A stretch of DNA of 64,000 nt from Larkinella rosea (GTDB lineage Bacteria > Bacteroidota > Bacteroidia > Cytophagales > Spirosomataceae). The stretch is from the NCBI RefSeq assembly GCF_003858635.1, contig NZ_RQJO01000008.1:930001-994000 (forward strand), written 5' to 3'. The notes under the pieces are model-generated. The model saw only the letters and a program-made list of their open reading frames with translations. It was not told the origin of the DNA and did not search any database. Made by a program: the position numbers and the translations under genes. Of this stretch, positions 1-64,000 are shown piece after piece. Positions within the stretch are counted from its first letter, which is position 1, and the number at the start of each line of letters is the position of its first letter.

Positions 1-1026
1 GAATCCGCTGCTGCGTCGTTCCAGTCCGAAGGTACGGGCATTGGCCTGGCACTGGTTAAAGAGCTGGTCGATTTGCAGGGAGGATCGGTTCAGGTCGAAA
101 GCCACATTGGCGCTGGGACTACGTTTACCGTCCGGTTGCCTTTCCGTCGCGTTTCCCCCGACGATGTTGTGCCTGATTCACCGAAGCCGGTTTTTCTGGA
201 AGCCAACGAAGACCCTCATGAAGCACAACCGGAATCGGCGACCAGGAATGAAACCAACGAAACCCCAACGTTGCTGCTGGTGGAAGACAATCAGGAATTA
301 CTGGAATTTATACGAAGCAGTCTACCAACCCATTACCACATTTACCCGGCCACTAACGGGCAGCTGGGCCTGGAGCAAGCGTTCAGGCAGATACCCGATT
401 TGATCATCAGCGACGTCATGATGCCCGGGATGGACGGTTTTACGCTTTGTCGCCTGATAAAGGAAGATCCGCGCACCAGCCACATTCCCGTCATTTTGCT
501 GACGGCCCGGTCGGCTCTGGAAAGTCGGCTGGAGGGGCTGGCCCAGGGAGCCGACGATTACCTGACCAAACCGTTTCACCTGGAGGAGCTTCGGTTGCGG
601 GTCGCTAACCTGCTGGAACGTCAGCATCGGCTGCGGGAACAAGTGCGGAAAGCGCTAATTCAACCAGACTCACCCAATAACCCGCCGAATACCCCTGCGC
701 CCAATCCCTTTCTGGAACAGCTTTATAAACTGCTGGATACATACCTGGACAATTCGGAATTTGGGGTCGATGAACTCGCGACCCAGATGCACCTGAGCCG
801 CCAGCATCTGCATCGTAAACTCAAGACGTTGACGGGTTTATCGATCTCCGATTTCATTCGTACCTACCGACTCAAACGGGCAACTCAGTTGCTGGCGCAG
901 GGGCAACCGGTTAGTCAGACAGCCTACGCGGTGGGCTTTGAGAGTCCGGCTCATTTCAGTCGGAGTTTCCGGCAGCTTTATGAAATGACGCCTTCGGAAT
1001 ATGCCACTCGACACCTTCCAAAGTGA
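1..1026 (+). CDS. Hybrid two-component system sensor/regulator, 3' part (HTCS type)
   Basis: The gene is cut by the window start; 341 codons are visible. The reading frame opens inside a histidine-kinase ATPase domain (G box GTGIGLALVKELVDLQGG at codons 11-28), followed by a CheY-like receiver domain with acidic pair ED, phospho-acceptor Asp in SDVMMPGMDG (codon at 412-414) and conserved Lys in LTKPF, and ends with an AraC-type DNA-binding domain (VDELATQMHLSRQHLHRKLK, then the second helix-turn-helix up to the stop). Kinase, receiver and AraC output in one chain is the Bacteroidota HTCS layout, usually membrane-bound sensors of carbohydrate or envelope cues. The sensory part lies upstream of the window, so the ligand cannot be guessed. 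It is convergent with the next gene. Confidence 0.93.
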   Translation, partial: ESAAASFQSEGTGIGLALVKELVDLQGGSVQVESHIGAGTTFTVRLPFRRVSPDDVVPDSPKPVFLEANEDPHEAQPESATRNETNETPTLLLVEDNQELLEFIRSSLPTHYHIYPATNGQLGLEQAFRQIPDLIISDVMMPGMDGFTLCRLIKEDPRTSHIPVILLTARSALESRLEGLAQGADDYLTKPFHLEELRLRVANLLERQHRLREQVRKALIQPDSPNNPPNTPAPNPFLEQLYKLLDTYLDNSEFGVDELATQMHLSRQHLHRKLKTLTGLSISDFIRTYRLKRATQLLAQGQPVSQTAYAVGFESPAHFSRSFRQLYEMTPSEYATRHLPK

Positions 1027-1085
1027 CTTTTCAATGTTCTTTCATTCTTAGAAGCGATAAACGCTACCGAGTGGTGAAAGAGCCA

Positions 1086-3353
1086 TCAACCAACCGGCAA
1101 AACGATGATGAACTCCGAGCCTTTACCGGGCTGACTTTCAACCGTTAACGTTCCGTTGTGGCCTTTGGTGATGATGTCGTAACTCATCGAAAGTCCCAAA
1201 CCGGTGCCTTCGCCGGTGGGTTTCGTCGTGAAAAACGGCTGGAACAGTTTTTCTTTCACCGCTTCGCTCATTCCCAAACCGTTGTCGATCACCCGGATTT
1301 CGACCTGACGACCAGCGGTTTTTGTCCGGACCTTCACCTCCGGCTGAAACGGCTCCGATGCGGTTTTCTGTTTGGCCTGAACGGCGTAAAAAGCGTTGTT
1401 GAAAAGATTCAATAAAACGCGCCCGATTTCCTGCGGCATCATTTCCACCTGCCCAATCGTGGGGTCAAAATCGGTCCCTAACGCACAGTTGAACGAATTG
1501 TCTTTCGCCCGCAACCCGTGGTAAGCCAGTCGCAGGTATTCATCACACAGCGCGTTGAGGTTCGTAGCCTGCCGTTCGCCCGAACTGCTGCGGGAATGCG
1601 CCAGCATATTTTTAACGATCTGGCTGGCCCGGCCACCGTGCTGGGCAATTTTCTGAAGATTCTGCTTCAAATCACCCAAAAGCTCTTTTTCCAGTTCCGC
1701 GTCGCGATCCGGTTTTTGTTGTTCGTCTTCAAGCTCGGTCACCAGCTCGACACTGACTTCCGAAAAGTTATTGACGAAGTTCAACGGGTTCTGAATCTCG
1801 TGCGCAATTCCGGCGGTCAATTCGCCCAGCGACGCCAGTTTTTCCTTGTGAATTAGCTGATTTTGGGTGGTTTTCAGTTCTTCGAGTGAGGTTTTGAGTT
1901 GGGCGGTTCGCTCTTCCACCTGCTGTTCCAGTCGTTCGTTCTGGCTGGCAATGATGCGGTTTCGTTCAATTTCGCGCTCTTTTTCGAGTTGCTCTTTTTC
2001 AATAGCCTGTTGAGTTACCCGCTTGCGGGCCATATTATACCGGTTGAGCAGCGCCCCGGAAAAGAAAATAATGAGCCAGGCAAAGCAGGCTCTTTCAATG
2101 TACTCAAGATAATTCCATTGCCCCTTGTATAGATAAGCATCAAAAAAACGTCCGAACAGGTCATTTATCAGCGTGTAAAACCAAAACAGAAACAAGGGAA
2201 TTGTTGCGATCAGCGCATAGCGGGCGTCAAGCGAACCACGTCGGATCATTTTTAGAATGCTAGTGATCAGCAACAGATACGTGATTCGAATCAGCACTTC
2301 GACAGCAAACGCAACTGTCGAGCTGGATAGAATCGGGAAGCGGAACATGGAAAAAAGAATCACGTTCGCCAATGCTGTCATCAACAGGAAAAAGGTAATG
2401 GCCTGGTTTAATCGGGCCAAAGCCGGAACGGCTTGAATAAATTTCCGAATCGACTGGATGAAAAAGAAGAAGAAAATGATGAAGAAAAAGTTGTTTAACA
2501 ACTTAAACAGGTAGGGCTGCTCTGGAAAAATCGTCAGTTGCAGGCTGAAGCCGTTTCGGTCAAGGGTAAAGAAAAACAGGCAAATGGCAAAATAGAGGTA
2601 GACTTTGTCTTTGATTGAGAAAAAGATGTAGAGATTATAGCCGACTGCCAGAACGAGGATGCCGATCATAATGCCCTCAAAAAAATAGTTTTCCCATTCG
2701 CGGTCGACCCGAAATGCTTTGTAAATGGCATGAATACGGTTTTCTTCGGTTTGCAGCCTGGGAGAAAGATAAGTCAATGGTGCTCGCCAAAGGGGATTTT
2801 CGGAGCGTTGATAAAGCGTAAGCTGCTCGCCGGGCTGTAACTGAAAGAATAACCGGTATCGATCAATATCGCTATTATGAACCGGAAGCTGGCTTCTGGG
2901 GATGAGCTCACCCGTTCGCTGATGCTGCCAACGCCCGTTGGTCGTTTGAGTGTATAGATCAAAATAACTGGCATTAAATTCACCCAGAAATAGCTTTAGA
3001 TCGTGGTTTAACGCATTCCTGAGCCGCATACGCATCCAGCAGACGTGCGACTTCCGATTTGGATTATTAAACGCGTCGAAATGAAAGCCGGAATTTTGTT
3101 GCACCTGCTCAAACGTCAAATCGCCCGTTCGGTCTTCCAAAATCTGAAAATGAGCGGTATCGATTTGTACAAAACCGGTATCCGTCTTGATTTCAAAAAC
3201 CGGTGGCCACGCTTGCTGCGCAAAACCGCTGAATGCCAGAACAAGGAATAATGAACAATGAATAATGACCAATAAAAACCGTGCATTTGGCTTTAATTCA
3301 TTATTCATTTCAGGCCGCCGGGTGGTTACTTGTTCATTATTCATTCGTTTCAT
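1086..3353 (-). CDS. 7TM-DISM sensor histidine kinase
   Basis: 755 residues. After a hydrophobic signal (about residues 26-45) comes an extracytoplasmic 7TMR-DISMED2-like beta domain (about 60-200), roughly seven membrane helices (225-440), a coiled coil (445-505), a HisKA dimerisation helix with phospho-acceptor His518 in GELTAGIAHEIQNPLNFVNN, and an HATPase domain (N box LLNLFNNAFYAV, DNGLGMSE, GTGLGLSMSYDI). No receiver domain is attached, so it probably signals to a separate response regulator. The start ATG overlaps the stop of mlaF (ATGA), which supports translational coupling and this start; a second Met at residue 16 is an alternative. The first ~40 residues are encoded by an AT-rich inverted repeat (see 3245-3345). 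Role is inferred from domains only; the stimulus is unknown. Confidence 0.9.
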   Translation of the reverse strand: MKRMNNEQVTTRRPEMNNELKPNARFLLVIIHCSLFLVLAFSGFAQQAWPPVFEIKTDTGFVQIDTAHFQILEDRTGDLTFEQVQQNSGFHFDAFNNPNRKSHVCWMRMRLRNALNHDLKLFLGEFNASYFDLYTQTTNGRWQHQRTGELIPRSQLPVHNSDIDRYRLFFQLQPGEQLTLYQRSENPLWRAPLTYLSPRLQTEENRIHAIYKAFRVDREWENYFFEGIMIGILVLAVGYNLYIFFSIKDKVYLYFAICLFFFTLDRNGFSLQLTIFPEQPYLFKLLNNFFFIIFFFFFIQSIRKFIQAVPALARLNQAITFFLLMTALANVILFSMFRFPILSSSTVAFAVEVLIRITYLLLITSILKMIRRGSLDARYALIATIPLFLFWFYTLINDLFGRFFDAYLYKGQWNYLEYIERACFAWLIIFFSGALLNRYNMARKRVTQQAIEKEQLEKEREIERNRIIASQNERLEQQVEERTAQLKTSLEELKTTQNQLIHKEKLASLGELTAGIAHEIQNPLNFVNNFSEVSVELVTELEDEQQKPDRDAELEKELLGDLKQNLQKIAQHGGRASQIVKNMLAHSRSSSGERQATNLNALCDEYLRLAYHGLRAKDNSFNCALGTDFDPTIGQVEMMPQEIGRVLLNLFNNAFYAVQAKQKTASEPFQPEVKVRTKTAGRQVEIRVIDNGLGMSEAVKEKLFQPFFTTKPTGEGTGLGLSMSYDIITKGHNGTLTVESQPGKGSEFIIVLPVG
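3245..3345. repeat. ATTCATTATTCATT-type inverted repeat inside a coding 5' end
   Basis: AATAATGAACAATGAATAATGA at the left (about 3247-3269) is complementary to TCATTATTCATT (3298-3309) and TTGTTCATTATTCATT (3330-3345). The element lies within the first 35 codons of the histidine kinase; read on the minus strand it encodes MNNEQ, MNNEL and VIIHCSLFLV. Similar arms occur between genes at 35952-36015 and, more distantly, 5843-5917. Confidence 0.6.
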
Positions 3354-4096
3354 GCTTTTGTATCCCGCAGCAGTTTATTCGCGTAAATAAACTCGTTCAG
3401 TTCGGCCACGCTCGATTTCGTGATGGTTGAACTGGTACCTTCCCACAGTTTTTTGCCCTGGTAGAGAAACAAGATCTTTTCGCCGATTTCCATCATCGAG
3501 TTCATGTCATGGGTAATGACCACGGTTGTGATTTTGAACTCATCGGTTATTTCCCGAATCAGCTCATCAATTTTGATCGACGTCAGCGGGTCGAGACCGG
3601 AGTTGGGTTCGTCGCAAAACAGGTATTTGGGATTCATCACGATGGCCCGGGCAATGCCGACGCGCTTTTTCATCCCCCCACTGATTTCCGACGGCATGCG
3701 ATCCGCAGCGGCTTCGAGTCCTACGCGCTGCAAGCAGAATTTGGCCCGGTCGATTTTCTCGGCGGTTCCCATGTCGGTCAGCATGTCGAGCGGAAAACCG
3801 ACATTTTCCAGTACGGTTTTGGAGTCAAACAACGCACCTCCCTGAAACAGAACGCCCATTTCGCGCCGGATGGCCTTCTGCGTATCTTCGTCACCGGTCA
3901 GAAAATCGCGGCCATTATACAACACCTGGCCTTCTTCGGGTTTGACGAGGCCGATCATGCACTTCAGCAACACACTTTTTCCGGTTCCGCTGCCGCCGAT
4001 GATCAAACTCGTGTCGCCGGGCAGAAACTTCCCCGAAATACCCGACAATATGGTGCGTTCACCGAACGTTTTTTGTATGTTTTTTATTTCAATCAT
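3350..4096 (-). CDS. mlaF: ABC transporter ATP-binding protein, MlaF type
   Basis: 248 residues, normal length for MlaF/Ttg2A. Walker A is GGSGTGKS (residues 34-41), the signature is ISGGMKKRVGIARAI, and Walker B is YLFCDEPNSGLDPLTS, with the Asn-Ser-Gly variant D-loop typical of MlaF. It should energise the MlaE permease for trans-envelope lipid transport at the inner membrane. mlaE lies just upstream on the same strand, separated by a 98-bp inverted-repeat element, and the histidine kinase follows with a 4-nt overlap. No MCE-domain (MlaD) gene is adjacent on either side, so the third partner must be elsewhere or absent. Confidence 0.93.
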   Translation of the reverse strand: MIEIKNIQKTFGERTILSGISGKFLPGDTSLIIGGSGTGKSVLLKCMIGLVKPEEGQVLYNGRDFLTGDEDTQKAIRREMGVLFQGGALFDSKTVLENVGFPLDMLTDMGTAEKIDRAKFCLQRVGLEAAADRMPSEISGGMKKRVGIARAIVMNPKYLFCDEPNSGLDPLTSIKIDELIREITDEFKITTVVITHDMNSMMEIGEKILFLYQGKKLWEGTSSTITKSSVAELNEFIYANKLLRDTKA

Positions 4097-4106
4097 GAGT
4101 TGAGTT

Positions 4107-4204
4107 ATTTCGCGAAGTTGAGCGGAGAAGAGCGAAGTTAAGCAGAGGCTTATTGAAAAATAGTTCTCCGCTTAACTCCGCTCTTCTCTGCTCAACTCCG
4201 CGAA
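4107..4204. repeat. Long inverted repeat between mlaE and mlaF
   Basis: Two 40-nt arms, 4107-4146 and 4165-4204, match at 36 of 40 positions with an 18-nt loop. All four mismatches are A/G differences when the arms are compared. Each arm is itself an imperfect direct repeat of a 16-mer (GCGAAGTTGAGCGGAG and GCGAAGTTAAGCAGAG on the left). It lies in the spacer of an otherwise co-oriented gene pair, so it would form a strong hairpin in the mlaE-mlaF transcript. Confidence 0.85.
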
Positions 4205-4217
4205 ACGATTGATTTTC

Positions 4218-5030
4218 TCATAACAATAACTGCGCTAACAGGAAGTCGGCGGCCAGGACGGCGATGCAACTGTTGGTCACGGCGGCTGTCGATGCCTGCC
4301 CCACTTCCAGCGCCCCCCCGGATGTATAATAGCCTTTGAACGACGAAATGGTTGAAATCAGGAACGCAAAGACCACCGATTTAATCAGGGCAAAGGTGAT
4401 GCTGAACGGTTTGAAGTCGGAGCGCAAACCGCTCACATAGTCTTCGGGTGTGATGATGTCGGCGGCTGTTCCGGCGATGTAACCACCGTAGATGGACAGA
4501 AATCCCGCCAGAATGACCAGCATCGGAAACATGATCATCGACGCCAGTACTTTGGGTAGCACCAGATACGAACTGGAGTTGATGCCCATCACTTCCAGGG
4601 CATCGATCTGTTCGGTAATTCGCATCGTTCCCAACCCGCCCGCGATGTTGGAACCGACTTTTCCCGACAAAACGACGCAGGTGATGGTGGGTGCCAGTTC
4701 GAGAATGGTGCTGTCGCGGACAATCACGGCAATGATGGAAAGTGGCACCAATGGACTGACCAGGTTGTAGGCCGTCTGTACGCAGGTTACCGCCCCGATG
4801 AACGTCGAGACGATGGAGACGATAAAGACGGAATTGATGCCGATTTGGACACATTCTTCCAAAACCAGCTTCGAATAAACCCCCAGTTTTTCGCGGTTCC
4901 GGAATAACGAGCCTAAGAAGATAAAATAACGACCGAGATGATGCATGAGCACAAATAACAACAAAACTACCGTAAAGATAGAACGGTTTTGTGCGTATCT
5001 TGCCAAAAACATGAAAGAGTCGATAGTCAT
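4218..5030 (-). CDS. mlaE: ABC transporter permease, MlaE family
   Basis: 270 residues with five to six hydrophobic segments and the MlaE core: EECVQIGINSVFIVSIVSTF near the N-terminus, then GAVTCVQTAYNLV, ELAPTITCVVLSGKVGSNIA, GTMRITEQIDALEVMGINS and YLVLPKVLAS, characteristic of the family. It should form the inner-membrane channel of a phospholipid (Mla-type) transporter with MlaF. The start at 5030 adds about 28 residues ahead of the usual MlaE beginning; an internal Met at MHHLGRYFIFLGSLF would give a more typical 242-residue protein. It is divergent from the SDR gene, with about 60 bp between the two starts. Confidence 0.92.
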   Translation of the reverse strand: MTIDSFMFLARYAQNRSIFTVVLLLFVLMHHLGRYFIFLGSLFRNREKLGVYSKLVLEECVQIGINSVFIVSIVSTFIGAVTCVQTAYNLVSPLVPLSIIAVIVRDSTILELAPTITCVVLSGKVGSNIAGGLGTMRITEQIDALEVMGINSSSYLVLPKVLASMIMFPMLVILAGFLSIYGGYIAGTAADIITPEDYVSGLRSDFKPFSITFALIKSVVFAFLISTISSFKGYYTSGGALEVGQASTAAVTNSCIAVLAADFLLAQLLL

Positions 5031-5091
5031 TAATGAACAATCGGGCGTATTCTATTCGATTGGGCGGGGCTAATGGCGATGAATTGATTCT

Positions 5092-5832
5092 ATGAATCCA
5101 TTATTGGTAGTCACTGGAGGCACAAAAGGCATCGGTCGGGCCGTTGTTGAGCGTTTTGCGGAAGGCGGTTTTGATGTCGTGGTCAGCGCTCGCAGCGAAG
5201 ATGATTTAAGAAAATTAAAGCACGAAATTGAGGAATCGGTAGCGGAGGTCCTGGAAGGATTCGACGAAGCGGTTATTCCAACCATTTTCCCGTTTGCGGC
5301 CGATCTGGCCCAACGCGCCGACGTCAATCGCCTGATTGAGTTCATCCGTTCACTGGCACGCCCGGTTAGTGCGCTGGTCAACAATGTGGGCATTTTTCTG
5401 CCGGGGCAAATCCACAACGAACCGGAAGGAACGTTCGAAACCACGATGAATCTGAACGTGGCCAGCATTTATCACCTGACCCGCGGGCTGATTGGCGATA
5501 TGATCAGACAGCGGAGCGGCCATATTTTCATGATGGGATCGACGGCCAGCGTCACGGCTTATCCGAACGGCGGCTCGTATTGCATTTCCAAGTTTGCGTT
5601 GCTGGGCATGGCCAAAGAACTGCGGGAAGAGATGAAACCATACGGTGTGAAAGTGACGACGCTGCTGCCCGGAGCAACGTATACGGATAGTTGGGCCGCT
5701 TCCGGTTTGCCCGAAGCCCGGTTTATGCAGGCCGCCGACGTTGCCGAAGTGATCTGGTCGGCCTATCATTTATCGGCGGGGGCCGTTGTCGAAGAGATTT
5801 TGCTCAGACCGCAATTGGGAGATATTAAATGA
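5092..5832 (+). CDS. Short-chain dehydrogenase/reductase (SDR)
   Basis: 246 residues, classical SDR. The cofactor motif is TGGTKGIG (residues 8-15), followed by LVNNVG (95-100) and the catalytic Ser150, Tyr163 and Lys167 (YCISK). Arg34 in SARSEDD after the second beta strand favours NADP(H). Family members reduce or oxidise carbonyl and alcohol groups; the closest general type is 3-oxoacyl-ACP reductase-like, but the substrate cannot be read from the sequence. It has no obvious operon partner: it diverges from mlaE and is followed by a palindromic spacer. Confidence 0.88.
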   Translation: MNPLLVVTGGTKGIGRAVVERFAEGGFDVVVSARSEDDLRKLKHEIEESVAEVLEGFDEAVIPTIFPFAADLAQRADVNRLIEFIRSLARPVSALVNNVGIFLPGQIHNEPEGTFETTMNLNVASIYHLTRGLIGDMIRQRSGHIFMMGSTASVTAYPNGGSYCISKFALLGMAKELREEMKPYGVKVTTLLPGATYTDSWAASGLPEARFMQAADVAEVIWSAYHLSAGAVVEEILLRPQLGDIK

Positions 5833-5842
5833 AGGAAAACTA

Positions 5843-5917
5843 AATATTGAATAACGAATGTCGAATAACGAAATCAGAAGTGCCTACTTCGCTATTCAAC
5901 ATTCGTTATTCAATATT
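5843..5917. repeat. Inverted repeat downstream of the SDR gene
   Basis: Arms 5843-5872 and 5888-5917 match at 28 of 30 positions around a 15-nt loop. Inside each arm GAATAACGAA or its near copy occurs twice, so the element is a direct repeat nested in an inverted repeat. It begins 10 bp after the SDR stop and has no T-tract typical of a terminator. Confidence 0.85.
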
Positions 5918-6006
5918 CGCTATTCATTACATTCTTCCTTTGTATCTTGCGCCCTCATCGATAAAAATGAGATAGAAAAGTACATTTAAAACATAAATCT
6001 CCAGTA

Positions 6007-6921
6007 ATGGAATCAGTTCAATATTTGGGTATCGACGTCGGCGGTACGAATGTCAAAATGGGGGTAGTTGACGCACAGAGCGGCAATATTACCAATTTCT
6101 ATAGCCACGATACGGCCAGTTGGCGCGAATCGGGGCATTTTGTCGAACAATTCGCCGATGCCATCGCGCTCCAACTGTATGAACATAAGGAGATTAAGAA
6201 AGTAGGAATTGGATTGCCGGGTATGATCAACCGGGAACGGACCGTTCCCCTCGAAATAACCGCCATTCCCGAACTGAACGGCGTTCCGCTGGTTGAATCG
6301 CTCAATAAACGGTTTCCTGACGTCCAGTTTTTTCTGGAAAACGACGCCAATGCGGCAGCACTCGGCGAATTTTATTTTGCCGACGAAACGATCAACGAAA
6401 ATTACATTTTCATCACCCTGGGAACGGGTGTCGGTGGGGCGGCCATTATCAATAAAAAAGTATTCCTCGGGGGCGACGGCAACGCCATGGAACCCGGTCA
6501 TTTGCCCTCGCGCAACAACCGCGTACTCGAACGGAATATCGGTAAAAAAGAATTGCTGGATTTAGCCAACGACATGCGCCAGGAATTCAAGGGCGAAACT
6601 CAACTGGCGGCTGATGGAAGTATTTCGACAACCAGTCTGGTGGCTGCAGCTGCCATTGGCGACGAACTGGCACTGCAAATCTGGACGGAAGTGGGCGAAA
6701 TGCTCGGCGACGGCCTGGTGTCGCTCATCCGGGTGCTGGACATCAAACAAATCCTGATCGGTGGCGGTTTGTCGGCTTCGTACGACTACATTCTGCCCGC
6801 CGTTCAAAAGCAACTCGACTTCTGGTTAACGCCTTATTACCAAAACGGCCTGTCGCTCAAACGCGCGACGCTCGGAAACGATGCGGGCTTGCTCGGTGCG
6901 GCTTCGCTGTGTTTTGAATAA
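6007..6921 (+). CDS. ROK-family sugar kinase (glucokinase-like)
   Basis: 304 residues. The phosphate motif is YLGIDVGGTNVKMGVVD at the N-terminus, followed by KVGIGLPGM, the catalytic-loop motif ENDANAAALGEF and the glycine loop TLGTGVGGAAI, then EPGHLP and the adenosine-binding ILIGGGLSASY near the C-terminus. These identify an ASKHA/ROK kinase, probably phosphorylating a hexose such as glucose at C6. The usual ROK zinc motif (CxCGxxGCxE after the GH) is missing: GH is followed by LPSRNNRVLE with no cysteine. That variation is seen in some bacterial glucokinases, so activity is still likely; substrate specificity is inferred. Confidence 0.85.
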   Translation: MESVQYLGIDVGGTNVKMGVVDAQSGNITNFYSHDTASWRESGHFVEQFADAIALQLYEHKEIKKVGIGLPGMINRERTVPLEITAIPELNGVPLVESLNKRFPDVQFFLENDANAAALGEFYFADETINENYIFITLGTGVGGAAIINKKVFLGGDGNAMEPGHLPSRNNRVLERNIGKKELLDLANDMRQEFKGETQLAADGSISTTSLVAAAAIGDELALQIWTEVGEMLGDGLVSLIRVLDIKQILIGGGLSASYDYILPAVQKQLDFWLTPYYQNGLSLKRATLGNDAGLLGAASLCFE

Positions 6922-6939
6922 AAATAGATGATTATTAAT

Positions 6940-7020
6940 GGTTGAATGGTTAAAAAGGGTTGGATGGACAGTGAGCCAGAAGCCGTTTTTAACCATTTAA
7001 TCATTTTTAGCCATTTAACC
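6940..7020. repeat. Decayed inverted repeat between convergent genes
   Basis: Arms 6940-6967 and 6993-7020 pair at 22 of 28 positions, built from the phrase GGTTGAATGGTTAAAAA and its complement. It fills the gap between the converging sugar-kinase and murB genes. The lower match suggests an older element than the perfect ones elsewhere in the window. Confidence 0.6.
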
Positions 7021-7041
7021 CTTCAATCCATCCCGCCATTT

Positions 7042-8067
7042 TTAAATGATATTCACTTCCGGATTCAGGCGGATGCCGAACTTGTCTTCGACAGATTGCT
7101 GGACTTTGTAAGCGATGTTGAGGATTTCAGAACCGGTGGCTCCGCCGTGGTTGACCAGCACCAGCGCCTGTTTGGCGTGAACACCCGCGTTGCCGATGTG
7201 CTTGCCTTTCCAGCCGCATTGCTCGATGAGCCAGCCCGCCGGAACTTTCATCGTCAGGTCGCCGGTCGGAAAACCGGGCAGGGCTGGATAAGCGGTTTTT
7301 AGCGTTTCGAACTGATCTTTCGAGATTTCCGGATTTTTGAAAAAACTCCCGGCATTCCCAATTTCGGCCGGATTGGGCAGTTTGCTCCGCCGGATGCGGA
7401 TAACGGCGTCACTGATCGCCTTGATGCTCAGCTTCTCTTCCGTAATGCCCATCGTCGCTAGCGTCTCGCGGATGGCACCGTAGTCAATGTGAAAAACCGG
7501 GTTTTTATTCAGCCGAAAGGTAACGTTGCTGATGATGTACTGGCCTTTGGCTTCGTGCTTGAAAACGCTTTCGCGGTAGCCAAACCGGCATTCGGCGTGG
7601 TTAAAAATCCGGGTTTCGCCCGTTCGGATGTCAACGGCTTCCAAATGATCGAAAACCTGCTCGATCTCCACGCCGTAAGCGCCGATGTTCTGCATGGGAG
7701 CCGCGCCCACGGTGCCCGGAATCAGCGACAGGTTTTCAATACCGGCATAGCCATTTTGAACGCAAAACAGCACCAACTGATGCCAGTTGACGCCTGCACC
7801 GGCTTTTATGAAAACATGCGAGGCATCTTCCCGAACAATCCGAATTCCCTGGATGGACATTTTGATGACCAGACCCTCAAAATCGCGCGTAAACAGCAGG
7901 TTACTCCCTCCGCCCAGAATCAGCTTGGGAGCCATCAGAAACTCGGTTAATTGAAAAAGCGTTCTCAACTGTTCGTCGGTATCGATTTCGACCCAATAGC
8001 GGGCTTTCGCGTCGATGCCAAACGTGTTATAGGATTTGAGCGATACGTGACTCTGAATATCTAGCAT
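7042..8067 (-). CDS. murB: UDP-N-acetylenolpyruvoylglucosamine reductase
   Basis: 341 residues, cytoplasmic FAD enzyme reducing UDP-GlcNAc-enolpyruvate to UDP-MurNAc in peptidoglycan synthesis. It has the FAD-binding ILGGGSNLLF, GIENLSLIPGTVGAAPMQNIGAYG split as in MurB, the FGYRESVFK loop, RRSKLPNP, and the serine proton donor in NAGSFFKNP. The C-terminal part (PAGWLIEQCGWKG, KQALVLVNHGGAT) fits the E. coli-like type I enzyme. The N-terminal NTFGIDAKARYWVEI is the normal family beginning, so the start is secure. Confidence 0.97.
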   Translation of the reverse strand: MLDIQSHVSLKSYNTFGIDAKARYWVEIDTDEQLRTLFQLTEFLMAPKLILGGGSNLLFTRDFEGLVIKMSIQGIRIVREDASHVFIKAGAGVNWHQLVLFCVQNGYAGIENLSLIPGTVGAAPMQNIGAYGVEIEQVFDHLEAVDIRTGETRIFNHAECRFGYRESVFKHEAKGQYIISNVTFRLNKNPVFHIDYGAIRETLATMGITEEKLSIKAISDAVIRIRRSKLPNPAEIGNAGSFFKNPEISKDQFETLKTAYPALPGFPTGDLTMKVPAGWLIEQCGWKGKHIGNAGVHAKQALVLVNHGGATGSEILNIAYKVQQSVEDKFGIRLNPEVNII

Positions 8068-8147
8068 TGATTATGCGTCATAAGGTGGCTCAAAGTAAGT
8101 AAAAAGAAGGGAAAACGTTGGTATTGCTCAACAAGCTAACGGGCAGA

Positions 8148-8178
8148 TTGTTGTATAACCAGATTGTTGCTAAATTTG
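8148..8178 (+). promoter_or_regulatory. Promoter of the SPOR-like lipoprotein gene
   Basis: TTG at 8148-8150 and TAAATTTG at 8171-8178 are separated by 20 bp, an exact match to the Bacteroidota vegetative promoter pattern. A direct repeat CAGATTGTTG (8144-8153 and 8160-8169, period 16) overlaps it. The ATG at 8189 is only 10 bp beyond the -7 box, implying a very short leader. Confidence 0.55.
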
Positions 8179-8188
8179 CGGGTAAGGA

Positions 8189-8785
8189 ATGGAAGCACAC
8201 ATTTATAAAATTCGACTGGATAGCGCAGTTATCCTGGTAGTTATGGTCGGTCTGTCGGGCTGGTTAAGTTCGTGTGCGTCATCGAAAAAGACAAGTTCTC
8301 GCTCGTCATCGGCGGACTATAACACGTACAATTACGATCTGGCGGCCACCCGTCCGACCTACAGCCCGTCGGCACCGGCCCCGACCAGACCGGCAACAAC
8401 GGCCCCGCCGACGCGCCCGGCTCCGGAAAACCGCCGTCCGATGCCGCTGGCCGAACCCTTGCACATCAATAAAAAGCTCGATGCCATTTTAGATACTATT
8501 TCAGTTAAAAACCGGTCGATTCGCTATGCTCAGGGATACCGGATTCAGGTTTACGTCGGCGAAGAACGGGGTGAAATGGATCGGGTCAAGCGGTTTACCT
8601 ACCAGAATTTTCCGGAATTAAATCCCTATTCAACGTTTCGTCAGCCAACGTACCGTTTAAAAGTAGGGGATTTCATGCGTCGACTCGACGCGGAGCGGTA
8701 TTTGGCCCAGCTGCGTCAGCAGTTTTCATCGGCAACTCTTTTGCCCGACCGGATCGAAATTCGGCGGAGTTTGTCGGTTAAGTGA
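8189..8785 (+). CDS. Outer-membrane lipoprotein with SPOR-like C-terminal domain
   Basis: 198 residues. A hydrophobic signal ends in the lipobox LSSC, giving an acylated Cys. A Ser/Lys linker and a Pro/Thr-rich low-complexity segment (about 60-90, [18 protein letters not shown]) follow, then a C-terminal region [20 protein letters not shown] ... [21 protein letters not shown] that resembles the beta-alpha-beta SPOR fold, which binds denuded peptidoglycan. This suggests an envelope protein linking the outer membrane to the wall at division or remodelling sites; the domain call is moderate. The next gene begins about 40 bp downstream on the same strand. Confidence 0.72.
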
Positions 8786-8826
8786 TTTACATACAACCAG
8801 TTAGATTGTTGCATTTGTCGAGAATT

Positions 8827-9939
8827 ATGAAAAAAGCACTTATTACCGGAATTACCGGCCAGGACGGCGCTTATCTGGCCGAACTGCTCTTATCGAAGGG
8901 ATATGAAGTTCACGGCATCAAACGCCGGAGTTCTCTCTTCAATACCCAGCGGATCGACCATATTTACGAAGATCCGCACGAAAAGCACGTCCGGTTTCGG
9001 TTACACTACGGTGATTTGTCCGACTCGACGAACATCATCCGGATTATTCAGGAAGTACAGCCGGATGAGATCTATAATCTGGGCGCGATGTCGCACGTGC
9101 GGGTGAGTTTTGAAGAACCCGAATACACGGCGCATGTCGACGGAATTGGTACATTACGAATTCTGGAAGCGGTTCGGTTACTCGGCTTGCAGGATAAAAC
9201 CCGCATCTATCAGGCTTCTACGTCGGAGCTCTACGGCGGGGTGCAAGGCCACGCGCAGTCGGAAACCACGCCTTTTTACCCCCGCTCCCCGTACGCCGTC
9301 GCTAAATTATACGGCTATTGGATCACGGTCAATTACCGGGAAGCGTACGGCATGTATGCCTGCAACGGAATTCTGTTCAACCACGAATCCCCCCTGCGCG
9401 GGGAGACATTTGTAACCCGGAAAATCACGCGTGCCGTGGCCCGGATTGCGCTCGGCTTGCAGGATAAAGTGTTTATGGGAAATCTGGATGCCCAACGCGA
9501 CTGGGGGCACGCCAAGGATTACGTAGAAGCCATGTGGCTGATGCTGCAGCAGGACACGCCGGAAGATTTCGTCATTGCGACCGGTAAAACCACCCACATC
9601 CGCGATTTCATCCGGATGGCCTTTGCCGAAATCGGCGTTGAACTGGAGTTCAGGGGCGAAGGCGTCAATGAGACTGGTGTGGTAGCGAAATCGACTCATC
9701 CGGACTATCAACTGGCCGTGGGAACTGAGGTGGTTTGCATCGACGAGCGGTATTTCCGCCCGACCGAAGTGGATCTGCTGCTCGGCGATCCAACCAAGGC
9801 CATGACCAAACTGGGCTGGAAACCCAAATACGATCTGGCGGCACTGGTGAAAGAAATGGTTGCCGCCGATATCGAGTTATTCCAGCGCGATCAGTTGCTG
9901 GAGAAAAGCGGTCACCGCGTGATGAATTACTTCGAGTAA
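8827..9939 (+). CDS. gmd: GDP-mannose 4,6-dehydratase
   Basis: 370 residues from the ATG at 8827 (an in-frame GTG at 8782 would add 15 residues that do not fit the family). It is an NADP-dependent extended SDR converting GDP-D-mannose to GDP-4-keto-6-deoxymannose, the first step to GDP-fucose and related surface sugars. Motifs: [31 protein letters not shown], catalytic STSELYG and [10 protein letters not shown], and [16 protein letters not shown], all diagnostic of Gmd. No GDP-fucose synthase gene follows; the gene ends at a strong terminator. Confidence 0.97.
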
Positions 9940-9976
9940 CCCAACCCGGTAGTCATTATTCTTTTGTCTAACCTCT

Positions 9977-10032
9977 GTTGTTCATAAAAAAACCGCCCGT
10001 TCCACAGAACGGGCGGTTTTTTTATGAACAAC
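9977..10032. terminator. Bidirectional intrinsic terminator
   Basis: A G+C-rich stem (CCGCCCGTT/AACGGGCGG) around CCACAG is flanked by seven A on one side and seven T on the other, and the symmetry extends outwards to GTTGTTCAT and ATGAACAAC. It serves the converging gmd and htrA genes. Confidence 0.93.
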
Positions 10033-10045
10033 AACACACAAGTTG

Positions 10046-11578
10046 TTAAACCGGTACGGCGTAGTAGTACATCCGTGAGCTGTTCGGATACATCCCGATC
10101 AGCAATAGACCTTCGCCTTCTTTGGTCGTAGTCAGAGCGGTTTGCAGATCTTTCACCGAGCGAACCAGCTTGCCGTTGGCTTTCACGATGATGAAACCTT
10201 CTTCGATGTCCGTTTCTGACATTTTGCCTTCGCGAATTTTTTTCACCCGAACACCTCCATCAACGCCCAGTCGTTTGGCATCCGTCGTGGTCAGTTCTTC
10301 GAAATCGGCACCCAGCGAACCCAGGCTGGAAGAAGAATTCGAGGCCGAAATGTTATCGGATTTCTTGATGATGTCGCGTCCACCGTTGCGGTTGCGCAGT
10401 TCGACGCGGAAGTCGCGCAGGTCACCATTCCGGTTAACGGTCATCGCAATCACATCACCCGGGCGACGACGTCCGATGATTTCGCGCATCTGAGCGTCAG
10501 AATCAACCTCCTGACCTTCCATTTTCACGATGACGTCGCCTTTCTTCAAACCGGCTGTTGCCGAAGCTCCGCCGTCCACGACTTCGTTGATGTAGATACC
10601 ACGGCCCACTTTCGAACCTAGTTCCTGTGCTTTCAGGCTGTTCAGTTCAACCGGGATAATGCCCAGGTAACCACGTTGTACGTTGCCGTATTTCACTAAA
10701 TCAGCCGAAACTTTTTTCACCAGCGAAACCGGTACTGCAAAACCGTAACCGCTGTAATAACCCGTTGCGGAAGCGATGGCCGAGTTGATACCGACCAGTT
10801 CACCACGCAGGTTCACCAGCGCACCACCCGAATTACCGGGGTTGATGGCGGCATCGGTCTGGATAAAGGCTTCAACGGGGGCTTCCGGTTTTTCTTCATT
10901 CCGGTTGACGTTCTGATCCAGAATACCAATCCGGCGACCTTTGGCACTCACAATCCCGGCGGTAACCGTCGATTCCAGATCCAGCGGATAGCCAACTGCC
11001 AGCACCCATTCACCGAGTTTCAGCGCATCGGAATCACCGAGGGTGATGGAGGGCAGGTTTTTGGCATTCACCTGAATAACCGCCAAATCCGTCAACGGGT
11101 CCGTACCGATTACTTTTGCTTTAAAGCTCCGCTTATCGGTCAGAATAACCTCCACTTCGTCGGCACCCTGCACCACGTGGTTGTTGGTGACGATGTAGCC
11201 GTCCTGGCTGATGATCACACCCGAACCGGATGCCTGACCGCGTTGGCGTTGCGGAGCACCACCGTTACCACCCCGGCCAAATTCATCGCCGAAAAAGTCG
11301 CGGAAAATATCCGGGATCTGTTGCTGGCGGACAGTGCGGGTAATGGTCGTTTTGATGTGAACAACCGCCGGCGTGGTCGCTTCGGCAGCATACGTAAAGT
11401 CGCCCGGAGCGCCCTGGGGCCCGGTCAGTGCAGCCAACCGACCCGTGGGAGCGGGCGTTGGAGACGATTCATTGAATATAACATCCTGCTTATTCAATCC
11501 TAAGAAATTATAAGCGGCCAGGGTGACGAAGCTCGACAGCAGAGCAATAATCGCTAAAGTTTTCCAGTTGCTTTTCAT
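10046..11578 (-). CDS. Periplasmic serine protease of the DegP/HtrA family
   Basis: 510 residues. An N-terminal membrane segment or signal (residues 7-25) is followed by a trypsin-like domain with catalytic His134 (TNNHVV), Asp164 (DPLTDLAVI) and Ser250 (NPGNSGGAL), then two PDZ domains (about 290-390, with GYLGIIPVEL at its start and GLKKGDVIVKMEGQEV inside; and about 420-505). This is the Do/DegQ architecture: degradation and chaperoning of misfolded envelope proteins. A Gly/Arg/Gln-rich stretch (about 101-116) corresponds to the flexible LA loop. Monocistronic; the upstream gap to the next gene is 388 bp. Confidence 0.95.
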   Translation of the reverse strand: MKSNWKTLAIIALLSSFVTLAAYNFLGLNKQDVIFNESSPTPAPTGRLAALTGPQGAPGDFTYAAEATTPAVVHIKTTITRTVRQQQIPDIFRDFFGDEFGRGGNGGAPQRQRGQASGSGVIISQDGYIVTNNHVVQGADEVEVILTDKRSFKAKVIGTDPLTDLAVIQVNAKNLPSITLGDSDALKLGEWVLAVGYPLDLESTVTAGIVSAKGRRIGILDQNVNRNEEKPEAPVEAFIQTDAAINPGNSGGALVNLRGELVGINSAIASATGYYSGYGFAVPVSLVKKVSADLVKYGNVQRGYLGIIPVELNSLKAQELGSKVGRGIYINEVVDGGASATAGLKKGDVIVKMEGQEVDSDAQMREIIGRRRPGDVIAMTVNRNGDLRDFRVELRNRNGGRDIIKKSDNISASNSSSSLGSLGADFEELTTTDAKRLGVDGGVRVKKIREGKMSETDIEEGFIIVKANGKLVRSVKDLQTALTTTKEGEGLLLIGMYPNSSRMYYYAVPV

Positions 11579-11966
11579 GACTTGATTCTAAAATGGGTCG
11601 TTTACTGTACTATTGTTGGTACCAGTTCCCCATGATAACGAAATCTGCTTTTCCAAAAATTCGCTTTTTTAACGCAATTAACAAATTTTAACAGGCGAAT
11701 GTTGGCTGGCTCGGTAAACGCGCTCCGACTGGCAGATGCCGTGCGAAAAAGCGATTTTCAACTACCCGGTTTTTGATCCGTCATCAGCGGTATGCCGACG
11801 TAGTGACAACATCCATACCAGCCCCACTGTTTACACAAATTTATGTCATTATGGCGGGAATGTTTATTCCTATTGGAATAAATAGAGTCAGATTGGCACC
11901 CGGTTTTTAAAAGTTCCGGGTGCCAATGGTCAAACTGACAAAAAATAAACGAAGACCGGGTGCGGT
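11579..11966. other. Intergenic region between the ABC permease and htrA
   Basis: 388 bp with no convincing coding frame. The part next to 11579 should hold the htrA promoter on the minus strand, but no clean TTG-N20-TAnnTTTG pair was found. The part next to 11966 holds the hairpin at 11892-11927. Confidence 0.6.
11892..11927 (-). terminator. Hairpin downstream of the ABC permease gene
   Basis: A perfect 12-bp stem (ATTGGCACCCGG and its complement) encloses a 12-nt loop, 40 bp beyond the permease stop. There is no strong U-tract on the minus strand, so it may be an RNA-stabilising or factor-dependent site rather than a classic terminator. The loop is rich in T and A. Confidence 0.5.
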
Positions 11967-14618
11967 TTATTCCGTCCGTAGCGACTTGACCGGGTCCAGC
12001 ATGGCGGCTTTGATGGCCTGGTAACTCACCGTCAGCAGGGTAATGAGCAACGCACTTAAACCGGCCACCGCAAACACCCACCACGAAATATCGGTGCGGT
12101 ATTGGTAATTTTCGAGCCAGTTGTTCAGGAGGTAATAAGCCGTTGGTGTGGCAATGGCAAAGGAAATCGCGACCAGAATAACGAAATTCTGGGATAGCAA
12201 TCCCCACAAATTAAAGACCGAGGCACCCAGCACTTTGCGTACGCCGATCTCTTTGACGCGCTGTTCGGCCATGAACGAAGCGAGCCCAAAAAGACCCAGA
12301 CAGCTAATCAGAATGGCTAAACCGGCGAAAATCCCCGCCAGTGTACCGATGCGTTCTTCAGCCGCAAACTTGGCGGCATATTCCTGATCGACAAACTTAT
12401 ACTCGAACGGAACGCCGGGATTGTATTTTTTGAAAACCGCTTCAATTTTAGTCAATGCCTGGCTTGCGCTCATCACCGGATTTATTTTCAGCGTCACCAA
12501 ACCGCTTTGATCTTTGTATAAATGAAAAATCGATGGGCTAATGGGGGCGTAAGGCGACTGAACAACCATGTCTTTAATGACGCCAATGATTTTGTAGGGC
12601 CTGCCATCCCACCGGATGATTTCGCCGATCGGGTTCTTAAAACCGATGTATTTGGCTGCGGTTTGGTTGATGATAAAAGCCGATGAATCCGTAGAAAATG
12701 CGGGTGAGAAATCCCGTCCGGCCACAAATTGCCAGCCGATGGTTTTTCCGTAGTCGTGCGATACTTCCACATTCGGAAAATCAACGGACAGATTCGGGTC
12801 TTTGCCTTTCCATTCAAAGCCGCCGTTGGTCGACCAGATTTCGGTGGTTGGGCTTCCCGATTTGGCCATTTCGACGACGGTTCCGGACTTCTTCAACTCG
12901 TCGCGGACAACGTTAAACTGTTTATGAAAACCGGGTGAAAGCATTTCGACCGTCACCAACCCGTTGCGGGTGTAGCCAATGGGGCGGTTTTTGGCGAACT
13001 GAATCTGGCGAAAAACGATAATGGTGCCGATAATCAACGTAATGGAAACCGTAAACTGCACCACAACCAGCACTTTGCGCGGAATGGTCGCGAACCGCCC
13101 GACCCGAAACGTGCCTTTCAACACCTTGACCGGCTGGAAAGACGACAGATAAAGCGCCGGATAACTTCCGGCAATCAGGCCGGTGAACAGGCTGAACCCC
13201 AATCCCAAAAGCCAGAATAGGGGCTGATCCCAGGGCATGGAAATTTGCTTGGCGGCCACCTCATTGAAGAGGGGCAGGACAAGATGGACCAGCGCCAGTG
13301 CTAACAGAAAACCGAAGGCCACCACCAGCAGCGACTCGCTGAAAAACTGACCGATCAATTGCGCGCGCACCGAGCCGACGGCTTTGCGGATGCCCACTTC
13401 TTTGGCGCGTTTTTCGGAACGGGCCGTCGAGAGGTTCATGAAATTGATGCAGGCCAGCAACAGGACAAAACTGCCAATCAAGCCGAAAAGCCAGACAAAT
13501 TCGATGCGCCCTCCGGTACGAATTCCATTCTTAAATTCCGAGTACAAGTGCCACTGACTCATTGGATTCAGAAAAACCGCCGGTTTATACCGTAGCTCGT
13601 CTTTCCGGATATTGTCGACTTTGATGTTCTTTATTTTGGCCGAAACCTTGTCAATGTCCACGTGATCAGCCAGTTGGACAAACGTCTGGAAACAGTTACA
13701 ACGCCACGGATTATCCATTTGCTTGATCCAGGGTTCCTTGATCAGATGCAATTCCCACGGAGCTACAAAGGTCATTTCGTTGAAACTTGAATTGGCGGGC
13801 AGGTCTTCGTAGACGCCCGTCACTTTGACCGCCTGATCGTTGTCAAGTTTCATGACCTGACCCATCGGATCGGTTTCTCCAAAGAATGCCCTGGCGACCG
13901 ATTCAGACAGCAAAATAGACGCCGGATCGTTCAGCCCCGCCCGGTTTCCCCTGAGCATTTTCAGCGTCAGCATATCGGGCGCCTGGGGTTCGATGAACAG
14001 ACCTGTTTTCGAAAATGTCTTCTCCCCAACGGTTAAAATATGGCGGCTCGTCCAGGAGGCCATCATGACATATTTGAAGTCGCTCCCGTAGCTTTTTTTC
14101 AGTTCGGCCCCCATCGGAAACGGAACCGAAACCTGCGTCCCGATGTCGCCGTTATAGGTCTGGTGCTGCATAACCTGGGCAATCCGGTCGTAATTCTGGT
14201 GGTATTTGTCGTGCGACAACTCATCATAAATCCACAAACCGATCAGCATGGCGACCACCATGCCCGTTGCCAGACCGGCGATATTGATGAACGAATAGAC
14301 CTTGTTTTTGGCCAGATTCCGGAAGGCGATTTTTAGATAATTTCGTAGCATGTCAGTCGTGGCAGGAGTGGGGTATCGACTCGGTTTCCGTTTAATAGCA
14401 AAAGGCTTCATCAGACTGAATACGTCCCGAACGTAGCGCAATCGGGCTTTTCGCACACCAATCAATGGAACACGTTCGTAAAACAGTTCCTCCAGATCGC
14501 CTTCCAGTTCTTCGACCAGTTCGGGCGAGCAGAAACCATACAACAGGCGTTTGGCCCACCGGGGCGGTTGCTGCCCGTTGGGCTTAATCATCCGGTTTCG
14601 GTCATTCATCCCGTTCAT
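11967..14618 (-). CDS. ABC transporter permease, FtsX/MacB type with N-terminal prefix domain
   Basis: 883 residues. The first ~90 residues (PPRWAKRLLYGFCSPELVEE, LEGDLEELFYER) form the permease prefix domain common in Cytophagales. Two MacB-type periplasmic core and FtsX permease units follow: LRNYLKIAFRNLAKNKVYSF with a membrane helix, periplasmic core, three helices including GSFVLLLACINFMNLSTARS and RAKEVGIRKAVGSVRAQLIG; then the second unit ending with EQRVKEIGVRKVLGASVFNLW and two more helices. No ATPase subunit is fused or adjacent. Such proteins are thought to act in mechanotransmission or export at the envelope; the substrate is unknown. Confidence 0.9.
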   Translation of the reverse strand: MNGMNDRNRMIKPNGQQPPRWAKRLLYGFCSPELVEELEGDLEELFYERVPLIGVRKARLRYVRDVFSLMKPFAIKRKPSRYPTPATTDMLRNYLKIAFRNLAKNKVYSFINIAGLATGMVVAMLIGLWIYDELSHDKYHQNYDRIAQVMQHQTYNGDIGTQVSVPFPMGAELKKSYGSDFKYVMMASWTSRHILTVGEKTFSKTGLFIEPQAPDMLTLKMLRGNRAGLNDPASILLSESVARAFFGETDPMGQVMKLDNDQAVKVTGVYEDLPANSSFNEMTFVAPWELHLIKEPWIKQMDNPWRCNCFQTFVQLADHVDIDKVSAKIKNIKVDNIRKDELRYKPAVFLNPMSQWHLYSEFKNGIRTGGRIEFVWLFGLIGSFVLLLACINFMNLSTARSEKRAKEVGIRKAVGSVRAQLIGQFFSESLLVVAFGFLLALALVHLVLPLFNEVAAKQISMPWDQPLFWLLGLGFSLFTGLIAGSYPALYLSSFQPVKVLKGTFRVGRFATIPRKVLVVVQFTVSITLIIGTIIVFRQIQFAKNRPIGYTRNGLVTVEMLSPGFHKQFNVVRDELKKSGTVVEMAKSGSPTTEIWSTNGGFEWKGKDPNLSVDFPNVEVSHDYGKTIGWQFVAGRDFSPAFSTDSSAFIINQTAAKYIGFKNPIGEIIRWDGRPYKIIGVIKDMVVQSPYAPISPSIFHLYKDQSGLVTLKINPVMSASQALTKIEAVFKKYNPGVPFEYKFVDQEYAAKFAAEERIGTLAGIFAGLAILISCLGLFGLASFMAEQRVKEIGVRKVLGASVFNLWGLLSQNFVILVAISFAIATPTAYYLLNNWLENYQYRTDISWWVFAVAGLSALLITLLTVSYQAIKAAMLDPVKSLRTE

Positions 14619-14797
14619 TTTCAGGCATCAAGACATTAGTCCTGTAAATGTATAACAAATGGCTTGCCAACTTGAAAAAAACGCCTTTAAACGGAATCAG
14701 CTTATGTTTATTAACTGATCCTGTCCAGAAACGGACAGCCAATGTACACAAATGGACAGCCTGAAAGGAAATAAAGGAAGGAATGGAAAACCGGTCG

Positions 14798-15574
14798 TTA
14801 GTTGGAAACCGGTTTCATTTGCAGTTGCTCACAGGCTTTTTCAGCGGCCGATTGTTCGGCTTTTTTCTTGCTGTAGCCGCTGCCCTGCGCAAACGGTTCG
14901 TCGTTGACCGTCACCTGCGAAATGAACTCGCGGAAGTGGTTGTTCCCGCGCTCGGAAATGATGATAAACTCGACTTTTTTGCCTTCGCGCTGCGCCCACT
15001 CGATCAGGCGGCTTTTGTAGTTGGCGTTGTTGCTGATCAGCGCTTCGAGGTCGTAATGCCCGAGCAATTCTTTGAGAATAAACCGGCGGGTAAACCGAAA
15101 GCCTTTATCGAGGTAAATGGCCCCGACTAGCGCTTCGAGGGCGTCGCCGTACATCGAGGTGCGGGAAGGAACGATTCCCCGGTTACGGCTGCCGTCGTAC
15201 TCGATCAGGTTTTCCAGGCCGATTTTGCGGGCAATGCCGTTCAGCGTTTCGCGATTGACGATCCGGGAGCGGATTTCGGTCAGGAAACCTTCGTCTTTGT
15301 AGGGGAATTTTTTGAAGAGAAATTCGGCAATCACCATGCCCAAAACCGCATCGCCCAGGTATTCCAGCCGTTCGTTGGATTCTTTAAATCCTTTAATGGC
15401 GGTTTCTTTCGATGCCGACGTATGCCGGAACGCAAGTTGGTATAAACCAACGTTATTCGGCGCTTCGCCAATGATGTGTTCAACGGAGCGCTTAAATTTT
15501 TTGCGTTCGCTGTTTCCAAACCGGAAAAAACTGCGAATTGGCTCGAAGAAGGTATCGGTTAAAGCGGCTTGCAC
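14798..15574 (-). CDS. rnc: Ribonuclease III
   Basis: 258 residues. The catalytic signature NERLEYLGDAVLGMVIAEFL has the metal ligands Glu71 and Asp75; the second acidic cluster is DALEALVGAIYLD; the double-stranded-RNA-binding domain is at the C-terminus (VNDEPFAQGSGYSKKKAEQS). It cleaves dsRNA in rRNA and mRNA maturation. It follows fabF by 9 bp on the same strand, the common Bacteroidota order acpP-fabF-rnc, so the three are probably one transcript. Confidence 0.97.
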   Translation of the reverse strand: MQAALTDTFFEPIRSFFRFGNSERKKFKRSVEHIIGEAPNNVGLYQLAFRHTSASKETAIKGFKESNERLEYLGDAVLGMVIAEFLFKKFPYKDEGFLTEIRSRIVNRETLNGIARKIGLENLIEYDGSRNRGIVPSRTSMYGDALEALVGAIYLDKGFRFTRRFILKELLGHYDLEALISNNANYKSRLIEWAQREGKKVEFIIISERGNNHFREFISQVTVNDEPFAQGSGYSKKKAEQSAAEKACEQLQMKPVSN

Positions 15575-15583
15575 GCGGCTGTT

Positions 15584-16837
15584 TTATGACTCAAGTTTAC
15601 GAAATATAACAGAAAAATTATGACCGCCAAAACCGAATGTATTACTCAGGGCAACATTGATCGTGCGTTTCTGAGCTTCGTTGAACGTGAAATTCAGTTC
15701 CGGGTTAAATTGTTCGTCGTCGGTAAAGTGATTGATGGTGGGTGGAACAATACCGTACTTCATCGCCATCAGGCAGGCGATCGCTTCGATGGCTCCCGCA
15801 GCGCCCAGCAGGTGGCCCGTCATCGACTTGGTCGAACTGATGTTCACCTTGTAGGCATGATCGCCAAAAACCTTCTCGATGGCTACTGCTTCGCTAACGT
15901 CGCCGAGGGGGGTTGAGGTTCCATGCACATTGATATAATCGATGTCTTCCGGCCCGATCTGCGCATCGTCGAGCGCGTCCTTCATGACATTGATCGCGCC
16001 CAGTCCTTCGGGGTGGGGAGCCGTAATGTGGTAGGCATCGGACGACATGCCGCCCCCGATCAGTTCGGCGTAAATTTTGGCACCCCGCGCTTTGGCGTGT
16101 TCGTATTCTTCCAGAATGAGCGCACCGGCACCTTCGCCCAACACAAAACCGTCGCGATCCTTGTCGAACGGCCGCGAAGCGGTTTCCGGGGAATCATTCC
16201 GCTCCGAAAGCGCGCGCAGGGCATTGAAACCGCCCACACCCGCTTCGGTTACAGCCGCTTCGGAACCGCCGGAAATGGCGATGTTCAGGCGACCCAGCCG
16301 GATGAAGTTGAAGGCGTCGATCATGGCGTTGGTAGCCGACGCGCAGGCCGAAACCGTCACGTAATTGACACCATGAAAACCGTACCGAATCGAGAGCATG
16401 CCCGATGCACTGTCGGCAATCATTTTCGGAATGAAGAACGGATTGTAGCGGGGAGAGCCATCGCCGGTGGCGTAATTTTTGACTTCGTCTTCAAAGGTTT
16501 TCAGACCTCCGATTCCGGAACCCCAGATGACACCGGCTTTATTTAAATCGAGCTGCGTAAGGTCGAGCCCGGCATCCTTTACGGCTTCGTCGGCTACAAT
16601 GAGCGCGTACTGGGCGAAAGGATCCATTTTACGAGCGTCCTGACGAGGAATGAACTGGTTGATATCCAAATTCTTAACTTCGCAGGCGAATTTTGTCCGA
16701 AATTTTTCGGCATTAAATTTAGTAATCGGACCGGCGCCACTTACACCGGCAGATAAGCCGCTCCAGAACTCTTGTACTGTGTTACCAATCGGCGTAAGAG
16801 CGCCCAGGCCGGTGATTACTACTCGTTTAAAAGGCAT
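15584..16837 (-). CDS. fabF: 3-oxoacyl-ACP synthase II (KAS II)
   Basis: 417 residues, typical FabF length. The condensing-enzyme triad is visible: Cys165 in TVSACASATNA, His305 in NVHGTSTPLGD and His342 in KSMTGHLLGAAGAIEA. It elongates acyl-ACP with malonyl-ACP in the cytosolic type II fatty-acid pathway. It sits 23 bp downstream of acpP, whose product is its substrate carrier, and 9 bp upstream of rnc. Confidence 0.97.
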   Translation of the reverse strand: MPFKRVVITGLGALTPIGNTVQEFWSGLSAGVSGAGPITKFNAEKFRTKFACEVKNLDINQFIPRQDARKMDPFAQYALIVADEAVKDAGLDLTQLDLNKAGVIWGSGIGGLKTFEDEVKNYATGDGSPRYNPFFIPKMIADSASGMLSIRYGFHGVNYVTVSACASATNAMIDAFNFIRLGRLNIAISGGSEAAVTEAGVGGFNALRALSERNDSPETASRPFDKDRDGFVLGEGAGALILEEYEHAKARGAKIYAELIGGGMSSDAYHITAPHPEGLGAINVMKDALDDAQIGPEDIDYINVHGTSTPLGDVSEAVAIEKVFGDHAYKVNISSTKSMTGHLLGAAGAIEAIACLMAMKYGIVPPTINHFTDDEQFNPELNFTFNEAQKRTINVALSNTFGFGGHNFSVIFRKLES

Positions 16838-16860
16838 AGAATGAACTACAAATGAAAAGC

Positions 16861-17097
16861 TTATTTCACATTCTCTTCCAGATACGTGATGGCTTGCCCA
16901 ACCGTACCGATGTTTTCCGCCTGATCGTCCGGAATCGAGATGTTAAACTCTTTTTCAAATTCCATAATCAGTTCAACTGTGTCGAGCGAATCAGCGCCCA
17001 GATCGTTGGTGAAGCTGGCTTCCGGCGTTACCTCCGATTCCTCAACACCCAGTTTTTCAACAATGATTGCTTTTACTTTGTCTGCAATTTCTGACAT
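16861..17097 (-). CDS. acpP: Acyl carrier protein
   Basis: 78 residues from the ATG at 17097; an upstream in-frame Met at 17160 would add a hydrophobic stretch foreign to ACP and is rejected. The acidic four-helix protein carries Ser37 in [10 protein letters not shown], the 4'-phosphopantetheine attachment site. It shuttles acyl chains in fatty-acid and lipid A synthesis. First gene of the acpP-fabF-rnc set, with a candidate promoter at 17130-17161. Confidence 0.97.
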
Positions 17098-17501
17098 TTC
17101 GGTATGCGTTTGGGGTTCTAAAAACTGTGCAAAGAAAGAGATTAAAAACAGTATTGTCAAATAATTTTTTCTATCGAAAATCGTTTAAAAGGGCTTGGTT
17201 TTTTTTGTAAAAAGACAGATTAACAGCTTATTACAAAATAAAAATCTATTTACCAACTCATCCGCCTTATCCGCAGCGGTTCATTCGATAAGCAGCCAAA
17301 TAAAGCCCCACTTATTTATCCGAATGCTGCCCCCAGATGGCTGACTGACAATAAACGGCTTAATTTTATCATCCACTAACGGGAACGACGGATTAACCTT
17401 CTAAAAACCCTAAAAGTTATTTTGAAGCCCCGTTTTTCCAGATTTGGCATACTCAAGATGAGCCAATTATGTAGTTTTGTGCGAAAATTTTACAACCGAC
17501 T
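17098..17501. other. Divergent promoter region between acpP and kdsA
   Basis: 404 bp of AT-rich DNA with no coding frame of substance. It must drive acpP leftwards and kdsA rightwards. A -7-like TAGTTTTG lies at 17472-17479 on the plus strand, 22 bp before the kdsA start, but a TTTG at 17443-17446 is 25 bp upstream, too far for a confident -33 element. Confidence 0.6.
17130..17161 (-). promoter_or_regulatory. Candidate acpP promoter
   Basis: On the minus strand TTTG (17158-17161) is followed after 20 bp by TTTCTTTG (17130-17137), a one-mismatch TAnnTTTG box. The acpP start codon is 33 bp further on. Confidence 0.4.
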
Positions 17502-18311
17502 GTGAACATTCCCAAATTGAAACATAAAGATTCCGGCAATTTCTTTCTGATTGCCGGACCGTGTGCTATTGAAAGCCGCGCGATGGCGCTGGAGATTGCC
17601 GCAAAACTGGTCGATATCACGAATCGTCTGGAAATTCCGTTTCTGTTTAAAGGATCTTATCGCAAGGCAAACCGCACCAAACTGAATTCATTTACCGGTA
17701 TTGGTGATAGAGCTGCGCTGGAAATTCTGAAGGAAGTGGGCGAGACGTTCGACGTTCCGACGGTTACGGATTTTCACGAATCAGACGAAGCCGCAATGGC
17801 CGCGCACTACGTGGATGTGTTGCAAATTCCGGCTTTTTTGTGCCGCCAGACCGATATGCTCACCGCAGCCGCCGAAACTGGAAAGGTCGTCAACATCAAA
17901 AAAGGGCAATTTATGTCCGGCGATTCGATGGCGTTTGCGGTCGAAAAAGTGAAATCGGTGAATCCCAACGCAGCGGTTTTTCTGACCGATCGGGGCAATT
18001 CGTTCGGCTATGGCGATCTGATTGTCGATTACCGCAACCTGCCGGTGATGCAGGCCCACGGCGTGCCGGTCGTGATGGATTGCACCCACTCACTACAGCA
18101 GCCCAACCAGTCGTCGGGCGTGACGGGCGGAAAACCGGCCCTGATTGCCACGATTGCCAAAGCCGCCATTGCCGTAGGTGCCGACGGTTTGTTTATCGAA
18201 ACGCATCCCAATCCGGCAGAGGCCAAATCGGATGGCGCTAATATGTTGCCGTTGAGCCAGTTGGAAGAACTGTTAACAAAACTGGTGCGCATTCGGAAAG
18301 CAATATCCTGA
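17502..18311 (+). CDS. kdsA: 3-deoxy-8-phosphooctulonate synthase
   Basis: 269 residues with a GTG start; the protein then reads MNIPKLKHKDSGNFFLIAGP, and FLIAGPCAIES is the usual KDO8P-synthase opening. Other signatures are FKGSYRKANRT, IPAFLCRQTDML, NIKKGQFMSG, LTDRGNSFGYGDLIVDYR and DCTHSLQQPN. It condenses phosphoenolpyruvate with arabinose 5-phosphate to make KDO-8-phosphate for lipopolysaccharide. The CDCTHS-type loop lacks the Cys of metal-dependent enzymes at the N-terminal motif (has Asn in the neighbouring NIKKGQ), so a metal-independent class is likely. Followed after 52 bp by kduI. Confidence 0.96.
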   Translation: MNIPKLKHKDSGNFFLIAGPCAIESRAMALEIAAKLVDITNRLEIPFLFKGSYRKANRTKLNSFTGIGDRAALEILKEVGETFDVPTVTDFHESDEAAMAAHYVDVLQIPAFLCRQTDMLTAAAETGKVVNIKKGQFMSGDSMAFAVEKVKSVNPNAAVFLTDRGNSFGYGDLIVDYRNLPVMQAHGVPVVMDCTHSLQQPNQSSGVTGGKPALIATIAKAAIAVGADGLFIETHPNPAEAKSDGANMLPLSQLEELLTKLVRIRKAIS

Positions 18312-18363
18312 CAGTTATCAGTAGAAACCGCCCCTTCAACGCTCTAACACGAAACAAAATCTT

Positions 18364-19200
18364 ATGGCAATGCAGACCCGGTATACGACCAATCCCACCG
18401 ATTTTAAACACTACGATACCGACCGAATCCGTCAGGATTTTCTGATCGAAAGTTTGTTTCAACCCGATTCATTTGAGTTCGTTTATTCGCATTACGACCG
18501 GATGATCGTGGGTGGAGTGATGCCGGTTCAGGGGCCACAAAGCTTGCCAACGTACGATGAACTGAAAGCCGATTTCTTTCTGCAACGGCGCGAACTGGGC
18601 ATTATCAACGTCGCGGGTGACGGCTCCGTAACCGTTGATGGACAGGTGTTTGAGTTGACAAAGAAGGATTGTTTGTACGTTGGACTGGGTAGCAAAGAAG
18701 TGGTTTTTGCCAGCAACCAGCCCGATCAGCCCGCCAAATTTGCCCTGATTTCGACGCCCGCTCACCGGTCGTGTCCAACCGCCAAACTAACCTCAGCCGA
18801 AGCTTCGCCCGTCGATTTGGGCGCGCAGGAAACCGCTAACCAGCGAACGATTTATAAGTACATCCATGCCGACGGTTTGCAGAGCAGTCAGCTGGTGATG
18901 GGCCTAACGACGCTCAAACCCGGCAGTATCTGGAATACCATGCCACCCCACGTCCACGACCGCCGGATGGAAGCCTACATTTATTTCGATATTCCTGAAA
19001 ATCAGCGCGTTTTTCACTTTATGGGTCACCCGCAGGAAACACGCCACCTGCTGGTTGCCAGCGATCAGGCCATTCTGTCTCCGCCCTGGTCGATTCATTC
19101 GGGGGCCGGAACGACCAGCTATTCGTTCATCTGGGCGATGGCGGGGGAAAACTATAGCTTTACGGATATGGATTTTGTTCAATTGCGCGACATTCGGTAA
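18364..19200 (+). CDS. kduI: 5-keto-4-deoxyuronate isomerase
   Basis: 278 residues. The family opening TRYTTNPTDFKHYDTDRIRQ and YSHYDRMIVGGVMP are KduI-specific; the cupin metal site is visible as MPPHVHDRRMEAYIYF (two His and a Glu) with a fourth His in WSIHSGAGT. It converts 4-deoxy-5-ketouronate to 3-deoxy-D-glycero-2,5-hexodiulosonate in pectin, alginate-type or glycosaminoglycan uronate breakdown. Start could be Met1 or Met3. kduD is not adjacent; the GH28 gene at 53 kb is the only other pectin-related gene in the window. Confidence 0.95.
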   Translation: MAMQTRYTTNPTDFKHYDTDRIRQDFLIESLFQPDSFEFVYSHYDRMIVGGVMPVQGPQSLPTYDELKADFFLQRRELGIINVAGDGSVTVDGQVFELTKKDCLYVGLGSKEVVFASNQPDQPAKFALISTPAHRSCPTAKLTSAEASPVDLGAQETANQRTIYKYIHADGLQSSQLVMGLTTLKPGSIWNTMPPHVHDRRMEAYIYFDIPENQRVFHFMGHPQETRHLLVASDQAILSPPWSIHSGAGTTSYSFIWAMAGENYSFTDMDFVQLRDIR

Positions 19201-19435
19201 ACAGAAACCGTCTTATCCGGTCTGGAAACTGGCGGATTCTGGAATTTGGCTCAGTATTTTAGATTGACTATAATTAAATCGTAAACTTGATTTAACGGGA
19301 TTGCCTGATTATCAGTGAAGATAGCTTCTTCGCTGAATCGTTTTACTTTGGTTCAAAGTTTGCTCTAATAGAAATATACACAGATAAGGTTAACTTTGTG
19401 TACATTTTTTTTGTGTTATTTCGTCACCTGAAACT

Positions 19436-20458
19436 ATGTCCATCGTAAACAAAGCTAGGCAGGCTTACAATAAATTGTTTCCTGCCCCTGTCCTAAAAGA
19501 TTTTCCCAACGAGAATCTGCCGTGGATTGACCAGAAAAATCCGGATATTGAAGGATTTGTAAAGCGGTTTCCCAAAGCCCTTCATTTGCCCTACGATCTG
19601 ACTGAGAAACTTCACTTTTGGAAGGAAAACGGTTACGTCATTCTTGAAAACGTCATTTCGGAGGATTTGATCGATGCCTACCTGGCTGATGTAGAGGAGT
19701 TGATTGAGAAACACAAGGAATACGATATCACCATCCGGATCGACCGGCCTGAGTATAACAAGCATCCGGTCATGAAAGTCCGGGATGTGCCTCGCGAAAT
19801 CATTGAAGGTCAGTACATTAAGGTGATGGACTTCCACAATGCGTCGGTCGCGGGCAAGAAATTGATGCTGCACAAAGCCATCGTTTCGTTTCTGGAAGCC
19901 ATCTTTAATGAGAAAGTGGTGGCCATGCAGAGCCTGACGTTCCTGTATGGCTCACAGCAGGAAACGCACCAGGATTTTCCCTACGTCGTTCCGCAGGTTC
20001 CCAGCCATTTGGCCGCTTCCTGGATCGCGCTGGAAGATGTTAAACCCGGTTCCGGCGAATTACATTACTACGTTGGCTCGCATAAAATCCCGAAATTTAA
20101 CTGGGGTAACGGTATTTTTTTCAACGGAGAATCCACCAAGAACCCCACCGATTTCGGGAAGTACCTGAGTGCGGAATGCGAACGTCTGGGTCTGGAGAAA
20201 AAGACGCTCTTGCTAAAGAAAGGAGATGTCCTGATCTGGCATGCGGCTCTCGCCCACGGTGGCGAACCCATTCTGGACGATAACCTGACCCGTAAATCCT
20301 ACGTCTGCCACTACTCATCGGCGCTCGGTTATTTTCGCCACCGCCATGATCTCGTCAATGAACCCGTCCGTCACAACATGAATGGCGCCGACGTATTTGC
20401 CGATCCGAAATTGACGTCCTACGAAAATTCATTCAAACGCGGAGAGAATGTCAACTGA
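19436..20458 (+). CDS. Phytanoyl-CoA dioxygenase (PhyH) family protein
   Basis: 340 residues. A Fe(II)/2-oxoglutarate double-stranded beta-helix protein: WKENGYVILENVISEDLIDA begins the domain; iron ligands are His178 and Asp180 in ETHQDFPYV and the distal His274 in HAALAHGGEP; an Arg about ten residues later would bind 2-oxoglutarate. PhyH relatives hydroxylate lipids, halogenate or modify small molecules; no neighbouring gene hints at the substrate. The gene has its own promoter region (perfect -7 box TAACTTTG at 19391-19398) and a terminator. Confidence 0.88.
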   Translation: MSIVNKARQAYNKLFPAPVLKDFPNENLPWIDQKNPDIEGFVKRFPKALHLPYDLTEKLHFWKENGYVILENVISEDLIDAYLADVEELIEKHKEYDITIRIDRPEYNKHPVMKVRDVPREIIEGQYIKVMDFHNASVAGKKLMLHKAIVSFLEAIFNEKVVAMQSLTFLYGSQQETHQDFPYVVPQVPSHLAASWIALEDVKPGSGELHYYVGSHKIPKFNWGNGIFFNGESTKNPTDFGKYLSAECERLGLEKKTLLLKKGDVLIWHAALAHGGEPILDDNLTRKSYVCHYSSALGYFRHRHDLVNEPVRHNMNGADVFADPKLTSYENSFKRGENVN

Positions 20459-20487
20459 TTCTTCCGCGCATTTGCGTCCGGTTTTAT

Positions 20488-20522
20488 AAAAAAATGCCCG
20501 CCAATCCGGCGGGCATTTTTCA
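20488..20522 (+). terminator. Intrinsic terminator after the PhyH gene
   Basis: A perfect 13-bp stem (AAAAATGCCCGCC, 20490-20502, pairing with 20508-20520) around AATCC, with an A-run before and T-run after; it can also serve the converging GIN-domain gene. Confidence 0.92.
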
Positions 20523-20558
20523 AATCTACCAATCTCTATTATAACTTCATGAAGTTCG

Positions 20559-21314
20559 TTAATCAACGCTCTTGATCGAACTGGCTCCGGACGTATTGGA
20601 ACGGATGGAAGCCGAACCGCGGTAGGTCAGGCTGCTGGCTCCGCTGGCTTCGGCATCGAGCCGGTCGGTGACGTTCATTCGGGCGCTACTCGCTCCTGAC
20701 AGGTCGACGGTGGCATTTGCAACCTTCAGATCATAGGCTTTCAGGGTCGTTGCCCCCGAAACTTCTCCTTCGAGCCGTTTGGCCTGGCCGGTCAGGGTTA
20801 CATTCGAAGCACCCGAAAGATCGACCATTACCCGTTCGGCGTCGACTTCAATGGTCGAAGTCGATGCGCCCGAGATATCGATGCCCAGTTCTTTGAGGTT
20901 GCGGAAACCGGTTACATCGGAGCGGGAAGCACCCGAAAACGAGACACTTCTCAGGTCCGGCATGGTCACATTGATCGTCACCCGTTGGCGGTTGCGGTTC
21001 CAGCCATTTTTGTCTTTATACCGAACCTGTAATTTATTGCTGATCACTTTGGCTTCCAGATCGTCCAGATCGCTGCTCCGTCCCGAAGCCGTAACCTTGT
21101 ACCCGCTGCCGCGCGACACATGAATGATGAAGGCGCTGCCGAGGTCGAGCCGGTCGAAGTTGCTGACGTTGAAGGTACGGTTTTCATCCTGTACGCTCAG
21201 GTTACTCATAATTTCCACCAACTGACTTCCCGAAGGACTGATGGCGGCTACCGATAAAACCGCTACGGATAGCAAAAATGGCGTTAATAAGGTAAGGGCA
21301 AATGGCCTTTTCAT
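20559..21314 (-). CDS. Secreted 'head GIN' domain protein (DUF2807)
   Basis: 251 residues from the ATG at 21314 (MKRPFALTLLTPFLLSVAVL begins a clear signal peptide; the open frame extends further upstream only through an intergenic repeat). The mature protein has FDRLDLGSAFIIHVSRGSGY and then a regular run of beta-turn repeats containing SGAS (FSGASRSDV, ISGASTSTI, LSGASNVTL, VSGATTLKA, LSGASSARM and so on), a right-handed beta-helix of the GIN/DUF2807 type. Likely a periplasmic or surface scaffold. The following PspC protein upstream in the same orientation carries the same domain, so both probably act in one envelope-stress module. Confidence 0.88.
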   Translation of the reverse strand: MKRPFALTLLTPFLLSVAVLSVAAISPSGSQLVEIMSNLSVQDENRTFNVSNFDRLDLGSAFIIHVSRGSGYKVTASGRSSDLDDLEAKVISNKLQVRYKDKNGWNRNRQRVTINVTMPDLRSVSFSGASRSDVTGFRNLKELGIDISGASTSTIEVDAERVMVDLSGASNVTLTGQAKRLEGEVSGATTLKAYDLKVANATVDLSGASSARMNVTDRLDAEASGASSLTYRGSASIRSNTSGASSIKSVD

Positions 21315-21380
21315 AGCAGATGTTTTTTGAAGGATCTGCGGTAAAGATGCAACGAATCTCCAAAACGTTGCACCCACCGC

Positions 21381-21482
21381 GTACCCACGAACTTTAGTCC
21401 GTGATTTCTTACTGTATTGACTACCTAGTACCTCCATGCGCTTCGAATGAACCGCTTACGCGGACTAAAGTCCATGGGTACA
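21381..21482. repeat. REP-like inverted pair with TTTA/TAAA tetraloops
   Basis: Arms 21381-21403 and 21460-21482 pair at 20 of 23 positions around a 56-nt spacer. Each arm contains its own hairpin: CACGAAC-TTTA-GTCCGTG on the left and CGCGGAC-TAAA-GTCCATG on the right, with a GTACCC...GGGTAC outer end. The same unit, without mutations, occurs at 39135-39223. Confidence 0.85.
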
Positions 21483-21489
21483 CAGTGCG

Positions 21490-24048
21490 TTATTCCTGAT
21501 TGTGGGGACCGTTGACGCTGCTGGCTCCGCTGGTTTTGGAGTTCAGGTCGGTTACCGTACCAAACTCGGCATTGCTCGCACCTGCGGCACTCACATCCGC
21601 CCGGCCCACATTCATGGCCGTGGCATCGAGTTTACAGGCACCGGACAACTGCGCATTCAGGCTGTTGGTACGTCCCCGCAGCGTGGCTTTCGACGCACCG
21701 GTCAGATCCAGATCAATCTTGTTGGTTTTTACATCCAGCAGCGTTTTGCAGGCACCGGTCAAATCCACATCCAGGTTGTCGATGTTGTCAAAACCGCTCA
21801 CGATCGACTGGGTGGCACCCGAGAAATGGATCGAGTTGACGTTCGGCATCGAGACGGTGATACCGATGCGCTTGCGGTTTTTCCATTTCAGGATTCCGGT
21901 GTCGCGGAAATCGACGTGGAGTTCGCCATTTTCGACCCGAACGCGCAGGTCATCGATGTCTTCTTCGCGGCCGTCGGCCACCACCCGGAACGTGGAATCG
22001 TGTTTGATCCGCACGGCAAAAGCACCGCCCATGTCGATTTTCGAGAAATTGGCCGCTTCAAACTGGCGGGTATATTCGCCTTTGTGGTTGAAATCGTCAC
22101 CCAGTTCGTTGCGCAGTACTTCGTCGATGGCGTCGTTGGTATCGAAATCCCGTTCGTAATGATCTTCGTTCAGTTGGCGCGGGCCATTGAGCGAAACCAG
22201 TCCGTCGGCCTTCGTGAATTTCCAGATGCTGGATTTCATGCGTTCAATTTCTTCGTTCCCGAATTCGTTGCGGATGTGTCGGGCAAAGGCCTCGGTCATG
22301 CGGAACGGGCGTTCGTACGGAACATAAACGATGAGGTCGATGTCCTGATCCCGAAAACGGGCACCCGATTTGATTTCGTAGCTATCGTCAAACCGCACCA
22401 GCGAATCTTTCACGGCCCAGTTATAAATCACGGTCTTCGCATTCCGCTGGGCTTCCTGGCGGGTTGGGCCCTGCGCTTCATACCGTTTCAGGAGTTTCCA
22501 GGATGCGCCATCGATGCCTTCCAGTTCAATCGCCGTATGGAAATTACCGTTGTTATCGTCCACATCGTTGATATCGAGCGTCGGAATGGGGGCGGGAAGT
22601 TGAATGACTTCCGTCTCTTCCACCACACCGGTTCGGCTAAACTCGTTGACTATCTGCGGAATCGTTGCGGCCAGACCGACCAGTCCCAGAAACCAGATGC
22701 ACAATAGCGTCAGGGAAATGCCCGTAGTGACCAGAGCGCGTTGCGAGATAATCATGATCCCCAGAATCGCTAATCCCAGACCCGGCAGAAAAACCGCTAC
22801 GAAAGCCGACAGGATCATCGGGGGGGAGATTTCACGCTGGAGCATGTACGGAATTTCACTGCCGCCAAAGTGTATGCCGCGCAGCCCGAAAACCGTCCCC
22901 AGCACACCAAGCGCGGCCATCATGATCGCAAAACCGACCACCACCAGAAATACCCCGGCCAGCACCCGAACAATCGAAACCGTACCCCGGGCCAGTGGCC
23001 CCAATAAGCTGGCTAGCCCATTGAAAATCATGGCAATGATTCGAAAGGGAAACAGTAAGATTTTTGCCGCTGTACTTTCTTCGGCGGTTTCGTTGATATC
23101 AAGACTGCGCTTGATATTGCTCTCGATGTTCGAGAGCGTAATGGGCTCCCCCTGCATTTCCATCTTTTCGGTTAAGGTGTTGGCCGTTGGAGAGATGATC
23201 CAGAGAACGAGGTACGCCAGAAAACCGGTACCGAACAGAAAAATGGTCAGCACAAACAACAGCCGAACCACCCCGGCATCGGTGCCAAAATAAGCGGCAA
23301 TACCCGAAGCGACTCCCCCCAGCACTTTGTCGTCCGGGTTCCGGTAAAATTTCTTGACACTTTTGTCATCTTCCAGCGTCGTGGAGCCGGGGAAGGCCAC
23401 CCACATGGCGATGTACAGAACAACGGTAAAGCCGGAAAGGCCACCAAAAAACTCACCACCTCCACCCATTATACCACTGAACGGCGGCAGGGCCAGAATG
23501 AGGGTTACGAAAACCAGCCGTACCCAAACCGGGTCGATGTTGAAATAATTGGCAATCCCGGAAGCCACCCCACCGGCAATTTTCCGGCGTAAGTCGCGGT
23601 ACAGTTTGCGGGGCGGCACATTGGCAGGACGCGGAGGCACGGGGCCGGTTCCGGTCGCACTCCCGGTTTTCGGGTCGCGGCTTTCTCCTGCGGGTCTGGC
23701 CGATTCAAACGTCGGTTGCGGACGGCTGGAGCCTGAACTGCCGACACCGATGCTGTCTTCTTCCTCAATCGCTTCGAAATCGGCGACGGTTCCCATCGAC
23801 TGAATCAACTCGTTGACATCCTCCAGCGTAACCACCTGGCGTGGACTGGCCTGCTTTTCGGCGGCTTTGAGTTTGTTGAGGAGTTTTTCGGCAATCCGGT
23901 TTTCAATGTCGGTAATGATTTCCTGGCTGTCTTCGTAGGTCGAAAAGTAGTGTTGAATCGACGTGAGATAGCCCTTTAATTTATCGTAGCCATCCTCCTC
24001 GATGTGGAAGATCACTCCGCTTATATTTATACTTATGGTCTTTTTCAT
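21490..24048 (-). CDS. PspC-domain membrane protein with C-terminal GIN domain
   Basis: 852 residues. The N-terminal ~100 residues (MKKTISINISGVIFHIEEDG) are a soluble region, then two PspC domains (KLYRDLRRKIAGGVASGIAN and FYRNPDDKVLGGVASGIAAY, each with membrane helices), four or more further helices (about 330-480) and a C-terminal GIN/DUF2807 beta-helix (FEAANFSKIDMGGAFAVRIK, then repeated SGA/TGA turns). Known in Bacteroidota next to PadR regulators and interpreted as an envelope-stress module. The PadR gene precedes it by 38 bp on the same strand, so the two form an operon; the small GIN protein follows after a REP-like element. Confidence 0.9.
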   Translation of the reverse strand: MKKTISINISGVIFHIEEDGYDKLKGYLTSIQHYFSTYEDSQEIITDIENRIAEKLLNKLKAAEKQASPRQVVTLEDVNELIQSMGTVADFEAIEEEDSIGVGSSGSSRPQPTFESARPAGESRDPKTGSATGTGPVPPRPANVPPRKLYRDLRRKIAGGVASGIANYFNIDPVWVRLVFVTLILALPPFSGIMGGGGEFFGGLSGFTVVLYIAMWVAFPGSTTLEDDKSVKKFYRNPDDKVLGGVASGIAAYFGTDAGVVRLLFVLTIFLFGTGFLAYLVLWIISPTANTLTEKMEMQGEPITLSNIESNIKRSLDINETAEESTAAKILLFPFRIIAMIFNGLASLLGPLARGTVSIVRVLAGVFLVVVGFAIMMAALGVLGTVFGLRGIHFGGSEIPYMLQREISPPMILSAFVAVFLPGLGLAILGIMIISQRALVTTGISLTLLCIWFLGLVGLAATIPQIVNEFSRTGVVEETEVIQLPAPIPTLDINDVDDNNGNFHTAIELEGIDGASWKLLKRYEAQGPTRQEAQRNAKTVIYNWAVKDSLVRFDDSYEIKSGARFRDQDIDLIVYVPYERPFRMTEAFARHIRNEFGNEEIERMKSSIWKFTKADGLVSLNGPRQLNEDHYERDFDTNDAIDEVLRNELGDDFNHKGEYTRQFEAANFSKIDMGGAFAVRIKHDSTFRVVADGREEDIDDLRVRVENGELHVDFRDTGILKWKNRKRIGITVSMPNVNSIHFSGATQSIVSGFDNIDNLDVDLTGACKTLLDVKTNKIDLDLTGASKATLRGRTNSLNAQLSGACKLDATAMNVGRADVSAAGASNAEFGTVTDLNSKTSGASSVNGPHNQE

Positions 24049-24086
24049 GGCAACAAAGCGTGTGAAAGAGTCGTGATGTGTTTAGG

Positions 24087-24509
24087 TCAGTTTTCCCCAG
24101 AAGGTGTATCGGGGCTGGTCTCAGCGGCTGGCGCGGGCGATTCTACCGTAGTCAATCCGTTGATTGCGGCCTTGTGTTTGTCGGTTTTACTGACAATCGA
24201 GTTCACCGAATCGGATAATTCCTGCCATGTATCGTTCATTCCTTTCAGAGACGCCTGGCCGGTTTCGGTCAGCAGGTAATATTTGCGCGGTGGTCCGGAG
24301 GTTGATTCCACCCATTTATAATCGAGCAACCCGGCATTCTTGAGCCGGGTGAGCAGGGGGTAGAGCGTACCTTCTACAACCATGATGCGGGCGGAAGTGA
24401 GTTCCTCCAGCATGTCGGAAGCATAAACTTCGCCCCGCGAGATGATGTGCAGGATGCAGAATTCCAGAATTCCCTTCCGCATTTGCACTTGAGCATTTTC
24501 AATATTCAT
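24087..24509 (-). CDS. PadR-family transcriptional regulator
   Basis: 140 residues. The winged-helix domain fits PadR: QMRKGILEFCILHIISRGEV, YASDMLEELTSARIMVVEGT, LYPLLTRLKNAGLLDYKWVE, SGPPRKYYLLTETGQASL. The C-terminal ~40 residues, ending in a Pro/Ala-rich tail, are variable. It heads the operon with the PspC/GIN protein and probably represses it, as PadR proteins commonly autoregulate. The promoter upstream (24650-24680) contains tandem repeats that may be its operator. Confidence 0.92.
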   Translation of the reverse strand: MNIENAQVQMRKGILEFCILHIISRGEVYASDMLEELTSARIMVVEGTLYPLLTRLKNAGLLDYKWVESTSGPPRKYYLLTETGQASLKGMNDTWQELSDSVNSIVSKTDKHKAAINGLTTVESPAPAAETSPDTPSGEN

Positions 24510-24649
24510 ATCATTGCATGACGTTTAACTAGTTGACGGTGGTGGGAGCTGATCGGGTTGTTCATTAGGTTCATGTTGTTGTTCATCAGTTGTTGTTTAC
24601 TTTGTATAAGCGGTCCAATCAGCTCCTGACCTTTCCAGTTTTGATAGTT

Positions 24650-24680
24650 CAAAGGTACACAAAGGTACTATGCAATGCAA
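24650..24680 (-). promoter_or_regulatory. padR-pspC promoter with tandem -7 boxes
   Basis: On the minus strand TTG (24678-24680) is followed after 20 bp by TACCTTTG (24650-24657), a full TAnnTTTG box. A second TACCTTTG lies 10 bp upstream (24660-24667), and the -33 region overlaps the dyad TTGCATTGCA. The direct repeats of GTACCTTTG/GTACCTTG spaced by about one and two helical turns are candidate PadR sites. Confidence 0.55.
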
Positions 24681-24805
24681 GGTACTTTATAAAATTGTCT
24701 GAGCCGAAATGATAAGCGGAAGAAATACCGAGATGAATGGCTGATTTGGAGGAAGTTCAGATTAATTTGTATGTTTATCCAACCGTACGTTTTATTTTCC
24801 AGGCT

Positions 24806-27800
24806 ATGCGAACTACCGCTGTCACTTTTCTGCTCTACCTGTCGGTTATTAAATTGATTGCTCAAGCAAATAAATTTGGCAATGAATGGATTGACTATGG
24901 TCAGACCTACTACCGAATTCCGATCACCCGGACCGGTATGTATCGGTTGACAACGAGCGACTTACAGAAAGCCGGTTTGGCAACCAACTCGATCAATCCC
25001 GCGACCTTACAGCTTTTCCGGCGGGGTGTCGAGCAAGCCATTTACCTGAGCGGTGAGTCCGACAACAGACTGGATACCGGCGATTACCTTGAGTTTTTTG
25101 GAGAGCGAAACGACGGGCGGCAGGATTCGCTGCTGTATCGCCCGATGAGCGCCCAGCCGCATCCCTACTACAGCATGTATTCCGACACGGCGGCCTATTT
25201 TCTGACCTGGCGGCTGGATGGAAAACCGGGGAAACGGATGGCGGTTTTGACCGAAACCGATCCAAAAGGGCTGGCGCCGGAGCCGTACCACATCGCCGAA
25301 CAGCTTACGGTTTTGACTACTGAAATTTCCAGCAACCAGGCCAACGGCGGGCCGTCGCCCTTTCCGTCGGCCAACGAACTGTTTTTTGAACCGGGCGAAG
25401 GCTACACGGGGCCGATGTTGAAAAAAGACAGCACCGTGAGCCGAACGTTTGTGCTGGACGGCTGGGTACGAACGGCCGCCCAAAAACCGGAAATGGAACT
25501 GTTGCTGAACGGCCGCGACAATACCTCGCATTTTGTCGATGTTTTTACCGGAAAAACCGCTCAGGGAACCCTGCGTTTCGAATGGTTCGACAACGCCAGA
25601 CAGTCGTTTGAAATTTCTCCGACCGACATTTCTTCGACCAATGAACTAATTCTTTCGACGCGGTCGCGCGGCCCGTTTGAAACCGATCGGTATTCCGTCA
25701 GTTATTATCGCCTTCGGTATCCGCAGTCGTTCAGTTTAAAAAACCGCACCCCGCAGACTTTCAATTTATTGCCCAATCCGCAGGGGAAATCTTATATAGA
25801 ATTCTCAGACGCTGCCACCAACACACTGATTTACGATCTGACCGATCCGAATCATCCGCGCCGGTTGACCGCGGTTCAGTCAGGCTCTGTGCTGAAGCTG
25901 ATTGTGCCAGACACGGAAATTCCCCGCTGGTTGCTGGTTAGTCCCGAAATCCTGACACCGTCGCGACTGGAACGTACGGTTTTTCGAAAAATCGATCCGG
26001 CCAAACACAATTACCTGATCATCAGTCATGAATCCTTGATGAAACCGGTTGGAAAAATAGCCAATCCTGTAATCGAATACGCAGCTTACCGGGCGTCGGA
26101 AGCGGGTGGACGTCACGATACGCTGGTGGTGACGATGAAGCAGTTAATGAATCAATTCAGCTACGGCGAACGGACACCGCTGGCCATTCGCCGGTTTGCG
26201 GAGTATATGTTGGGCGGAAAAACCGCATCCGCCGACACGACCAACTACCTGCTCCTGATCGGGCGCGCCAACGCCTATTATCCCAATCGCACGAGTCCCG
26301 ATCAGTATTACCGCGATCTGGTGCTGACAATTGGCAATGTGCCCGGTTCGGACCTGTTGCTGACGGCCGGGCTGGCGGGTTATCCCGAAAATGTACCGGC
26401 CATCCCGACCGGGCGGATCAACACCCTCAATCCGCAGGAGATTTTGAGTTACCTCGAAAAAGTGAAGGAATTTGAACGGACTCCCGCCAACGAGCCCTGG
26501 CGGAAAGACGTGCTGCACCTCAGCGGAGGGCATTCTTCCTTCGAAATGGCAACCTTCCGGCGCATTCTGGATCAGGCGGGTGAAACCGCCCGGCGGCACT
26601 ATATCGGCGCAAATATGATCCTTAAAGCGAAACAAACCGACGAGCCGGTGGAGCGCGTCGACATCAGCGGAATTGTCAATTCGGGCGTTTCGATGATGAC
26701 GTTTTTCGGGCATTCGTCGCCCATCGTCACCGATCTGGACTTTGGTTATGCGTCAAAACCAGCCTATGGCTATTCCAACAAAGGGCGGTATCCGCTGATG
26801 TTTTTCAACGGTTGCGGGATCGGGAATATCTTTTTTGGATCTGCCGGTAACTTGTCTACCGATTGGCTGCTGACGCCCGACAAGGGAGCGATTGCGATTC
26901 TGGCGCACAGCGGCTCGGGGTATTCGGGGCCGCTGGAAACCTATACGCGGCAGTTGTACCAGATTCTGTTTGCCGACAGCGTGTTCCTGAACAAACCCAT
27001 TGGATTGATTCAGCAGGAAACCACCCGACGCGTACTGGAACGCTACAATGGTGCTTACGACATCTCCAACGCCCACCAGATGGTGTTGCAGGGTGACCCG
27101 GTTTTGCGGTTGTTTCCAGTTCAAAAACCGGATTTCATCCTGGGTTCATCGGGTGTTTTTCAGCCTGGTTCGCAAAAAGATTCCGTGCGGCTGGGCGTTG
27201 TGGTGACCAATGCCGGGCTTTTCGATGACCGGCAGCGGGTTGGTCTGGCCGTTCGGCAGCGGCTGGCCGACGGGCAAATGCGGTTTTACGGCACGAAACT
27301 GCACAACGCCATTGCGTACCGTGATACTCTTTATTACGCATTCAAACCAGATGCTGCGCAGATCGAAACGCCCGACCGGTTTGAAATTGTCGTTGATCCC
27401 GGCCAGCAAATCGACGAATCCGACGAAACTAACAACGTACTGGTTTTCGAGCTCAAAACGGGAATGGATGGCTATTCGGTTTTGTTGCCGGATTCGGGCC
27501 AGCGTTTCCCACCCGATCGATTCAATCCATTGCTCGACGTGACCTTTGATGGCGTGCTGCTGAAAAATGGCGCGCTGGTTTCGGCGAATCCGTTGATTCA
27601 GGTGGTTTTGCAGGATGAAGACCCGTACCGGATTCGCCGGGACACCATCGGGATTGATGTGTTCCTGAAAAAACCGTGTGCTACCTGCGATCTGGAACGC
27701 ATCAGGTTGAACAGTCCGGACGTGAGTTGGAAACCGGCCGGGCCGGATAACCGCTTTGTGCTGGATTATCAGCCGAAAAACCTGGCCGACGGTGCCTACG

Positions 27801-28171
27801 TTTTGCAGGTTTACGCCACCGATGTCAGTGGCAACCGGGCCGGGCCGGAACCGTACGAGATTGAGTTTCGGGTAAAAACCGACGACAGTTTGTCGGTCGT
27901 TCGGGCAACCCCCAATCCGGTTTTGACCTTCACGCGCTTTTGGTTTACGGTTTCCGGCAAAGAGCCGCCGGGCGACGGTCAGATTCTGATTCGGAACCTG
28001 AGCGGTCAACTCGTTCGCACGATTCGGCAACCCGTGCGGATTGGCGAAAATCTGTTTCTATGGGATGGCACCGATCAGGGCGGGGGGCAACTGCCCAACG
28101 GTCTGTATCTGTTCCAGTTGGTGTTGGAAGACGGTCGCCGGAAAACCGGGAAGGTCGTTTTGAATCGCTGA
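24806..28171 (+). CDS. porU: Type IX secretion system sortase PorU
   Basis: 1121 residues from the ATG at 24806, which begins a signal peptide (MRTTAVTFLLYLSVIKLIAQ); an earlier Met at 24737 is out of family. The gingipain-like (C25) domain has catalytic His636 in TFFGHSSPIVTDLD and Cys670 in MFFNGCGIGNIFFG. The N-terminal region has the GMYRLTTSDLQKAG motif of PorU. A C-terminal immunoglobulin-like region (LSGQLVRTIRQPVRIGENLF, GGQLPNGLYLFQL) resembles a T9SS sorting domain, as in other PorU proteins. It removes the C-terminal signal of cargo and attaches it to the cell surface. No other por genes are in the window. It converges with the next gene with no spacer. Confidence 0.93.
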   Translation: MRTTAVTFLLYLSVIKLIAQANKFGNEWIDYGQTYYRIPITRTGMYRLTTSDLQKAGLATNSINPATLQLFRRGVEQAIYLSGESDNRLDTGDYLEFFGERNDGRQDSLLYRPMSAQPHPYYSMYSDTAAYFLTWRLDGKPGKRMAVLTETDPKGLAPEPYHIAEQLTVLTTEISSNQANGGPSPFPSANELFFEPGEGYTGPMLKKDSTVSRTFVLDGWVRTAAQKPEMELLLNGRDNTSHFVDVFTGKTAQGTLRFEWFDNARQSFEISPTDISSTNELILSTRSRGPFETDRYSVSYYRLRYPQSFSLKNRTPQTFNLLPNPQGKSYIEFSDAATNTLIYDLTDPNHPRRLTAVQSGSVLKLIVPDTEIPRWLLVSPEILTPSRLERTVFRKIDPAKHNYLIISHESLMKPVGKIANPVIEYAAYRASEAGGRHDTLVVTMKQLMNQFSYGERTPLAIRRFAEYMLGGKTASADTTNYLLLIGRANAYYPNRTSPDQYYRDLVLTIGNVPGSDLLLTAGLAGYPENVPAIPTGRINTLNPQEILSYLEKVKEFERTPANEPWRKDVLHLSGGHSSFEMATFRRILDQAGETARRHYIGANMILKAKQTDEPVERVDISGIVNSGVSMMTFFGHSSPIVTDLDFGYASKPAYGYSNKGRYPLMFFNGCGIGNIFFGSAGNLSTDWLLTPDKGAIAILAHSGSGYSGPLETYTRQLYQILFADSVFLNKPIGLIQQETTRRVLERYNGAYDISNAHQMVLQGDPVLRLFPVQKPDFILGSSGVFQPGSQKDSVRLGVVVTNAGLFDDRQRVGLAVRQRLADGQMRFYGTKLHNAIAYRDTLYYAFKPDAAQIETPDRFEIVVDPGQQIDESDETNNVLVFELKTGMDGYSVLLPDSGQRFPPDRFNPLLDVTFDGVLLKNGALVSANPLIQVVLQDEDPYRIRRDTIGIDVFLKKPCATCDLERIRLNSPDVSWKPAGPDNRFVLDYQPKNLADGAYVLQVYATDVSGNRAGPEPYEIEFRVKTDDSLSVVRATPNPVLTFTRFWFTVSGKEPPGDGQILIRNLSGQLVRTIRQPVRIGENLFLWDGTDQGGGQLPNGLYLFQLVLEDGRRKTGKVVLNR

Positions 28172-28834
28172 TTAATCCCAGCACTCCATCAGCAGCAAAT
28201 CGCCGGTTCGGTATTGAATTTTGACAAAACCATCTTCGGCGGCTTCGTTGCTGCTGCCGGTGCGGTAACCTAAAGTCAGGCTTTCGTCGTTTAAATTGTA
28301 CTTGAGTCCTTCGGTGATAATGCCGTCGACCGTGCCGACCGGGATGAGGGAAATCGGCGTTCCTTTCGCGTACCATTTTTCGAACGACCCGGCCAGGGGC
28401 GTAATTTTCGAATGGTCGTCGACCATGACAATCTTGATGCGGTTTTTATACCGAATGATATTCGTCACATTGGTCATCGTATGGTCGGCGCGTCGGCCCG
28501 TGGCCCAAACGATGTTGACCGCCGGAAAACCGCGTTCGATCAGAAACTCAATACCTTTATCCAGATCGGTTTTGTTCTGGTCGGGCGTATGAATGATTTC
28601 AATCGGGTATTGTCGTTCGCGAATCAGTTCAAAATCAGGCTGGTAATCGAAATCTCCCAGTAGCGCATCCACCTTAATTTCCAGATCCAGCACGCGCCAG
28701 ATCGCATTGTCCAGCACCACCACGAACGGATTCCACTCGAGCAATTGCCCCAGCAGGTCCGGGTCGCAACTTTCGCCGTTGGCAATCAGCAACGCCGGTT
28801 CCTGTTTATCGCGAACGATGTGGTGGGAAGACAT
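28172..28834 (-). CDS. Thiamine pyrophosphokinase
   Basis: 220 residues. The family pattern is ALLIANGESCDP, VVLDNAIWRVLDLEIKVDAL, LLGDFDY (metal-binding Asp), DQNKTDLDKGIEFLI and WATGRRADHTMTN. The enzyme transfers pyrophosphate from ATP to thiamine to make TPP in the cytoplasm. Its stop codon directly abuts the porU stop (28171/28172), a zero-spacer convergent arrangement. The upstream gap to mobA holds only a half copy of the ATGAGTTAAGA repeat unit (see 30005-30061). Confidence 0.9.
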   Translation of the reverse strand: MSSHHIVRDKQEPALLIANGESCDPDLLGQLLEWNPFVVVLDNAIWRVLDLEIKVDALLGDFDYQPDFELIRERQYPIEIIHTPDQNKTDLDKGIEFLIERGFPAVNIVWATGRRADHTMTNVTNIIRYKNRIKIVMVDDHSKITPLAGSFEKWYAKGTPISLIPVGTVDGIITEGLKYNLNDESLTLGYRTGSSNEAAEDGFVKIQYRTGDLLLMECWD

Positions 28835-28909
28835 GGGGGAGTTATGAGTTAAGAATGATGAGTAATGGACGATGAATGGGCGGATAATTTGATTCGTAAT
28901 GATTGTGGG

Positions 28910-29548
28910 TTAGAAGGGCTGCTTTCCGGTTTGTAAAATTTGGCGGATTAGGGCCATATCGCCGGGTGTATTGGCGTTGGTTAATTCCTGAATGTTGTCG
29001 ATTTCCACCAATTCAATATCATTCGTCATTAAAATGGTTCGGGGATACGGCGTTCCGGCTTCGATCGCCCGCAAAATCGCCGGATAGACTGCCGGTTCCC
29101 AGATACAAAGGGAAGGGTCGGGAAAACGGAAATCGCTGTCCCAGATAACCGTCGCCATTTTATCCGGTTTGCGGTTTTCGACCAGTTTCCGGATCGATTG
29201 TTCGGACAACAGCGGCAAATCACAGACCACCGCCAGCCAGGCATGATGGGCGGATTGTTGCTCGAACGCCGTTAAAATACCAATCAATGGACCGGCTACC
29301 AACGCCTGGTCTTCAATCAGATTAAACCGGCTTCCGGCCAATTGGTTTGCCTGTTCCGCGTTGACTGACACAAAAACGGCGTCGCAATACGGAATCAGTA
29401 AATCATGCAGGTATTCAAACTGCGGTTTTCCGTGGTAGTCGATGGTGCTTTTGTCCACGCCCATGCGTGTGCTGCGCCCACCGGCCAGTACCAGACCCCG
29501 CAGGGGAGGAGTCGGCTCAGGCGGTTTTATGGAAATCATACTTGCCAC
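28910..29548 (-). CDS. mobA: Molybdenum cofactor guanylyltransferase-like protein
   Basis: 212 residues. Nucleotidyltransferase signature LVLAGGRSTRMGVDKSTIDY near residue 20, a C-terminal-side VVCDLPLLSEQSIRKLV with the metal Asp, and VFVSVNAEQ are as in MobA. It attaches GMP (or CMP/AMP in related enzymes) to molybdopterin. Its start overlaps the 3' end of moaC by 32 bp (23 bp if Met4 is used), so the two are translationally coupled. Other moa/moe genes are not in the window. Confidence 0.9.
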   Translation of the reverse strand: MASMISIKPPEPTPPLRGLVLAGGRSTRMGVDKSTIDYHGKPQFEYLHDLLIPYCDAVFVSVNAEQANQLAGSRFNLIEDQALVAGPLIGILTAFEQQSAHHAWLAVVCDLPLLSEQSIRKLVENRKPDKMATVIWDSDFRFPDPSLCIWEPAVYPAILRAIEAGTPYPRTILMTNDIELVEIDNIQELTNANTPGDMALIRQILQTGKQPF

Positions 29549-29987
29549 CGGTTTTGTCTAACAACCGGGTTTCCTTGATCACAATATCGTGCGAAAACGC
29601 CTTGCACATGTCGTAAACCGTCAAAGCGGCCACCGACGCACCCACCAAAGCTTCCATTTCCACGCCGGTTTTGGCTTCAAGTGCGGTGGTGCATTCGATA
29701 ATGACTTCATTTCCTTCGGCCACAATCGTAAACTTGCAACTGTCCAGACCGAGCGGATGGCAGAGCGGAATCAGGTCGGAGGTACGTTTGGCGGCCATGG
29801 TTCCGGCGATAATGGCGGTCTGAAAAACCGGTCCTTTCTTCGTCTGAATATCCTGCCCCTGTAACTGCCGCATGATCTCGTCGTTCAGCACGACAATACT
29901 CCGGGCCCGGGCCACCCGCCGGGTGACGGCCTTGTCGCCAACGTCAACCATTGACGGATTGTCTTTTGAATCTAAGTGGGAAAACAT
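29517..29987 (-). CDS. moaC: Cyclic pyranopterin monophosphate synthase
   Basis: 156 residues, the family's usual length. Motifs: MVDVGDKAVTRRVARARSIV, GTMAAKRTSDLIPLCHPLGL, TTALEAKTGVEMEALVGASV, ALTVYDMCKAFSHDIVIKET. It makes cyclic pyranopterin monophosphate in molybdenum-cofactor synthesis. First gene of a moaC-mobA pair; the region just upstream is the 23-bp perfect palindrome at the end of maf. Confidence 0.97.
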   Translation of the reverse strand: MFSHLDSKDNPSMVDVGDKAVTRRVARARSIVVLNDEIMRQLQGQDIQTKKGPVFQTAIIAGTMAAKRTSDLIPLCHPLGLDSCKFTIVAEGNEVIIECTTALEAKTGVEMEALVGASVAALTVYDMCKAFSHDIVIKETRLLDKTGGKYDFHKTA

Positions 29988-30004
29988 AATGAGTTAAAAG
30001 TTAT

Positions 30005-30061
30005 GAGTGATGAGTTAAGACGGGGCCAACCGCCGGGCGGCCCCGTCTTAACTCATCACTC
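30005..30061. repeat. Perfect 23-bp inverted repeat overlapping the end of maf
   Basis: Arms 30005-30027 and 30039-30061 are perfectly complementary (23 of 23) around an 11-nt loop. The right arm contains the stop codon of maf and its last three codons. A related single arm, TTATGAGTTAAGA, is visible near 28850. No T-tract follows on either strand. Confidence 0.92.
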
Positions 30062-30632
30062 TTGATTCGTAATTCCGAAGGGCCTGGTAGACGCGGTGGA
30101 CGGGCAGCCCCATAACCGTATAGAACGAACCTTCGATGCGCTGGATGCCGATCATGCCGATGGGTTCCTGCACGCCGTAGGCACCGGCTTTGTCGAACGG
30201 GCGGTATTGCTCGACGTAGGATTTGATTTCGTAATCGTCCAGCGGATTGAAAAAAACCGTCGCAACATCGGTGAACGAAATGATTTCTTCCGCCGAGAGC
30301 AGGCAAACGCCGGTCATGACCTGGTGCGCCCGGCCCGAAAGCCGCCGGAGCATGGCCACGGCCTCGTCGGAGTCGGCCGGTTTATTCAGAATATCGGTAT
30401 CAACCACCACAATCGTATCGGCACACAGAACCAGTTGGTCGCCCAGATCGGCCCGAAATTGGTCGGCTTTCTGACGGGCCAGAAACGAAGGGACGTCGGC
30501 AACGGGCATATCCGCCGGGAAGGCTTCGTCGGTTGGTCGAACATCGACGCGGAACGTACAGCCCATTTCACGCATGAGCTGCTGGCGTCGGGGCGAATTG
30601 GATGCCAGCACCAGTGGTCGGGTCAATTGCAT
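30048..30632 (-). CDS. maf: Maf family nucleotide pyrophosphatase
   Basis: 194 residues. The Maf signature LVLASNSPRRQQLMREMGCT, then TDEAFPADMP, LCADTIVVVDTDILNKPAD and LSGRAHQVMTGVCLL identify a dTTP/UTP or modified-nucleotide pyrophosphatase that removes non-canonical nucleotides and affects septation. The C-terminus VMS-stop is encoded by the right arm of the palindrome at 30005-30061. Same strand as moaC, from which it is separated by that palindrome. Confidence 0.95.
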   Translation of the reverse strand: MQLTRPLVLASNSPRRQQLMREMGCTFRVDVRPTDEAFPADMPVADVPSFLARQKADQFRADLGDQLVLCADTIVVVDTDILNKPADSDEAVAMLRRLSGRAHQVMTGVCLLSAEEIISFTDVATVFFNPLDDYEIKSYVEQYRPFDKAGAYGVQEPIGMIGIQRIEGSFYTVMGLPVHRVYQALRNYESRVMS

Positions 30633-30717
30633 GGATTTGTGGAAAATTTTTCGTATACTTTAAACGCTTAACTGGAAAGAAGCATCTTTTTACCGCAAAC
30701 ATAACAACTAAACCGTC

Positions 30718-31245
30718 TTGAAAACAGACTTTCAGATTCGAACCGCTACCCCGGACGATGCCGCTGCGCTGACCGAACTGTCGATTCGGACCATGCGGGA
30801 AGCTTTTGGGCCGCCCCACAATCCGGCGGAGCTGGTGGAAGCGTATATTGAAGAAACCTTTTCGGTGGACCAGATCAGGCAGGAGTTACTGGATGCGAGA
30901 GCAACCTTTTTACTGTCGATTGGTCCGGGTCAGGAGGTGGCTGGATACGCCAAACTGCGTCGAAACCGCCCTCCCCGGCAGCTAAAAGGCCAACATGCGA
31001 TCGAAATTCAGCGTTTATATGTATCGGATCGGCAAATTGGGAAAGGATTGGGGCGAAACTTGATGGAAAGTTGTCTGAATCTGGCCCGGCAGGAAGGGTA
31101 TCAAACCGTCTGGCTGGGCGTGTGGGAACGAAACAAACGGGCCATTGCCTTTTATGAAAAAACCGGTTTTCAGCGGTGTGGCTGGCATTATTTCCAGTTT
31201 GGCGACGAGCGGCAGCGGGATTACTGGATGAAAAAAGAAGTTTAG
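30718..31245 (+). CDS. GNAT family N-acetyltransferase
   Basis: 175 residues from a TTG start; no ATG or GTG fits better, and residues 1-30 match the family beginning (QIRTATPDDAAALTELSIRT). The acetyl-CoA site is IQRLYVSDRQIGKGLGRNLM (R/Q-x-x-G-x-G/A) followed by GYQTVWLGVWERNKRAIAFY and EKTGFQRCG, typical of GNAT enzymes acting on amines of small molecules or proteins. It is followed after 4 bp by the barrel protein gene, probably the same transcript. Confidence 0.88.
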   Translation: MKTDFQIRTATPDDAAALTELSIRTMREAFGPPHNPAELVEAYIEETFSVDQIRQELLDARATFLLSIGPGQEVAGYAKLRRNRPPRQLKGQHAIEIQRLYVSDRQIGKGLGRNLMESCLNLARQEGYQTVWLGVWERNKRAIAFYEKTGFQRCGWHYFQFGDERQRDYWMKKEV

Positions 31246-31249
31246 TTGC

Positions 31250-33208
31250 GTGAAACAATTGCTACGTCGTCAGAGCCATTTCGGTAACACGCCATTCGTT
31301 CGGATGAGCTGGCTGGCCGGATTATGGCTTCTGCTGACAGTTTCGGTTTCGGTAGCGCAGAAAATTAAAATCCCCGTTCCCGACACCCGCAGCGACTCGC
31401 TCACCCTGACGGATTCGATTTCAAAAGGCATTCGGGACAGCAAACAGATTGCCCGAGACAGTTTGTTTTATACCAAACTAAAAAACCGGATGTTTAAACA
31501 CCGGGTGACGCGGGAACTGCACAAGTTGCTGTTTCACGATAATTACAACAGCCGGATCAAAACCGGGGATGTTAACGAAATTGAAGTCAATCCGTTTATA
31601 CAGTACCAGGGTCGGGTTATCAACAAAATTTACGTCCGGCGGCTGGGCGTTTTTGGGCCGAGTGTATACGATACGCTGCGCCGACCACGAAGCTGGCTGG
31701 AACGGACCGCTAACCAGCTTCACGCGGATACGCGCGAGGGCGTCATCCGGCGGTCGTTTCTGCTGTTCGAAGAGGGCGACCGCGTCAGCCCGGATACGTT
31801 ACGCGACAACGAACGGTTGCTGCGGAGCTCCAATGTGTTTCACGATGCCCGGATCATTGTGGTGCCGCACGGCAATAGCCACGGTTTTGTCGATGTCTAC
31901 GTCATTACGCAGGACGTCTGGTCGCTGCTGCCGTCGGGAAGCGTGGGCGCTTTAAACCGGTTTGACCTGCGGCTTGAGCAGCGAAACTTTCGGGGCCTTG
32001 CGCATACGTTTAGTAATCAGGTGTCCTATAACGGCACGGATCCTTTTCAGAAACTCGAATACCGGGGGCGGTATATCATTCCATACATCGGTAAAACCTT
32101 TTTCACGGGCCAGGCCGATCTGGTGCAGACCCGGGATCTGAAACAATATTCCCTCCGGTTTTATCGCCCGTTTCTGACACCGGATACGAAATGGGCCGGT
32201 TCGGCCGAACTGAGCTACAACCGCTTTCCCCGCTACGTGGTTTTTTCGGAAGATACGGCGCGGCTCACCCGACTGGGCTACTATTACAACGACATCTGGG
32301 CGGGTTATGCCTTCAAACCCTTTTTCAGTTTTCTGGGTGAAGGCGACGACCGGACGCGGCTGGTCGTCGCGGCCCGGTTTACACGACTGGCCTTTACCAG
32401 CCGACCGGAGGTGCGGGCCGATACCAATCAATTGTTCCAGAATACCAATGCGACCCTCTTCAGCATCGGTTTGTCGCGCCGTCGCTACGTCCGCGACGTG
32501 TTGATCTACGGTTTTGGACGAACAGAGGACGTTCCGTACGGGAGCCTGGCGTCGATTGTGGCAGGCTACGACAACGCCGAACTGGGCCAACGTAAGTACC
32601 TGGGATTCAAATATTCGAAAGCCCATTACCTGGAGTCGTTTGGCTATTTGTACGGTGCGTTGAGTATCGGGAGTTACCTGCGCAGCAAGACCCAGGTTGA
32701 GCAGGGCGTTCTGACGCTGGAATCGAGTTATTTTACGCCCCTTCGAACGACGAACTGGGGTAACTGGCGGCATTTCATCAACTTCCGGTATACGATGGGC
32801 GCTGAGCGGTTTACGAATGAGTACATTACGCTTAGTGGCCGCGACCGGCTTGGCATCAACAACGACAATTTGCGTGGTACCCGGTTGTTGCTCACCAACA
32901 TCGAAAACCTGCTTTTTTCACGGCTGAATATTGTCGGTTTTCGGGTGGCTATTGTCACCTTCGCCAACCTGGGTCTGGTGAGTTACCAGACCCGAAAATT
33001 ATTTCAGGGGCCTTTGTATCAGGGGTATGGCGTGGCTTTCCGGCTGCGGAACGAAAACCTGACGTTCAACAGTTTTCAGATACGGATTGCCTGGTATCCG
33101 AATATTCCGGGCAATGCCGCCCCCTTCCGACCCGCCTTTGAAGGTGTTCCCACGGCCCGTTTCCGCGACTTTGACACCTCCGCTCCGGAAATTATTCCAT
33201 ACCGCTGA
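31250..33208 (+). CDS. Outer-membrane beta-barrel protein, BamA/TamA-like
   Basis: 652 residues. The GTG start 4 bp after the acetyltransferase stop is likely; an ATG at 31304 (MSWLAGLWLLLTVSVSVAQ) would start directly at the signal peptide. After the signal, a POTRA-like segment (IKTGDVNEIEVNPFIQYQGR; VIRRSFLLFEEGDRVSPDTL; RDNERLLRSSNVFHDARIIV; VDVYVITQDVWSLLPS) precedes a long C-terminal region of alternating aromatic/charged strands typical of a 16-strand barrel. Proteins of this family are surface-antigen/BamA relatives of unknown cargo in Bacteroidota. The partner on the periplasmic side is not in the window. Confidence 0.82.
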   Translation: MKQLLRRQSHFGNTPFVRMSWLAGLWLLLTVSVSVAQKIKIPVPDTRSDSLTLTDSISKGIRDSKQIARDSLFYTKLKNRMFKHRVTRELHKLLFHDNYNSRIKTGDVNEIEVNPFIQYQGRVINKIYVRRLGVFGPSVYDTLRRPRSWLERTANQLHADTREGVIRRSFLLFEEGDRVSPDTLRDNERLLRSSNVFHDARIIVVPHGNSHGFVDVYVITQDVWSLLPSGSVGALNRFDLRLEQRNFRGLAHTFSNQVSYNGTDPFQKLEYRGRYIIPYIGKTFFTGQADLVQTRDLKQYSLRFYRPFLTPDTKWAGSAELSYNRFPRYVVFSEDTARLTRLGYYYNDIWAGYAFKPFFSFLGEGDDRTRLVVAARFTRLAFTSRPEVRADTNQLFQNTNATLFSIGLSRRRYVRDVLIYGFGRTEDVPYGSLASIVAGYDNAELGQRKYLGFKYSKAHYLESFGYLYGALSIGSYLRSKTQVEQGVLTLESSYFTPLRTTNWGNWRHFINFRYTMGAERFTNEYITLSGRDRLGINNDNLRGTRLLLTNIENLLFSRLNIVGFRVAIVTFANLGLVSYQTRKLFQGPLYQGYGVAFRLRNENLTFNSFQIRIAWYPNIPGNAAPFRPAFEGVPTARFRDFDTSAPEIIPYR

Positions 33209-33228
33209 AACTTTTTTTAATATTAGTG

Positions 33229-33260
33229 TTGTTACATTAAATGTATAGACAGTATATTTG
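33229..33260 (+). promoter_or_regulatory. marR promoter with an embedded dyad operator
   Basis: TTG at 33229-33231 and TATATTTG at 33253-33260 are 21 bp apart. The spacer contains a symmetrical dyad TACATTAAATGTA at 33233-33245, and GTAACGTTAAATGG follows the -7 box. A dyad between -33 and -7 is the classical place for an autoregulating MarR protein to bind. Confidence 0.5.
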
Positions 33261-33341
33261 TAACGTTAAATGGAAATGGTAATTATTGGTTAAATAGTTA
33301 TTTTGCATCTGAACCGATAACGCCGTTCCCTTTTAGCCCTA

Positions 33342-33809
33342 ATGACAATGCCAATCGAACATGACATAAAGCAAACCACCTCGTTCAGGTCACCGTATCA
33401 CCGGATGACGGTAAACCTGATGTATACCAACGGCTGGGTATGCGACGAGCAGATGTATCTCTTAAAGCCGTATGGGTTAACCATTCAGCAATATAACGTG
33501 CTACGGATTTTGCGCGGGCAGTATCCCAACCCGGTTAAAGTGGCGGACATTACCGAGCGAATGCTGGACAAAATGTCGAATGCATCCCGGTTGGTCGATA
33601 AATTGCTGGCCAAAGAGTTAGCCCAACGTACCGAATGCCCCAACGATCGCCGGGCGGTTGATGTGGTGATTACGGAAAAGGGACTGGATCTGTTGAAAAT
33701 GATGGATCAGCACCAGAATCAGTGGGAAACGCGGTTTCATAACATTACCGAAGCTGAAGCCAATGAGCTGAACCGGTTGCTGGACAAACTCCGCGGATCA
33801 ACCGAATAG
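33342..33809 (+). CDS. MarR-family transcriptional regulator
   Basis: 155 residues. The winged-helix motif runs from YGLTIQQYNVLRILRGQYPN, through VKVADITERMLDKMSNASRL, VDKLLAKELAQRTECPNDRR to AVDVVITEKGLDLLKMMDQH, as in MarR. Dimerisation helices flank it at both ends. Directly upstream of the YceI gene with a 67-bp gap, a pairing widespread in Bacteroidota; it probably controls both genes through the operator at 33233-33245. The ligand is unknown. Confidence 0.93.
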   Translation: MTMPIEHDIKQTTSFRSPYHRMTVNLMYTNGWVCDEQMYLLKPYGLTIQQYNVLRILRGQYPNPVKVADITERMLDKMSNASRLVDKLLAKELAQRTECPNDRRAVDVVITEKGLDLLKMMDQHQNQWETRFHNITEAEANELNRLLDKLRGSTE

Positions 33810-33876
33810 AGTTCCCAATTTTTTAGTTCATAAATCAATCAATTTACAACCAACCAACTTCCCTAAGTTTAATCTC

Positions 33877-34554
33877 ATGTACAAGCAAATTTTAGTAGGA
33901 TTCGTGGCCACAGCCGTGGCATTGAGCACTTCCGTCGCAGTAGCCGGAACATCCGATCGTGGCAATGACAAAACGGCCAAAAAGAGTGTCGCCAAAACGA
34001 CGACCTATAACATCGATACCGACAAAAGTGTATTGACCTGGAATGGTAAAAAAGTAACGGGTGAGCATACCGGCCCCGTTAAAGCCGAAAAGGGCTATTT
34101 AACCCTGAGCGGCAATCAGTTGAAAGGTGGTGTCGTGTCGATCGATCTGCGGACCATCACCAGCACCGACCTGAAAGACAACAAGGAATACCACGACAAA
34201 CTGATCAATCACCTGAAGTCAGACGATTTCTTTTCGGTGGAAAAACACCCGGTTGCTACGTTTAAAATCACCAAAGTGAAACCGCTGAATGGAAGTGTTT
34301 CGGATGTAACCGGTGACCTGACCATCAAGGGAATTACGAATCCGGTAACCTTCCCGGTAACGGTAGCCGTTTCCGGCAATACGCTGAATGCCACCGGTAA
34401 AGCAACGATCAACCGCGCAAAATTCGATATCCGCTACGGTTCAAAGTCATTCTTCGATAACCTCGGCGACAAAGTGATCTACGATGACTTCACCGTTGAT
34501 CTGAATATTGTTGCCACCGCCGACAACACTTCATCAGCCGTCAAGACTAAATAA
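33877..34554 (+). CDS. YceI family periplasmic lipid-binding protein
   Basis: 225 residues with a signal peptide ending STSVAVAG. The YceI fold is marked by TTYNIDTDKSVLTWNGKKVT, GYLTLSGNQLKGGVVSIDLR, YHDKLINHLKSDDFFSVEKH, PVATFKITKV and GDLTIKGITNPVTFPVTV. YceI proteins bind isoprenoid-type lipids in a lipocalin-like barrel. Second gene of the marR unit, ending at the terminator 34576-34615. Confidence 0.93.
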   Translation: MYKQILVGFVATAVALSTSVAVAGTSDRGNDKTAKKSVAKTTTYNIDTDKSVLTWNGKKVTGEHTGPVKAEKGYLTLSGNQLKGGVVSIDLRTITSTDLKDNKEYHDKLINHLKSDDFFSVEKHPVATFKITKVKPLNGSVSDVTGDLTIKGITNPVTFPVTVAVSGNTLNATGKATINRAKFDIRYGSKSFFDNLGDKVIYDDFTVDLNIVATADNTSSAVKTK

Positions 34555-34575
34555 GTTCTTAGTCTTCTATGGATC

Positions 34576-34615
34576 AAAACCGCACCGCTGACAGCAGCGT
34601 GCGGTTTTTTGTTTT
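34576..34615 (+). terminator. Intrinsic terminator after yceI
   Basis: AAAACCGCACCGCTG pairs with CAGCGTGCGGTTTT, one bulged C, around ACAG, followed by a T-rich tract. It lies between converging yceI and the HsdR_N-domain gene and touches the latter's stop codon. Confidence 0.88.
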
Positions 34616-35058
34616 CAGTCAAACCGGGGGAGATCGTCCAGAAAATCAACGGTTTGGAGTTGGTAATCGACGCAGCAGCAGAAGTGCGTCAGGCCGTTGG
34701 TCACCACAAGGTAAGGTGCCTGATGAACGTGGTTGTAGCGGGCGATCTGATCGAATACCTGCTGGTTAACAGTCACCTGGGGCGCTTTGCATTCGACCAG
34801 CAGGAACGGTTTTCCCAGGCGGTCGAACACCAGAATGTCGGTCCGTTTCCGAAGCTGATTCAATTTCAAACCACCTTCGCTTCGAATCAATGATTTCGGA
34901 TACCCGTACTGATTCAGCAGCAGATGGACGACGTGTTGCCGAACCCATTCTTCCGGCGTGATCAGCACATACTTCTTGCGCAGCACATCGAAAATATACG
35001 GTTTCCCTTCGATCTGCTTCGTATTGTAATCAAAAACCGGTAGGTTTAGCGACTCCAT
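34615..35058 (-). CDS. Stand-alone HsdR N-terminal-domain (PD-(D/E)XK nuclease-like) protein
   Basis: 147 residues. It corresponds to the N-terminal nuclease domain of type I restriction HsdR: PEEWVRQHVVHLLLNQYGYP, SLIRSEGGLKLN, KRTDILVFD and LLVECKAPQV give the Glu-(x)-Asp-(x)-Glu-x-Lys pattern of PD-(D/E)XK nucleases. No helicase domain, hsdM or hsdS is nearby, so this is not a restriction operon. Similar single-domain proteins are widespread in Bacteroidota and lie near amn. Function unknown; a nucleic-acid repair or regulatory role is a guess. Confidence 0.82.
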   Translation of the reverse strand: MESLNLPVFDYNTKQIEGKPYIFDVLRKKYVLITPEEWVRQHVVHLLLNQYGYPKSLIRSEGGLKLNQLRKRTDILVFDRLGKPFLLVECKAPQVTVNQQVFDQIARYNHVHQAPYLVVTNGLTHFCCCVDYQLQTVDFLDDLPRFD

Positions 35059-35063
35059 TCTCC

Positions 35064-35175
35064 AAAAATAAGGATTAGAGGAGGAAAGGAAAAAAGGAGG
35101 AAAGGATTAGAGAAAAAACTAGTAATCACATCCGCCCATAATCCCTTTCTCCCTTTTTCCCTTTCTCCTTTATTT
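35064..35175. repeat. Purine-rich imperfect inverted repeat upstream of amn
   Basis: A GGAAAGG/GGAGGAAAGG-type purine run (about 35064-35109) pairs imperfectly with a pyrimidine run (35139-35175), roughly 80% over 31 nt. It lies in the divergent gap between the HsdR_N and amn genes, so it could affect both promoters or simply be a decayed copy of the window's palindromes. Confidence 0.55.
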
Positions 35176-35179
35176 ACTC

Positions 35180-35950
35180 ATGAAAACGAAACAGGAAATT
35201 GTTCAGAACTGGCTGCCCCGCTATACCGGAACGCCCATCGAAGTATTTGGCGAGTACATTTTGCTGACGAATTTTATCAATTACGTCGAGTTATTCGCCC
35301 AAAAATACGGGACGGAAATCTACGGGATGGGCCGGGCCATGCAAACCGCAACGGCGGATAACATCACCATCATTAACTTCGGAATGGGCAGTGCGATGGC
35401 GGCCACCGTCATGGATTTGCTGACCGCCGTGAGCCCGAAAGCAGTTTTGTTTCTGGGGAAATGCGGAGGGCTGAAAAAGACGCTGGTCGGTGATCTGGTT
35501 TTACCCATTGCGGCCATTCGGGGCGACGGAACCAGCAATGATTACATGCAGCCCGAAATTCCAGCGCTGCCGTCGTTCCGGTTGCAGCGGGCGGTTTCGT
35601 CCATGATCAAGAAACACGAACTGGATTACTGGACCGGTACGGTTTATACGACCAACCGGCGCATCTGGGAACACGACGAAACGTTCAAGGAATACCTGCG
35701 CGAAATCCGGGCAATGGCCATCGACATGGAAACCGCCACGATTTTCATTGTCGGTTTTGCGAACGCCATTCCGCACGGCGCGCTGCTGCTGGTGTCCGAT
35801 AATCCGATGGTTCCGGAAGGCGTCAAAACGGAAGAAAGCGACAAACGCGTCACCGGTACGTTCGTCGAAATGCACCTCCAGATTGGTATCGATTCCCTCC
35901 GCGAACTCGCCACCTCCGGCGAGTCCGTCAAACACCTGCGGTTTGAATGA
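35180..35950 (+). CDS. amn: AMP nucleosidase
   Basis: 256 residues, the short Bacteroidota form (E. coli Amn is about 480 residues). The phosphorylase-fold motifs are GEYILLTNFINYVELFAQKY, INFGMGSAMAATVMDLLTAV, VLFLGKCGGLKKTLVGDLVL and AIDMETATIFIVGFANAIPH (ribose/base contacts with the ME-T motif). It splits AMP to adenine and ribose 5-phosphate, controlling the adenylate pool. The 3' end is followed directly by the palindrome 35952-36015. Confidence 0.92.
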   Translation: MKTKQEIVQNWLPRYTGTPIEVFGEYILLTNFINYVELFAQKYGTEIYGMGRAMQTATADNITIINFGMGSAMAATVMDLLTAVSPKAVLFLGKCGGLKKTLVGDLVLPIAAIRGDGTSNDYMQPEIPALPSFRLQRAVSSMIKKHELDYWTGTVYTTNRRIWEHDETFKEYLREIRAMAIDMETATIFIVGFANAIPHGALLLVSDNPMVPEGVKTEESDKRVTGTFVEMHLQIGIDSLRELATSGESVKHLRFE

Positions 35951-35951
35951 T

Positions 35952-36015
35952 GAACAATTAATAATGAACAATGAACAGGCTGACGCACGTTTTCATCGTT
36001 CATTATTAATTGTTC
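35952..36015. repeat. Perfect 18-bp inverted repeat after amn
   Basis: Arms 35952-35969 and 35998-36015 pair at 18 of 18 around a 28-nt loop, AT-rich (GAACAATTAATAATGAAC). It starts one base after the amn stop and ends 6 bp before the TPR gene's stop, filling the gap between converging genes. It resembles the ATTCATTATTC element at 3245-3345. Confidence 0.88.
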
Positions 36016-36021
36016 TTTCTA

Positions 36022-37365
36022 TTAATTACAATAATCACTAATCGCCTTATACGAAGGCGTGTAGCCCAGCTCGCCGGATTTGCTGAGGTCAAGGCAGCCG
36101 CCGTTTTCGTCGCCCAGACTGTGGCGAATGATGCCGCGAACGTAGTAAACTTCGGAATACTTTGGATTGAGCTGGAGCGCACTGTTGCAGTCCAGAATAG
36201 CGCCTTTCTGATCGCCCTGCTGCGAGCGGAGGAGTCCGCGGGTGAAGTAGGCTTCCGAATACGTTGGGTTTAATTCAATGGCTTTGTTCAAATCCAGCGT
36301 GGCTCCTCTGATATCACTCGTTTTGCCCCGGCTGACAGCCCGGTTGAAATAAGCTTCGGAACGGTCGGCCGACAAGGCATCGATGACACTTTTTTGCTGT
36401 ACAGCGTTCCGTAAACCGTCGAGGACGGGCCGTGAAATTTTGCCGTTATAAACTACTTTCGTTTCGCCGACATTGGCGTTGTTGGTTTCAATGGCGGTAT
36501 TAAAATCCTGAATGGCTCCGCGCTGATCGCCTAGTTTGCCCCGGCAAAAACCCCGGCCGTAAAAGGCGCGGTAGTTGGTTGCCTCAATGGCGATGGCGCG
36601 GTCGTAATCGCTCATGGCACCCTTGTAATCTTCCAGCTTGCTTTTGGCAAAACCGCGGTTGTAGAACGATTCGCCGTCTTCGGCCGCTAGTTCAATGGCT
36701 TTATTGAGATCGTCGATGGCTTTCTGGTATTGACCCAACTGCAACAGTGACGCACCCCGACCCGCATACGCCTGCGCCCGTTTGGGGTTCAGGTCGATCA
36801 CCTTCGAGAAGTCGGCCAGACTGCCCGCGTAGTCTTCCAGTTTCTGTTTGGTAATACCGCGGGCATACAGTGTCGGTACGTTGTTGGGATCTAATTCGAT
36901 CGTCTTGGAAAAATCCTGCAAAGCGCCCCGGTATTGTTCCAGTCGGCTGCGGCTGACCCCCCGGTTGTAATACGATTGCGGATCTTCGGGAGCCAGCTCG
37001 ATGGCCCGGCTGAAATCCATCAAAGCCGCGCGGTGGTCGTCCTGCTTGCTTTTGCTGACGCCCCGGCTGAGGTAGGCCAGTGGATCCTTCCCGTTCAGTT
37101 CAATCGCCCGGTCGTAATCCAGAATGGCACCACGGTGGTCTTTCAGGTTGGCTTTGGCCAGTCCGCGGTTGTAATAACTAGGCGCATTTTCTGGATTTGC
37201 CCCGATGGCCATACTAAATGCCTGGAGGGCGCCCATGAAATCACCCGATTTACTTTTCGAAATACCAGCTTCAAAGAAGGTAGCTGCGTTCTGCTGCGCC
37301 TGTAAGGTATTGGTACTCAACAAGACGCAAAAAAGGAAGGAAAGAGGAAGGTAAAACTTGAACAT
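36022..37365 (-). CDS. Secreted tetratricopeptide-repeat protein
   Basis: 447 residues from the ATG at 37365 (MFKFYLPLSFLFCVLLSTNT is the signal peptide; the upstream extension to 37434 is rejected). About eleven TPR units follow with a strong consensus, e.g. SYYNRGLAKANLKDHRGAIL, AYLSRGVSKSKQDDHRAALM, SYYNRGVSRSRLEQYRGALQ, each ending in AIEL or equivalent. The region VYNGKISRPVLDGLRNAVQQ between the ninth and tenth units is an insertion without TPR character. No catalytic domain; likely a periplasmic protein-interaction scaffold. Confidence 0.88.
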   Translation of the reverse strand: MFKFYLPLSFLFCVLLSTNTLQAQQNAATFFEAGISKSKSGDFMGALQAFSMAIGANPENAPSYYNRGLAKANLKDHRGAILDYDRAIELNGKDPLAYLSRGVSKSKQDDHRAALMDFSRAIELAPEDPQSYYNRGVSRSRLEQYRGALQDFSKTIELDPNNVPTLYARGITKQKLEDYAGSLADFSKVIDLNPKRAQAYAGRGASLLQLGQYQKAIDDLNKAIELAAEDGESFYNRGFAKSKLEDYKGAMSDYDRAIAIEATNYRAFYGRGFCRGKLGDQRGAIQDFNTAIETNNANVGETKVVYNGKISRPVLDGLRNAVQQKSVIDALSADRSEAYFNRAVSRGKTSDIRGATLDLNKAIELNPTYSEAYFTRGLLRSQQGDQKGAILDCNSALQLNPKYSEVYYVRGIIRHSLGDENGGCLDLSKSGELGYTPSYKAISDYCN

Positions 37366-37609
37366 AAGTAAAATTACGGTTGAAGGACAGATCAGAGTCC
37401 TAAAAATAAGACTTGATTGTCGATACATCAACAAACAGTTGCATTAAATTTTCCCCTTACTAATCTGCGGAACTAAATCTTACCGTTAAGTGACCAGCTG
37501 TATTTTGGAATGATCGGATTCTAAAGTGAATAAAGGTTACTCAAATCAAGGTTTCCTGAACCACATTCTTTTTCCAAATCGGAATGCTACGGAGAAGAGT
37601 TGGCCTTTT

Positions 37610-38368
37610 TTACAAAATATCTTCGTACATCAATCTTGAATTCAGGGATTGAACAGGCCGGGCATTGTGATCATAATGGGCTTTAAACTGATCGATCTGA
37701 GCACCTGAGACCTCCAGTGGCGTTTTCATAATAAAGAACGTTACTCCCTGCGAACAGGGCGGTGTGGTCAATGACCCTATATACGTATAATAGCGTTTAT
37801 CAACCGGCAATAGGGTCGTTAAATTGATGGATGTTGTGGTGGTTACCTCCGTTTCTTTTTGCTTTGGCCAGTTACTAAATACGGATTCGAATACCGGATT
37901 CGCGGCTCCTTTCTTGAGAAAATACCCCACCACCAGTAATGCCCCCGAAGCGGGGTCCTGGTGGACCAGGTGCAATTCCATGTCACTCGCTACGCCATCA
38001 AGCAGGTGTTCGCTGTGGTAATGAAAATGAAACTGCTTGAAAGCATAGGTTTTGCCATTGTAGGTAACACTGTTGGTGCCGTTGTTATTGACCTGAAGGG
38101 TGTGTCCGTTATCGATTATCTTGATTGGAAAAGCACTGTAGTTAAAAACCAGGTTGGGCAGATCGACTTTGATGGTGTTAGTGGTTTGAATGTCTACCGG
38201 TGATTGAATCGTGCCGGCACATTCCGAAAATCCCTGTGTTTGCCATTCGGGATGTTCATAATTCCAGTGGATCACTTCGGGCGTTACGACATCTTCGTTT
38301 TTGGAACACGAACCGATGGAGACCGCCAGAACAATAACAATGACTTTAAAAATAGAAAATTGATTCAT
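37610..38368 (-). CDS. Alpha-type carbonic anhydrase, lipoprotein
   Basis: 252 residues. Lipobox SIGSC gives acylated Cys21. The alpha-CA fold is clear: WQTQGFSECAGTIQSPVDIQ, the zinc ligands His114 and His116 in QFHFHYHSEH and His133 in MELHLVHQD, then YIGSLTTPPCSQGVTFFIMK. These match the three His of human CA II (94, 96, 119). It should hydrate CO2 outside the cytoplasm, tethered to a membrane. Monocistronic, with 244 bp before the TPR gene's start. Confidence 0.94.
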   Translation of the reverse strand: MNQFSIFKVIVIVLAVSIGSCSKNEDVVTPEVIHWNYEHPEWQTQGFSECAGTIQSPVDIQTTNTIKVDLPNLVFNYSAFPIKIIDNGHTLQVNNNGTNSVTYNGKTYAFKQFHFHYHSEHLLDGVASDMELHLVHQDPASGALLVVGYFLKKGAANPVFESVFSNWPKQKETEVTTTTSINLTTLLPVDKRYYTYIGSLTTPPCSQGVTFFIMKTPLEVSGAQIDQFKAHYDHNARPVQSLNSRLMYEDIL

Positions 38369-38644
38369 ACATGAGAAAGGTTAACGGATTTGGGAATTCA
38401 ATTAGATTGTATGCGTAGCTGAATTGTTATACATACCCACGAACCGCCTACGTCGGTGGGTGGCAAATATGACAAACTTATGCTGCCATAAATACCAAAA
38501 ATAATGCCAAAATGTCATAATAATTTCGAATAATTGAATTTTTTATGACAAAATGGCTGAAAATGAATGCTTTTTTCAATTGGTATGCAAGTTGAATAAG
38601 AGGAGATGTAGTCAGGAAATTAAAACATAACCAACATAAAAGCC

Positions 38645-39079
38645 ATGAGAACTTTAGTTCATTATAACCAACTTCCTTCGTTTTTTAACAATCTGGTAAC
38701 CAGTGAATTCAACCGTCATTTCAATGCTTCAGGCGACAAAACCGCTCATTCGGCCGTTCCTGCCGTCAATGTGAAAGAAGATGAAACCGCCTACCACATT
38801 GAATTGGCCGCTCCCGGTTTGAAGAAAGAAGATTTTGCGATCAACCTGACCAACAACCAGTTGACCATTTCGGCCAAGGTGGAAACGTCGGAAGAAGAAA
38901 AAACCGAAAACTACACTCGCAAAGAGTTCAGTTTTAATTCGTTCGAACGGAGTTTCCGGTTACCGAAAAACGTAAACAACGAACAAATCCAGGCCGCTTA
39001 CACGGATGGTATCTTGAAAATTAATTTGCCGAAAGTTGAAAAACCGGTGATCGAACCCAAACAAATTGCAATCGCGTAA
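38645..39079 (+). CDS. Small heat-shock protein (Hsp20/alpha-crystallin)
   Basis: 144 residues. The alpha-crystallin domain begins at VNVKEDETAYHIELAAPGLK, contains DFAINLTNNQLTISAKVETS, and ends with the dimer motif GILKINLPK; the C-terminal IEPKQIAI carries the I-x-I-like oligomer anchor. An ATP-independent holdase. No CIRCE- or HAIR-type site was seen upstream; 276 bp of AT-rich DNA separates it from the carbonic anhydrase start. Confidence 0.95.
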   Translation: MRTLVHYNQLPSFFNNLVTSEFNRHFNASGDKTAHSAVPAVNVKEDETAYHIELAAPGLKKEDFAINLTNNQLTISAKVETSEEEKTENYTRKEFSFNSFERSFRLPKNVNNEQIQAAYTDGILKINLPKVEKPVIEPKQIAIA

Positions 39080-39100
39080 GTTGAGTAGACGCATAGAAAG

Positions 39101-39135
39101 AAACCCCGATCAATCTGGTCGGGGTTTTTGTTTTC
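39101..39135 (+). terminator. Intrinsic terminator after hsp20
   Basis: AAACCCCGA (39101-39109) pairs with TCGGGGTTT (39119-39127) around a 9-nt loop, followed by a T-rich tail. The REP-like element 39135-39223 starts exactly where the tail ends. Confidence 0.9.
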
Positions 39136-39223
39136 GTACCCACGGACTTTAGTCCGTGAGATCCTGGAGTAGGGGTTAGGATTAGAAATGCCCAGATTTC
39201 ACGGACTAAAGTCCGTGGGTACG
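39135..39223. repeat. Perfect REP-like inverted pair that ends inside trpF
   Basis: Arms 39135-39159 and 39199-39223 pair at 25 of 25. Each is itself a mini-hairpin: CACGGAC-TTTA-GTCCGTG on the left and CACGGAC-TAAA-GTCCGTG on the right, with CGTACC/GGTACG outer ends. The right arm contains the last five codons and stop of the TrpF-like gene. Same family as 21381-21482. Confidence 0.92.
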
Positions 39224-39853
39224 GGCGAAAAACCGCTCCAGTTTCTCAGAGTCCAGTTTTCCGTTCGTTCGAACCCCGCTGCAAATGTCCAGTCCGAACG
39301 GACGTACGGTGTCGATCGCTTGCCGGACATTCTCCGGATTGAGTCCGCCCGCCAGAAAAACCGGCACCCGGCTTTGTTCCACAATCCGGCGGCTCAGCGT
39401 CCAGTCGTGCCGCCGACCCGTGCCGCCAAGTTCTTTCACCGCCAGCTTCGGATTGCCCGAATCCAGCAGCAACGCATCCACTTCCTCGGCCGACGCCAGT
39501 GCTTCGTCGATACTGAGTTCGTCGAGCACGTGAATCACCTGCACCAGTTTGATGCCGGGTAAAGCCGCCCGCAGAATCCGGTAACTGCCCGCTGGCAGGG
39601 CATCGACGAGTTGAATGGTGTTGGTAAACACCCGGCGATGGTGTTCGATCACGGCTTCAGCGGTTGGCTCGCTCGTCAGCAGAAACGTGGCGATCGGGGG
39701 CGGAACGGTTTCGGCAATCGTTCGGATGAGTTCGTCGCCGATGATGCCCGGTCCGCTGGGCATTTTTCCCACCAAACCCACCGCCGACGCACCGGCTCCC
39801 ACCGCCATTCGGGCTTCTTCCACGCTGCTAATGCAGCAGATTTTAACGTGCAT
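39206..39853 (-). CDS. Phosphoribosylanthranilate isomerase-like protein
   Basis: 215 residues from the ATG at 39853 (MHVKICCISSVEEARMAVGA is the normal beginning). The (beta/alpha)8 barrel resembles TrpF: IATFLLTSEPTAEAVIEHH, LVQVIHVLDELSIDEALASA, ALLLDSG, VFLAGGLNPENVRQAID and the phosphate-loop GLDICSGVRTNGKLDSEKL. The catalytic Cys of the K-I-C-G motif is present but the following Gly is Cys (KICC). No other trp gene is in the window, so it could be a paralogue with another isomerisation role. The last codons come from a REP-like arm. Confidence 0.75.
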   Translation of the reverse strand: MHVKICCISSVEEARMAVGAGASAVGLVGKMPSGPGIIGDELIRTIAETVPPPIATFLLTSEPTAEAVIEHHRRVFTNTIQLVDALPAGSYRILRAALPGIKLVQVIHVLDELSIDEALASAEEVDALLLDSGNPKLAVKELGGTGRRHDWTLSRRIVEQSRVPVFLAGGLNPENVRQAIDTVRPFGLDICSGVRTNGKLDSEKLERFFARTHGL

Positions 39854-39964
39854 ATCAAAGGTATTTTCCGGATTGAACGATAATAATCGCAAAATAATGA
39901 ACAAAGAATTTATAGTTTGCCTTACTATTCAGTGGAGTCACCGTTCAACAGTTATTTTTGCGGT

Positions 39965-41209
39965 ATGAATACAACGAATGATCCGTATGCTGCCCTTCGT
40001 TACCCCGAATTTCGCTTTTTTGCCGCCAATAGTTTTCTGATTACAGCCACACTTCTGATTCAGGAAGTGATTCTGGGGTACGAATTATACAAAATGACCC
40101 ACGATCCGCTGGCGCTGGGGCTGGTCGGGCTGGCCGAAGCGTTGCCGTTTATTGCCCTGTCGCTTTTTGGTGGTCACGTGGCCGACCGGCGCGAAAAACG
40201 GTCGATTCTGCAAATCAGTTTATCGGTCATTATCGTCGGTTCCATCATTCTGTACCTTGTCTTTCAGCCGTCGGTGGTCGGACATTTGTCGAAAACCACC
40301 CAGTTAGTCGTGATTTACAGCGTTTTCGTGCTGATCGGAACGGCCAAAGGATTTTATTCGCCCACCAGTTCGTCGCTGAAACCGTTTCTGGTGCCGCGCG
40401 AACTCTACGCCAACTCCTCGACCTGGAGCGGTTCATTCTGGCAGGCCGGGGCCATTGCCGGACCGGGCATTGCCGGTTTTCTGTACGTCTGGCTGGGGCT
40501 GGACAATTCGCTGCTGGTGGTGATTGCCTTGCAACTGGTTTGCCTCGTTCTGCTTTCATTCATCAGGAAAAAACCGGTTCCGATTATGGAAGGCCCGCAG
40601 GACAGTTTGTGGAATAGCCTGCGCGAAGGTATCCGGTTTGTGTTCAAAACCAAGATCATCCTCTATTCGATTTCGCTGGATTTGTTTTCGGTTTTATTCG
40701 GGGGCGTCGTGGCGATGTTGCCCATTTTTGCCGAGGACATTCTGAAAGTCGGCGCGCAGGGCCTGGGCGTTTTGCGGGCAGCTCCGGCCATCGGTGCCAT
40801 CGGAACCATGCTGCTCCTGACCCGGTTTCCTCCCACCCACAACGCCTGGCGAAACATGCTCATTGCGGTGTTGGGCTTCGGAATTTTCACGCTGGTTTTT
40901 GCCTTTTCGACCCACTTTCTGCTCTCGGTTTTTGCCTTGTTCGTAACGGGTGCCTTCGACAGCGTCAGCGTGGTGATTCGGAACACGGTTTTACAGATTT
41001 TTCCGCCCGACCACATGCGGGGACGCGTGGCGTCGGTCAACGGTATTTTTGTCAGTTCATCGAACGAGATTGGGGCGTTTGAATCCGGCGTGGCCGCGCG
41101 GCTGCTGGGCGTGGTGCCGTCGGTCGCGCTTGGCGGAGTGGTGACGCTGATTGTGGTGGCGTATGTGTATTATAATTCCAAGGAATTGTTCGCAGTTCGT
41201 TTAAGTTAA
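39965..41209 (+). CDS. MFS transporter, DHA3/enterobactin-exporter type
   Basis: 414 residues from the ATG at 39965 (the frame extends upstream without a family match). Twelve hydrophobic segments; the start NDPYAALRYPEFRFFAANSF and the loop GGHVADRREKRSILQ (the D-R-x-x-K/R motif between helices 2 and 3) with YSPTSSSLKPFLVPRELYAN fit MFS_3 exporters. A second half GVVAMLPIFAEDILKVGAQG, MRGRVASVNGIFVSSSNEIG is consistent. Probably exports a small molecule such as a drug or siderophore; the substrate is not known. Confidence 0.88.
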   Translation: MNTTNDPYAALRYPEFRFFAANSFLITATLLIQEVILGYELYKMTHDPLALGLVGLAEALPFIALSLFGGHVADRREKRSILQISLSVIIVGSIILYLVFQPSVVGHLSKTTQLVVIYSVFVLIGTAKGFYSPTSSSLKPFLVPRELYANSSTWSGSFWQAGAIAGPGIAGFLYVWLGLDNSLLVVIALQLVCLVLLSFIRKKPVPIMEGPQDSLWNSLREGIRFVFKTKIILYSISLDLFSVLFGGVVAMLPIFAEDILKVGAQGLGVLRAAPAIGAIGTMLLLTRFPPTHNAWRNMLIAVLGFGIFTLVFAFSTHFLLSVFALFVTGAFDSVSVVIRNTVLQIFPPDHMRGRVASVNGIFVSSSNEIGAFESGVAARLLGVVPSVALGGVVTLIVVAYVYYNSKELFAVRLS

Positions 41210-41298
41210 AACCTATTCCGTGCCAAACCGGTTTAGCCGTTGGAATAACGGCGGCGGTGTCGTTATTTACTGCTTAAAAATCCATCTGCTATCGAATC

Positions 41299-42159
41299 AT
41301 GCGTCTACTAAACCTGCTTCTAGGCGGCAGTTTGCTGCTGGTCATCACCTTGTCGGCGTTTGAATCGCCCCAAAAAGAAAAGAAATTAGTCAAAGTCTGG
41401 GAAACCGATTCCACCTTACGTACACCCGAATCGGTGCTTTACGATCCGAAAGGGGATGTTTTGTACGTCGCCAATATTTCCGGCAAATCCGATTCGCTCG
41501 ATGGTGACGGTTTTATCTCGAAAGTATCGCTCGACGGCAAAATTGAAAATATCAAGTGGACAACCGGTCTGAATGCGCCCAAAGGCATGGGAATTCACAA
41601 AAACCGCCTGTATGTGACGGATGTTTACCGGCTGGTCGCCATTAATCTGAGCAACGGACAGGCCGAGCAGACCTGGGATTCCCCCGACAAAAAAGCCTTT
41701 TTGAACGATGTAACGATCGACAAAGACGGAACGGTTTATGTGTCGGACAATCGCAACAACAAGATTCACCGCCTGAAAGACAGCAAATGGGAAGTCTGGG
41801 TCGATGGCGGGGAAATCAACAATCCGAACGGTTTGCTGGCCGTCGGAACAAAAACACTGATGGTGGGCAGCACTAAAATCGGCGCGTTGCAGGCCATGAA
41901 TGTCGAAACCAAAGCCCTGACGAAACTGGCCGACGGCATGGCCAACACCGACGGGATTGTGGCGGTCAAAAAGGATTTTATCGTCTCCGACTGGAATGGC
42001 CGCCTTTTTTACATCACCGCCGATGGGCAGCAACAGTTACTACTCGACACCCGGAAAGAAAAAGTCAATGCGGCCGATCTGGCGTATGTCCCCGGTAAAA
42101 AGCTGCTGGTCGTTCCGACGTTTTTAAAGAATAAGCTGGTAGCGTATCGGGTTGAGTAG
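41299..42159 (+). CDS. Secreted SMP-30/NHL-like beta-propeller protein
   Basis: 286 residues with a signal peptide (MRLLNLLLGGSLLLVITLSA). Propeller-type repeats follow: PESVLYDPKGDVLYVANISG, APKGMGIHKNRLYVTDVYRL, FLNDVTIDKDGTVYVSDNRN, NPNGLLAVGTKTLMVGSTKI, ADLAYVPGKKLLVVPTFLKN. This matches the gluconolactonase-like propeller family, which often hydrolyses lactones or only binds ligands. The catalytic metal residues of SMP-30 could not be placed with confidence, so an enzymatic role is uncertain. Confidence 0.75.
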   Translation: MRLLNLLLGGSLLLVITLSAFESPQKEKKLVKVWETDSTLRTPESVLYDPKGDVLYVANISGKSDSLDGDGFISKVSLDGKIENIKWTTGLNAPKGMGIHKNRLYVTDVYRLVAINLSNGQAEQTWDSPDKKAFLNDVTIDKDGTVYVSDNRNNKIHRLKDSKWEVWVDGGEINNPNGLLAVGTKTLMVGSTKIGALQAMNVETKALTKLADGMANTDGIVAVKKDFIVSDWNGRLFYITADGQQQLLLDTRKEKVNAADLAYVPGKKLLVVPTFLKNKLVAYRVE

Positions 42160-42181
42160 TAGACAGTAAGTCGTTACTATG

Positions 42182-42205
42182 GGTGGCAGGTTCGAACCTG
42201 CCACC
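42182..42205. repeat. Perfect 24-bp palindrome between convergent genes
   Basis: GGTGGCAGGTTC followed directly by its complement, with no loop. It sits in a 51-bp gap between the propeller gene and the Uma2 gene. The centre GGTTCGAACC resembles a tRNA T-arm by chance, but no tRNA fold is present around it. Confidence 0.85.
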
Positions 42206-42210
42206 ATGTA

Positions 42211-42822
42211 TCAATAAGATATTCCTTCTTCTTCCAGTAATTTTTTTACATTCAACACGCAGCCTTCCATAACGGGAACATCGTTGCTCCAGTCAGTAAA
42301 AATCCAGTCCTGATTGGGTACGGCGATAAATACCCGGCGCGGTTTGCTCAACACCCAAAACACTTTTTCAACGCCAAAATCAAATAACCGCTGCGTTTTC
42401 TCGGCAATGTATTCCATTTCGGCCCCCGGTCGTTCGCTGACATCGGCTTTGATGTCAACTTCGATGACTATTTTGGGGGGCGTGTTGAAGTATTGGGTCG
42501 TTAGTTGAAACGTTCCTTTCTCGTAAATGGCAATGTCGGCTGCCAGATTATCATTATTTCCAATGTGAAGTCCCGCTTCATTTGTGAAAGGAATATAGCG
42601 GTTTTTGTCCCGATTAGTCAGGATATACCCGTAAATGAACGATACCAGAAACGATTGAAGTGAACTGCTTCCCATAATAGCATTGCGATCAAGTATGCCC
42701 GCAAGTACATCGCGGTAGCCCCGATAATAAACCGGTTGACCATTGAGGACTTCGTAAATCAAATACGAAGGCACCTGTGGGGTTTCCGGTTTTGGTTGTA
42801 CGGTTTCTTCAGTAACTACCAT
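42211..42822 (-). CDS. Uma2-family endonuclease-like protein
   Basis: 203 residues. The Uma2/DUF820 pattern is present: AADIAIYEK, PPKIVIEVDIKAD with the catalytic-type Asp-Ile-Ala and Glu-Val-Asp, then EYIAEKTQRLFDFGVEKVFW and VLSKPRRVFIAV. These are PD-(D/E)XK-fold proteins common in Cyanobacteria and Bacteroidota, usually single genes of unknown target. It has no evident partner. Confidence 0.82.
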   Translation of the reverse strand: MVVTEETVQPKPETPQVPSYLIYEVLNGQPVYYRGYRDVLAGILDRNAIMGSSSLQSFLVSFIYGYILTNRDKNRYIPFTNEAGLHIGNNDNLAADIAIYEKGTFQLTTQYFNTPPKIVIEVDIKADVSERPGAEMEYIAEKTQRLFDFGVEKVFWVLSKPRRVFIAVPNQDWIFTDWSNDVPVMEGCVLNVKKLLEEEGISY

Positions 42823-42870
42823 AATCGTTAAGCAGAATTGATAAACAATGTAAGCATTTTTTCAAAGAAA

Positions 42871-44241
42871 TTAATGCTTTGCTGACAAGAGTTGCTGAAT
42901 GGCAATCCCTACGGTTTCCGCACCAAATCCCTGCATGTTCTTTTCCATGTACTTCACAATCTGATCGTTACCTGGATTGCCGATGCTGCCTTCGTGCGTG
43001 TGATGCAATTCGCGCGATGCCTGGTAGGTTCCCGTTTCTACTTCGGTTTTGACGACCAGATACGCTTCCCGGAACGGAATGCCCTGCAACACCAGTTCGT
43101 TGACCCGCTCGACGCTGAACATCAGATCGTACTTTGGATCGTCCATCAGATTGGATTTTACCTGAATGTTTTCCAGCATAAAATCCGTGATTTCCAGGCA
43201 GTCCAGAATCTCTTCAAAAGCGGGCATCAGGATTTCTTTCAGAATCTGCATGTCGCGGTGGTAGCCCGAAGGCAGGTTGCTCATCACCAGCGTGACCTCC
43301 ATCGGCAGGGCTTTCAGGCGGTTGGTTTTGGCACGAAGCAGTTCGGCTACATCGGGGTTTTTCTTGTGCGGCATGATACTCGAACCGGTCGTCAGCGCGT
43401 CAGGCAACGTCAGAAAACCGAAATTCTGGCTGTTGTACAGGCAGATGTCCATGGCCATCCGCGCGAGCGTGGCGGCTACAGCCGCCAATGCGGTTAGGGC
43501 GGTTTGTTCGGTTTTTCCGCGACTCATCTGCGCATACACCACATTGACGTGCATGCCTTCGAAACCCAGCAATTCGGTGGTCAGCGTCCGGTTGAGCGGA
43601 AACGACGAGCCATACCCCGCCCCCGAACCAAGCGGATTGCGGTTGGCAAACCGGTAGGCGGTTTGCAGCAGCAGCATATCATCGGCCAATGCTTCGGCAT
43701 ACGCGCCAAACCACAGTCCGAACGACGATGGCATGGCAATTTGCAGGTGCGTATAACCCGGCAATAAATCGGCTTTGTGCTGCTCCGAACGGGCAATCAG
43801 CCGGTCGAATACCTGCCGAACGGCTTCGGTTACTTGCCAGAGCCGATCGCGGGTAAACAGTTTCAGATCGACCAGCACCTGATCGTTTCGCGACCGTCCG
43901 CTGTGAATCTTCTTCCCAACATCGCCCAGCTTCCGGGTGAGCATCAGCTCGACCTGCGAGTGAACGTCTTCCACGCCTTCTTCAATCACAAAATCCCCCG
44001 CTTCGATTTGCCGGTAAATGTTCTTTAATTCATCACTCAGCAATCCTAATTCAGCATTCGAAAGGAGGCCAATGGTTTCGAGCATGGTGGCGTGGGCGAG
44101 GTTACCCAGCACGTCGAAAGGAGCGAGGTACAAATCCATTTCGCGGTCGTGCCCAACGGTAAACCGCTCAATTTTAGCGGCTGCCAATGATTCGGCCGAT
44201 GTGGATTCACTATTGGTATTACTTTTTTGCCAGAGTTTCAA
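42871..44241 (-). CDS. argH: Argininosuccinate lyase
   Basis: 456 residues from a TTG start at 44241, giving MKLWQKSNTNS, the family's usual opening; the ATG at 44328 would add 29 residues of poor fit. Motifs: GHDREMDLYLAPFDVLGNLA, HSGRSRNDQV, YTHLQIAMPSSFGLWFG, NPLGSGAGYGSSFPLNRTL and the signature GSSIMPHKKNPD with its catalytic Ser. It splits argininosuccinate into arginine and fumarate. No other arg genes are in the window. Confidence 0.95.
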   Translation of the reverse strand: MKLWQKSNTNSESTSAESLAAAKIERFTVGHDREMDLYLAPFDVLGNLAHATMLETIGLLSNAELGLLSDELKNIYRQIEAGDFVIEEGVEDVHSQVELMLTRKLGDVGKKIHSGRSRNDQVLVDLKLFTRDRLWQVTEAVRQVFDRLIARSEQHKADLLPGYTHLQIAMPSSFGLWFGAYAEALADDMLLLQTAYRFANRNPLGSGAGYGSSFPLNRTLTTELLGFEGMHVNVVYAQMSRGKTEQTALTALAAVAATLARMAMDICLYNSQNFGFLTLPDALTTGSSIMPHKKNPDVAELLRAKTNRLKALPMEVTLVMSNLPSGYHRDMQILKEILMPAFEEILDCLEITDFMLENIQVKSNLMDDPKYDLMFSVERVNELVLQGIPFREAYLVVKTEVETGTYQASRELHHTHEGSIGNPGNDQIVKYMEKNMQGFGAETVGIAIQQLLSAKH

Positions 44242-44510
44242 GATCGCAACGGAATGAGTGAGAAACCGCAAAATTAAGCGGTTTTTGGTAGATTCCTTGA
44301 AAACAGGTATGTGGTTGAAAGCGGACATTCCCGAACGGAGTGCGGTTTTGGTAGCGGTAACCGCAAATGCTGGAATTTGACCGGAGGGCGAACGCTGAAA
44401 GTTGGGATTTTACGATAGTCGAAGTTCGAAAAAAGAATGGCATATAAATGATAATGCCGTATATTTAACCGCTTTATCAACTGATGATCAAATAAAATTT
44501 GGCTGATTCT

Positions 44511-46178
44511 ATGAAATACTTTACAAAAATCATTTTTGCGCTTTTAGTAATGCCGTCTTTACTTTTGGCTCAATCGAAAAAAACCAAAACGCCTGATAAA
44601 CTGGAGCGGTTGAAACAGGAAGCCGTCGCCGAAATCGACAAACGGAAAGACCAGGCGCAGCAGATCAACGACATGCTTTTCAGCTTTTCCGAACTCGGTT
44701 TTCAGGAAGAAGAAACGTTCAGGTACCTGACAACTTTGCTGGAAAAAGAAGGGTTTAAAATCCAGAAAGGAATTGCCAACATGCCCACGGCCTGGATCGC
44801 GACCTGGGGCAGCGGAAAACCGGTTATTGCGATTGGCTCCGATGTGGACTGCATCCCGAAAGCGAACCAAAAACCGGGAGTCGCCTACCACGATCCGCTG
44901 GTCGAAGGAGCGCCGGGACACGGCGAGGGCCACAATTCCGGTCAGGCCCTGAACATCGTTGCTGCCCTGACGGTCAAGCAGATCATGGAACGCGAGAAAT
45001 TATCCGGCACGTTGATGCTCTGGCCGGGAGTCGCCGAAGAGCTGGTGGGGGCGAAAGCATTTTACGTCCGCGACGGTTATTTCAAGGATGTGGATGCCTG
45101 TATTTTTACGCACGTCGGCAACAACCTTGGCGTATCACACGGCGATGCGGGCAACACCGGTCTGGTGTCGGTCAAGTTTTCGTTTGAAGGACAGGCTGCC
45201 CACGCAGCCGGAGCGCCCTGGCGCGGCAAAAGTGCGCTGGATGCGGTGGAGTTGATGAACATTGGCTGGAATTTCCGGCGCGAACACCTCGAACTGACGC
45301 AACGCTCGCATTACGTTATTTCCGATGGGGGAGATCAGCCGAACGTGGTGCCGTCGAAAGCCGCCGTCTGGTATTATTTCCGCGAACGGTCGTACCCGAA
45401 AATCAAGAAGTTATTCGATACGGGCGTTAAAATGGCCGAGGGAGCCGCGATGATGACCGATACGAAGTTCACCTACGAAATTCTGGGGTCGGCCTGGCCG
45501 GGGCACTTCAACAAACCGATTGCCGAAGCCATGTACCAGAACATGAAAAAAGTCGGTTTGCCAACCTGGTCGGAAGAAGATCAGATGCTGGCGAAAGCCT
45601 CGCAAAAAGAATTGCAGGCCCCCAAAGTGGAAGGGCTGGCGATGAAGCTGGATACGCTGGGCATTCCGGCGGCTGCACCCACGGCGATGATGGGCGGGGG
45701 AATGATTTCGACGGGTGGAGCCGGTTCCGACGACATTGCTGATATTTCGTGGTCACTGCCGACGGTGGTGTTGCGGTATCCGTCCAACATTCCGGGACTG
45801 CCGGGTCACCATTGGGCCAACGCCATTTCGATGGCGACGCCGATTGCCCACAAGGGCGTGGTGGCTGGTGCCAAAGCCGAAGCCATGACCTTGCTGGATA
45901 TGCTGATGAAGCCCGAAATCATCAAAAATGCGTGGGATTATTATACCAAAGAGCAGACGAAAGAGATCAAATATACGCCCCTGATTTCACCCAAGGAATA
46001 CCCGGCGGTTTACCTGAACAAGGAGATTATGGCTAAATTCAAGCCGGAATTGAAGAAATACTACTACGATCCGACGAAATACAAAACCTATCTGGAGCAA
46101 TTGGGCATCAAATACCCAACCCTGCGCGACGACCAGAAAGCGGAGTTGGCAAAAGACAAAGAACCGAAAGGGAAATGA
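44511..46178 (+). CDS. M20-family amidohydrolase (aminobenzoyl-glutamate hydrolase-like)
   Basis: 555 residues from the ATG at 44511, which begins a signal peptide (MKYFTKIIFALLVMPSLLLA). The metallo-amidohydrolase core is visible: VIAIGSDVDCIPKANQKPG, GAPGHGEGHNSGQALNIVAA (metal His/Glu region), GTLMLWPGVAEELVGAKAFY, FTHVGNNLGVSHGDAG and the lid FEGQAAHAAGAPWRGKSALD. This matches the AbgB/p-aminobenzoyl-glutamate utilisation type, here secreted. The downstream Crp gene overlaps its stop by 4 bp. Confidence 0.9.
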   Translation: MKYFTKIIFALLVMPSLLLAQSKKTKTPDKLERLKQEAVAEIDKRKDQAQQINDMLFSFSELGFQEEETFRYLTTLLEKEGFKIQKGIANMPTAWIATWGSGKPVIAIGSDVDCIPKANQKPGVAYHDPLVEGAPGHGEGHNSGQALNIVAALTVKQIMEREKLSGTLMLWPGVAEELVGAKAFYVRDGYFKDVDACIFTHVGNNLGVSHGDAGNTGLVSVKFSFEGQAAHAAGAPWRGKSALDAVELMNIGWNFRREHLELTQRSHYVISDGGDQPNVVPSKAAVWYYFRERSYPKIKKLFDTGVKMAEGAAMMTDTKFTYEILGSAWPGHFNKPIAEAMYQNMKKVGLPTWSEEDQMLAKASQKELQAPKVEGLAMKLDTLGIPAAAPTAMMGGGMISTGGAGSDDIADISWSLPTVVLRYPSNIPGLPGHHWANAISMATPIAHKGVVAGAKAEAMTLLDMLMKPEIIKNAWDYYTKEQTKEIKYTPLISPKEYPAVYLNKEIMAKFKPELKKYYYDPTKYKTYLEQLGIKYPTLRDDQKAELAKDKEPKGK

Positions 46179-46762
46179 CGGAAATCGACTTACTGGGGCA
46201 TGCGCTGAAACAGTTTGCCGGAATGGATGAGGAAGCTTTTGCCTTGTCCATTCCGTACTGGCAAAAGAAAAACTACCGAAAAGGCGAATTTTACAACGAG
46301 TACAAGAACGTTTGCAAACACCTCGGGTTCATTCTGGACGGTGTTTTCCGGACGTATTATGTACACGAAGAAACCGCCGAAGAGAAGAACGTTTTCTTTT
46401 TTTCACAGAACCAGATTGTCGTTTCCTACAAGAGTTTTGTGAATCAGTCGCCCTGCAATTATTACACGGAGTCGATGGTTGATTCGACGATTCTGTACAT
46501 TCACATCAACCACATTAACCAGCTTTACCAGGAATCGAAGCAGTGGGAACATTTTGGTCGTCTGGTAGCCGAGCGGGCTTTCAACATTGCCATGGACCGG
46601 GCCGAGGATTTTCTGTTTAAAACACCTGAACAACGGTATCTGGAACTGGTTGAACAACATCCCGATCTGTACAACACGATTCCGCTCTACCACATTTCGT
46701 CGTACCTCGGCATTCAGGGGCCGTCGTTAAGCCGGATTCGAAAACGGATGGTGGGGCGTTGA
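46175..46762 (+). CDS. Crp/Fnr-family transcriptional regulator
   Basis: 195 residues. The cyclic-nucleotide-binding-like domain (YRKGEFYNEYKNVCKHLGFI, LDGVFRTYYVHEETAEEKNV, FFFSQNQIVVSYKSFVNQSP) leads to a C-terminal helix (GRLVAERAFNIAMDRAEDFL) and a HTH (LYNTIPLYHISSYLGIQGPS, LSRIRKRM). The ATG overlaps the amidohydrolase stop (ATGA), so it is coupled to that gene. Ligand residues of a true cAMP pocket are not obvious, as usual for Bacteroidota members. Confidence 0.9.
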   Translation: MTEIDLLGHALKQFAGMDEEAFALSIPYWQKKNYRKGEFYNEYKNVCKHLGFILDGVFRTYYVHEETAEEKNVFFFSQNQIVVSYKSFVNQSPCNYYTESMVDSTILYIHINHINQLYQESKQWEHFGRLVAERAFNIAMDRAEDFLFKTPEQRYLELVEQHPDLYNTIPLYHISSYLGIQGPSLSRIRKRMVGR

Positions 46763-47023
46763 GGAAGACCGGTAGCGGTAATCGTTAAACGAAGTTTCGG
46801 ACCGGTGTTGGGAAGCCCTCATCGCCCGTTCCATTTCCGCATCGTAGTCCGGAATCCAGTGGTAGTTTTCGTCGACCAGACCGGCGAATTGAACACATAC
46901 GGCGCAAATACCAAATCCTACTGTTGCCAAACCGCTAAGAATACTCAGCATGCCGCTGGTCGCAATAACTAGCAGGACGGTCAGGAAAGCCAGGACGGCC
47001 AGAACAATCGTTGGTTTTCTCAT
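46727..47023 (-). CDS. Small membrane protein, hypothetical
   Basis: 98 residues. One or two hydrophobic segments (MRKPTIVLAVLAFLTVLLVI, then SILSGLATVGFGICAVCVQF) followed by an acidic and then Ser/Arg-rich tail (WIPDYDAEMERAMRAS ... SSSTPHHPFSNP). It overlaps the 3' end of the Crp gene by 36 bp on the opposite strand. No family recognised; composition and start region look coding but this is the weakest gene call here. Confidence 0.55.
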   Translation of the reverse strand: MRKPTIVLAVLAFLTVLLVIATSGMLSILSGLATVGFGICAVCVQFAGLVDENYHWIPDYDAEMERAMRASQHRSETSFNDYRYRSSSTPHHPFSNPA

Positions 47024-47273
47024 GGTTTTGGGTGCCCGTACGAGGTTACTACAGTCGAAGGTTCAGAAAGGTATTTATTTTTATGTACAGGCAACTATTG
47101 GACGCACGAAGCGTCGCTAAGTCACAGCTTGGGTTGGAAATACTTTTAAAAATTTTTGATACGGTTTTGCATTTTAACCCAGGTTAAAATTATTGAGCCG
47201 GATGGTGCGGACCTTTGTCCTGTTCAAATCGCTGAACGACAGCCAAAAAACACAACTCTTAAACAATACGATC

Positions 47274-48059
47274 ATGAAAGCCAGTACCACCAAAACCGTC
47301 CTCTTCGTCACCGGAGCCTTCGTAGTTAACACCAGTTGGAAAGAATGGCAAGCCTATTTTGAAAGCAAAGGCTACAAAACGTATGCCCCCGCCTGGCCGT
47401 ACAAAAACGGAACCGCTGCCGAACTCCGTAACCGCCAGCCAAACGACACCGATTTAGCCGCCCTGACCTTAACGGAACTCGTTGATTATTACGCCGATTT
47501 TGCCAAAAAATTACCCGAAAAACCGATTATTATCGGCCACTCGCTGGGCGGTCTGATTACCCATATTCTGATCAATCGGGGGCTGGGCGTGGCCGGGGTG
47601 GCCATTCACCCGGTGGCTCCGCAGGGGATTATTCCGTACGAATTCTCGTTCCTGAAAGCCGGTTGGAAAGTGCTGGGCTTGTTTACCTCGCTGAAAAAAA
47701 CCTACCTGATGTCGTTCAAAGACTGGCAATATGCGTTCGTAAACGGCATGTCGCTGGAAGATCAGAAAAAGGCCTATGAAGAAAACACGATCCCGGAATC
47801 GAAAACCGTCGCCCGGGGTGGACTGACCAGCGCGGCTTACGTCGATTTTGCCAAACCGCACGCTCCACTGCTGATTACTGCCGGTGATAAGGATACAATA
47901 ATCCCCGCCCACCTAAATCGTCGGAACTTCAATGCGTATAAGTCCAACGGTTCGGTGACGGATTACAAGGAATTTCCGGGACGTAACCACTTCGTACTGG
48001 GCCAGCCGACCTGGAAAGAAGATGCCGATTATATCTTGGAGTGGCTTGGTAAACACTGA
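47274..48059 (+). CDS. Alpha/beta hydrolase
   Basis: 261 residues from the ATG at 47274; the frame upstream to 47193 lacks family fit. Nucleophile Ser90 is in the elbow IIGHSLGGLI; the acid is in LLITAGDKDTIIPAHLN and the base His in GRNHFVLGQ. The early motif VLFVTGAFVVNTSWKEW suggests an esterase or lysophospholipase-like enzyme. No signal peptide, so cytoplasmic. It converges with kbl across a 46-bp palindromic gap. Confidence 0.87.
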   Translation: MKASTTKTVLFVTGAFVVNTSWKEWQAYFESKGYKTYAPAWPYKNGTAAELRNRQPNDTDLAALTLTELVDYYADFAKKLPEKPIIIGHSLGGLITHILINRGLGVAGVAIHPVAPQGIIPYEFSFLKAGWKVLGLFTSLKKTYLMSFKDWQYAFVNGMSLEDQKKAYEENTIPESKTVARGGLTSAAYVDFAKPHAPLLITAGDKDTIIPAHLNRRNFNAYKSNGSVTDYKEFPGRNHFVLGQPTWKEDADYILEWLGKH

Positions 48060-48064
48060 GAATG

Positions 48065-48102
48065 TTGATAGGAACACGGCGACCCGGCCGTGTTCCTATC
48101 AA
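48065..48102. repeat. Perfect 16-bp inverted repeat, related to 57974-58093
   Basis: TTGATAGGAACACGGC pairs with its complement around GACCCG, 16 of 16. The central and right part (about 48077-48100) is identical to the right arm of the larger element at 57974-58093 over about 24 nt. It fills the gap between the hydrolase and kbl genes. Confidence 0.9.
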
Positions 48103-48105
48103 AAG

Positions 48106-49314
48106 TTAAGCACCAATCGGTTGTTCCGCCGGAATCACGCCCAGTTCCCGCCCGATTTTCGTAAAGGCAGTCACGGCTTTCTCCAGGTGTTCCGGTTCAT
48201 GACCCGCCGAAATCTGTACCCGAATTCGGGCTTTGCCTTTCGGTACTACCGGGTAGAAGAAACCGATGACGTAAATCCCTTCGTCCAGCAACCGGGCCGC
48301 AAATTCCTGCGCCAGTGGTGCGTCGTACAGCATGATCGGGACAATCGGGTGTTCACCCGGCAGAATATCGAAACCGGCGGCTGTCATGGCTTCGCGGAAA
48401 AACCGGGTGTTGGACTCCAGCTTGTCGCGCAGGGCCGTCGACGATCGTAAAATATCCAGCACTTTCAGCGACGCACCCACAATGGCCGGAGCCAGTGTGT
48501 TTGAGAACAGGTAGGGACGTGAGCGTTGCCGCAGCAAATCGACGATCTCTTTCCGGGCCGCCGTAAAACCGCCCGACGCGCCACCGAGGGCTTTGCCATA
48601 GGTGCCGGTGATGATGTCGATCCGACCGAAAACATTCCGGTATTCGGGCGTTCCGCGACCGGTTTTGCCCAGAAAACCGCTGGCGTGGCATTCGTCTACC
48701 ATCACCATCGCACCATATTGATCCGCCAGATCACAGATTTTATCGAGCTGAGCAATCGTGCCATCCATCGAGAACGCGCCATCCGTCACGATCAGTTTCC
48801 GTCGGCTGCCCGAAGCGGCTCTCAACTGCGTTTCCAGATCGGCCATGTCGTTGTGTTTGTAGCGGAACCGCTGGGCTTTGCACAGCCGGATGCCGTCGAT
48901 GATCGACGCGTGGTTCAGTTCGTCGGAAATGATAGCGTCTGTTTCGCTCAGAAGCGGTTCAAATACCCCACCATTGGCGTCGAACGCGGCCGCGTACAGA
49001 ATGCAGTCTTCGGCGCCGACAAACTCGGCGGTTTTCCGTTCCAACTCCTTGTGAATGTCCTGCGTGCCGCAAATAAACCGCACCGACGACATACCAAAGC
49101 CGTGGGTATCCAGCGTTTCGTGGGCCGCTTTGATCACGTCGGGATGCGACGACAGCCCCAGGTAATTGTTGGCGCAGAAGTTTAACACCTCGCGTCCACC
49201 GTGAATGGCAATCACCGACGACTGGGGCGAAATAATGATCCGTTCGGATTTATACAAACCGGCTTCCCGGATCGCGTCGAGTTCCTGCTGGAGATTTTCT
49301 TTAATGGAATACAT
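48106..49314 (-). CDS. kbl: Glycine C-acetyltransferase (2-amino-3-ketobutyrate CoA ligase)
   Basis: 402 residues from Met at 49314 ([20 protein letters not shown]), 4 bp after tdh. A PLP-dependent alpha-oxoamine synthase: [71 protein letters not shown] and the Schiff-base Lys in [14 protein letters not shown]. It cleaves 2-amino-3-ketobutyrate with CoA to glycine and acetyl-CoA, the second step of threonine degradation. Confidence 0.96.
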
Positions 49315-49318
49315 ACGG

Positions 49319-50281
49319 TTAATGCGTTGGAACAAGGGTGTGATAGATAGTCGAAAGCTGCGTGATCATTTCCTGCGTCATGTGCGGCAGGTCGAATTCC
49401 GGTTTCCAGCCCCAGTCGCGCCGGGCCACCGTATCGTCGATGGTCTTGGGCCACGAATCGGCAATGGCCTGTCGGAAATCCGGTTTATACCGGACGTTGA
49501 AAGCCGGAAAATAGGTCTGAATCGAGGCCGTTAGTTCGGCGGGCGTAAAACTCATCCCGGCCAGATTATAAGACGTTCGCACCTTGATCCGGTTTTCGGG
49601 GGCTTCCATCAGTTCGAGCGTTGCCCGGAGCGCGTCGTCCATGTACATCATCGGCAACATGGTATTTTCGGACAGAAAACAGTCGTACGGTTTTCCCTGC
49701 ACAGCCGCGTGAAAAATCGCCACGGCGTAATCGGTGGTGCCACCCCCCGGCATCGACTGGTAGCTGATCAGGCCCGGATACCGCAGCGAGCGAACATCCA
49801 AACCATAGCGTTTGTGGTAATAAAGCGACCAGTTCTCGGCAGCTACTTTACTGATCCCGTAAACCGTAGCCGGGTCGAGTACGGCCGTCTGGGGCGTTTC
49901 GTATTTGGGCGCATCATCGCCAAAAGCCGCAATCGAACTCGGCACAAAAACCTTCCGAATCCGGTGGACGCGGGCTACTTCCAGCACGTTGAGCAGCGTC
50001 GCCATGTTCAGGTTCCAGGCCCAGATCGGGTCGCTTTCGCCTTTGGCCGACAGAATGGCCGCGAGGTGATAAATCTGGGTAACCCGGTAACGGCGAACGA
50101 TGTCGGCCAACTCGTCCGCTTTAGTGGCATCCATCCGTTCAAAAATTCCCTGCTCGTGATCGGGCCGTCGCAGGTCGGCGGCAATGACTGAGCGAGTCCC
50201 GTAAATAGCTTGCAGACGGGGCAGCAGTGCCGTTCCGATCTGGCCGTTTGCCCCGATAACTAAGATGGTTTCACGCTTCAT
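49319..50281 (-). CDS. tdh: L-threonine 3-dehydrogenase, SDR (epimerase-like) type
   Basis: 320 residues. Rossmann motif [14 protein letters not shown], then [40 protein letters not shown], and catalytic [29 protein letters not shown] is typical of the short-chain ThrDH branch (distinct from zinc MDR Tdh of E. coli). It oxidises threonine to 2-amino-3-ketobutyrate using NAD. Operon with kbl. Confidence 0.93.
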
Positions 50282-50494
50282 GTTTCAGTTGGTTCGAAGT
50301 GTAAACGTAACAACGCCAAAACCGGTCGTGTATAAATCGTTCCGGTTTTTATTTATGGTACAAATATAAGTATACCGATTATTTTTGGATATTCGTTCAA
50401 TAAATCAGATAATATTGTGGTTATTATATAATATTGGAGATATTATTACGGTTTTTGTTAGACAGAAATAACCGGTTTTAGAAAAATTTTCGGC
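50282..50494. promoter_or_regulatory. Divergent promoter region of tdh-kbl and lrp
   Basis: 213 bp, markedly AT-rich. On the minus strand a -7-like TATATTTG lies at 50361-50368, 80 bp before the tdh start; no well-spaced TTG accompanies it. Several ATAATATT-type dyads (50410-50450) could be Lrp contacts. Confidence 0.45.
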
Positions 50495-50959
50495 ATGGAA
50501 CAGCTGGACGAAATCGACAAGAAACTGTTGCGGCTTTTGCAGGAAGATGCGAAGCTGACCACCAAGGAATTAGCGGCTCAATTGAGCCTGACCTTATCAC
50601 CGGTTTACGAGCGAATCAAGCGGCTGGAGAACCTGGGTTTTATCAAACAATACGTAGCGGTTCTGGATAAAAATCTGCTTGGCCAGCCGATCACGACGTT
50701 TTGCCAGGTGTCGATGCGCTACCACGACAAGGCGTTTATCGACAAGTTTGAGGAAGAAATCAAGAAGCTGGAGGAGGTGCAGGAATGCTACCACATGGCG
50801 GGGCAGGTCGATTTTCTGCTCAAAATTCACGTGAGCAGTCTGGAACGGTATCACAATTTTGTGAAATATAAACTATCTGAAATTGAGAATATTGGTACGC
50901 TCAATAGCACCTTTGTTCTGAAAGAAATCAAGCACGATCTGGGTTATCCGATTCACTGA
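50495..50959 (+). CDS. Lrp/AsnC-family transcriptional regulator
   Basis: 154 residues. HTH: LDEIDKKLLRLLQEDAKLTT, KELAAQLSLTLSPVYERIKR; RAM ligand domain: KLEEVQECYHMAGQVDFLLK, SLERYHNFVKYKLSEIENIG. It is divergent from tdh-kbl, so local control of threonine catabolism by amino-acid status is likely (inference). It overlaps the next gene's 3' end by 7 bp. Confidence 0.95.
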   Translation: MEQLDEIDKKLLRLLQEDAKLTTKELAAQLSLTLSPVYERIKRLENLGFIKQYVAVLDKNLLGQPITTFCQVSMRYHDKAFIDKFEEEIKKLEEVQECYHMAGQVDFLLKIHVSSLERYHNFVKYKLSEIENIGTLNSTFVLKEIKHDLGYPIH

Positions 50960-51570
50960 TTGCCAATGCGGGGGAGCGTCCAGTTGTTACGGATGGCCAA
51001 CAGACGGATGATGGTAATGCTGGCGGCTGAAATCAGGAAATTAATAGTGGGATCAATCGCCAGCTCTCTCCCCAGCACGTAAAGCAGCGCACCCATCAGG
51101 CAAGCCGTGGCATACACGTGTTTTTCAAAGATCAAAGGAATGTCATTCACCAGGGTGTCGCGCAGAACACCGCCAAACAGGGCCGACATCACCCCCAATA
51201 AGACGGCCGCCCAGTTATTGACGTTCAGACTCAACGCTTTCTGTAAGCCGAGGATGGTATAAATGCCGATGCCAAGGGTATCAAAAAAAAGCAACGGGCG
51301 CCGAAGCTGACCAAACCACCAGCGTCGGCCGACGATGGCAATACCCACTCCCATCATGATGACGATGATGTAGTTGGGGTCACGAATCCAGAAAATGGGG
51401 TAAGCACCCATGATGATATCACGGGTCGTTCCTCCGCCGACCGCCGTTAGAAATCCGATAAAAGAGATTCCAAACAGATCGTGGTACACCTTTTTGCTCA
51501 AGGCGGAAAGTGCCCCGGAGATGGCAAAGATGCTCGTGCCGATGAGGTCGATGAGATACCAGTTGCTCAT
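50953..51570 (-). CDS. TRIC/UPF0126 (YadS-like) cation channel family protein
   Basis: 205 residues with seven hydrophobic segments. The duplicated motif typical of this family is visible: GISFIGFLTAVGGGTTRDII and GVMSALFGGVLRDTLVNDIP, each with GG-x-x-RD. Family members are prokaryotic trimeric intracellular cation channels or uncharacterised membrane proteins. Convergent with lrp. Confidence 0.88.
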   Translation of the reverse strand: MSNWYLIDLIGTSIFAISGALSALSKKVYHDLFGISFIGFLTAVGGGTTRDIIMGAYPIFWIRDPNYIIVIMMGVGIAIVGRRWWFGQLRRPLLFFDTLGIGIYTILGLQKALSLNVNNWAAVLLGVMSALFGGVLRDTLVNDIPLIFEKHVYATACLMGALLYVLGRELAIDPTINFLISAASITIIRLLAIRNNWTLPRIGNQ

Positions 51571-51691
51571 GCTTCAAAGGAAACACTTTTCCCGGAAATG
51601 AAGGCAAATTTGTCTCGTTTAACGCCAAAACCAGTCTTGGATTCTAAAGCCGGACAACCTATCTTCGGTAATTCGACCCTCCTGAACCACC

Positions 51692-52861
51692 ATGCTCCAC
51701 TCGTTTCTTCTCGCCATCAGTTTATGGCTCAACCCAACGGTTTTACCCGACCAAAAACCGCCTGTCGCTGAAACCACCATTTTCCAGAGCGGGGAAGATG
51801 GGTATAAATGCTTCCGGATTCCGGCCATTGTGAAAGCGCCGAACGGAAACCTGCTGGCGTTTGCGGAAGGTCGCCGGAAAGATTGCGATGACTTCGGTGA
51901 TATCGACATCGTCATGCGGATCAGCCCGGACAACGGCCAGACCTGGGGACCGCTGCAAATTGCCGCCGACAACGGGAGTTTGCAGGCCGGAAATCCGGCT
52001 CCTGTTTTCGATCTGACCGACAAAAATTTCCCGCAGGGACGCCTGTTTCTGGTTTATAATACCGGCGTCATGTCGGAAAGTGAATTGCGGAAGGGCGGAG
52101 GCATTCGGGAAATCTGGTATAAAACCAGCACCGACGGCGGGCAAACCTGGGCGGATGCCGTGAATATTACGACGCAGGTTTCCAAGCCCCACCAGCCCGA
52201 TGTGAACCCGGCGTATGCGTTTTCCGAAGACTGGCGGTGGTACGCCAATACGCCCGGCCACGCGTTGCAGATGAAAAAAGGCCGCTACAAAGGCCGGATT
52301 TTTGTTGCGGCCAACCACACCGCCGGTGCGGAGCAGCCCCAGTTTCGCGATTGCCGGGCGCACGGTTTCTACTCCGACGATCACGGGAAAAGCTGGAAGC
52401 TGACCCCGGATGTCGCGTATCCGGGCAGCAACGAAAGCACAGCCGCCGAAACCTCGGACGGCGGTTTGCTGATCAACAGCCGGAACCAGTCGGGTGACGC
52501 GAAAAACCGCCTGCTGTCGTTTTCAAAAACCGCCGGAGAAAGCTGGGAACCGGTGCGGATCGCGACCGACTTGCCCGACCCGGTTTGCGAAGGAAGCATG
52601 ATCGATTACCAACCCAGCCGCCGGAAAACCGTGCTGCTGTTTTCGAATCCCAACAGTCCGAAAACCCGGACGAACATGACGGTTCGGGTCAGTACCGACG
52701 ATGGCAAAACCTGGTCGGGCGGCAAGGAAATTTACAGCGGTTCGTCGGCCTATTCCGATCTGGTGATTCAGAAAGACGGTACCATCGGAATTGTGTACGA
52801 AAAAGACAGGTATAGTAAGATTGTCTACACCCACTTTTCGTACAACTGGCTGATTGAGTGA
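51692..52861 (+). CDS. Exo-alpha-sialidase, GH33-like (secreted)
   Basis: 389 residues with a signal-like N-terminus (MLHSFLLAISLWLNP). The FRIP arginine motif is in YKCFRIPAIV, and Asp-boxes of the S-x-D-x-G-x-x-W type occur at SPDNGQTW, STDGGQTW, SDDHGKSW and STDDGKTW. A catalytic-type Asp (KDCDDFGDIDIVMRI) and Tyr near the C-terminus (SGSSAYSDLVIQ) agree with GH33. It would release terminal sialic acid or a related sugar from surface glycans. First gene of the carbohydrate locus. Confidence 0.87.
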   Translation: MLHSFLLAISLWLNPTVLPDQKPPVAETTIFQSGEDGYKCFRIPAIVKAPNGNLLAFAEGRRKDCDDFGDIDIVMRISPDNGQTWGPLQIAADNGSLQAGNPAPVFDLTDKNFPQGRLFLVYNTGVMSESELRKGGGIREIWYKTSTDGGQTWADAVNITTQVSKPHQPDVNPAYAFSEDWRWYANTPGHALQMKKGRYKGRIFVAANHTAGAEQPQFRDCRAHGFYSDDHGKSWKLTPDVAYPGSNESTAAETSDGGLLINSRNQSGDAKNRLLSFSKTAGESWEPVRIATDLPDPVCEGSMIDYQPSRRKTVLLFSNPNSPKTRTNMTVRVSTDDGKTWSGGKEIYSGSSAYSDLVIQKDGTIGIVYEKDRYSKIVYTHFSYNWLIE

Positions 52862-52938
52862 GTATCAACGCGAACTATGGAATTGTTGGCCGCGTAGCGG
52901 ACTGATATTTGTAGCCTAAAGACAGCCCGATTCCTTCC

Positions 52939-52981
52939 GCGTGCCTTTAGGCACGCAATCTCCTGCATCTGTTGCGTGCCT
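52939..52981. repeat. Truncated TTTA-hairpin pair
   Basis: A complete mini-hairpin GCGTGCC-TTTA-GGCACGC (52939-52956) is followed by the start of a second, inverted unit (TTGCGTGCCT at 52972-52981, complementary to AGGCACGCAA at 52949-52958). The second unit breaks off where the next element begins at 52983. Confidence 0.75.
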
Positions 52982-52982
52982 G

Positions 52983-53210
52983 ATTGATTTAAGCAAAATA
53001 ACCGCCGGATTCATATTTTGATTTATCAGCCCACTGCTTTAGCTGTGGGAAATTGAAACGCAACCGAATCATAGCAGAACCGTTTTAACGGTTTCTGGCC
53101 AATAAAACCGTTAAAACGGTTCTGCTAGCAGGGGGATTTTTCGTTTTACCCACAGCTAAAGCAGTGGGCTGATAAACATTCAGTTCGGCGGTTATTTTGT
53201 TTAAATCAAT
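52983..53210. repeat. Three-layer nested inverted repeat (composite REP-like element)
   Basis: Outer arms 52983-53007 and 53186-53210 (24 of 25); middle arms 53022-53049 and 53149-53176 (28 of 28); inner arms 53072-53094 and 53105-53127 (23 of 23). The middle arm contains CACTGC-TTTA-GCTGTG, the inner arm AACCGT-TTTA-ACGGTT, and the opposite arms the TAAA versions. The two halves are thus mirror images over 228 bp. Confidence 0.95.
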
Positions 53211-53232
53211 TCGGGGATTTAGGGGTAATGTG

Positions 53233-54699
53233 CTACTTTCCCGGCAGTGTAATCCCGCTGGACTGGTTGACAAAAACCGGGGCTTTTTTTCGGTCAGGAT
53301 CGCTGATCGTCATGGGCGTTAAACTGGCCTGTTTCACGTCGTCGAGGACCACGGCGGGGCGGTAATCCTTTTTCTGGCAGATCAGCCGGACGTTTTCAAA
53401 CTTGATGTTTTGGGCGTGCCGCAGGTAAAAACCCCAGGCAGGTAATTCGCCAAACATCGAGAAATCCGGGTAAGCTGTCGGTTTTTCGGGTACTTTGTCG
53501 AGGGCCGTGAGCGGCACGTTGGCGAACGAGGCCGAACCGCCACCGGGCTGAATGATTTCGACGTTTTTTAGCGTCACATTGTTTACCAGCGCATCGGGCA
53601 TCCCGACGATTGAGGAAGGGGAAACGTTGCGGGGCATGTCTTCAATCGGCCCTTCGTATTCGTAACCGGCATCGGCCTTCGTTGCGGGCACTTCGACGCG
53701 GATGTTGGTCAGCCGGACGTTTTCCAGCCGCCCTTTCTTGCCTTTCACGCGTTCGCCGATGCGCAGAAAAATCGCATTTCCCGTGTTGATGGCTTCCAGG
53801 CTGTCGATTTCCACGTTTTCGATAAAACCGCCATCGACGGCTTCGAGCGCGATAGCCGAGCGGTAGGTGTCGTAGACCTTGATCCGGCGCATGTTGATAT
53901 TCCGAAAACCACCGTAGCTGGCCGTGCCAAATTTGATGGCGTTGGCGCTGGACCGGATCGTGCAGTTGCGGACGTAAATGTTCTCACAAACCTTCGTCGC
54001 GTCGTGCGATTTCAGGCAAATCCCGTCGTCGTCCGAATCAATGTACGAATTGGTTACGCTGACGCTGTCGCAATCCACCAGATCGATGCCGTCGTTGTTC
54101 CAGTAGGCTTTGCTGTCGACCGAAATGCCGTCGAGCTGCACGTTTTTACACTGGTCGTAAATCTGCACCCAACTGGCCGAATTTTTGAGCGTAACACCCT
54201 GCACTTTAACGCGTTGGTTGCCCCGGAAATAGATCAAAACCGCCCGGGCTTCGGCTTCGGGCCGGTCGAAGCGAAACTGATCCTTGATGAGTCCTTTCTG
54301 GATCATGGTGATGACGTTGCGGGCCAGATACCGCCCCTGCCCGTCGATGATGCCTTTGCCGGTGATAGCGATATTCTGCTGATTTTCCGCGAATACAAGG
54401 GCCGTCCAGACATGCCGGTCGTAATCGAACGGATTCAGCGATCCGAGTAAAACCGCTCCTTCTTCCAGGTGCAGCGTCACATTGGATTTCAGGTGAATCG
54501 AACCGGTCAGAAACCGCCCGACATTGAACACCAGCCGACCCCCGCCATTCTGGTGAATGTGGTCGATGGCGTACTGGATCGAACGCGTGTTGAGCGTAGC
54601 GCCATCTGAATAAATACCAAACAGTGAAACCGGGTAATCTTTGGCCTGAAGGCTAAATGTCGTTAAAATGAAAAAGAGGAAGGTGCAGACAACTTTCAT
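53233..54699 (-). CDS. Glycoside hydrolase family 28 (polygalacturonase-like), secreted
   Basis: 488 residues; signal peptide MKVVCTFLFFILTTFSLQAK. The right-handed beta-helix of GH28 begins at FGIYSDGATLNTRSIQYAID (the Pel/pectinase front) and shows YWNNDGIDLVDC (NxD), SYIDSDDDGICLKS (the DD catalytic pair) and SSANAIKFGTASYGGF near the third catalytic strand, where the usual G-H-G is replaced by F-G-T. Probably an exo- or unsaturated-uronate-releasing hydrolase of pectin or other uronic-acid glycans. Same strand as the nitrilase gene upstream, 28 bp apart. Confidence 0.9.
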   Translation of the reverse strand: MKVVCTFLFFILTTFSLQAKDYPVSLFGIYSDGATLNTRSIQYAIDHIHQNGGGRLVFNVGRFLTGSIHLKSNVTLHLEEGAVLLGSLNPFDYDRHVWTALVFAENQQNIAITGKGIIDGQGRYLARNVITMIQKGLIKDQFRFDRPEAEARAVLIYFRGNQRVKVQGVTLKNSASWVQIYDQCKNVQLDGISVDSKAYWNNDGIDLVDCDSVSVTNSYIDSDDDGICLKSHDATKVCENIYVRNCTIRSSANAIKFGTASYGGFRNINMRRIKVYDTYRSAIALEAVDGGFIENVEIDSLEAINTGNAIFLRIGERVKGKKGRLENVRLTNIRVEVPATKADAGYEYEGPIEDMPRNVSPSSIVGMPDALVNNVTLKNVEIIQPGGGSASFANVPLTALDKVPEKPTAYPDFSMFGELPAWGFYLRHAQNIKFENVRLICQKKDYRPAVVLDDVKQASLTPMTISDPDRKKAPVFVNQSSGITLPGK

Positions 54700-54727
54700 G
54701 AACAGTTGGGTTTAGGAAAAATAGAAA

Positions 54728-55687
54728 TCAGGATGAGGGATCGGGTTGGAGCCAGACTACTTTTTGTTCGGATTGGTGCGGCTGTCCGATAATGTCGCGG
54801 TAAAGCTCGGGCCGGCGGGCCTGTTTGTAGCGAAAACCGCCCGCCATGGTCAGCTTTTCCGGTGTGCAGGTGGCAATCACAAAATCGTTGTCAAGCTTGC
54901 GGCATTCGGCCAGAACGTCGCCGAACGGATCAATGATCATGGAACAACCGTTTTTGAGCTGGTCGTCGTCCATGCCGATCGGGTTGGAGAAAACCACGTA
55001 AATGCCGTTGTCGTAGGCCCGCGCGGGCAGCCATTTCATCAGCCACGAACGGCCTTTCATGCCGTCGAATTCCAGTCGCAGCGAGGTAGGATCGTTCTCC
55101 CGGTTTTTCCAGAGCGCCGGATCGACAAAACCGGCGCCGGGGCGCGTCGAGGGCGTACACATCGTCACGTGCGGCATGAAAATGATGTCGGCACCGAGCA
55201 GCGTAGTGGCCCGGACGTTCTCGATGATGTTGTTGTCGTAGCAGATCAGCATACCGCATTTCCAGCCTTTGATCTCAAAAACGACGTATTGATCGCCCGG
55301 CAGCAGGTGCGGATTGATGAACGGGTGCAGTTTGCGGTATTTGGCAACCAGCCCGTTTTCGTCGACGCAGACGTACGGTTTGTACAGGCGATCCTGATCG
55401 TCTTTTTCGAACAAACCCGACAGAATGACAATCTGGTGTTCGCGGGCGATGGCGGTCAGGGCCTGAATGCTTTCTCCACCCGGCACGAACTCGGCAATGT
55501 CCAGCATTTGCTCGCGCGACAGATGCCGGGCGTGGGTGTAGCCCGTGATCGAGCACTCGTGAAAAGCGATGACATCGGCACCCTGTTGGGCGGCCTGCGC
55601 GGCCAGTTGGCGAATGATCGAACGGTTGTAGGCTTTATCCCCGTTGTGGTGTTCAAACTGGGCGGTGGCAATGCGAAGCGGTTTCAT
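54728..55687 (-). CDS. Nitrilase/carbon-nitrogen hydrolase family amidase
   Basis: 319 residues. The catalytic triad is Glu44 (AFHECSITGY), Lys119 (AKYRKLHPF) and Cys149 (GMLICYDNNI), as in the C-N hydrolase superfamily. Substrates in this superfamily are nitriles, amides, carbamoyl compounds or acyl groups; in this locus deacylation or amide cleavage of a sugar derivative is a possibility only. Co-oriented with GH28. The opposite strand also has a 319-codon frame over it, rejected as a shadow. Confidence 0.88.
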   Translation of the reverse strand: MKPLRIATAQFEHHNGDKAYNRSIIRQLAAQAAQQGADVIAFHECSITGYTHARHLSREQMLDIAEFVPGGESIQALTAIAREHQIVILSGLFEKDDQDRLYKPYVCVDENGLVAKYRKLHPFINPHLLPGDQYVVFEIKGWKCGMLICYDNNIIENVRATTLLGADIIFMPHVTMCTPSTRPGAGFVDPALWKNRENDPTSLRLEFDGMKGRSWLMKWLPARAYDNGIYVVFSNPIGMDDDQLKNGCSMIIDPFGDVLAECRKLDNDFVIATCTPEKLTMAGGFRYKQARRPELYRDIIGQPHQSEQKVVWLQPDPSS

Positions 55688-55768
55688 CGTGCAAAAGTAA
55701 GATAGAATCCTATTTCTACCACCAGAAAATGACAGTTGGCCGATTCCGGGAAAAGGATAAAGTGTTTT

Positions 55769-55921
55769 TTATTAGCCCACGGTTTGAACCGTGGGTGCGG
55801 AGCGGATGGTTATCTGTGTTTGGAACCGTTTTAACGGTTTTGAGATCCTGAAACCGTTAAAACGGTTTTCGCCATCCCATTTTGTTTTTGTGAACCCACG
55901 GTTTAAACCGTGGGCTGATAA
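55769..55921. repeat. Second composite nested inverted repeat
   Basis: Outer arms 55769-55796 and 55894-55921 match at 26 of 28, each holding CCCACGGT-TT(A/G)A-ACCGTGGG; inner arms 55824-55840 and 55851-55867 match 17 of 17 and share AACCGT-TTTA-ACGGTT exactly with the element at 52983-53210. The TTAT(C/T)AGCCCAC edge is also shared. Confidence 0.95.
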
Positions 55922-55931
55922 TTAGGAGCGA

Positions 55932-57953
55932 TTATTGTTTGGCGGCTTCGGCCAGCATCTTTTGCTGCAGCCACGCCAGATTAAACCGGTAATGAATGCT
56001 GCTGCTGATCAGGTGAATCACATTGTCCGGGGTTTGCGTGAGGGCCAGGTACCCGCGCGGTTCGGCGTTGGTGGCATTCATTTCAAAAGCCCCCGTCCAG
56101 GCACCTCCGTTGAGGTAGCGATATTTCCCGTCGGTCAGGAGCTTCTTGACCGGCCAGGTTTTGCCTTCATCAAACGACAAAGCCGCGTACATGCCGTAGC
56201 CTTTGACCGATTTTCCGCTGGCTTCGGTGAAAAGCATGCCTTTTTTGCTTTCGTCGGGCTCTTCGGGATGGTGGGTGAACGCGATCAGCATTAGCGGGCC
56301 TTCGTTCAATCGACGGAGAATTAATCGTTGCCCGCCCGCAATCGGCGGAAATTCCGAAGGCGAATACGTCCAGGTTTTGCCCATATCTCTGGAAATACTC
56401 ATCGGCATTTTTGCGATTCCATCCGCACCGGAAACATTGTCGTTACGCCCCAGCGCCATCAGACGCCCGTCTTTCAACTGCGTAACACCCGCGTGAATTC
56501 CGGCAATCAAACCGCCGGATGCCCCCGTTTTATAGTCCGGTTTTTGCGGATCGGTATACGGAGCTACCCAGGTTTTGCCACCGTCTTTGCTGACGTGAAC
56601 CGCCGTTCCGCCCGTGGGTCCCGCGTCGGCATCACACGCCTGAACGAGCCAGCCTTCCTGCGTCTGGAATAAACCGGCAATGACCTGATGCCGCTTTTCG
56701 TGTTCCGGCGCCACCAGTTTCGGGGCCGACCAGGTCGCACCGTTGTCGCGACTGGTGCGCAGCGCCATCGCCAGATTCTGCCAGTCTCCGCTGGCTTCGA
56801 CGCCGTTCAGGTGGTAGAGTGTTCCTTTCCCATCGTGGAAAAGCGAACTGCCCGTCATGTTGCGATCCGGCACCTTAAAAAACTCGGACGGCGCATCCCA
56901 CTTTTGCTGTCCGGCCCGTAAGCGGCTGGCTACCACAGTCATTTCGCGCCCGGATTCCTTTTCGGTCGAGAACCAGATCGCCAGCAAATCACCGTTCGGC
57001 GCCCAGGTAATGGCCGGTTGGTGGTTGTGCGAATAATACGGAACGCCCGCGTCGCAGGCTGGTTTGTTGACGTACCGAATCGGTTCCAGAAAAACCGGTT
57101 GCGTGGCTGAAACGGTTTTCCAGGCGAACGGTTTTTGTGAAACATTCTGCGCGTTGGCTTTCGGGGGAATGGCCGGAAGCGGCTGGCTGACCGGTTTTTC
57201 GGCCTGAACCACCCGGAAACCCACCAGCCAGTGTTTGTCTTCGGGAATCATGCCCAGCCGGTTGGTCGCCCGCAAATAGTTCATCGGGGTGCCGTGGCTG
57301 CCTCCGCGCGTCACCCGATACAAACCGGAAGCCCGGCCCACCGGATCGCGTTGCTCGGCGGCTTCGTAGGGGCCGTACCAATCCGAACACCATTCTTCGA
57401 CGTTGCCGTGCATATCCTGCAAACCAAACTGATTCGCCGGATTCTGGCCCACTTTTAACGAAACAACGACGGGCGTGCGGTCGGTTTTCTGGCTCTTCTG
57501 GTAACTTGCGGGCAAAAACCGCCCGGTTGAAAAGTCGGTGACGGTTCCGGCGTGGCAGGCGTATTCCCACTCGGCTTCGGTCGGCAGTCGATACGGTTTT
57601 CCTTCTTTTTTACTGAGCCATTCGCAAAACGCTACCGCTTCGGAGTAATTCACGAAAATAACCGCTTCATCGTCGTCTTTCGAAAAACCGGCCTTTCCAC
57701 GGAGTTTTTTGTGCTCCGGGTCAAAGGCTTCGTATTGCGCATTCGTCACTTCGGTCGCGGCCATGCGGAACGGTTTACTAATGGAAACGCGGTGAACGGG
57801 CGCTTCGTCGGCATTTTCGCCTTCGCCTTCCGAACCCATGTAGTATCGCCCGGCCGGAATCGTCACCAGCTTCATGCCCACGGAATTGGTTTCCTGCGCG
57901 TGGGCGGTTACGGACCCTAGAACGGATAAAACCAGCAGAAAAGAATATTTCAT
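55932..57953 (-). CDS. SUMF1/FGE-like domain fused to a sialidase-like (BNR) domain, secreted
   Basis: 673 residues from the ATG at 57953, which begins the signal peptide MKYSFLLVLSVLGSVTAHA; an earlier Met at 58070 would read through the palindrome and is rejected. Residues ~22-260 are a formylglycine-generating-enzyme-type domain (VTIPAGRYYMGSEGEGENAD, ATEVTNAQYEAF, RLPTEAEWEYACHAG, GNVEEWCSDWYGPY, RVTRGGSHGTPMNYLRATNR). The two Cys that activate FGE in the R-G-G-S-x-x-C region are absent, so it is not a sulfatase activator. Residues ~300-673 are an Asp-box propeller (HNHQPAITWAPNGDLLAIWF; TSRDNGATW; SKDGGKTW) of the sialidase-like BNR_2 type. A carbohydrate-binding or hydrolase role is likely; substrate unknown. 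Confidence 0.87.
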   Translation of the reverse strand: MKYSFLLVLSVLGSVTAHAQETNSVGMKLVTIPAGRYYMGSEGEGENADEAPVHRVSISKPFRMAATEVTNAQYEAFDPEHKKLRGKAGFSKDDDEAVIFVNYSEAVAFCEWLSKKEGKPYRLPTEAEWEYACHAGTVTDFSTGRFLPASYQKSQKTDRTPVVVSLKVGQNPANQFGLQDMHGNVEEWCSDWYGPYEAAEQRDPVGRASGLYRVTRGGSHGTPMNYLRATNRLGMIPEDKHWLVGFRVVQAEKPVSQPLPAIPPKANAQNVSQKPFAWKTVSATQPVFLEPIRYVNKPACDAGVPYYSHNHQPAITWAPNGDLLAIWFSTEKESGREMTVVASRLRAGQQKWDAPSEFFKVPDRNMTGSSLFHDGKGTLYHLNGVEASGDWQNLAMALRTSRDNGATWSAPKLVAPEHEKRHQVIAGLFQTQEGWLVQACDADAGPTGGTAVHVSKDGGKTWVAPYTDPQKPDYKTGASGGLIAGIHAGVTQLKDGRLMALGRNDNVSGADGIAKMPMSISRDMGKTWTYSPSEFPPIAGGQRLILRRLNEGPLMLIAFTHHPEEPDESKKGMLFTEASGKSVKGYGMYAALSFDEGKTWPVKKLLTDGKYRYLNGGAWTGAFEMNATNAEPRGYLALTQTPDNVIHLISSSIHYRFNLAWLQQKMLAEAAKQ

Positions 57954-57973
57954 AGAATGGATTGATAAGAAGA

Positions 57974-58093
57974 ATAGGAACACGGCCGGGTCGCCGTTGC
58001 GATTTAGCGGATGGAACGGATTTACACAGATTTTAATCCGCGCGAATCCGTTCCATCCGCTAAATCGCAACGGCGACCCGGCCGTGTTCCTAT
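57974..58093. repeat. Perfect 49-bp inverted repeat
   Basis: Arms 57974-58022 and 58045-58093 are complementary at 49 of 49 positions around a 22-nt loop. It fills the gap between the fusion gene and the lyase gene. The end segment is shared with 48065-48102. Confidence 0.97.
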
Positions 58094-58103
58094 CCGGTTT
58101 TAT

Positions 58104-59075
58104 TTATTCGATCAGTTTTCCCACAAAAACCGACTCAATGCCCACTTCCAGTTGAAGCTGATTGGCGGTTTCGACCAGCGCGTCCATGTCGTTCTGTAAT
58201 TCCGTCGTCAGCAGGCCGACGTCCCGGCGGGTGTAGAGCGAAATCGGCAGTCCGCGTTTTTGCAGGGTGTATTTTGCAATGGTCGGGTAGGCGGTATGCA
58301 CCAGATCCATGCAATCGACAAAGAATTGCTGCACCCGATTGACGTCATCCTGCCGGTCGGCATTGTCGTAGTTAGCGGCCAGCCAAACGATCAGTTCCGG
58401 GAATTCGTTGCCCTGGATACACGACAAACCGGCGGCTCCGGCCCGCAGCGACGACACCGCGTTGACCATGTACGCATCGTATAATCCAAACTTGTAACCC
58501 GAACCAACGGCAATCCGGCGGGCCACTTCGGCTTCGTCCAGGCAGGTGTCTTTGTGGTAAATGAGTCGTCCGGTGGGGAGTAGTTCTTTCAGAATGTCGC
58601 TGTTGATCAGGCGCTTATATGGGACCGGGCATTCGTAGAAACCGAGCGGAATGGTGTCGGTTAAGGCGATCAGCTCGTGCATCCGTTCCAGAAAAACCGC
58701 ATCGGATTCGTCGGCATCGGCAATCAGGCTGGTAATTACGATAACCGCCTGGACACCCGTCTCATAAATGCGCTTGATGAAGTCAGCCTGTTGGGCAATC
58801 GGACCGCCGAAGGTTCCGGTGGCAACCACCGGCACGCGCCCCGCCGTCTGATCGACAACGAGTTTGGTCACCGCCAGTCGTTCATCTTCCGTCAGTTCGT
58901 ACATTTCGCTGGACAGGCAGTTGGCAAATAGCCCCGCAGCCCCGGCTTCGATGTAGAATTCGGTCAATTGGGCGAGCGTCGCGCTATCGACGGCACCGGT
59001 TTCCTGAAAAGGAGTGAGCATGACGGGGATGAAACCGCGTGGTAACGATCCGGCAGAAGGTGTAGAGGAAGACAT
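58104..59075 (-). CDS. DapA/NanA-family (class I aldolase) lyase, uncertain substrate
   Basis: 323 residues. A (beta/alpha)8 class I aldolase of the dihydrodipicolinate synthase/N-acetylneuraminate lyase superfamily: start GFIPVMLTPFQETGAVD, catalytic Tyr147 in GFYECPVPYK and Schiff-base Lys175 in LIYHKDTC. The pyruvate-carboxylate motif G-T-T/S-G-E is replaced by ANCLSSEMYEL (no Gly-Ser/Thr pair), so it is neither canonical DapA nor NanA. In a locus with sialidase-like genes and an SSS symporter, a keto-sugar-acid lyase is likely (inference). Confidence 0.87.
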   Translation of the reverse strand: MSSSTPSAGSLPRGFIPVMLTPFQETGAVDSATLAQLTEFYIEAGAAGLFANCLSSEMYELTEDERLAVTKLVVDQTAGRVPVVATGTFGGPIAQQADFIKRIYETGVQAVIVITSLIADADESDAVFLERMHELIALTDTIPLGFYECPVPYKRLINSDILKELLPTGRLIYHKDTCLDEAEVARRIAVGSGYKFGLYDAYMVNAVSSLRAGAAGLSCIQGNEFPELIVWLAANYDNADRQDDVNRVQQFFVDCMDLVHTAYPTIAKYTLQKRGLPISLYTRRDVGLLTTELQNDMDALVETANQLQLEVGIESVFVGKLIE

Positions 59076-59108
59076 AGTGAAAGAGAATAAAAAATAACTT
59101 CACCCTGT

Positions 59109-59134
59109 CCACCGCCCTTCTGGAAGGGCGGTGG
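59109..59134. repeat. 12-bp perfect hairpin between the lyase and symporter genes
   Basis: CCACCGCCCTTC pairs with GAAGGGCGGTGG around TG. It lies just upstream of the lyase start on the transcribed side from the symporter; it lacks a clear T-tract, and may be a small REP-like unit or a processing site. Confidence 0.65.
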
Positions 59135-59233
59135 GGACGGGCTGGGCAATGGAGTTAGGGTTTAGAAACAGAACTTTTAAATTGGGTTAGTTAAGCGGTT
59201 TAGGAATAGATAAAAACGGGTATCAGGAATAAT

Positions 59234-60832
59234 CTATAGTTTAACGACCGTATTTTTTGGGTTGATTTCAGAAATCGGTTCTCCTTTTTGGCCACGAAGC
59301 CGGGTCAAAATAAGACCAACCAGAAAAATCGTCAGCGTACCGACCACCATAATCATATTCGGGTGAAACGTGCTGCGAATGAAGGCGTATTCGTCGGGAA
59401 TCTGGGGCGAGAAGGTCATCCAGACGATGACGAGTAGACCGATGACTGTAGCCGTCAGCGCTTCCGTATTCCGGGTTTGCCGGGAAATCATGCCCAGCAA
59501 AAACAGCCCCAGCATACCACCCGCGAAAATACCGGACAGCATCCACCAGATATCGAGCACGCTTTTGACGCCAATCATCGCAATGCCGGTGATCATCCCC
59601 AGTACACCGAAAACCGTGGTAGCGATGTATAATAACCGCAGCGATTGACCGTCCGTCAGCTTCGGATTCAGATACCGCTGGTAAATATCGACCGAAAAAA
59701 CCGTGGCCGATGCGTTCATGCTGGAGCTGATGGTGCTCATGGCCGCCGACAGAATGGCCGCGACGATCAGGCCGACCAGACCAGCCGGAACCTTGTTGAC
59801 CATGAAATGGGGCATCACTTTATCACCGAACTCGGCTGGGCTCAGCGTGGCCGCCAGTTGGCGGATGGCTTCGGGACTGCCGTTGGGCAAGCGTTCGCCC
59901 GCAACCTGCATCCGGATGGCGTCGAGCAGTTCGGGATTGTTCAGGTAATAAGCATACAGGCACGAACCGAGCACAAAAAACATCAGCGAAACCGGTACGT
60001 ACAGGTAGACGCACAACCAGATCGACCGGGTCGCTTCCTTGATGGATGTGGTGGTATGATACCGTTGCACGTAGTTCTGATCCATCCCGAAGTTGTTCAG
60101 GTTCATGAAAAAACCGTACAGGAATACGACCCAAAACGTGGCCTGTGAGAAGTTGGGCGAAAAACTACCCAGACTGAATTTGTCGTCGGCTTTGCCAATT
60201 TCAATGATTTTGTCGACTCCGCCCGGCATGCCGTCGATCACGAGCCAGAGGATGATCAACGCTCCGGCGGTTTTAATAACACCCTGCACAACCTCCGTCC
60301 AGATGACGGCTTCCATGCCACCCATCACCGTGTAAAGAATGATGCAAATGCCGACGACAACCATAATGGTCGCCATCGGATAACCGGTCAGGGCCTGCAG
60401 ACTGAGGGCGATGCCGAAGAAAATGGAGCCCATGCGGGCCAGTTGGGTTAGCAGAAAGCAAGCGACGGCGTAGGTGCGGGCCCAGGCACCGAAGCGGTGT
60501 TCGAGGTGCGTGTAGGCCGAAACTTCGCCGGTATGGCGGTAAAACGGAACGAAAAACCGGGCGGCTACCCAGGCCGAAAGCGGCATGGCGAGACTGAAAA
60601 CGAACGAATTCCAGTTGCTGCCGAAGGCTTTGCCCGGAACGCCCAGAAAGGTATTGCTGCTCAGAAAAGTCGCGTAAATCGACATCCCGATGGCCCAGCC
60701 CGGAATCTTGCCCGATGCTTTGGTGAACTGATCGGCGCTCTTGTTGTTGCGGGAAAAATAAACCCCGACAGCAACCATCCCGACCAGATAGGCAACAATA
60801 ACCAGCAAATCAACAACGGGAAGTGTTTTCAT
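59234..60832 (-). CDS. Sodium:solute symporter (SSS family)
   Basis: 532 residues with about thirteen hydrophobic segments. SSS hallmarks: DLLVIVAYLVGMVAVGVYFS, SADQFTKASGKIPGWAIGMS, ATFLSSNTFLGVPGKAFGSN, GGMEAVIWTEVVQGVIKTAG (the classical G-G-x-x-A-V-I-W-T-D/E motif) and AAILSAAMSTISSSMNASAT (Na2-type serines). It probably imports a sugar acid, sialic acid or monosaccharide released by the neighbouring hydrolases, driven by sodium. First gene of the leftward lyase operon (159 bp gap). Confidence 0.92.
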   Translation of the reverse strand: MKTLPVVDLLVIVAYLVGMVAVGVYFSRNNKSADQFTKASGKIPGWAIGMSIYATFLSSNTFLGVPGKAFGSNWNSFVFSLAMPLSAWVAARFFVPFYRHTGEVSAYTHLEHRFGAWARTYAVACFLLTQLARMGSIFFGIALSLQALTGYPMATIMVVVGICIILYTVMGGMEAVIWTEVVQGVIKTAGALIILWLVIDGMPGGVDKIIEIGKADDKFSLGSFSPNFSQATFWVVFLYGFFMNLNNFGMDQNYVQRYHTTTSIKEATRSIWLCVYLYVPVSLMFFVLGSCLYAYYLNNPELLDAIRMQVAGERLPNGSPEAIRQLAATLSPAEFGDKVMPHFMVNKVPAGLVGLIVAAILSAAMSTISSSMNASATVFSVDIYQRYLNPKLTDGQSLRLLYIATTVFGVLGMITGIAMIGVKSVLDIWWMLSGIFAGGMLGLFLLGMISRQTRNTEALTATVIGLLVIVWMTFSPQIPDEYAFIRSTFHPNMIMVVGTLTIFLVGLILTRLRGQKGEPISEINPKNTVVKL

Positions 60833-61066
60833 TCATTTCGATTCAGCTACCGGTTTTCAGGCGAATCCGATTACGATAAATTATAAGAATTATTTTTTGT
60901 TCGTCAACAAAAATAAGTGCATCTTTCTTAGCTTGCGAACGCACTTTTATGACTGCACTGGTATTTTATTTCATTTTACTAGCAAAAGTACGACATAAAG
61001 TGGCAAGTAGGATGTGGGGTTTTTGCTAATTAATGTACGAATTTATCATGTTCGAGTAATTGAAGA

Positions 61067-61933
61067 ATGAAGGCGCATTTTTACAAAGTACCCGTCAATG
61101 CCCAGGACTCGTTCAGCATCCGGCACGACGTTAAATCCAATTTTGGTAACATCTGGCATTATCACCCGGAACTGGAGTTGCATTATGTCATTCGGGGTGA
61201 GGGTGTTCGGTTTATCGGCGACGATGTCAGCAATTTTTCGGCGGGGGAGATGCTCCTGGTGGGCGAAAACCTGCCGCACACCTGGCGGTGTAACGAAGCC
61301 TATTTTCGGGAAGACCCCGACATGCCAGTCGAAGCGATTGTGATGCAGTTCCGGCCCGATTGCCTGGGCCGAGACTTTCTGAACCTGGTTGAAACCCAAC
61401 CCATTCGGCGGCTCTACGAAAAGGCGTTGCGGGGCTTGCTGATCAAGGGCGAAACCTGCGAAAAAGTGGCCGACTTGCTGCATAAGGCGGTGGAAGCCAA
61501 ACCGCTGCACCGGCTGATCGTCCTGTTGTCGATTCTGGAAGTGCTGGCGCAATCCGACGAACTAGAGACGATTACGTCGGAACGGGTTTTCTACCAGTCG
61601 AATGAGCTGGAAACCGTGCGACTGAACAAAGTGTATAGCCATACGCTGGCGAATTACGCCCGGGAAATTACCCTCGACGAAATTGCGTCCGTGGCCAACC
61701 TCAGCGTGACTTCGTTTTGCCGGTATTTTAAACTGATGACGCACAAAACGTACCACGAGTTTCTGACCGAAATCCGGGTGAGCCACGCCTGTCGGGCGCT
61801 GGTCGAGAACAAACTCAGCGCCGAAGCCATCTGCTTTGAGAGCGGTTTTAACAACCTGTCCAACTTTTACCGGCATTTCAAGCGTGTCAAAGGCATTACT
61901 CCCCTCGAATACAAGCGAAATTACCTGCAATGA
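61067..61933 (+). CDS. AraC-family transcriptional regulator with cupin sensor
   Basis: 288 residues. N-terminal cupin (HYHPELELHYVIRGEGVRFI, GEMLLVGENLPHTWRCN) for ligand sensing; C-terminal two-HTH AraC domain (ITLDEIASVANLSVTSFCRY; SAEAICFESGFNNLSNFYRH; VKGITPLEYKRNYLQ). Divergent from the symporter-lyase operon with 234 bp between them, it is the obvious candidate regulator of the locus. Confidence 0.92.
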   Translation: MKAHFYKVPVNAQDSFSIRHDVKSNFGNIWHYHPELELHYVIRGEGVRFIGDDVSNFSAGEMLLVGENLPHTWRCNEAYFREDPDMPVEAIVMQFRPDCLGRDFLNLVETQPIRRLYEKALRGLLIKGETCEKVADLLHKAVEAKPLHRLIVLLSILEVLAQSDELETITSERVFYQSNELETVRLNKVYSHTLANYAREITLDEIASVANLSVTSFCRYFKLMTHKTYHEFLTEIRVSHACRALVENKLSAEAICFESGFNNLSNFYRHFKRVKGITPLEYKRNYLQ

Positions 61934-61965
61934 GTGGTACATTGTTTAGGGTTTACGGTATATAA

Positions 61966-62044
61966 TTTACGGTTTTCAGTACACGGTTTACGGTGCGGTT
62001 CCCGGCGGGGAACGCACCGTAAACCGTGTACTGAAAACCGTAAA
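61966..62044. repeat. Near-perfect 38-bp hairpin upstream of the DUF3748 gene
   Basis: Left arm 61966-62003 and right arm 62008-62044 pair over 37 positions with one bulged C and a GGCG tetraloop. TTTACGGT recurs three times in and beside the left arm. It ends 18 bp before the start codon at 62063, so it is either in the 5' leader of that gene or a terminator for araC without a T-tract. Confidence 0.93.
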
Positions 62045-62062
62045 CAGAAAACCTTTAATCGT

Positions 62063-63433
62063 ATGAACTTCCGGATCGGCTGGCTCCTCTGTGGAGTGGG
62101 CATTCAGGCCTGCGCTCCTAAACCGCATTTGAAAATGAATTTTACTGAACACCAACTGACATTCGACACCAAAGGACACACCATTCACAACAATCAGGCA
62201 TTTTCACCCTCCGACGAGTGGCTCGTTTACGACACCCGGAATCAGGACGGTGGTATTGGCAGCACGGAAGCCATTGAAATGGTGAGCCTGCAAACCGGCG
62301 AAATCCGGTCGCTGTACAAAACCGAACACCAGACCGAATTTGGCCCCGGTGTGGGCGCGGCCACGTTTTCGCCCGTCAAAAACCGGGTGTTGTTTATTCA
62401 TGGCATTCGCAACGCCAATCAGCAAAAACCGTATGATTTCGACCGCCGGACGGGCGTAGCCATCGACACCGATCAGCCCGGCAAAGCGATTTTCCTGGAC
62501 GCCCGCGATGTTACTCCGCCTTTTACGCCGGGGGCTTTACGGGGTGGTACGCACGCACACTACTGGAGTGCCGACGGGCAGTGGATCAGCTTTACCTACA
62601 ACGATTACCCCATCAATCAACTGAGTAAAACCAATCCGGCGGTGAAGGACCTGCGCGTGGTGGGCGTTATGGCCCCACTCGGCAAGGTGAACGTGGCCGA
62701 CGACGGTTCGCTGGAAAACAATTCGGGGGAGCTGTTTTCAGTTGTGGTAACGAAGGCGACGGAAAACCCGAAACCGGGCAGTGACGAAATCGACAAAGCG
62801 TTCGATGAAGGCTGGATTGGCAGCGATGGGTACGTGAAACCGGACGGAACGCGGCAGAAACGCGCCATCGCTTTTCAGGGAAACGTACGGAATAAAGCAG
62901 GAAAAACCGTAACGGAAATTTTCGTGGCCGATCTGCCCGATGACCTCACGCAAGCCGCTGACAATCAGCCGCTGGAAGGTACCGAAGCCACCCGGCCGAA
63001 TCCGCCGAAGGGCGTGACGCAGCGCCGGATTACGTTTACGGAACACGGCGCGGAAGGTCCCCGCCACTGGCTCCGGACGCCCCCCGACGGTTCGGTGATC
63101 GGTTTTCTGGCGAAAGATGCCGCCGGAACGATTCAACTATTCGGCGTGTCGCCCAACGGCGGAGCCATCCGGCAACTGACCCAACAGCCGTTCTCGATTC
63201 AGACGACGTTCAATTTCAGCCCCGATGGTCGCTGGGTGGCGTATGCCGCCGACAACAGCGTGTTTGTGACGGAGGTCGCAACCGGTGAATTCAAACGCCT
63301 GACACCCCGCTCGTCGGACGATGCGAAGCCCCGGAACGGGATCGTATGGTCGAATAAAGGCAATATGATTGGCTACAACCGGTACGTTACGACAGAAAAG
63401 GGGCGGTTTTTGCAGTTATTTGTTTTGAAGTAA
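62063..63433 (+). CDS. DUF3748-like beta-propeller lipoprotein
   Basis: 456 residues from the ATG at 62063; the longer frame from 61934 would be encoded by the hairpin and is rejected. Lipobox IQAC after a signal (MNFRIGWLLCGVGIQA). Propeller blades: TFDTKGHTIHNNQAFSPSDE, WLVYDTRNQDGGIGSTEAIE, HAHYWSADGQWISFTYNDYP and FNFSPDGRWVAYAADNSVFV; the pattern recalls E. coli YidR (DUF3748). It lies directly behind the AraC gene. The role is unknown; a link to sugar uptake is inferred from location. Confidence 0.7.
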   Translation: MNFRIGWLLCGVGIQACAPKPHLKMNFTEHQLTFDTKGHTIHNNQAFSPSDEWLVYDTRNQDGGIGSTEAIEMVSLQTGEIRSLYKTEHQTEFGPGVGAATFSPVKNRVLFIHGIRNANQQKPYDFDRRTGVAIDTDQPGKAIFLDARDVTPPFTPGALRGGTHAHYWSADGQWISFTYNDYPINQLSKTNPAVKDLRVVGVMAPLGKVNVADDGSLENNSGELFSVVVTKATENPKPGSDEIDKAFDEGWIGSDGYVKPDGTRQKRAIAFQGNVRNKAGKTVTEIFVADLPDDLTQAADNQPLEGTEATRPNPPKGVTQRRITFTEHGAEGPRHWLRTPPDGSVIGFLAKDAAGTIQLFGVSPNGGAIRQLTQQPFSIQTTFNFSPDGRWVAYAADNSVFVTEVATGEFKRLTPRSSDDAKPRNGIVWSNKGNMIGYNRYVTTEKGRFLQLFVLK

Positions 63434-63445
63434 CTTTTAAAGTGG

Positions 63446-63982
63446 ATGCACGAAATGGAAGCGAGTGATCCGATGATTGTTTGCCCGACCTGTCATTGGA
63501 GTGGTCGTGAAGCGGATTTGGACATGGATTATTCCCTGTTGGGCGAATATTCCGATCAAACCTGCCCCAAATGCAGCACCGTTCTTCGTACGGTTCGGAC
63601 CTACCTGACGGCGGAAGAGGCTCAGCAACAGGCCGATGCCGGAAATGTCTGGCTGCAAAACGCGATCAGTTACCAGGATCAAATTAGCCAATCTCAGCTA
63701 AAATCAATTGATCAGCTGCCCGATCTGGCCGGAGAAACGGCGCTTGAATTTGTGTGGGAATGCGTCAACATTCCCGAGGAAGGGCGACTCGAACCCATCT
63801 GGATTGTGATTCGGCTCAAGAGCGGTGAGCCAATCTGGCGGGAGCGTTCGCATTACGGAAACCGGTATCGCTTCCGGGAGTTTGAAAAGCTTCTGCCGCT
63901 GAAATACGGGGAACGGTTTAAATCCATCGAAGTCGATAAAAATGTGCATTCCTATACGTTATTGTATTGGTATGGCGATTAG
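63446..63982 (+). CDS. Hypothetical protein with N-terminal zinc ribbon
   Basis: 178 residues; alternative starts at Met4 and Met10. Two Cys pairs, CPTC (13, 16) and CPKC (40, 43), form a likely zinc ribbon. The remainder (ALEFVWECVNIPEEGRLEPI, WIVIRLKSGEPIWRERSHYG, NRYRFREFEKLLPLKYGERF) is not recognised. It follows the propeller gene by 12 bp on the same strand, so it may be co-transcribed. Confidence 0.65.
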   Translation: MHEMEASDPMIVCPTCHWSGREADLDMDYSLLGEYSDQTCPKCSTVLRTVRTYLTAEEAQQQADAGNVWLQNAISYQDQISQSQLKSIDQLPDLAGETALEFVWECVNIPEEGRLEPIWIVIRLKSGEPIWRERSHYGNRYRFREFEKLLPLKYGERFKSIEVDKNVHSYTLLYWYGD

Positions 63983-64000
63983 CGGGTCCAGGGACAATAT

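Follow-up and report, generated by a model that had tools for sequence, protein, structure and literature searches.

Hairpin repeats of Larkinella rosea: REPIN-like pairs and candidate miniature derivatives of IS200-type elements

Insertion of IS200/IS605 elements is not known to produce a target duplication, and we know of no terminal inverted repeats in these elements. TnpA proteins of subclass 1.2 are described, in the part of the account drawn on here, as generally lacking typical terminal IS200 structures (PMC6006769). The PATE elements of Haloquadratum lack a gene, are related to IS605-type elements and keep near-terminal palindromes, one per end, with documented deletions of the core, and SMR-A of Haloquadratum is a small element with terminal repeats which makes no target duplication and enters the palindromes of other mobile elements (both from the portion of PMC3119063 used here). 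Insertion sequences that insert into REPs are on record in excerpts of PMC1525189 and PMC8450116. REPINs are inverted pairs of short intergenic hairpins accompanied by RAYTs, class 2 of TnpA-REP (excerpts of PMC6006769 and PMC3116915).

We analysed a 64,000-nucleotide stretch of the L. rosea genome (contig NZ_RQJO01000008.1), hereafter the window, in which hairpin units resemble these systems in part. Its CACGGAC pairs (family 1) are, like REPINs as described in these excerpts, inverted pairs of short hairpins between genes, occur in more than 100 copies and include pairs enclosing a RAYT-type gene, but their foot is GTAC, not GT[AG]G, and in a relative (G006) with at least 84 family 1 matches, this RAYT (P0002) has no relative at E <=1e-6. 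Four-hairpin elements (family 2, hereafter tetrads) are associated with a protein of about 150 aa that has the Y---Q--HH and HUH motifs of subclass-1.2 TnpA, and here, double hairpins flank genes of this kind and each end is an inverted copy of the other. A tetrad end carries two mirrored palindromes compared to the single one of a PATE end, and a 228-bp subfamily of tetrads inserts inside palindromes as SMR-A does, but, in contrast to SMR-A and the REP-inserting insertion sequences, itself carries four hairpins of this style. We give roughly two chances in three to the reading that these are three families of gene-less palindromes, among them REPIN-like CACGGAC pairs with a RAYT, and tetrads that are miniature, internally deleted IS200-type elements.

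Hairpin units of the window

Table 1 Features of the hairpin units, in positions of the window.
Feature	Position	Strand	Description
Family 1 REPIN-like pair, slightly decayed	21381-21482	.	two CACGGAC-type hairpins with feet: foot CGTACC, hairpin 21386-21403, 55-nt spacer, hairpin 21459-21476, foot GGTAC
Family 1 REPIN-like pair, perfect	39135-39223	.	two CACGGAC hairpins with feet: foot CGTACC 39135-39140, hairpin 39141-39158, 41-nt spacer, hairpin 39200-39217, foot GGTACG
Family 3 GCGTGCC pair	52939-52982	.	first hairpin 52939-52956, GCGTGCC-TTTA-GGCACGC
Family 2, CTGC subfamily, whole 228-bp element	52983-53210	.	25-nt terminal inverted repeats around four-hairpin core
Terminal inverted repeats of 52983 element	52983-53007 and 53186-53210		25 nt each
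H1 of 52983 element	53030-53049	.	CCCACTGC-TTTA-GCTGTGGG
H2 of 52983 element	53078-53093	.	AACCGT-TTTA-ACGGTT
H3 of 52983 element	53106-53121	.	AACCGT-TAAA-ACGGTT
H4 of 52983 element	53149-53168	.	CCCACAGC-TAAA-GCAGTGGG
Family 2, GG subfamily, four-hairpin element	55769-55921	.	TTATTAG to CTGATAA; H1 55776-55795, H2 55824-55839, H3 55852-55867, H4 55895-55914

An earlier note had assigned the hairpins at all five sites to a single family of one shared design. The hairpins were present at each site, but the single family was ruled out, because the CACGGAC pairs and the AACCGT/CCCACGG tetrads accompany proteins of different classes; the units come from at least three kinds of tiny mobile DNA, and their occurrence is beyond chance. 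Loops of TTTA on the left and TAAA on the right, part of that design, were seen at 21381, 39135 and 52983 and in the inner hairpins at 55769, the outer loops there being TTGA and TTAA. The proposed CCCAC/GTGGG base occurs only on the outer hairpins at 52983 and 55769; at 21381 and 39135, feet CGTACC/GGTAC precede CACGGAC, and the junction there also reads CCCAC. Hairpins of the GCGTGCC type and the inner ones of the AACCGT type lack both this base and these feet. The genome-wide search that the earlier note had proposed (CCCACN{2,6}TTTAN{2,6}GTGGG) gave 17+13 matches, compared to 2+2 with the reversed pattern. Hits of the CCCAC pattern in another genome, G049, belong to other small elements.

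Four of the ten perfect hairpins in the window have a TTTA/TAAA loop; across 20 shuffles the average was 0 of 4.25. In 400 kb sampled at set places of the window genome, the loop was present in 9/26 perfect hairpins (stem >=7, loop 4) and, in three Markov shuffles of this sample, in 0/25, 0/22 and 1/21; since all nine are CACGGAC or TACGGAC hairpins, this excess of the loop is that of family 1. Folded as single-stranded DNA, 52983-53210 and 55769-55921 reached z scores of -17.9 and -11.1, each with 0/200 shuffles as good.

This strong folding, the intergenic position of the units, two of four sites being between converging genes, and a hairpin divergence somewhat slower than that of the spacers would suit host features kept by selection, such as two-way transcription terminators or hairpins at mRNA ends. 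We regard this explanation as highly implausible, as the pair at 21381 and the tetrad at 55769 each have a minus-strand ORF on either side, the sister species (G004) has empty sites at 39135 and 52983, and the gene before 39135 has, judged by eye, a terminator-like hairpin of its own, including a T run, at about 39103-39130. By eye, 39135-39223, the unit inspected in this respect, does not have the form of an intrinsic terminator, i.e. a GC-rich stem followed immediately by a T run at a gene end. This unit is located between converging ORFs, and the minus-strand ORF 39206-39904 takes its last codons from the right end of the unit; the minus-strand ORF 20559-21437, a longest-ORF call, starts inside the 21381 pair.

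CACGGAC pairs and a RAYT-type gene

Family 1 has the form CGTACC-CACGGAC-TTTA-GTCCGTG followed by a mirror copy. With up to one mismatch, CACGGACTTTAGTCCGTG gave at least 136 strand matches in the window genome (74+62) and none in the control. Eight CACGGAC pairs, and at least six lone hairpins besides, were found in 667 kb, comprising the window, 30 stretches and the locus L050; the left loop is TTTA in 8/8 and the right loop TAAA in 5/8, and the feet are CGTACC in 8/8 and GGTACG in 7/8. The canonical REP foot GT[AG]G, which is not expected in subclass 2.6, is absent, GTAC being found in 8/8 pairs, and we therefore do not file family 1 as canonical REP. The pair at 21381 has decayed to CACGAAC-TTTA-GTCCGTG and CGCGGAC-TAAA-GTCCATG, and G004 likewise has a decayed copy there; the 39135 site is empty in a second relative, G003, as well.

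The search for a repeat-flanked RAYT, also proposed in the earlier note, led to the RAYT-type gene of P0002 at L050, elsewhere in the window genome (G000:C16:174558-175205), where variant CACGGAC pairs touch both ends of the gene: the first begins 2 nt before the ATG and has 7 extra nt in its left hairpin, and the second overlaps the stop. P0002 scored 79.9 bits against NF047646 (cut-off 80) and 21.1 against Pfam Y1_Tnp (cut-off 23), and matched the TnpArep structure 4er8 in the PDB with E 3e-7. Other RAYT-class loci were rejected as carriers of the units: in 26 Y1 loci scanned for a set of repeat motifs with up to three mismatches, the only additions to what was known were three-mismatch AACCGT look-alikes at L061 and L067. 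The suggested resemblance to REP/RAYT thus holds for the CACGGAC units, with their many copies, inverted pairs and RAYT-type gene. One RAYT-type HUH transposase may move the two inverted hairpins of such a pair in the form of single-stranded DNA.

Tetrads and their gene-bearing counterpart

The same resemblance failed for the four-hairpin units at 52983 and 55769, where two nested hairpins per end are not the layout of a REPIN and the associated proteins are IS200-like Y1 transposases with the subclass-1.2 motif. Tetrads have the layout H1-28-H2-12-H3-27-H4, and roughly 33 are present in the window genome. Among 12 of them (one comparison left out L025), hairpin spacing is near constant and the two ends mirror each other; the likeness of the two long spacers (28-32%) shows no excess over shuffled sequence (26-29%), whereas that of the short middle spacer is 36-39% compared to 26%. 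Complementary spacers that would make each element a single long hairpin were rejected, complementarity being 27.6% within and 29.6% between elements. Copies of the GG type keep near-perfect hairpins with unrelated spacers, and the case for mobility of this subfamily therefore stops short of recent copying. In G003, spacer likeness is 54% and 47% among 12 CTGC-type and 31% among eight GG-type tetrads. The 55769 element scored 149.6 bits against a tetrad model built partly from the same sequence. The ends of the 228-bp subfamily read ATTGATTTAAAC, and arms like those of the 52983 element are seen in G003 copies.

The only fully laid-out gene-bearing copy that we saw is in another genus (L091; L092 matches in part). 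It reads H1-H2-gene-H3-H4, with the gene of a Y1 transposase that has the subclass-1.2 motif, 58% identical to P0001, between H2 and H3, and its ends consist of the inner hairpins of the tetrad, an outer CCCAC..GTGGG pair and 29-nt spacers counted in the same way. Since the tetrad layout matches the ends of this IS200-like element of a related genus, tetrads are, judged from sequence, probably internally deleted derivatives. In G044, two GCCCACGGTTTAAACCGTGGGC hairpins enclose the gene (53%). Hairpins of these kinds adjoin the 3' end of the gene in five genomes of the genus (L081, L082, L077, L088, L062); with hairpins on one side only, the P0001 genes of the genus are therefore unlike whole mobile units. 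Among ten associated proteins, Y115, H55 and H57 are invariant and Q119, H122 and H123 are conserved to at least 90%. P0001 scored 78.8 bits against NF033573 (cut-off 55), its assignment to subclass 1.2 was made from the printed motif alone, and the family 2-associated protein matched by sequence the PDB transposases 2xm3, 2xqc and 2xo6, which we take to be the ISDra2 transposase.

Could all units be ordinary REPINs that owe their movement to RAYTs of the REP-associated class, with a tetrad being two REPINs nested by chance? The CACGGAC units fit this well, the window genome has three RAYT-type genes, none of which reaches the NF047646 cut-off, and REPIN spacers are also less conserved than the ends in the excerpt of PMC3116915; however, the H1-H2-H3-H4 spacing is near constant across copies and the same around the L091 gene, and perfect AACCGT hairpins were confined, among 34 Y1 loci scanned, to four genes with the subclass-1.2 motif, which makes this explanation unlikely. 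Further support for tetrads as derivatives of an IS200-like element comes from their distribution. Among the matches listed (E <=1e-5), tetrads occurred in 7/8 genomes with a P0001 relative of at least 50% identity and in 2/16 without one (24 genomes, Fisher p 0.0007, kinship uncorrected); when G008, whose only tetrad match adjoins the gene itself, was removed, the figures were 6/8 and 2/16 (p 0.005, kinship uncorrected). No close P0001-type gene was found in the window genome (best 40%) or in G007, both of which nonetheless hold tetrads, and the uvrA-side place of the gene was not found in ten 20-kb stretches of the window genome under assumed colinearity.

Copies of one hairpin were present on both sides of the gene at 15/34 P0001-found loci from many phyla and at 0/170 control places; 11 of the 15 fitted better as mirror and 6 as direct copies, 2 of these as both. 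This count, in which all 34 loci were used (31/34 in another analysis, without L135, L146 and L147), supersedes an earlier one of mirror hairpins (12/34 vs 0/170), in which mirror and direct copies of these palindromes could not be told apart. A repeated hairpin was drawn, without control, at 38/50 loci (29/30 and 21/34 of two P0001-search sets; at L109 and L110, at contig ends, the gene was misplaced in the drawing). A wider reading, that subclass-1.2 Y1 transposases drive widespread mirrored double-hairpin elements (H1-H2-gene-H3-H4) and gene-less tetrads, some of which insert into loops so that hairpin families nest, is tentative, its chances being just short of even.

Insertion sites, divergence and a possible mechanism

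The earlier note had listed 52939-52981 as a hairpin pair. Its first hairpin is whole; the second begins at 52974 and stops at GCGTGCCTG, cut in the loop at 52982 by the adjoining 52983 insertion. At the same site, G004 has an intact GCGTGCC-type pair (GCGTGCCTTTAGGTACGC..GCGTGCCTAAAGGCACGC) and no 52983 element, which probably entered a hairpin loop of another repeat without target duplication. Two tetrad copies of L. humicola lie inside TAAA loops that belong to other repeats, with no duplication of the target. At L346 and L347 the rejoined flanks read CACGGAC/CACGAAC-TAAA-GTCCGT, with the TAAA loop exactly restored and no duplication; apart from L350/L362, the remaining junctions yield no target sequence. 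CTGC-subfamily junctions paired across with at least 7 bases in 4/14 cases (three independent sites) compared to 69/5000 in the control; with >=6 paired bases required, the other 10/14 formed no hairpin, and the placement of several ends is poor. The junctions were taken from 20 stretches, of which seven without a CTGC-type element were unused and L192 and L195 were also left out.

The 25-nt terminal repeats and sharp ends of the 228-bp unit would be expected of a MITE of a DDE transposase that picked up the hairpins as cargo; moreover, G049 elements with other terminal repeats contain similar CCCAC hairpins, and the junctions at L350/L362 read TA..TA, which could be a duplication. We consider this origin improbable, given the lack of target duplication and the restored TAAA loops at L346 and L347 and a GG subfamily without 25-nt arms. 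No gene-bearing copy with the 25-nt repeats of the 228-bp subfamily was found. In view of these repeats and the mirrored ends, we describe family 2 as probably working like and deriving from an IS200-like element, not as a standard one.

At least 8/21 window-genome tetrads have an orthologous tetrad in the nearest relative, which has none at four further sites. Of at least 46 strand matches in G004, 14 places were covered. Seven flank-typed tetrads were comparable, L190 matching on one side only. At L207, G004 has an H4 remnant and G003 a tetrad; at the 55769 place, G004 has a tetrad with different spacers. Divergence between the window genome and G004 is 4.2% in hairpins, 7.8% in spacers and 10.2% in flanks, with two of eight orthologous pairs (L203, window 55769) left out as unalignable. 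At no less than about half the spacer rate, hairpin divergence points to weak constraint, and purifying selection alone does not suffice for perfect hairpins beside unrelated spacers. Rapid spacer change within a locus, hinted at by the 55769 tetrad and by L203/L220, was rejected as a rule because 6/8 orthologous tetrads keep alignable, closely similar spacers.

Each tetrad end consists of an outer CCCAC.. and an inner AACCGT hairpin, the two ends mirroring each other, and we infer that a subclass-1.2 Y1 transposase would bind these ends in single-stranded DNA, cut and rejoin them and so move the element. The transposase gene lies between the inner hairpins in the gene-bearing relative and 12 nt take its place in the window; change would presumably have run from the gene-bearing form by deletion. 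The young 228-bp subfamily, with its added 25-nt repeats, may use the same transposase as other tetrads and appears able to enter another repeat's hairpin loop without target duplication.

The tetrads offer a concrete candidate DNA substrate for a branch of HUH transposases described without IS-like ends. Binding and cleavage are open to direct test, as there are copies with and without the gene, as well as unoccupied sites, in sequenced Larkinella strains. The four-hairpin layout raises the question why there are two hairpins per end, and the near-perfect hairpins of the GG type beside unrelated spacers raise a second one.

CACGGAC pairs and RAYT-type genes

The earlier note had placed TTTA/TAAA mini-hairpins at five places of the window, and hairpins were found at all five, albeit with corrections of detail. 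The TTTA/TAAA loop was more frequent than expected by chance, as 9 of the 26 perfect hairpins with a four-base loop in a 400-kb sample of the window genome (8.17 Mb) carried it compared to 0-1 in three shuffled controls. All nine were of the CACGGAC kind. TTTA loops are expected to fold stably in DNA.

Coordinates of the hairpin elements and transposase genes (G000, window genome; G004, L. terrae)
Feature	Location
CACGGAC pair	window 21381-21482
CACGGAC pair	window 39135-39223
GCGTGCC pair	window 52939-52982
Four-hairpin unit, CTGC subfamily, 228 bp	window 52983-53210
Four-hairpin unit, GG subfamily	window 55769-55921
Four-hairpin unit, L. terrae	G004:C1:548021-548171
Subclass-1.2-motif gene L001	G000:C11:866220-866639
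RAYT-type gene L002/L275	G000:C13, ~33516-34124
RAYT-type gene L052	G000:C15, ~86340-86867
RAYT-type gene of protein P0002 (L050)	G000:C16

The CACGGAC pairs were characterized in 667 kb, consisting of the window, 30 stretches and L050. The eight pairs shared the form CGTACC-CACGGAC-TTTA-GTCCGTG, followed by a spacer of 37-72 nt and an inverted partner with the right loop TAAA (five pairs) or TTTA, TTCA and TGAA (one each); at least six lone CACGGAC hairpins were present in the same sample. With at most one mismatch, the hairpin gave 136 strand matches in the window genome, 84 in L. knui, 15 in L. terrae and 0-6 in 15 other genomes, where a symmetric loop would be counted twice; a reversed control pattern gave none in all 18 genomes. 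The copy at 39135 is missing in L. terrae and L. humicola, where a short piece of unrelated sequence connects the two flanks; in the window, the right end of this copy supplies the final codons of a neighbouring minus-strand ORF.

Y1-type genes of the window genome were identified using PF01797 and NF047646. The gene on contig C16, encoding P0002, is enclosed by two variant CACGGAC pairs, one beginning 2 nt before the ATG and the other overlapping the stop codon. P0002 contains the residues NHVH and YTLQNP, scored 79.9 bits against NF047646 (cut-off 80) and matched a single PDB sequence at E ≤0.001, TnpArep 4er8. Despite the 84 CACGGAC matches in L. knui, no relative of P0002 was found there at E ≤1e-6, which suggests that the CACGGAC mover in this species is lost or different. 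The RAYT-type gene on C13 is 49% identical to P0002 and has CCGGAGC..GCTCCGG inverted pairs on both sides, with GTAC feet on the upstream pair. Another one, on C15, has GTAGAGACGCGATTTATCGCGTCTCTAC-type palindromes in the open frame and on both sides, which resemble the inserted double-foot REPs described for subclass 2.4 (PMC6006769).

Four-hairpin units and their sites

The units at 52983 and 55769 belong to a family of tetrads (H1 to H4), for which 12 copies of the window genome were compared. H1 and H2 are separated by 25-29 nt, H2 and H3 mostly by 12 or 13 nt, and H3 and H4 by 26-32 nt. The H1 stem is CCCACGGT or CCCACTGC, with variants, H2 is AACCGT-TTTA-ACGGTT, H4 and H3 are the respective mirror images, and the borders are TTATCAG-like and CTGATAA-like. 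The hairpins are near perfect across these copies, whereas the likeness of the long spacers is no higher than that of shuffled sequences and that of the middle piece is somewhat higher. In this, tetrads are similar to REPINs, whose spacers are reported to be less conserved than their ends and still able to pair (PMC3116915), but no complementarity was found between the spacers of the window-genome tetrads.

A covariance model built from the unit was used for genome searches. At E ≤0.01, it gave 67 strand matches in the window genome, corresponding to roughly 33 places since the tetrad is palindromic, 100 in L. humicola, 68 in G033, 46 in L. terrae and 14 in G012, as well as weak matches in G056 (9), G049 (8) and G044 (2). 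At E ≤1e-5, we obtained 48 matches in L. knui, 30 in G007, 29 in Larkinella sp. C7 and 2 in G008; the 12 other genomes searched alongside gave none. In ten stretches of G049 (L277-L286), CCCAC..TTTA..GTGGG hairpins were seen by eye within small elements ending like AGAGCTTGTCTAAA or CACCGGACATTTTTG, the latter kind containing more than one hairpin. Three G056 loci (L289-L291) carry pairs of CCCATAACTTTAGTTATGGG and CCCACGATTAAAATCGTGGG in either order, with differing stems and mirrored loops.

At the 52983 site, L. terrae has both hairpins of the GCGTGCC pair. In the window, the second one is cut inside its loop, where the 228-bp unit starts, and tens of nucleotides to the right of the unit also differ from L. 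terrae. This right flank resembles half of a CCCC..GGGG repeat, and the site may thus have been rearranged after insertion. The unit has terminal repeats of 25 nt (ATTGATTTAAGC.. and its mirror), and arms resembling them occur in L. humicola. Among 20 tetrads fetched from that species, the mean likeness of the spacers was 54% and 47% for the 12 CTGC-type copies compared to 31% for the eight GG-type copies, suggesting that the CTGC subfamily spread more recently. At two L. humicola copies (L346 and L347), joining the flanks restores a hairpin of the CACGGAC type whose TAAA loop was split into TA and AA, without target duplication; at L350 and its ortholog in Larkinella sp. C7 (L362), the joined flanks make up a CCCC..GGGG hairpin, and TA is present on either side. 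These are the 4 of 14 copies, representing three independent sites, for which at least seven paired bases across the junction were found, versus 69 of 5000 random places; none of the other ten, which include the window's copy and some with poorly placed ends, has such pairing.

For at least 8 of 21 window-genome tetrads, L. terrae has a tetrad at the corresponding position; in the six of these that align well, hairpins differ by 4.2%, spacers by 7.8% and flanks by 10.2%. Four other sites are without tetrad in L. terrae and a fifth has a single hairpin. At two places (55769 and L203/L220), tetrads of the two species share an intergenic gap within DNA that is ~87-91% identical, with unalignable spacers. 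Three L. terrae sites (L224, L228, L232) corresponding to window-genome tetrads carry other palindromic repeats of CCCCTAAATCCCC-TAAA-GGGG and CTGTCAGGG types; one family of repeats appears to take the place of another within a given gap.

Subclass-1.2 transposases and the gene-bearing form

IS200/IS605 elements are not known to have terminal inverted repeats or to duplicate their target on insertion. When 34 Y1 loci from the window genome and its relatives were scanned for TTTA/TAAA hairpins, perfect AACCGT hairpins were found at four (L082, L081, L077, L062), whose proteins are of the IS200 type, ~150-185 aa long, and contain Y---Q--HH, the motif given for subclass 1.2, where typical terminal IS200 structures are generally absent (PMC6006769). 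Most such genes with AACCGT hairpins adjoin, by eye, the apparent end of uvrA, with the hairpins at the 3' side only. Among the titles and abstract openings listed from open-licence papers, none mentioned hairpin elements associated with subclass-1.2 transposases or with Larkinella.

Relatives of P0001, an IS200-like transposase with this motif, were found at 34 loci in a collection of named genomes, mostly metagenome bins, with titles from Bacteroidota, Planctomycetota, Acidobacteria, Verrucomicrobia, Cloacimonadota and others. These loci are non-independent draws, since all were identified through similarity to a single protein and two share a contig. A repeated hairpin lies within 450 nt of the gene at 22 of 34 loci versus 5 of 170 control positions within these loci, and copies of one hairpin flank both sides of the gene at 15 of 34 versus 0 of 170, the best pairing being a mirror image in 11 and a direct copy in 6, with 2 loci counted under both. 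A longer-stem version counting any repeat gave 18 of 31 loci versus 2 of 93 controls. L091, L132 (Verrucomicrobia) and L143 (Acidobacteria) clearly display the nested order A-B-gene-B'-A'; L112 has A-B-gene-B' plus further copies.

Other repeats were seen near such genes. Inspection by eye showed another nested unit of four palindromes (AGGGCGATGCCCT, TGTCCCTTTGGGGCG and mirror images) upstream of the window genome's own gene with the subclass-1.2 motif (L001). In G033 (L089), a series of decayed CCCACGGATTTATC-like units is located downstream, between the P0001-type gene and its neighbour, and arrays of GTCGCGTTAGCGAC / GGTCGCGTAGCGACC hairpins adjoin subclass-1.2-type genes in G007 (L068) and L. 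terrae (L105).

Of the 24 genomes covered by both searches, 8 contain a P0001 relative of at least 50% identity, and 7 of these have tetrads (E ≤1e-5); among the 16 others, 2 do, namely the window genome and G007. These figures are uncorrected for kinship. The one exception among the eight was G044 (best match 2.2e-5). The sole G008 match adjoins the gene itself, and excluding it leaves 6/8 versus 2/16 (p 0.005).

At L091, in G012 of another genus, the complete order is H1 - H2 - gene - H3 - H4, with AACCGT hairpins on the inside, a CCCAC-TTTA-GTGGG pair on the outside and 29-nt spacers, counted as in the window-genome tetrads, and in G044 the gene is flanked by two GCCCACGGTTTAAACCGTGGGC hairpins. 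Because of this layout and the position of the G044 gene between hairpins, the four-hairpin units of the window are best read as an L091-type element in which the gene would have been replaced by 12 nt, and we infer that the change went from the gene-bearing to the gene-less form.
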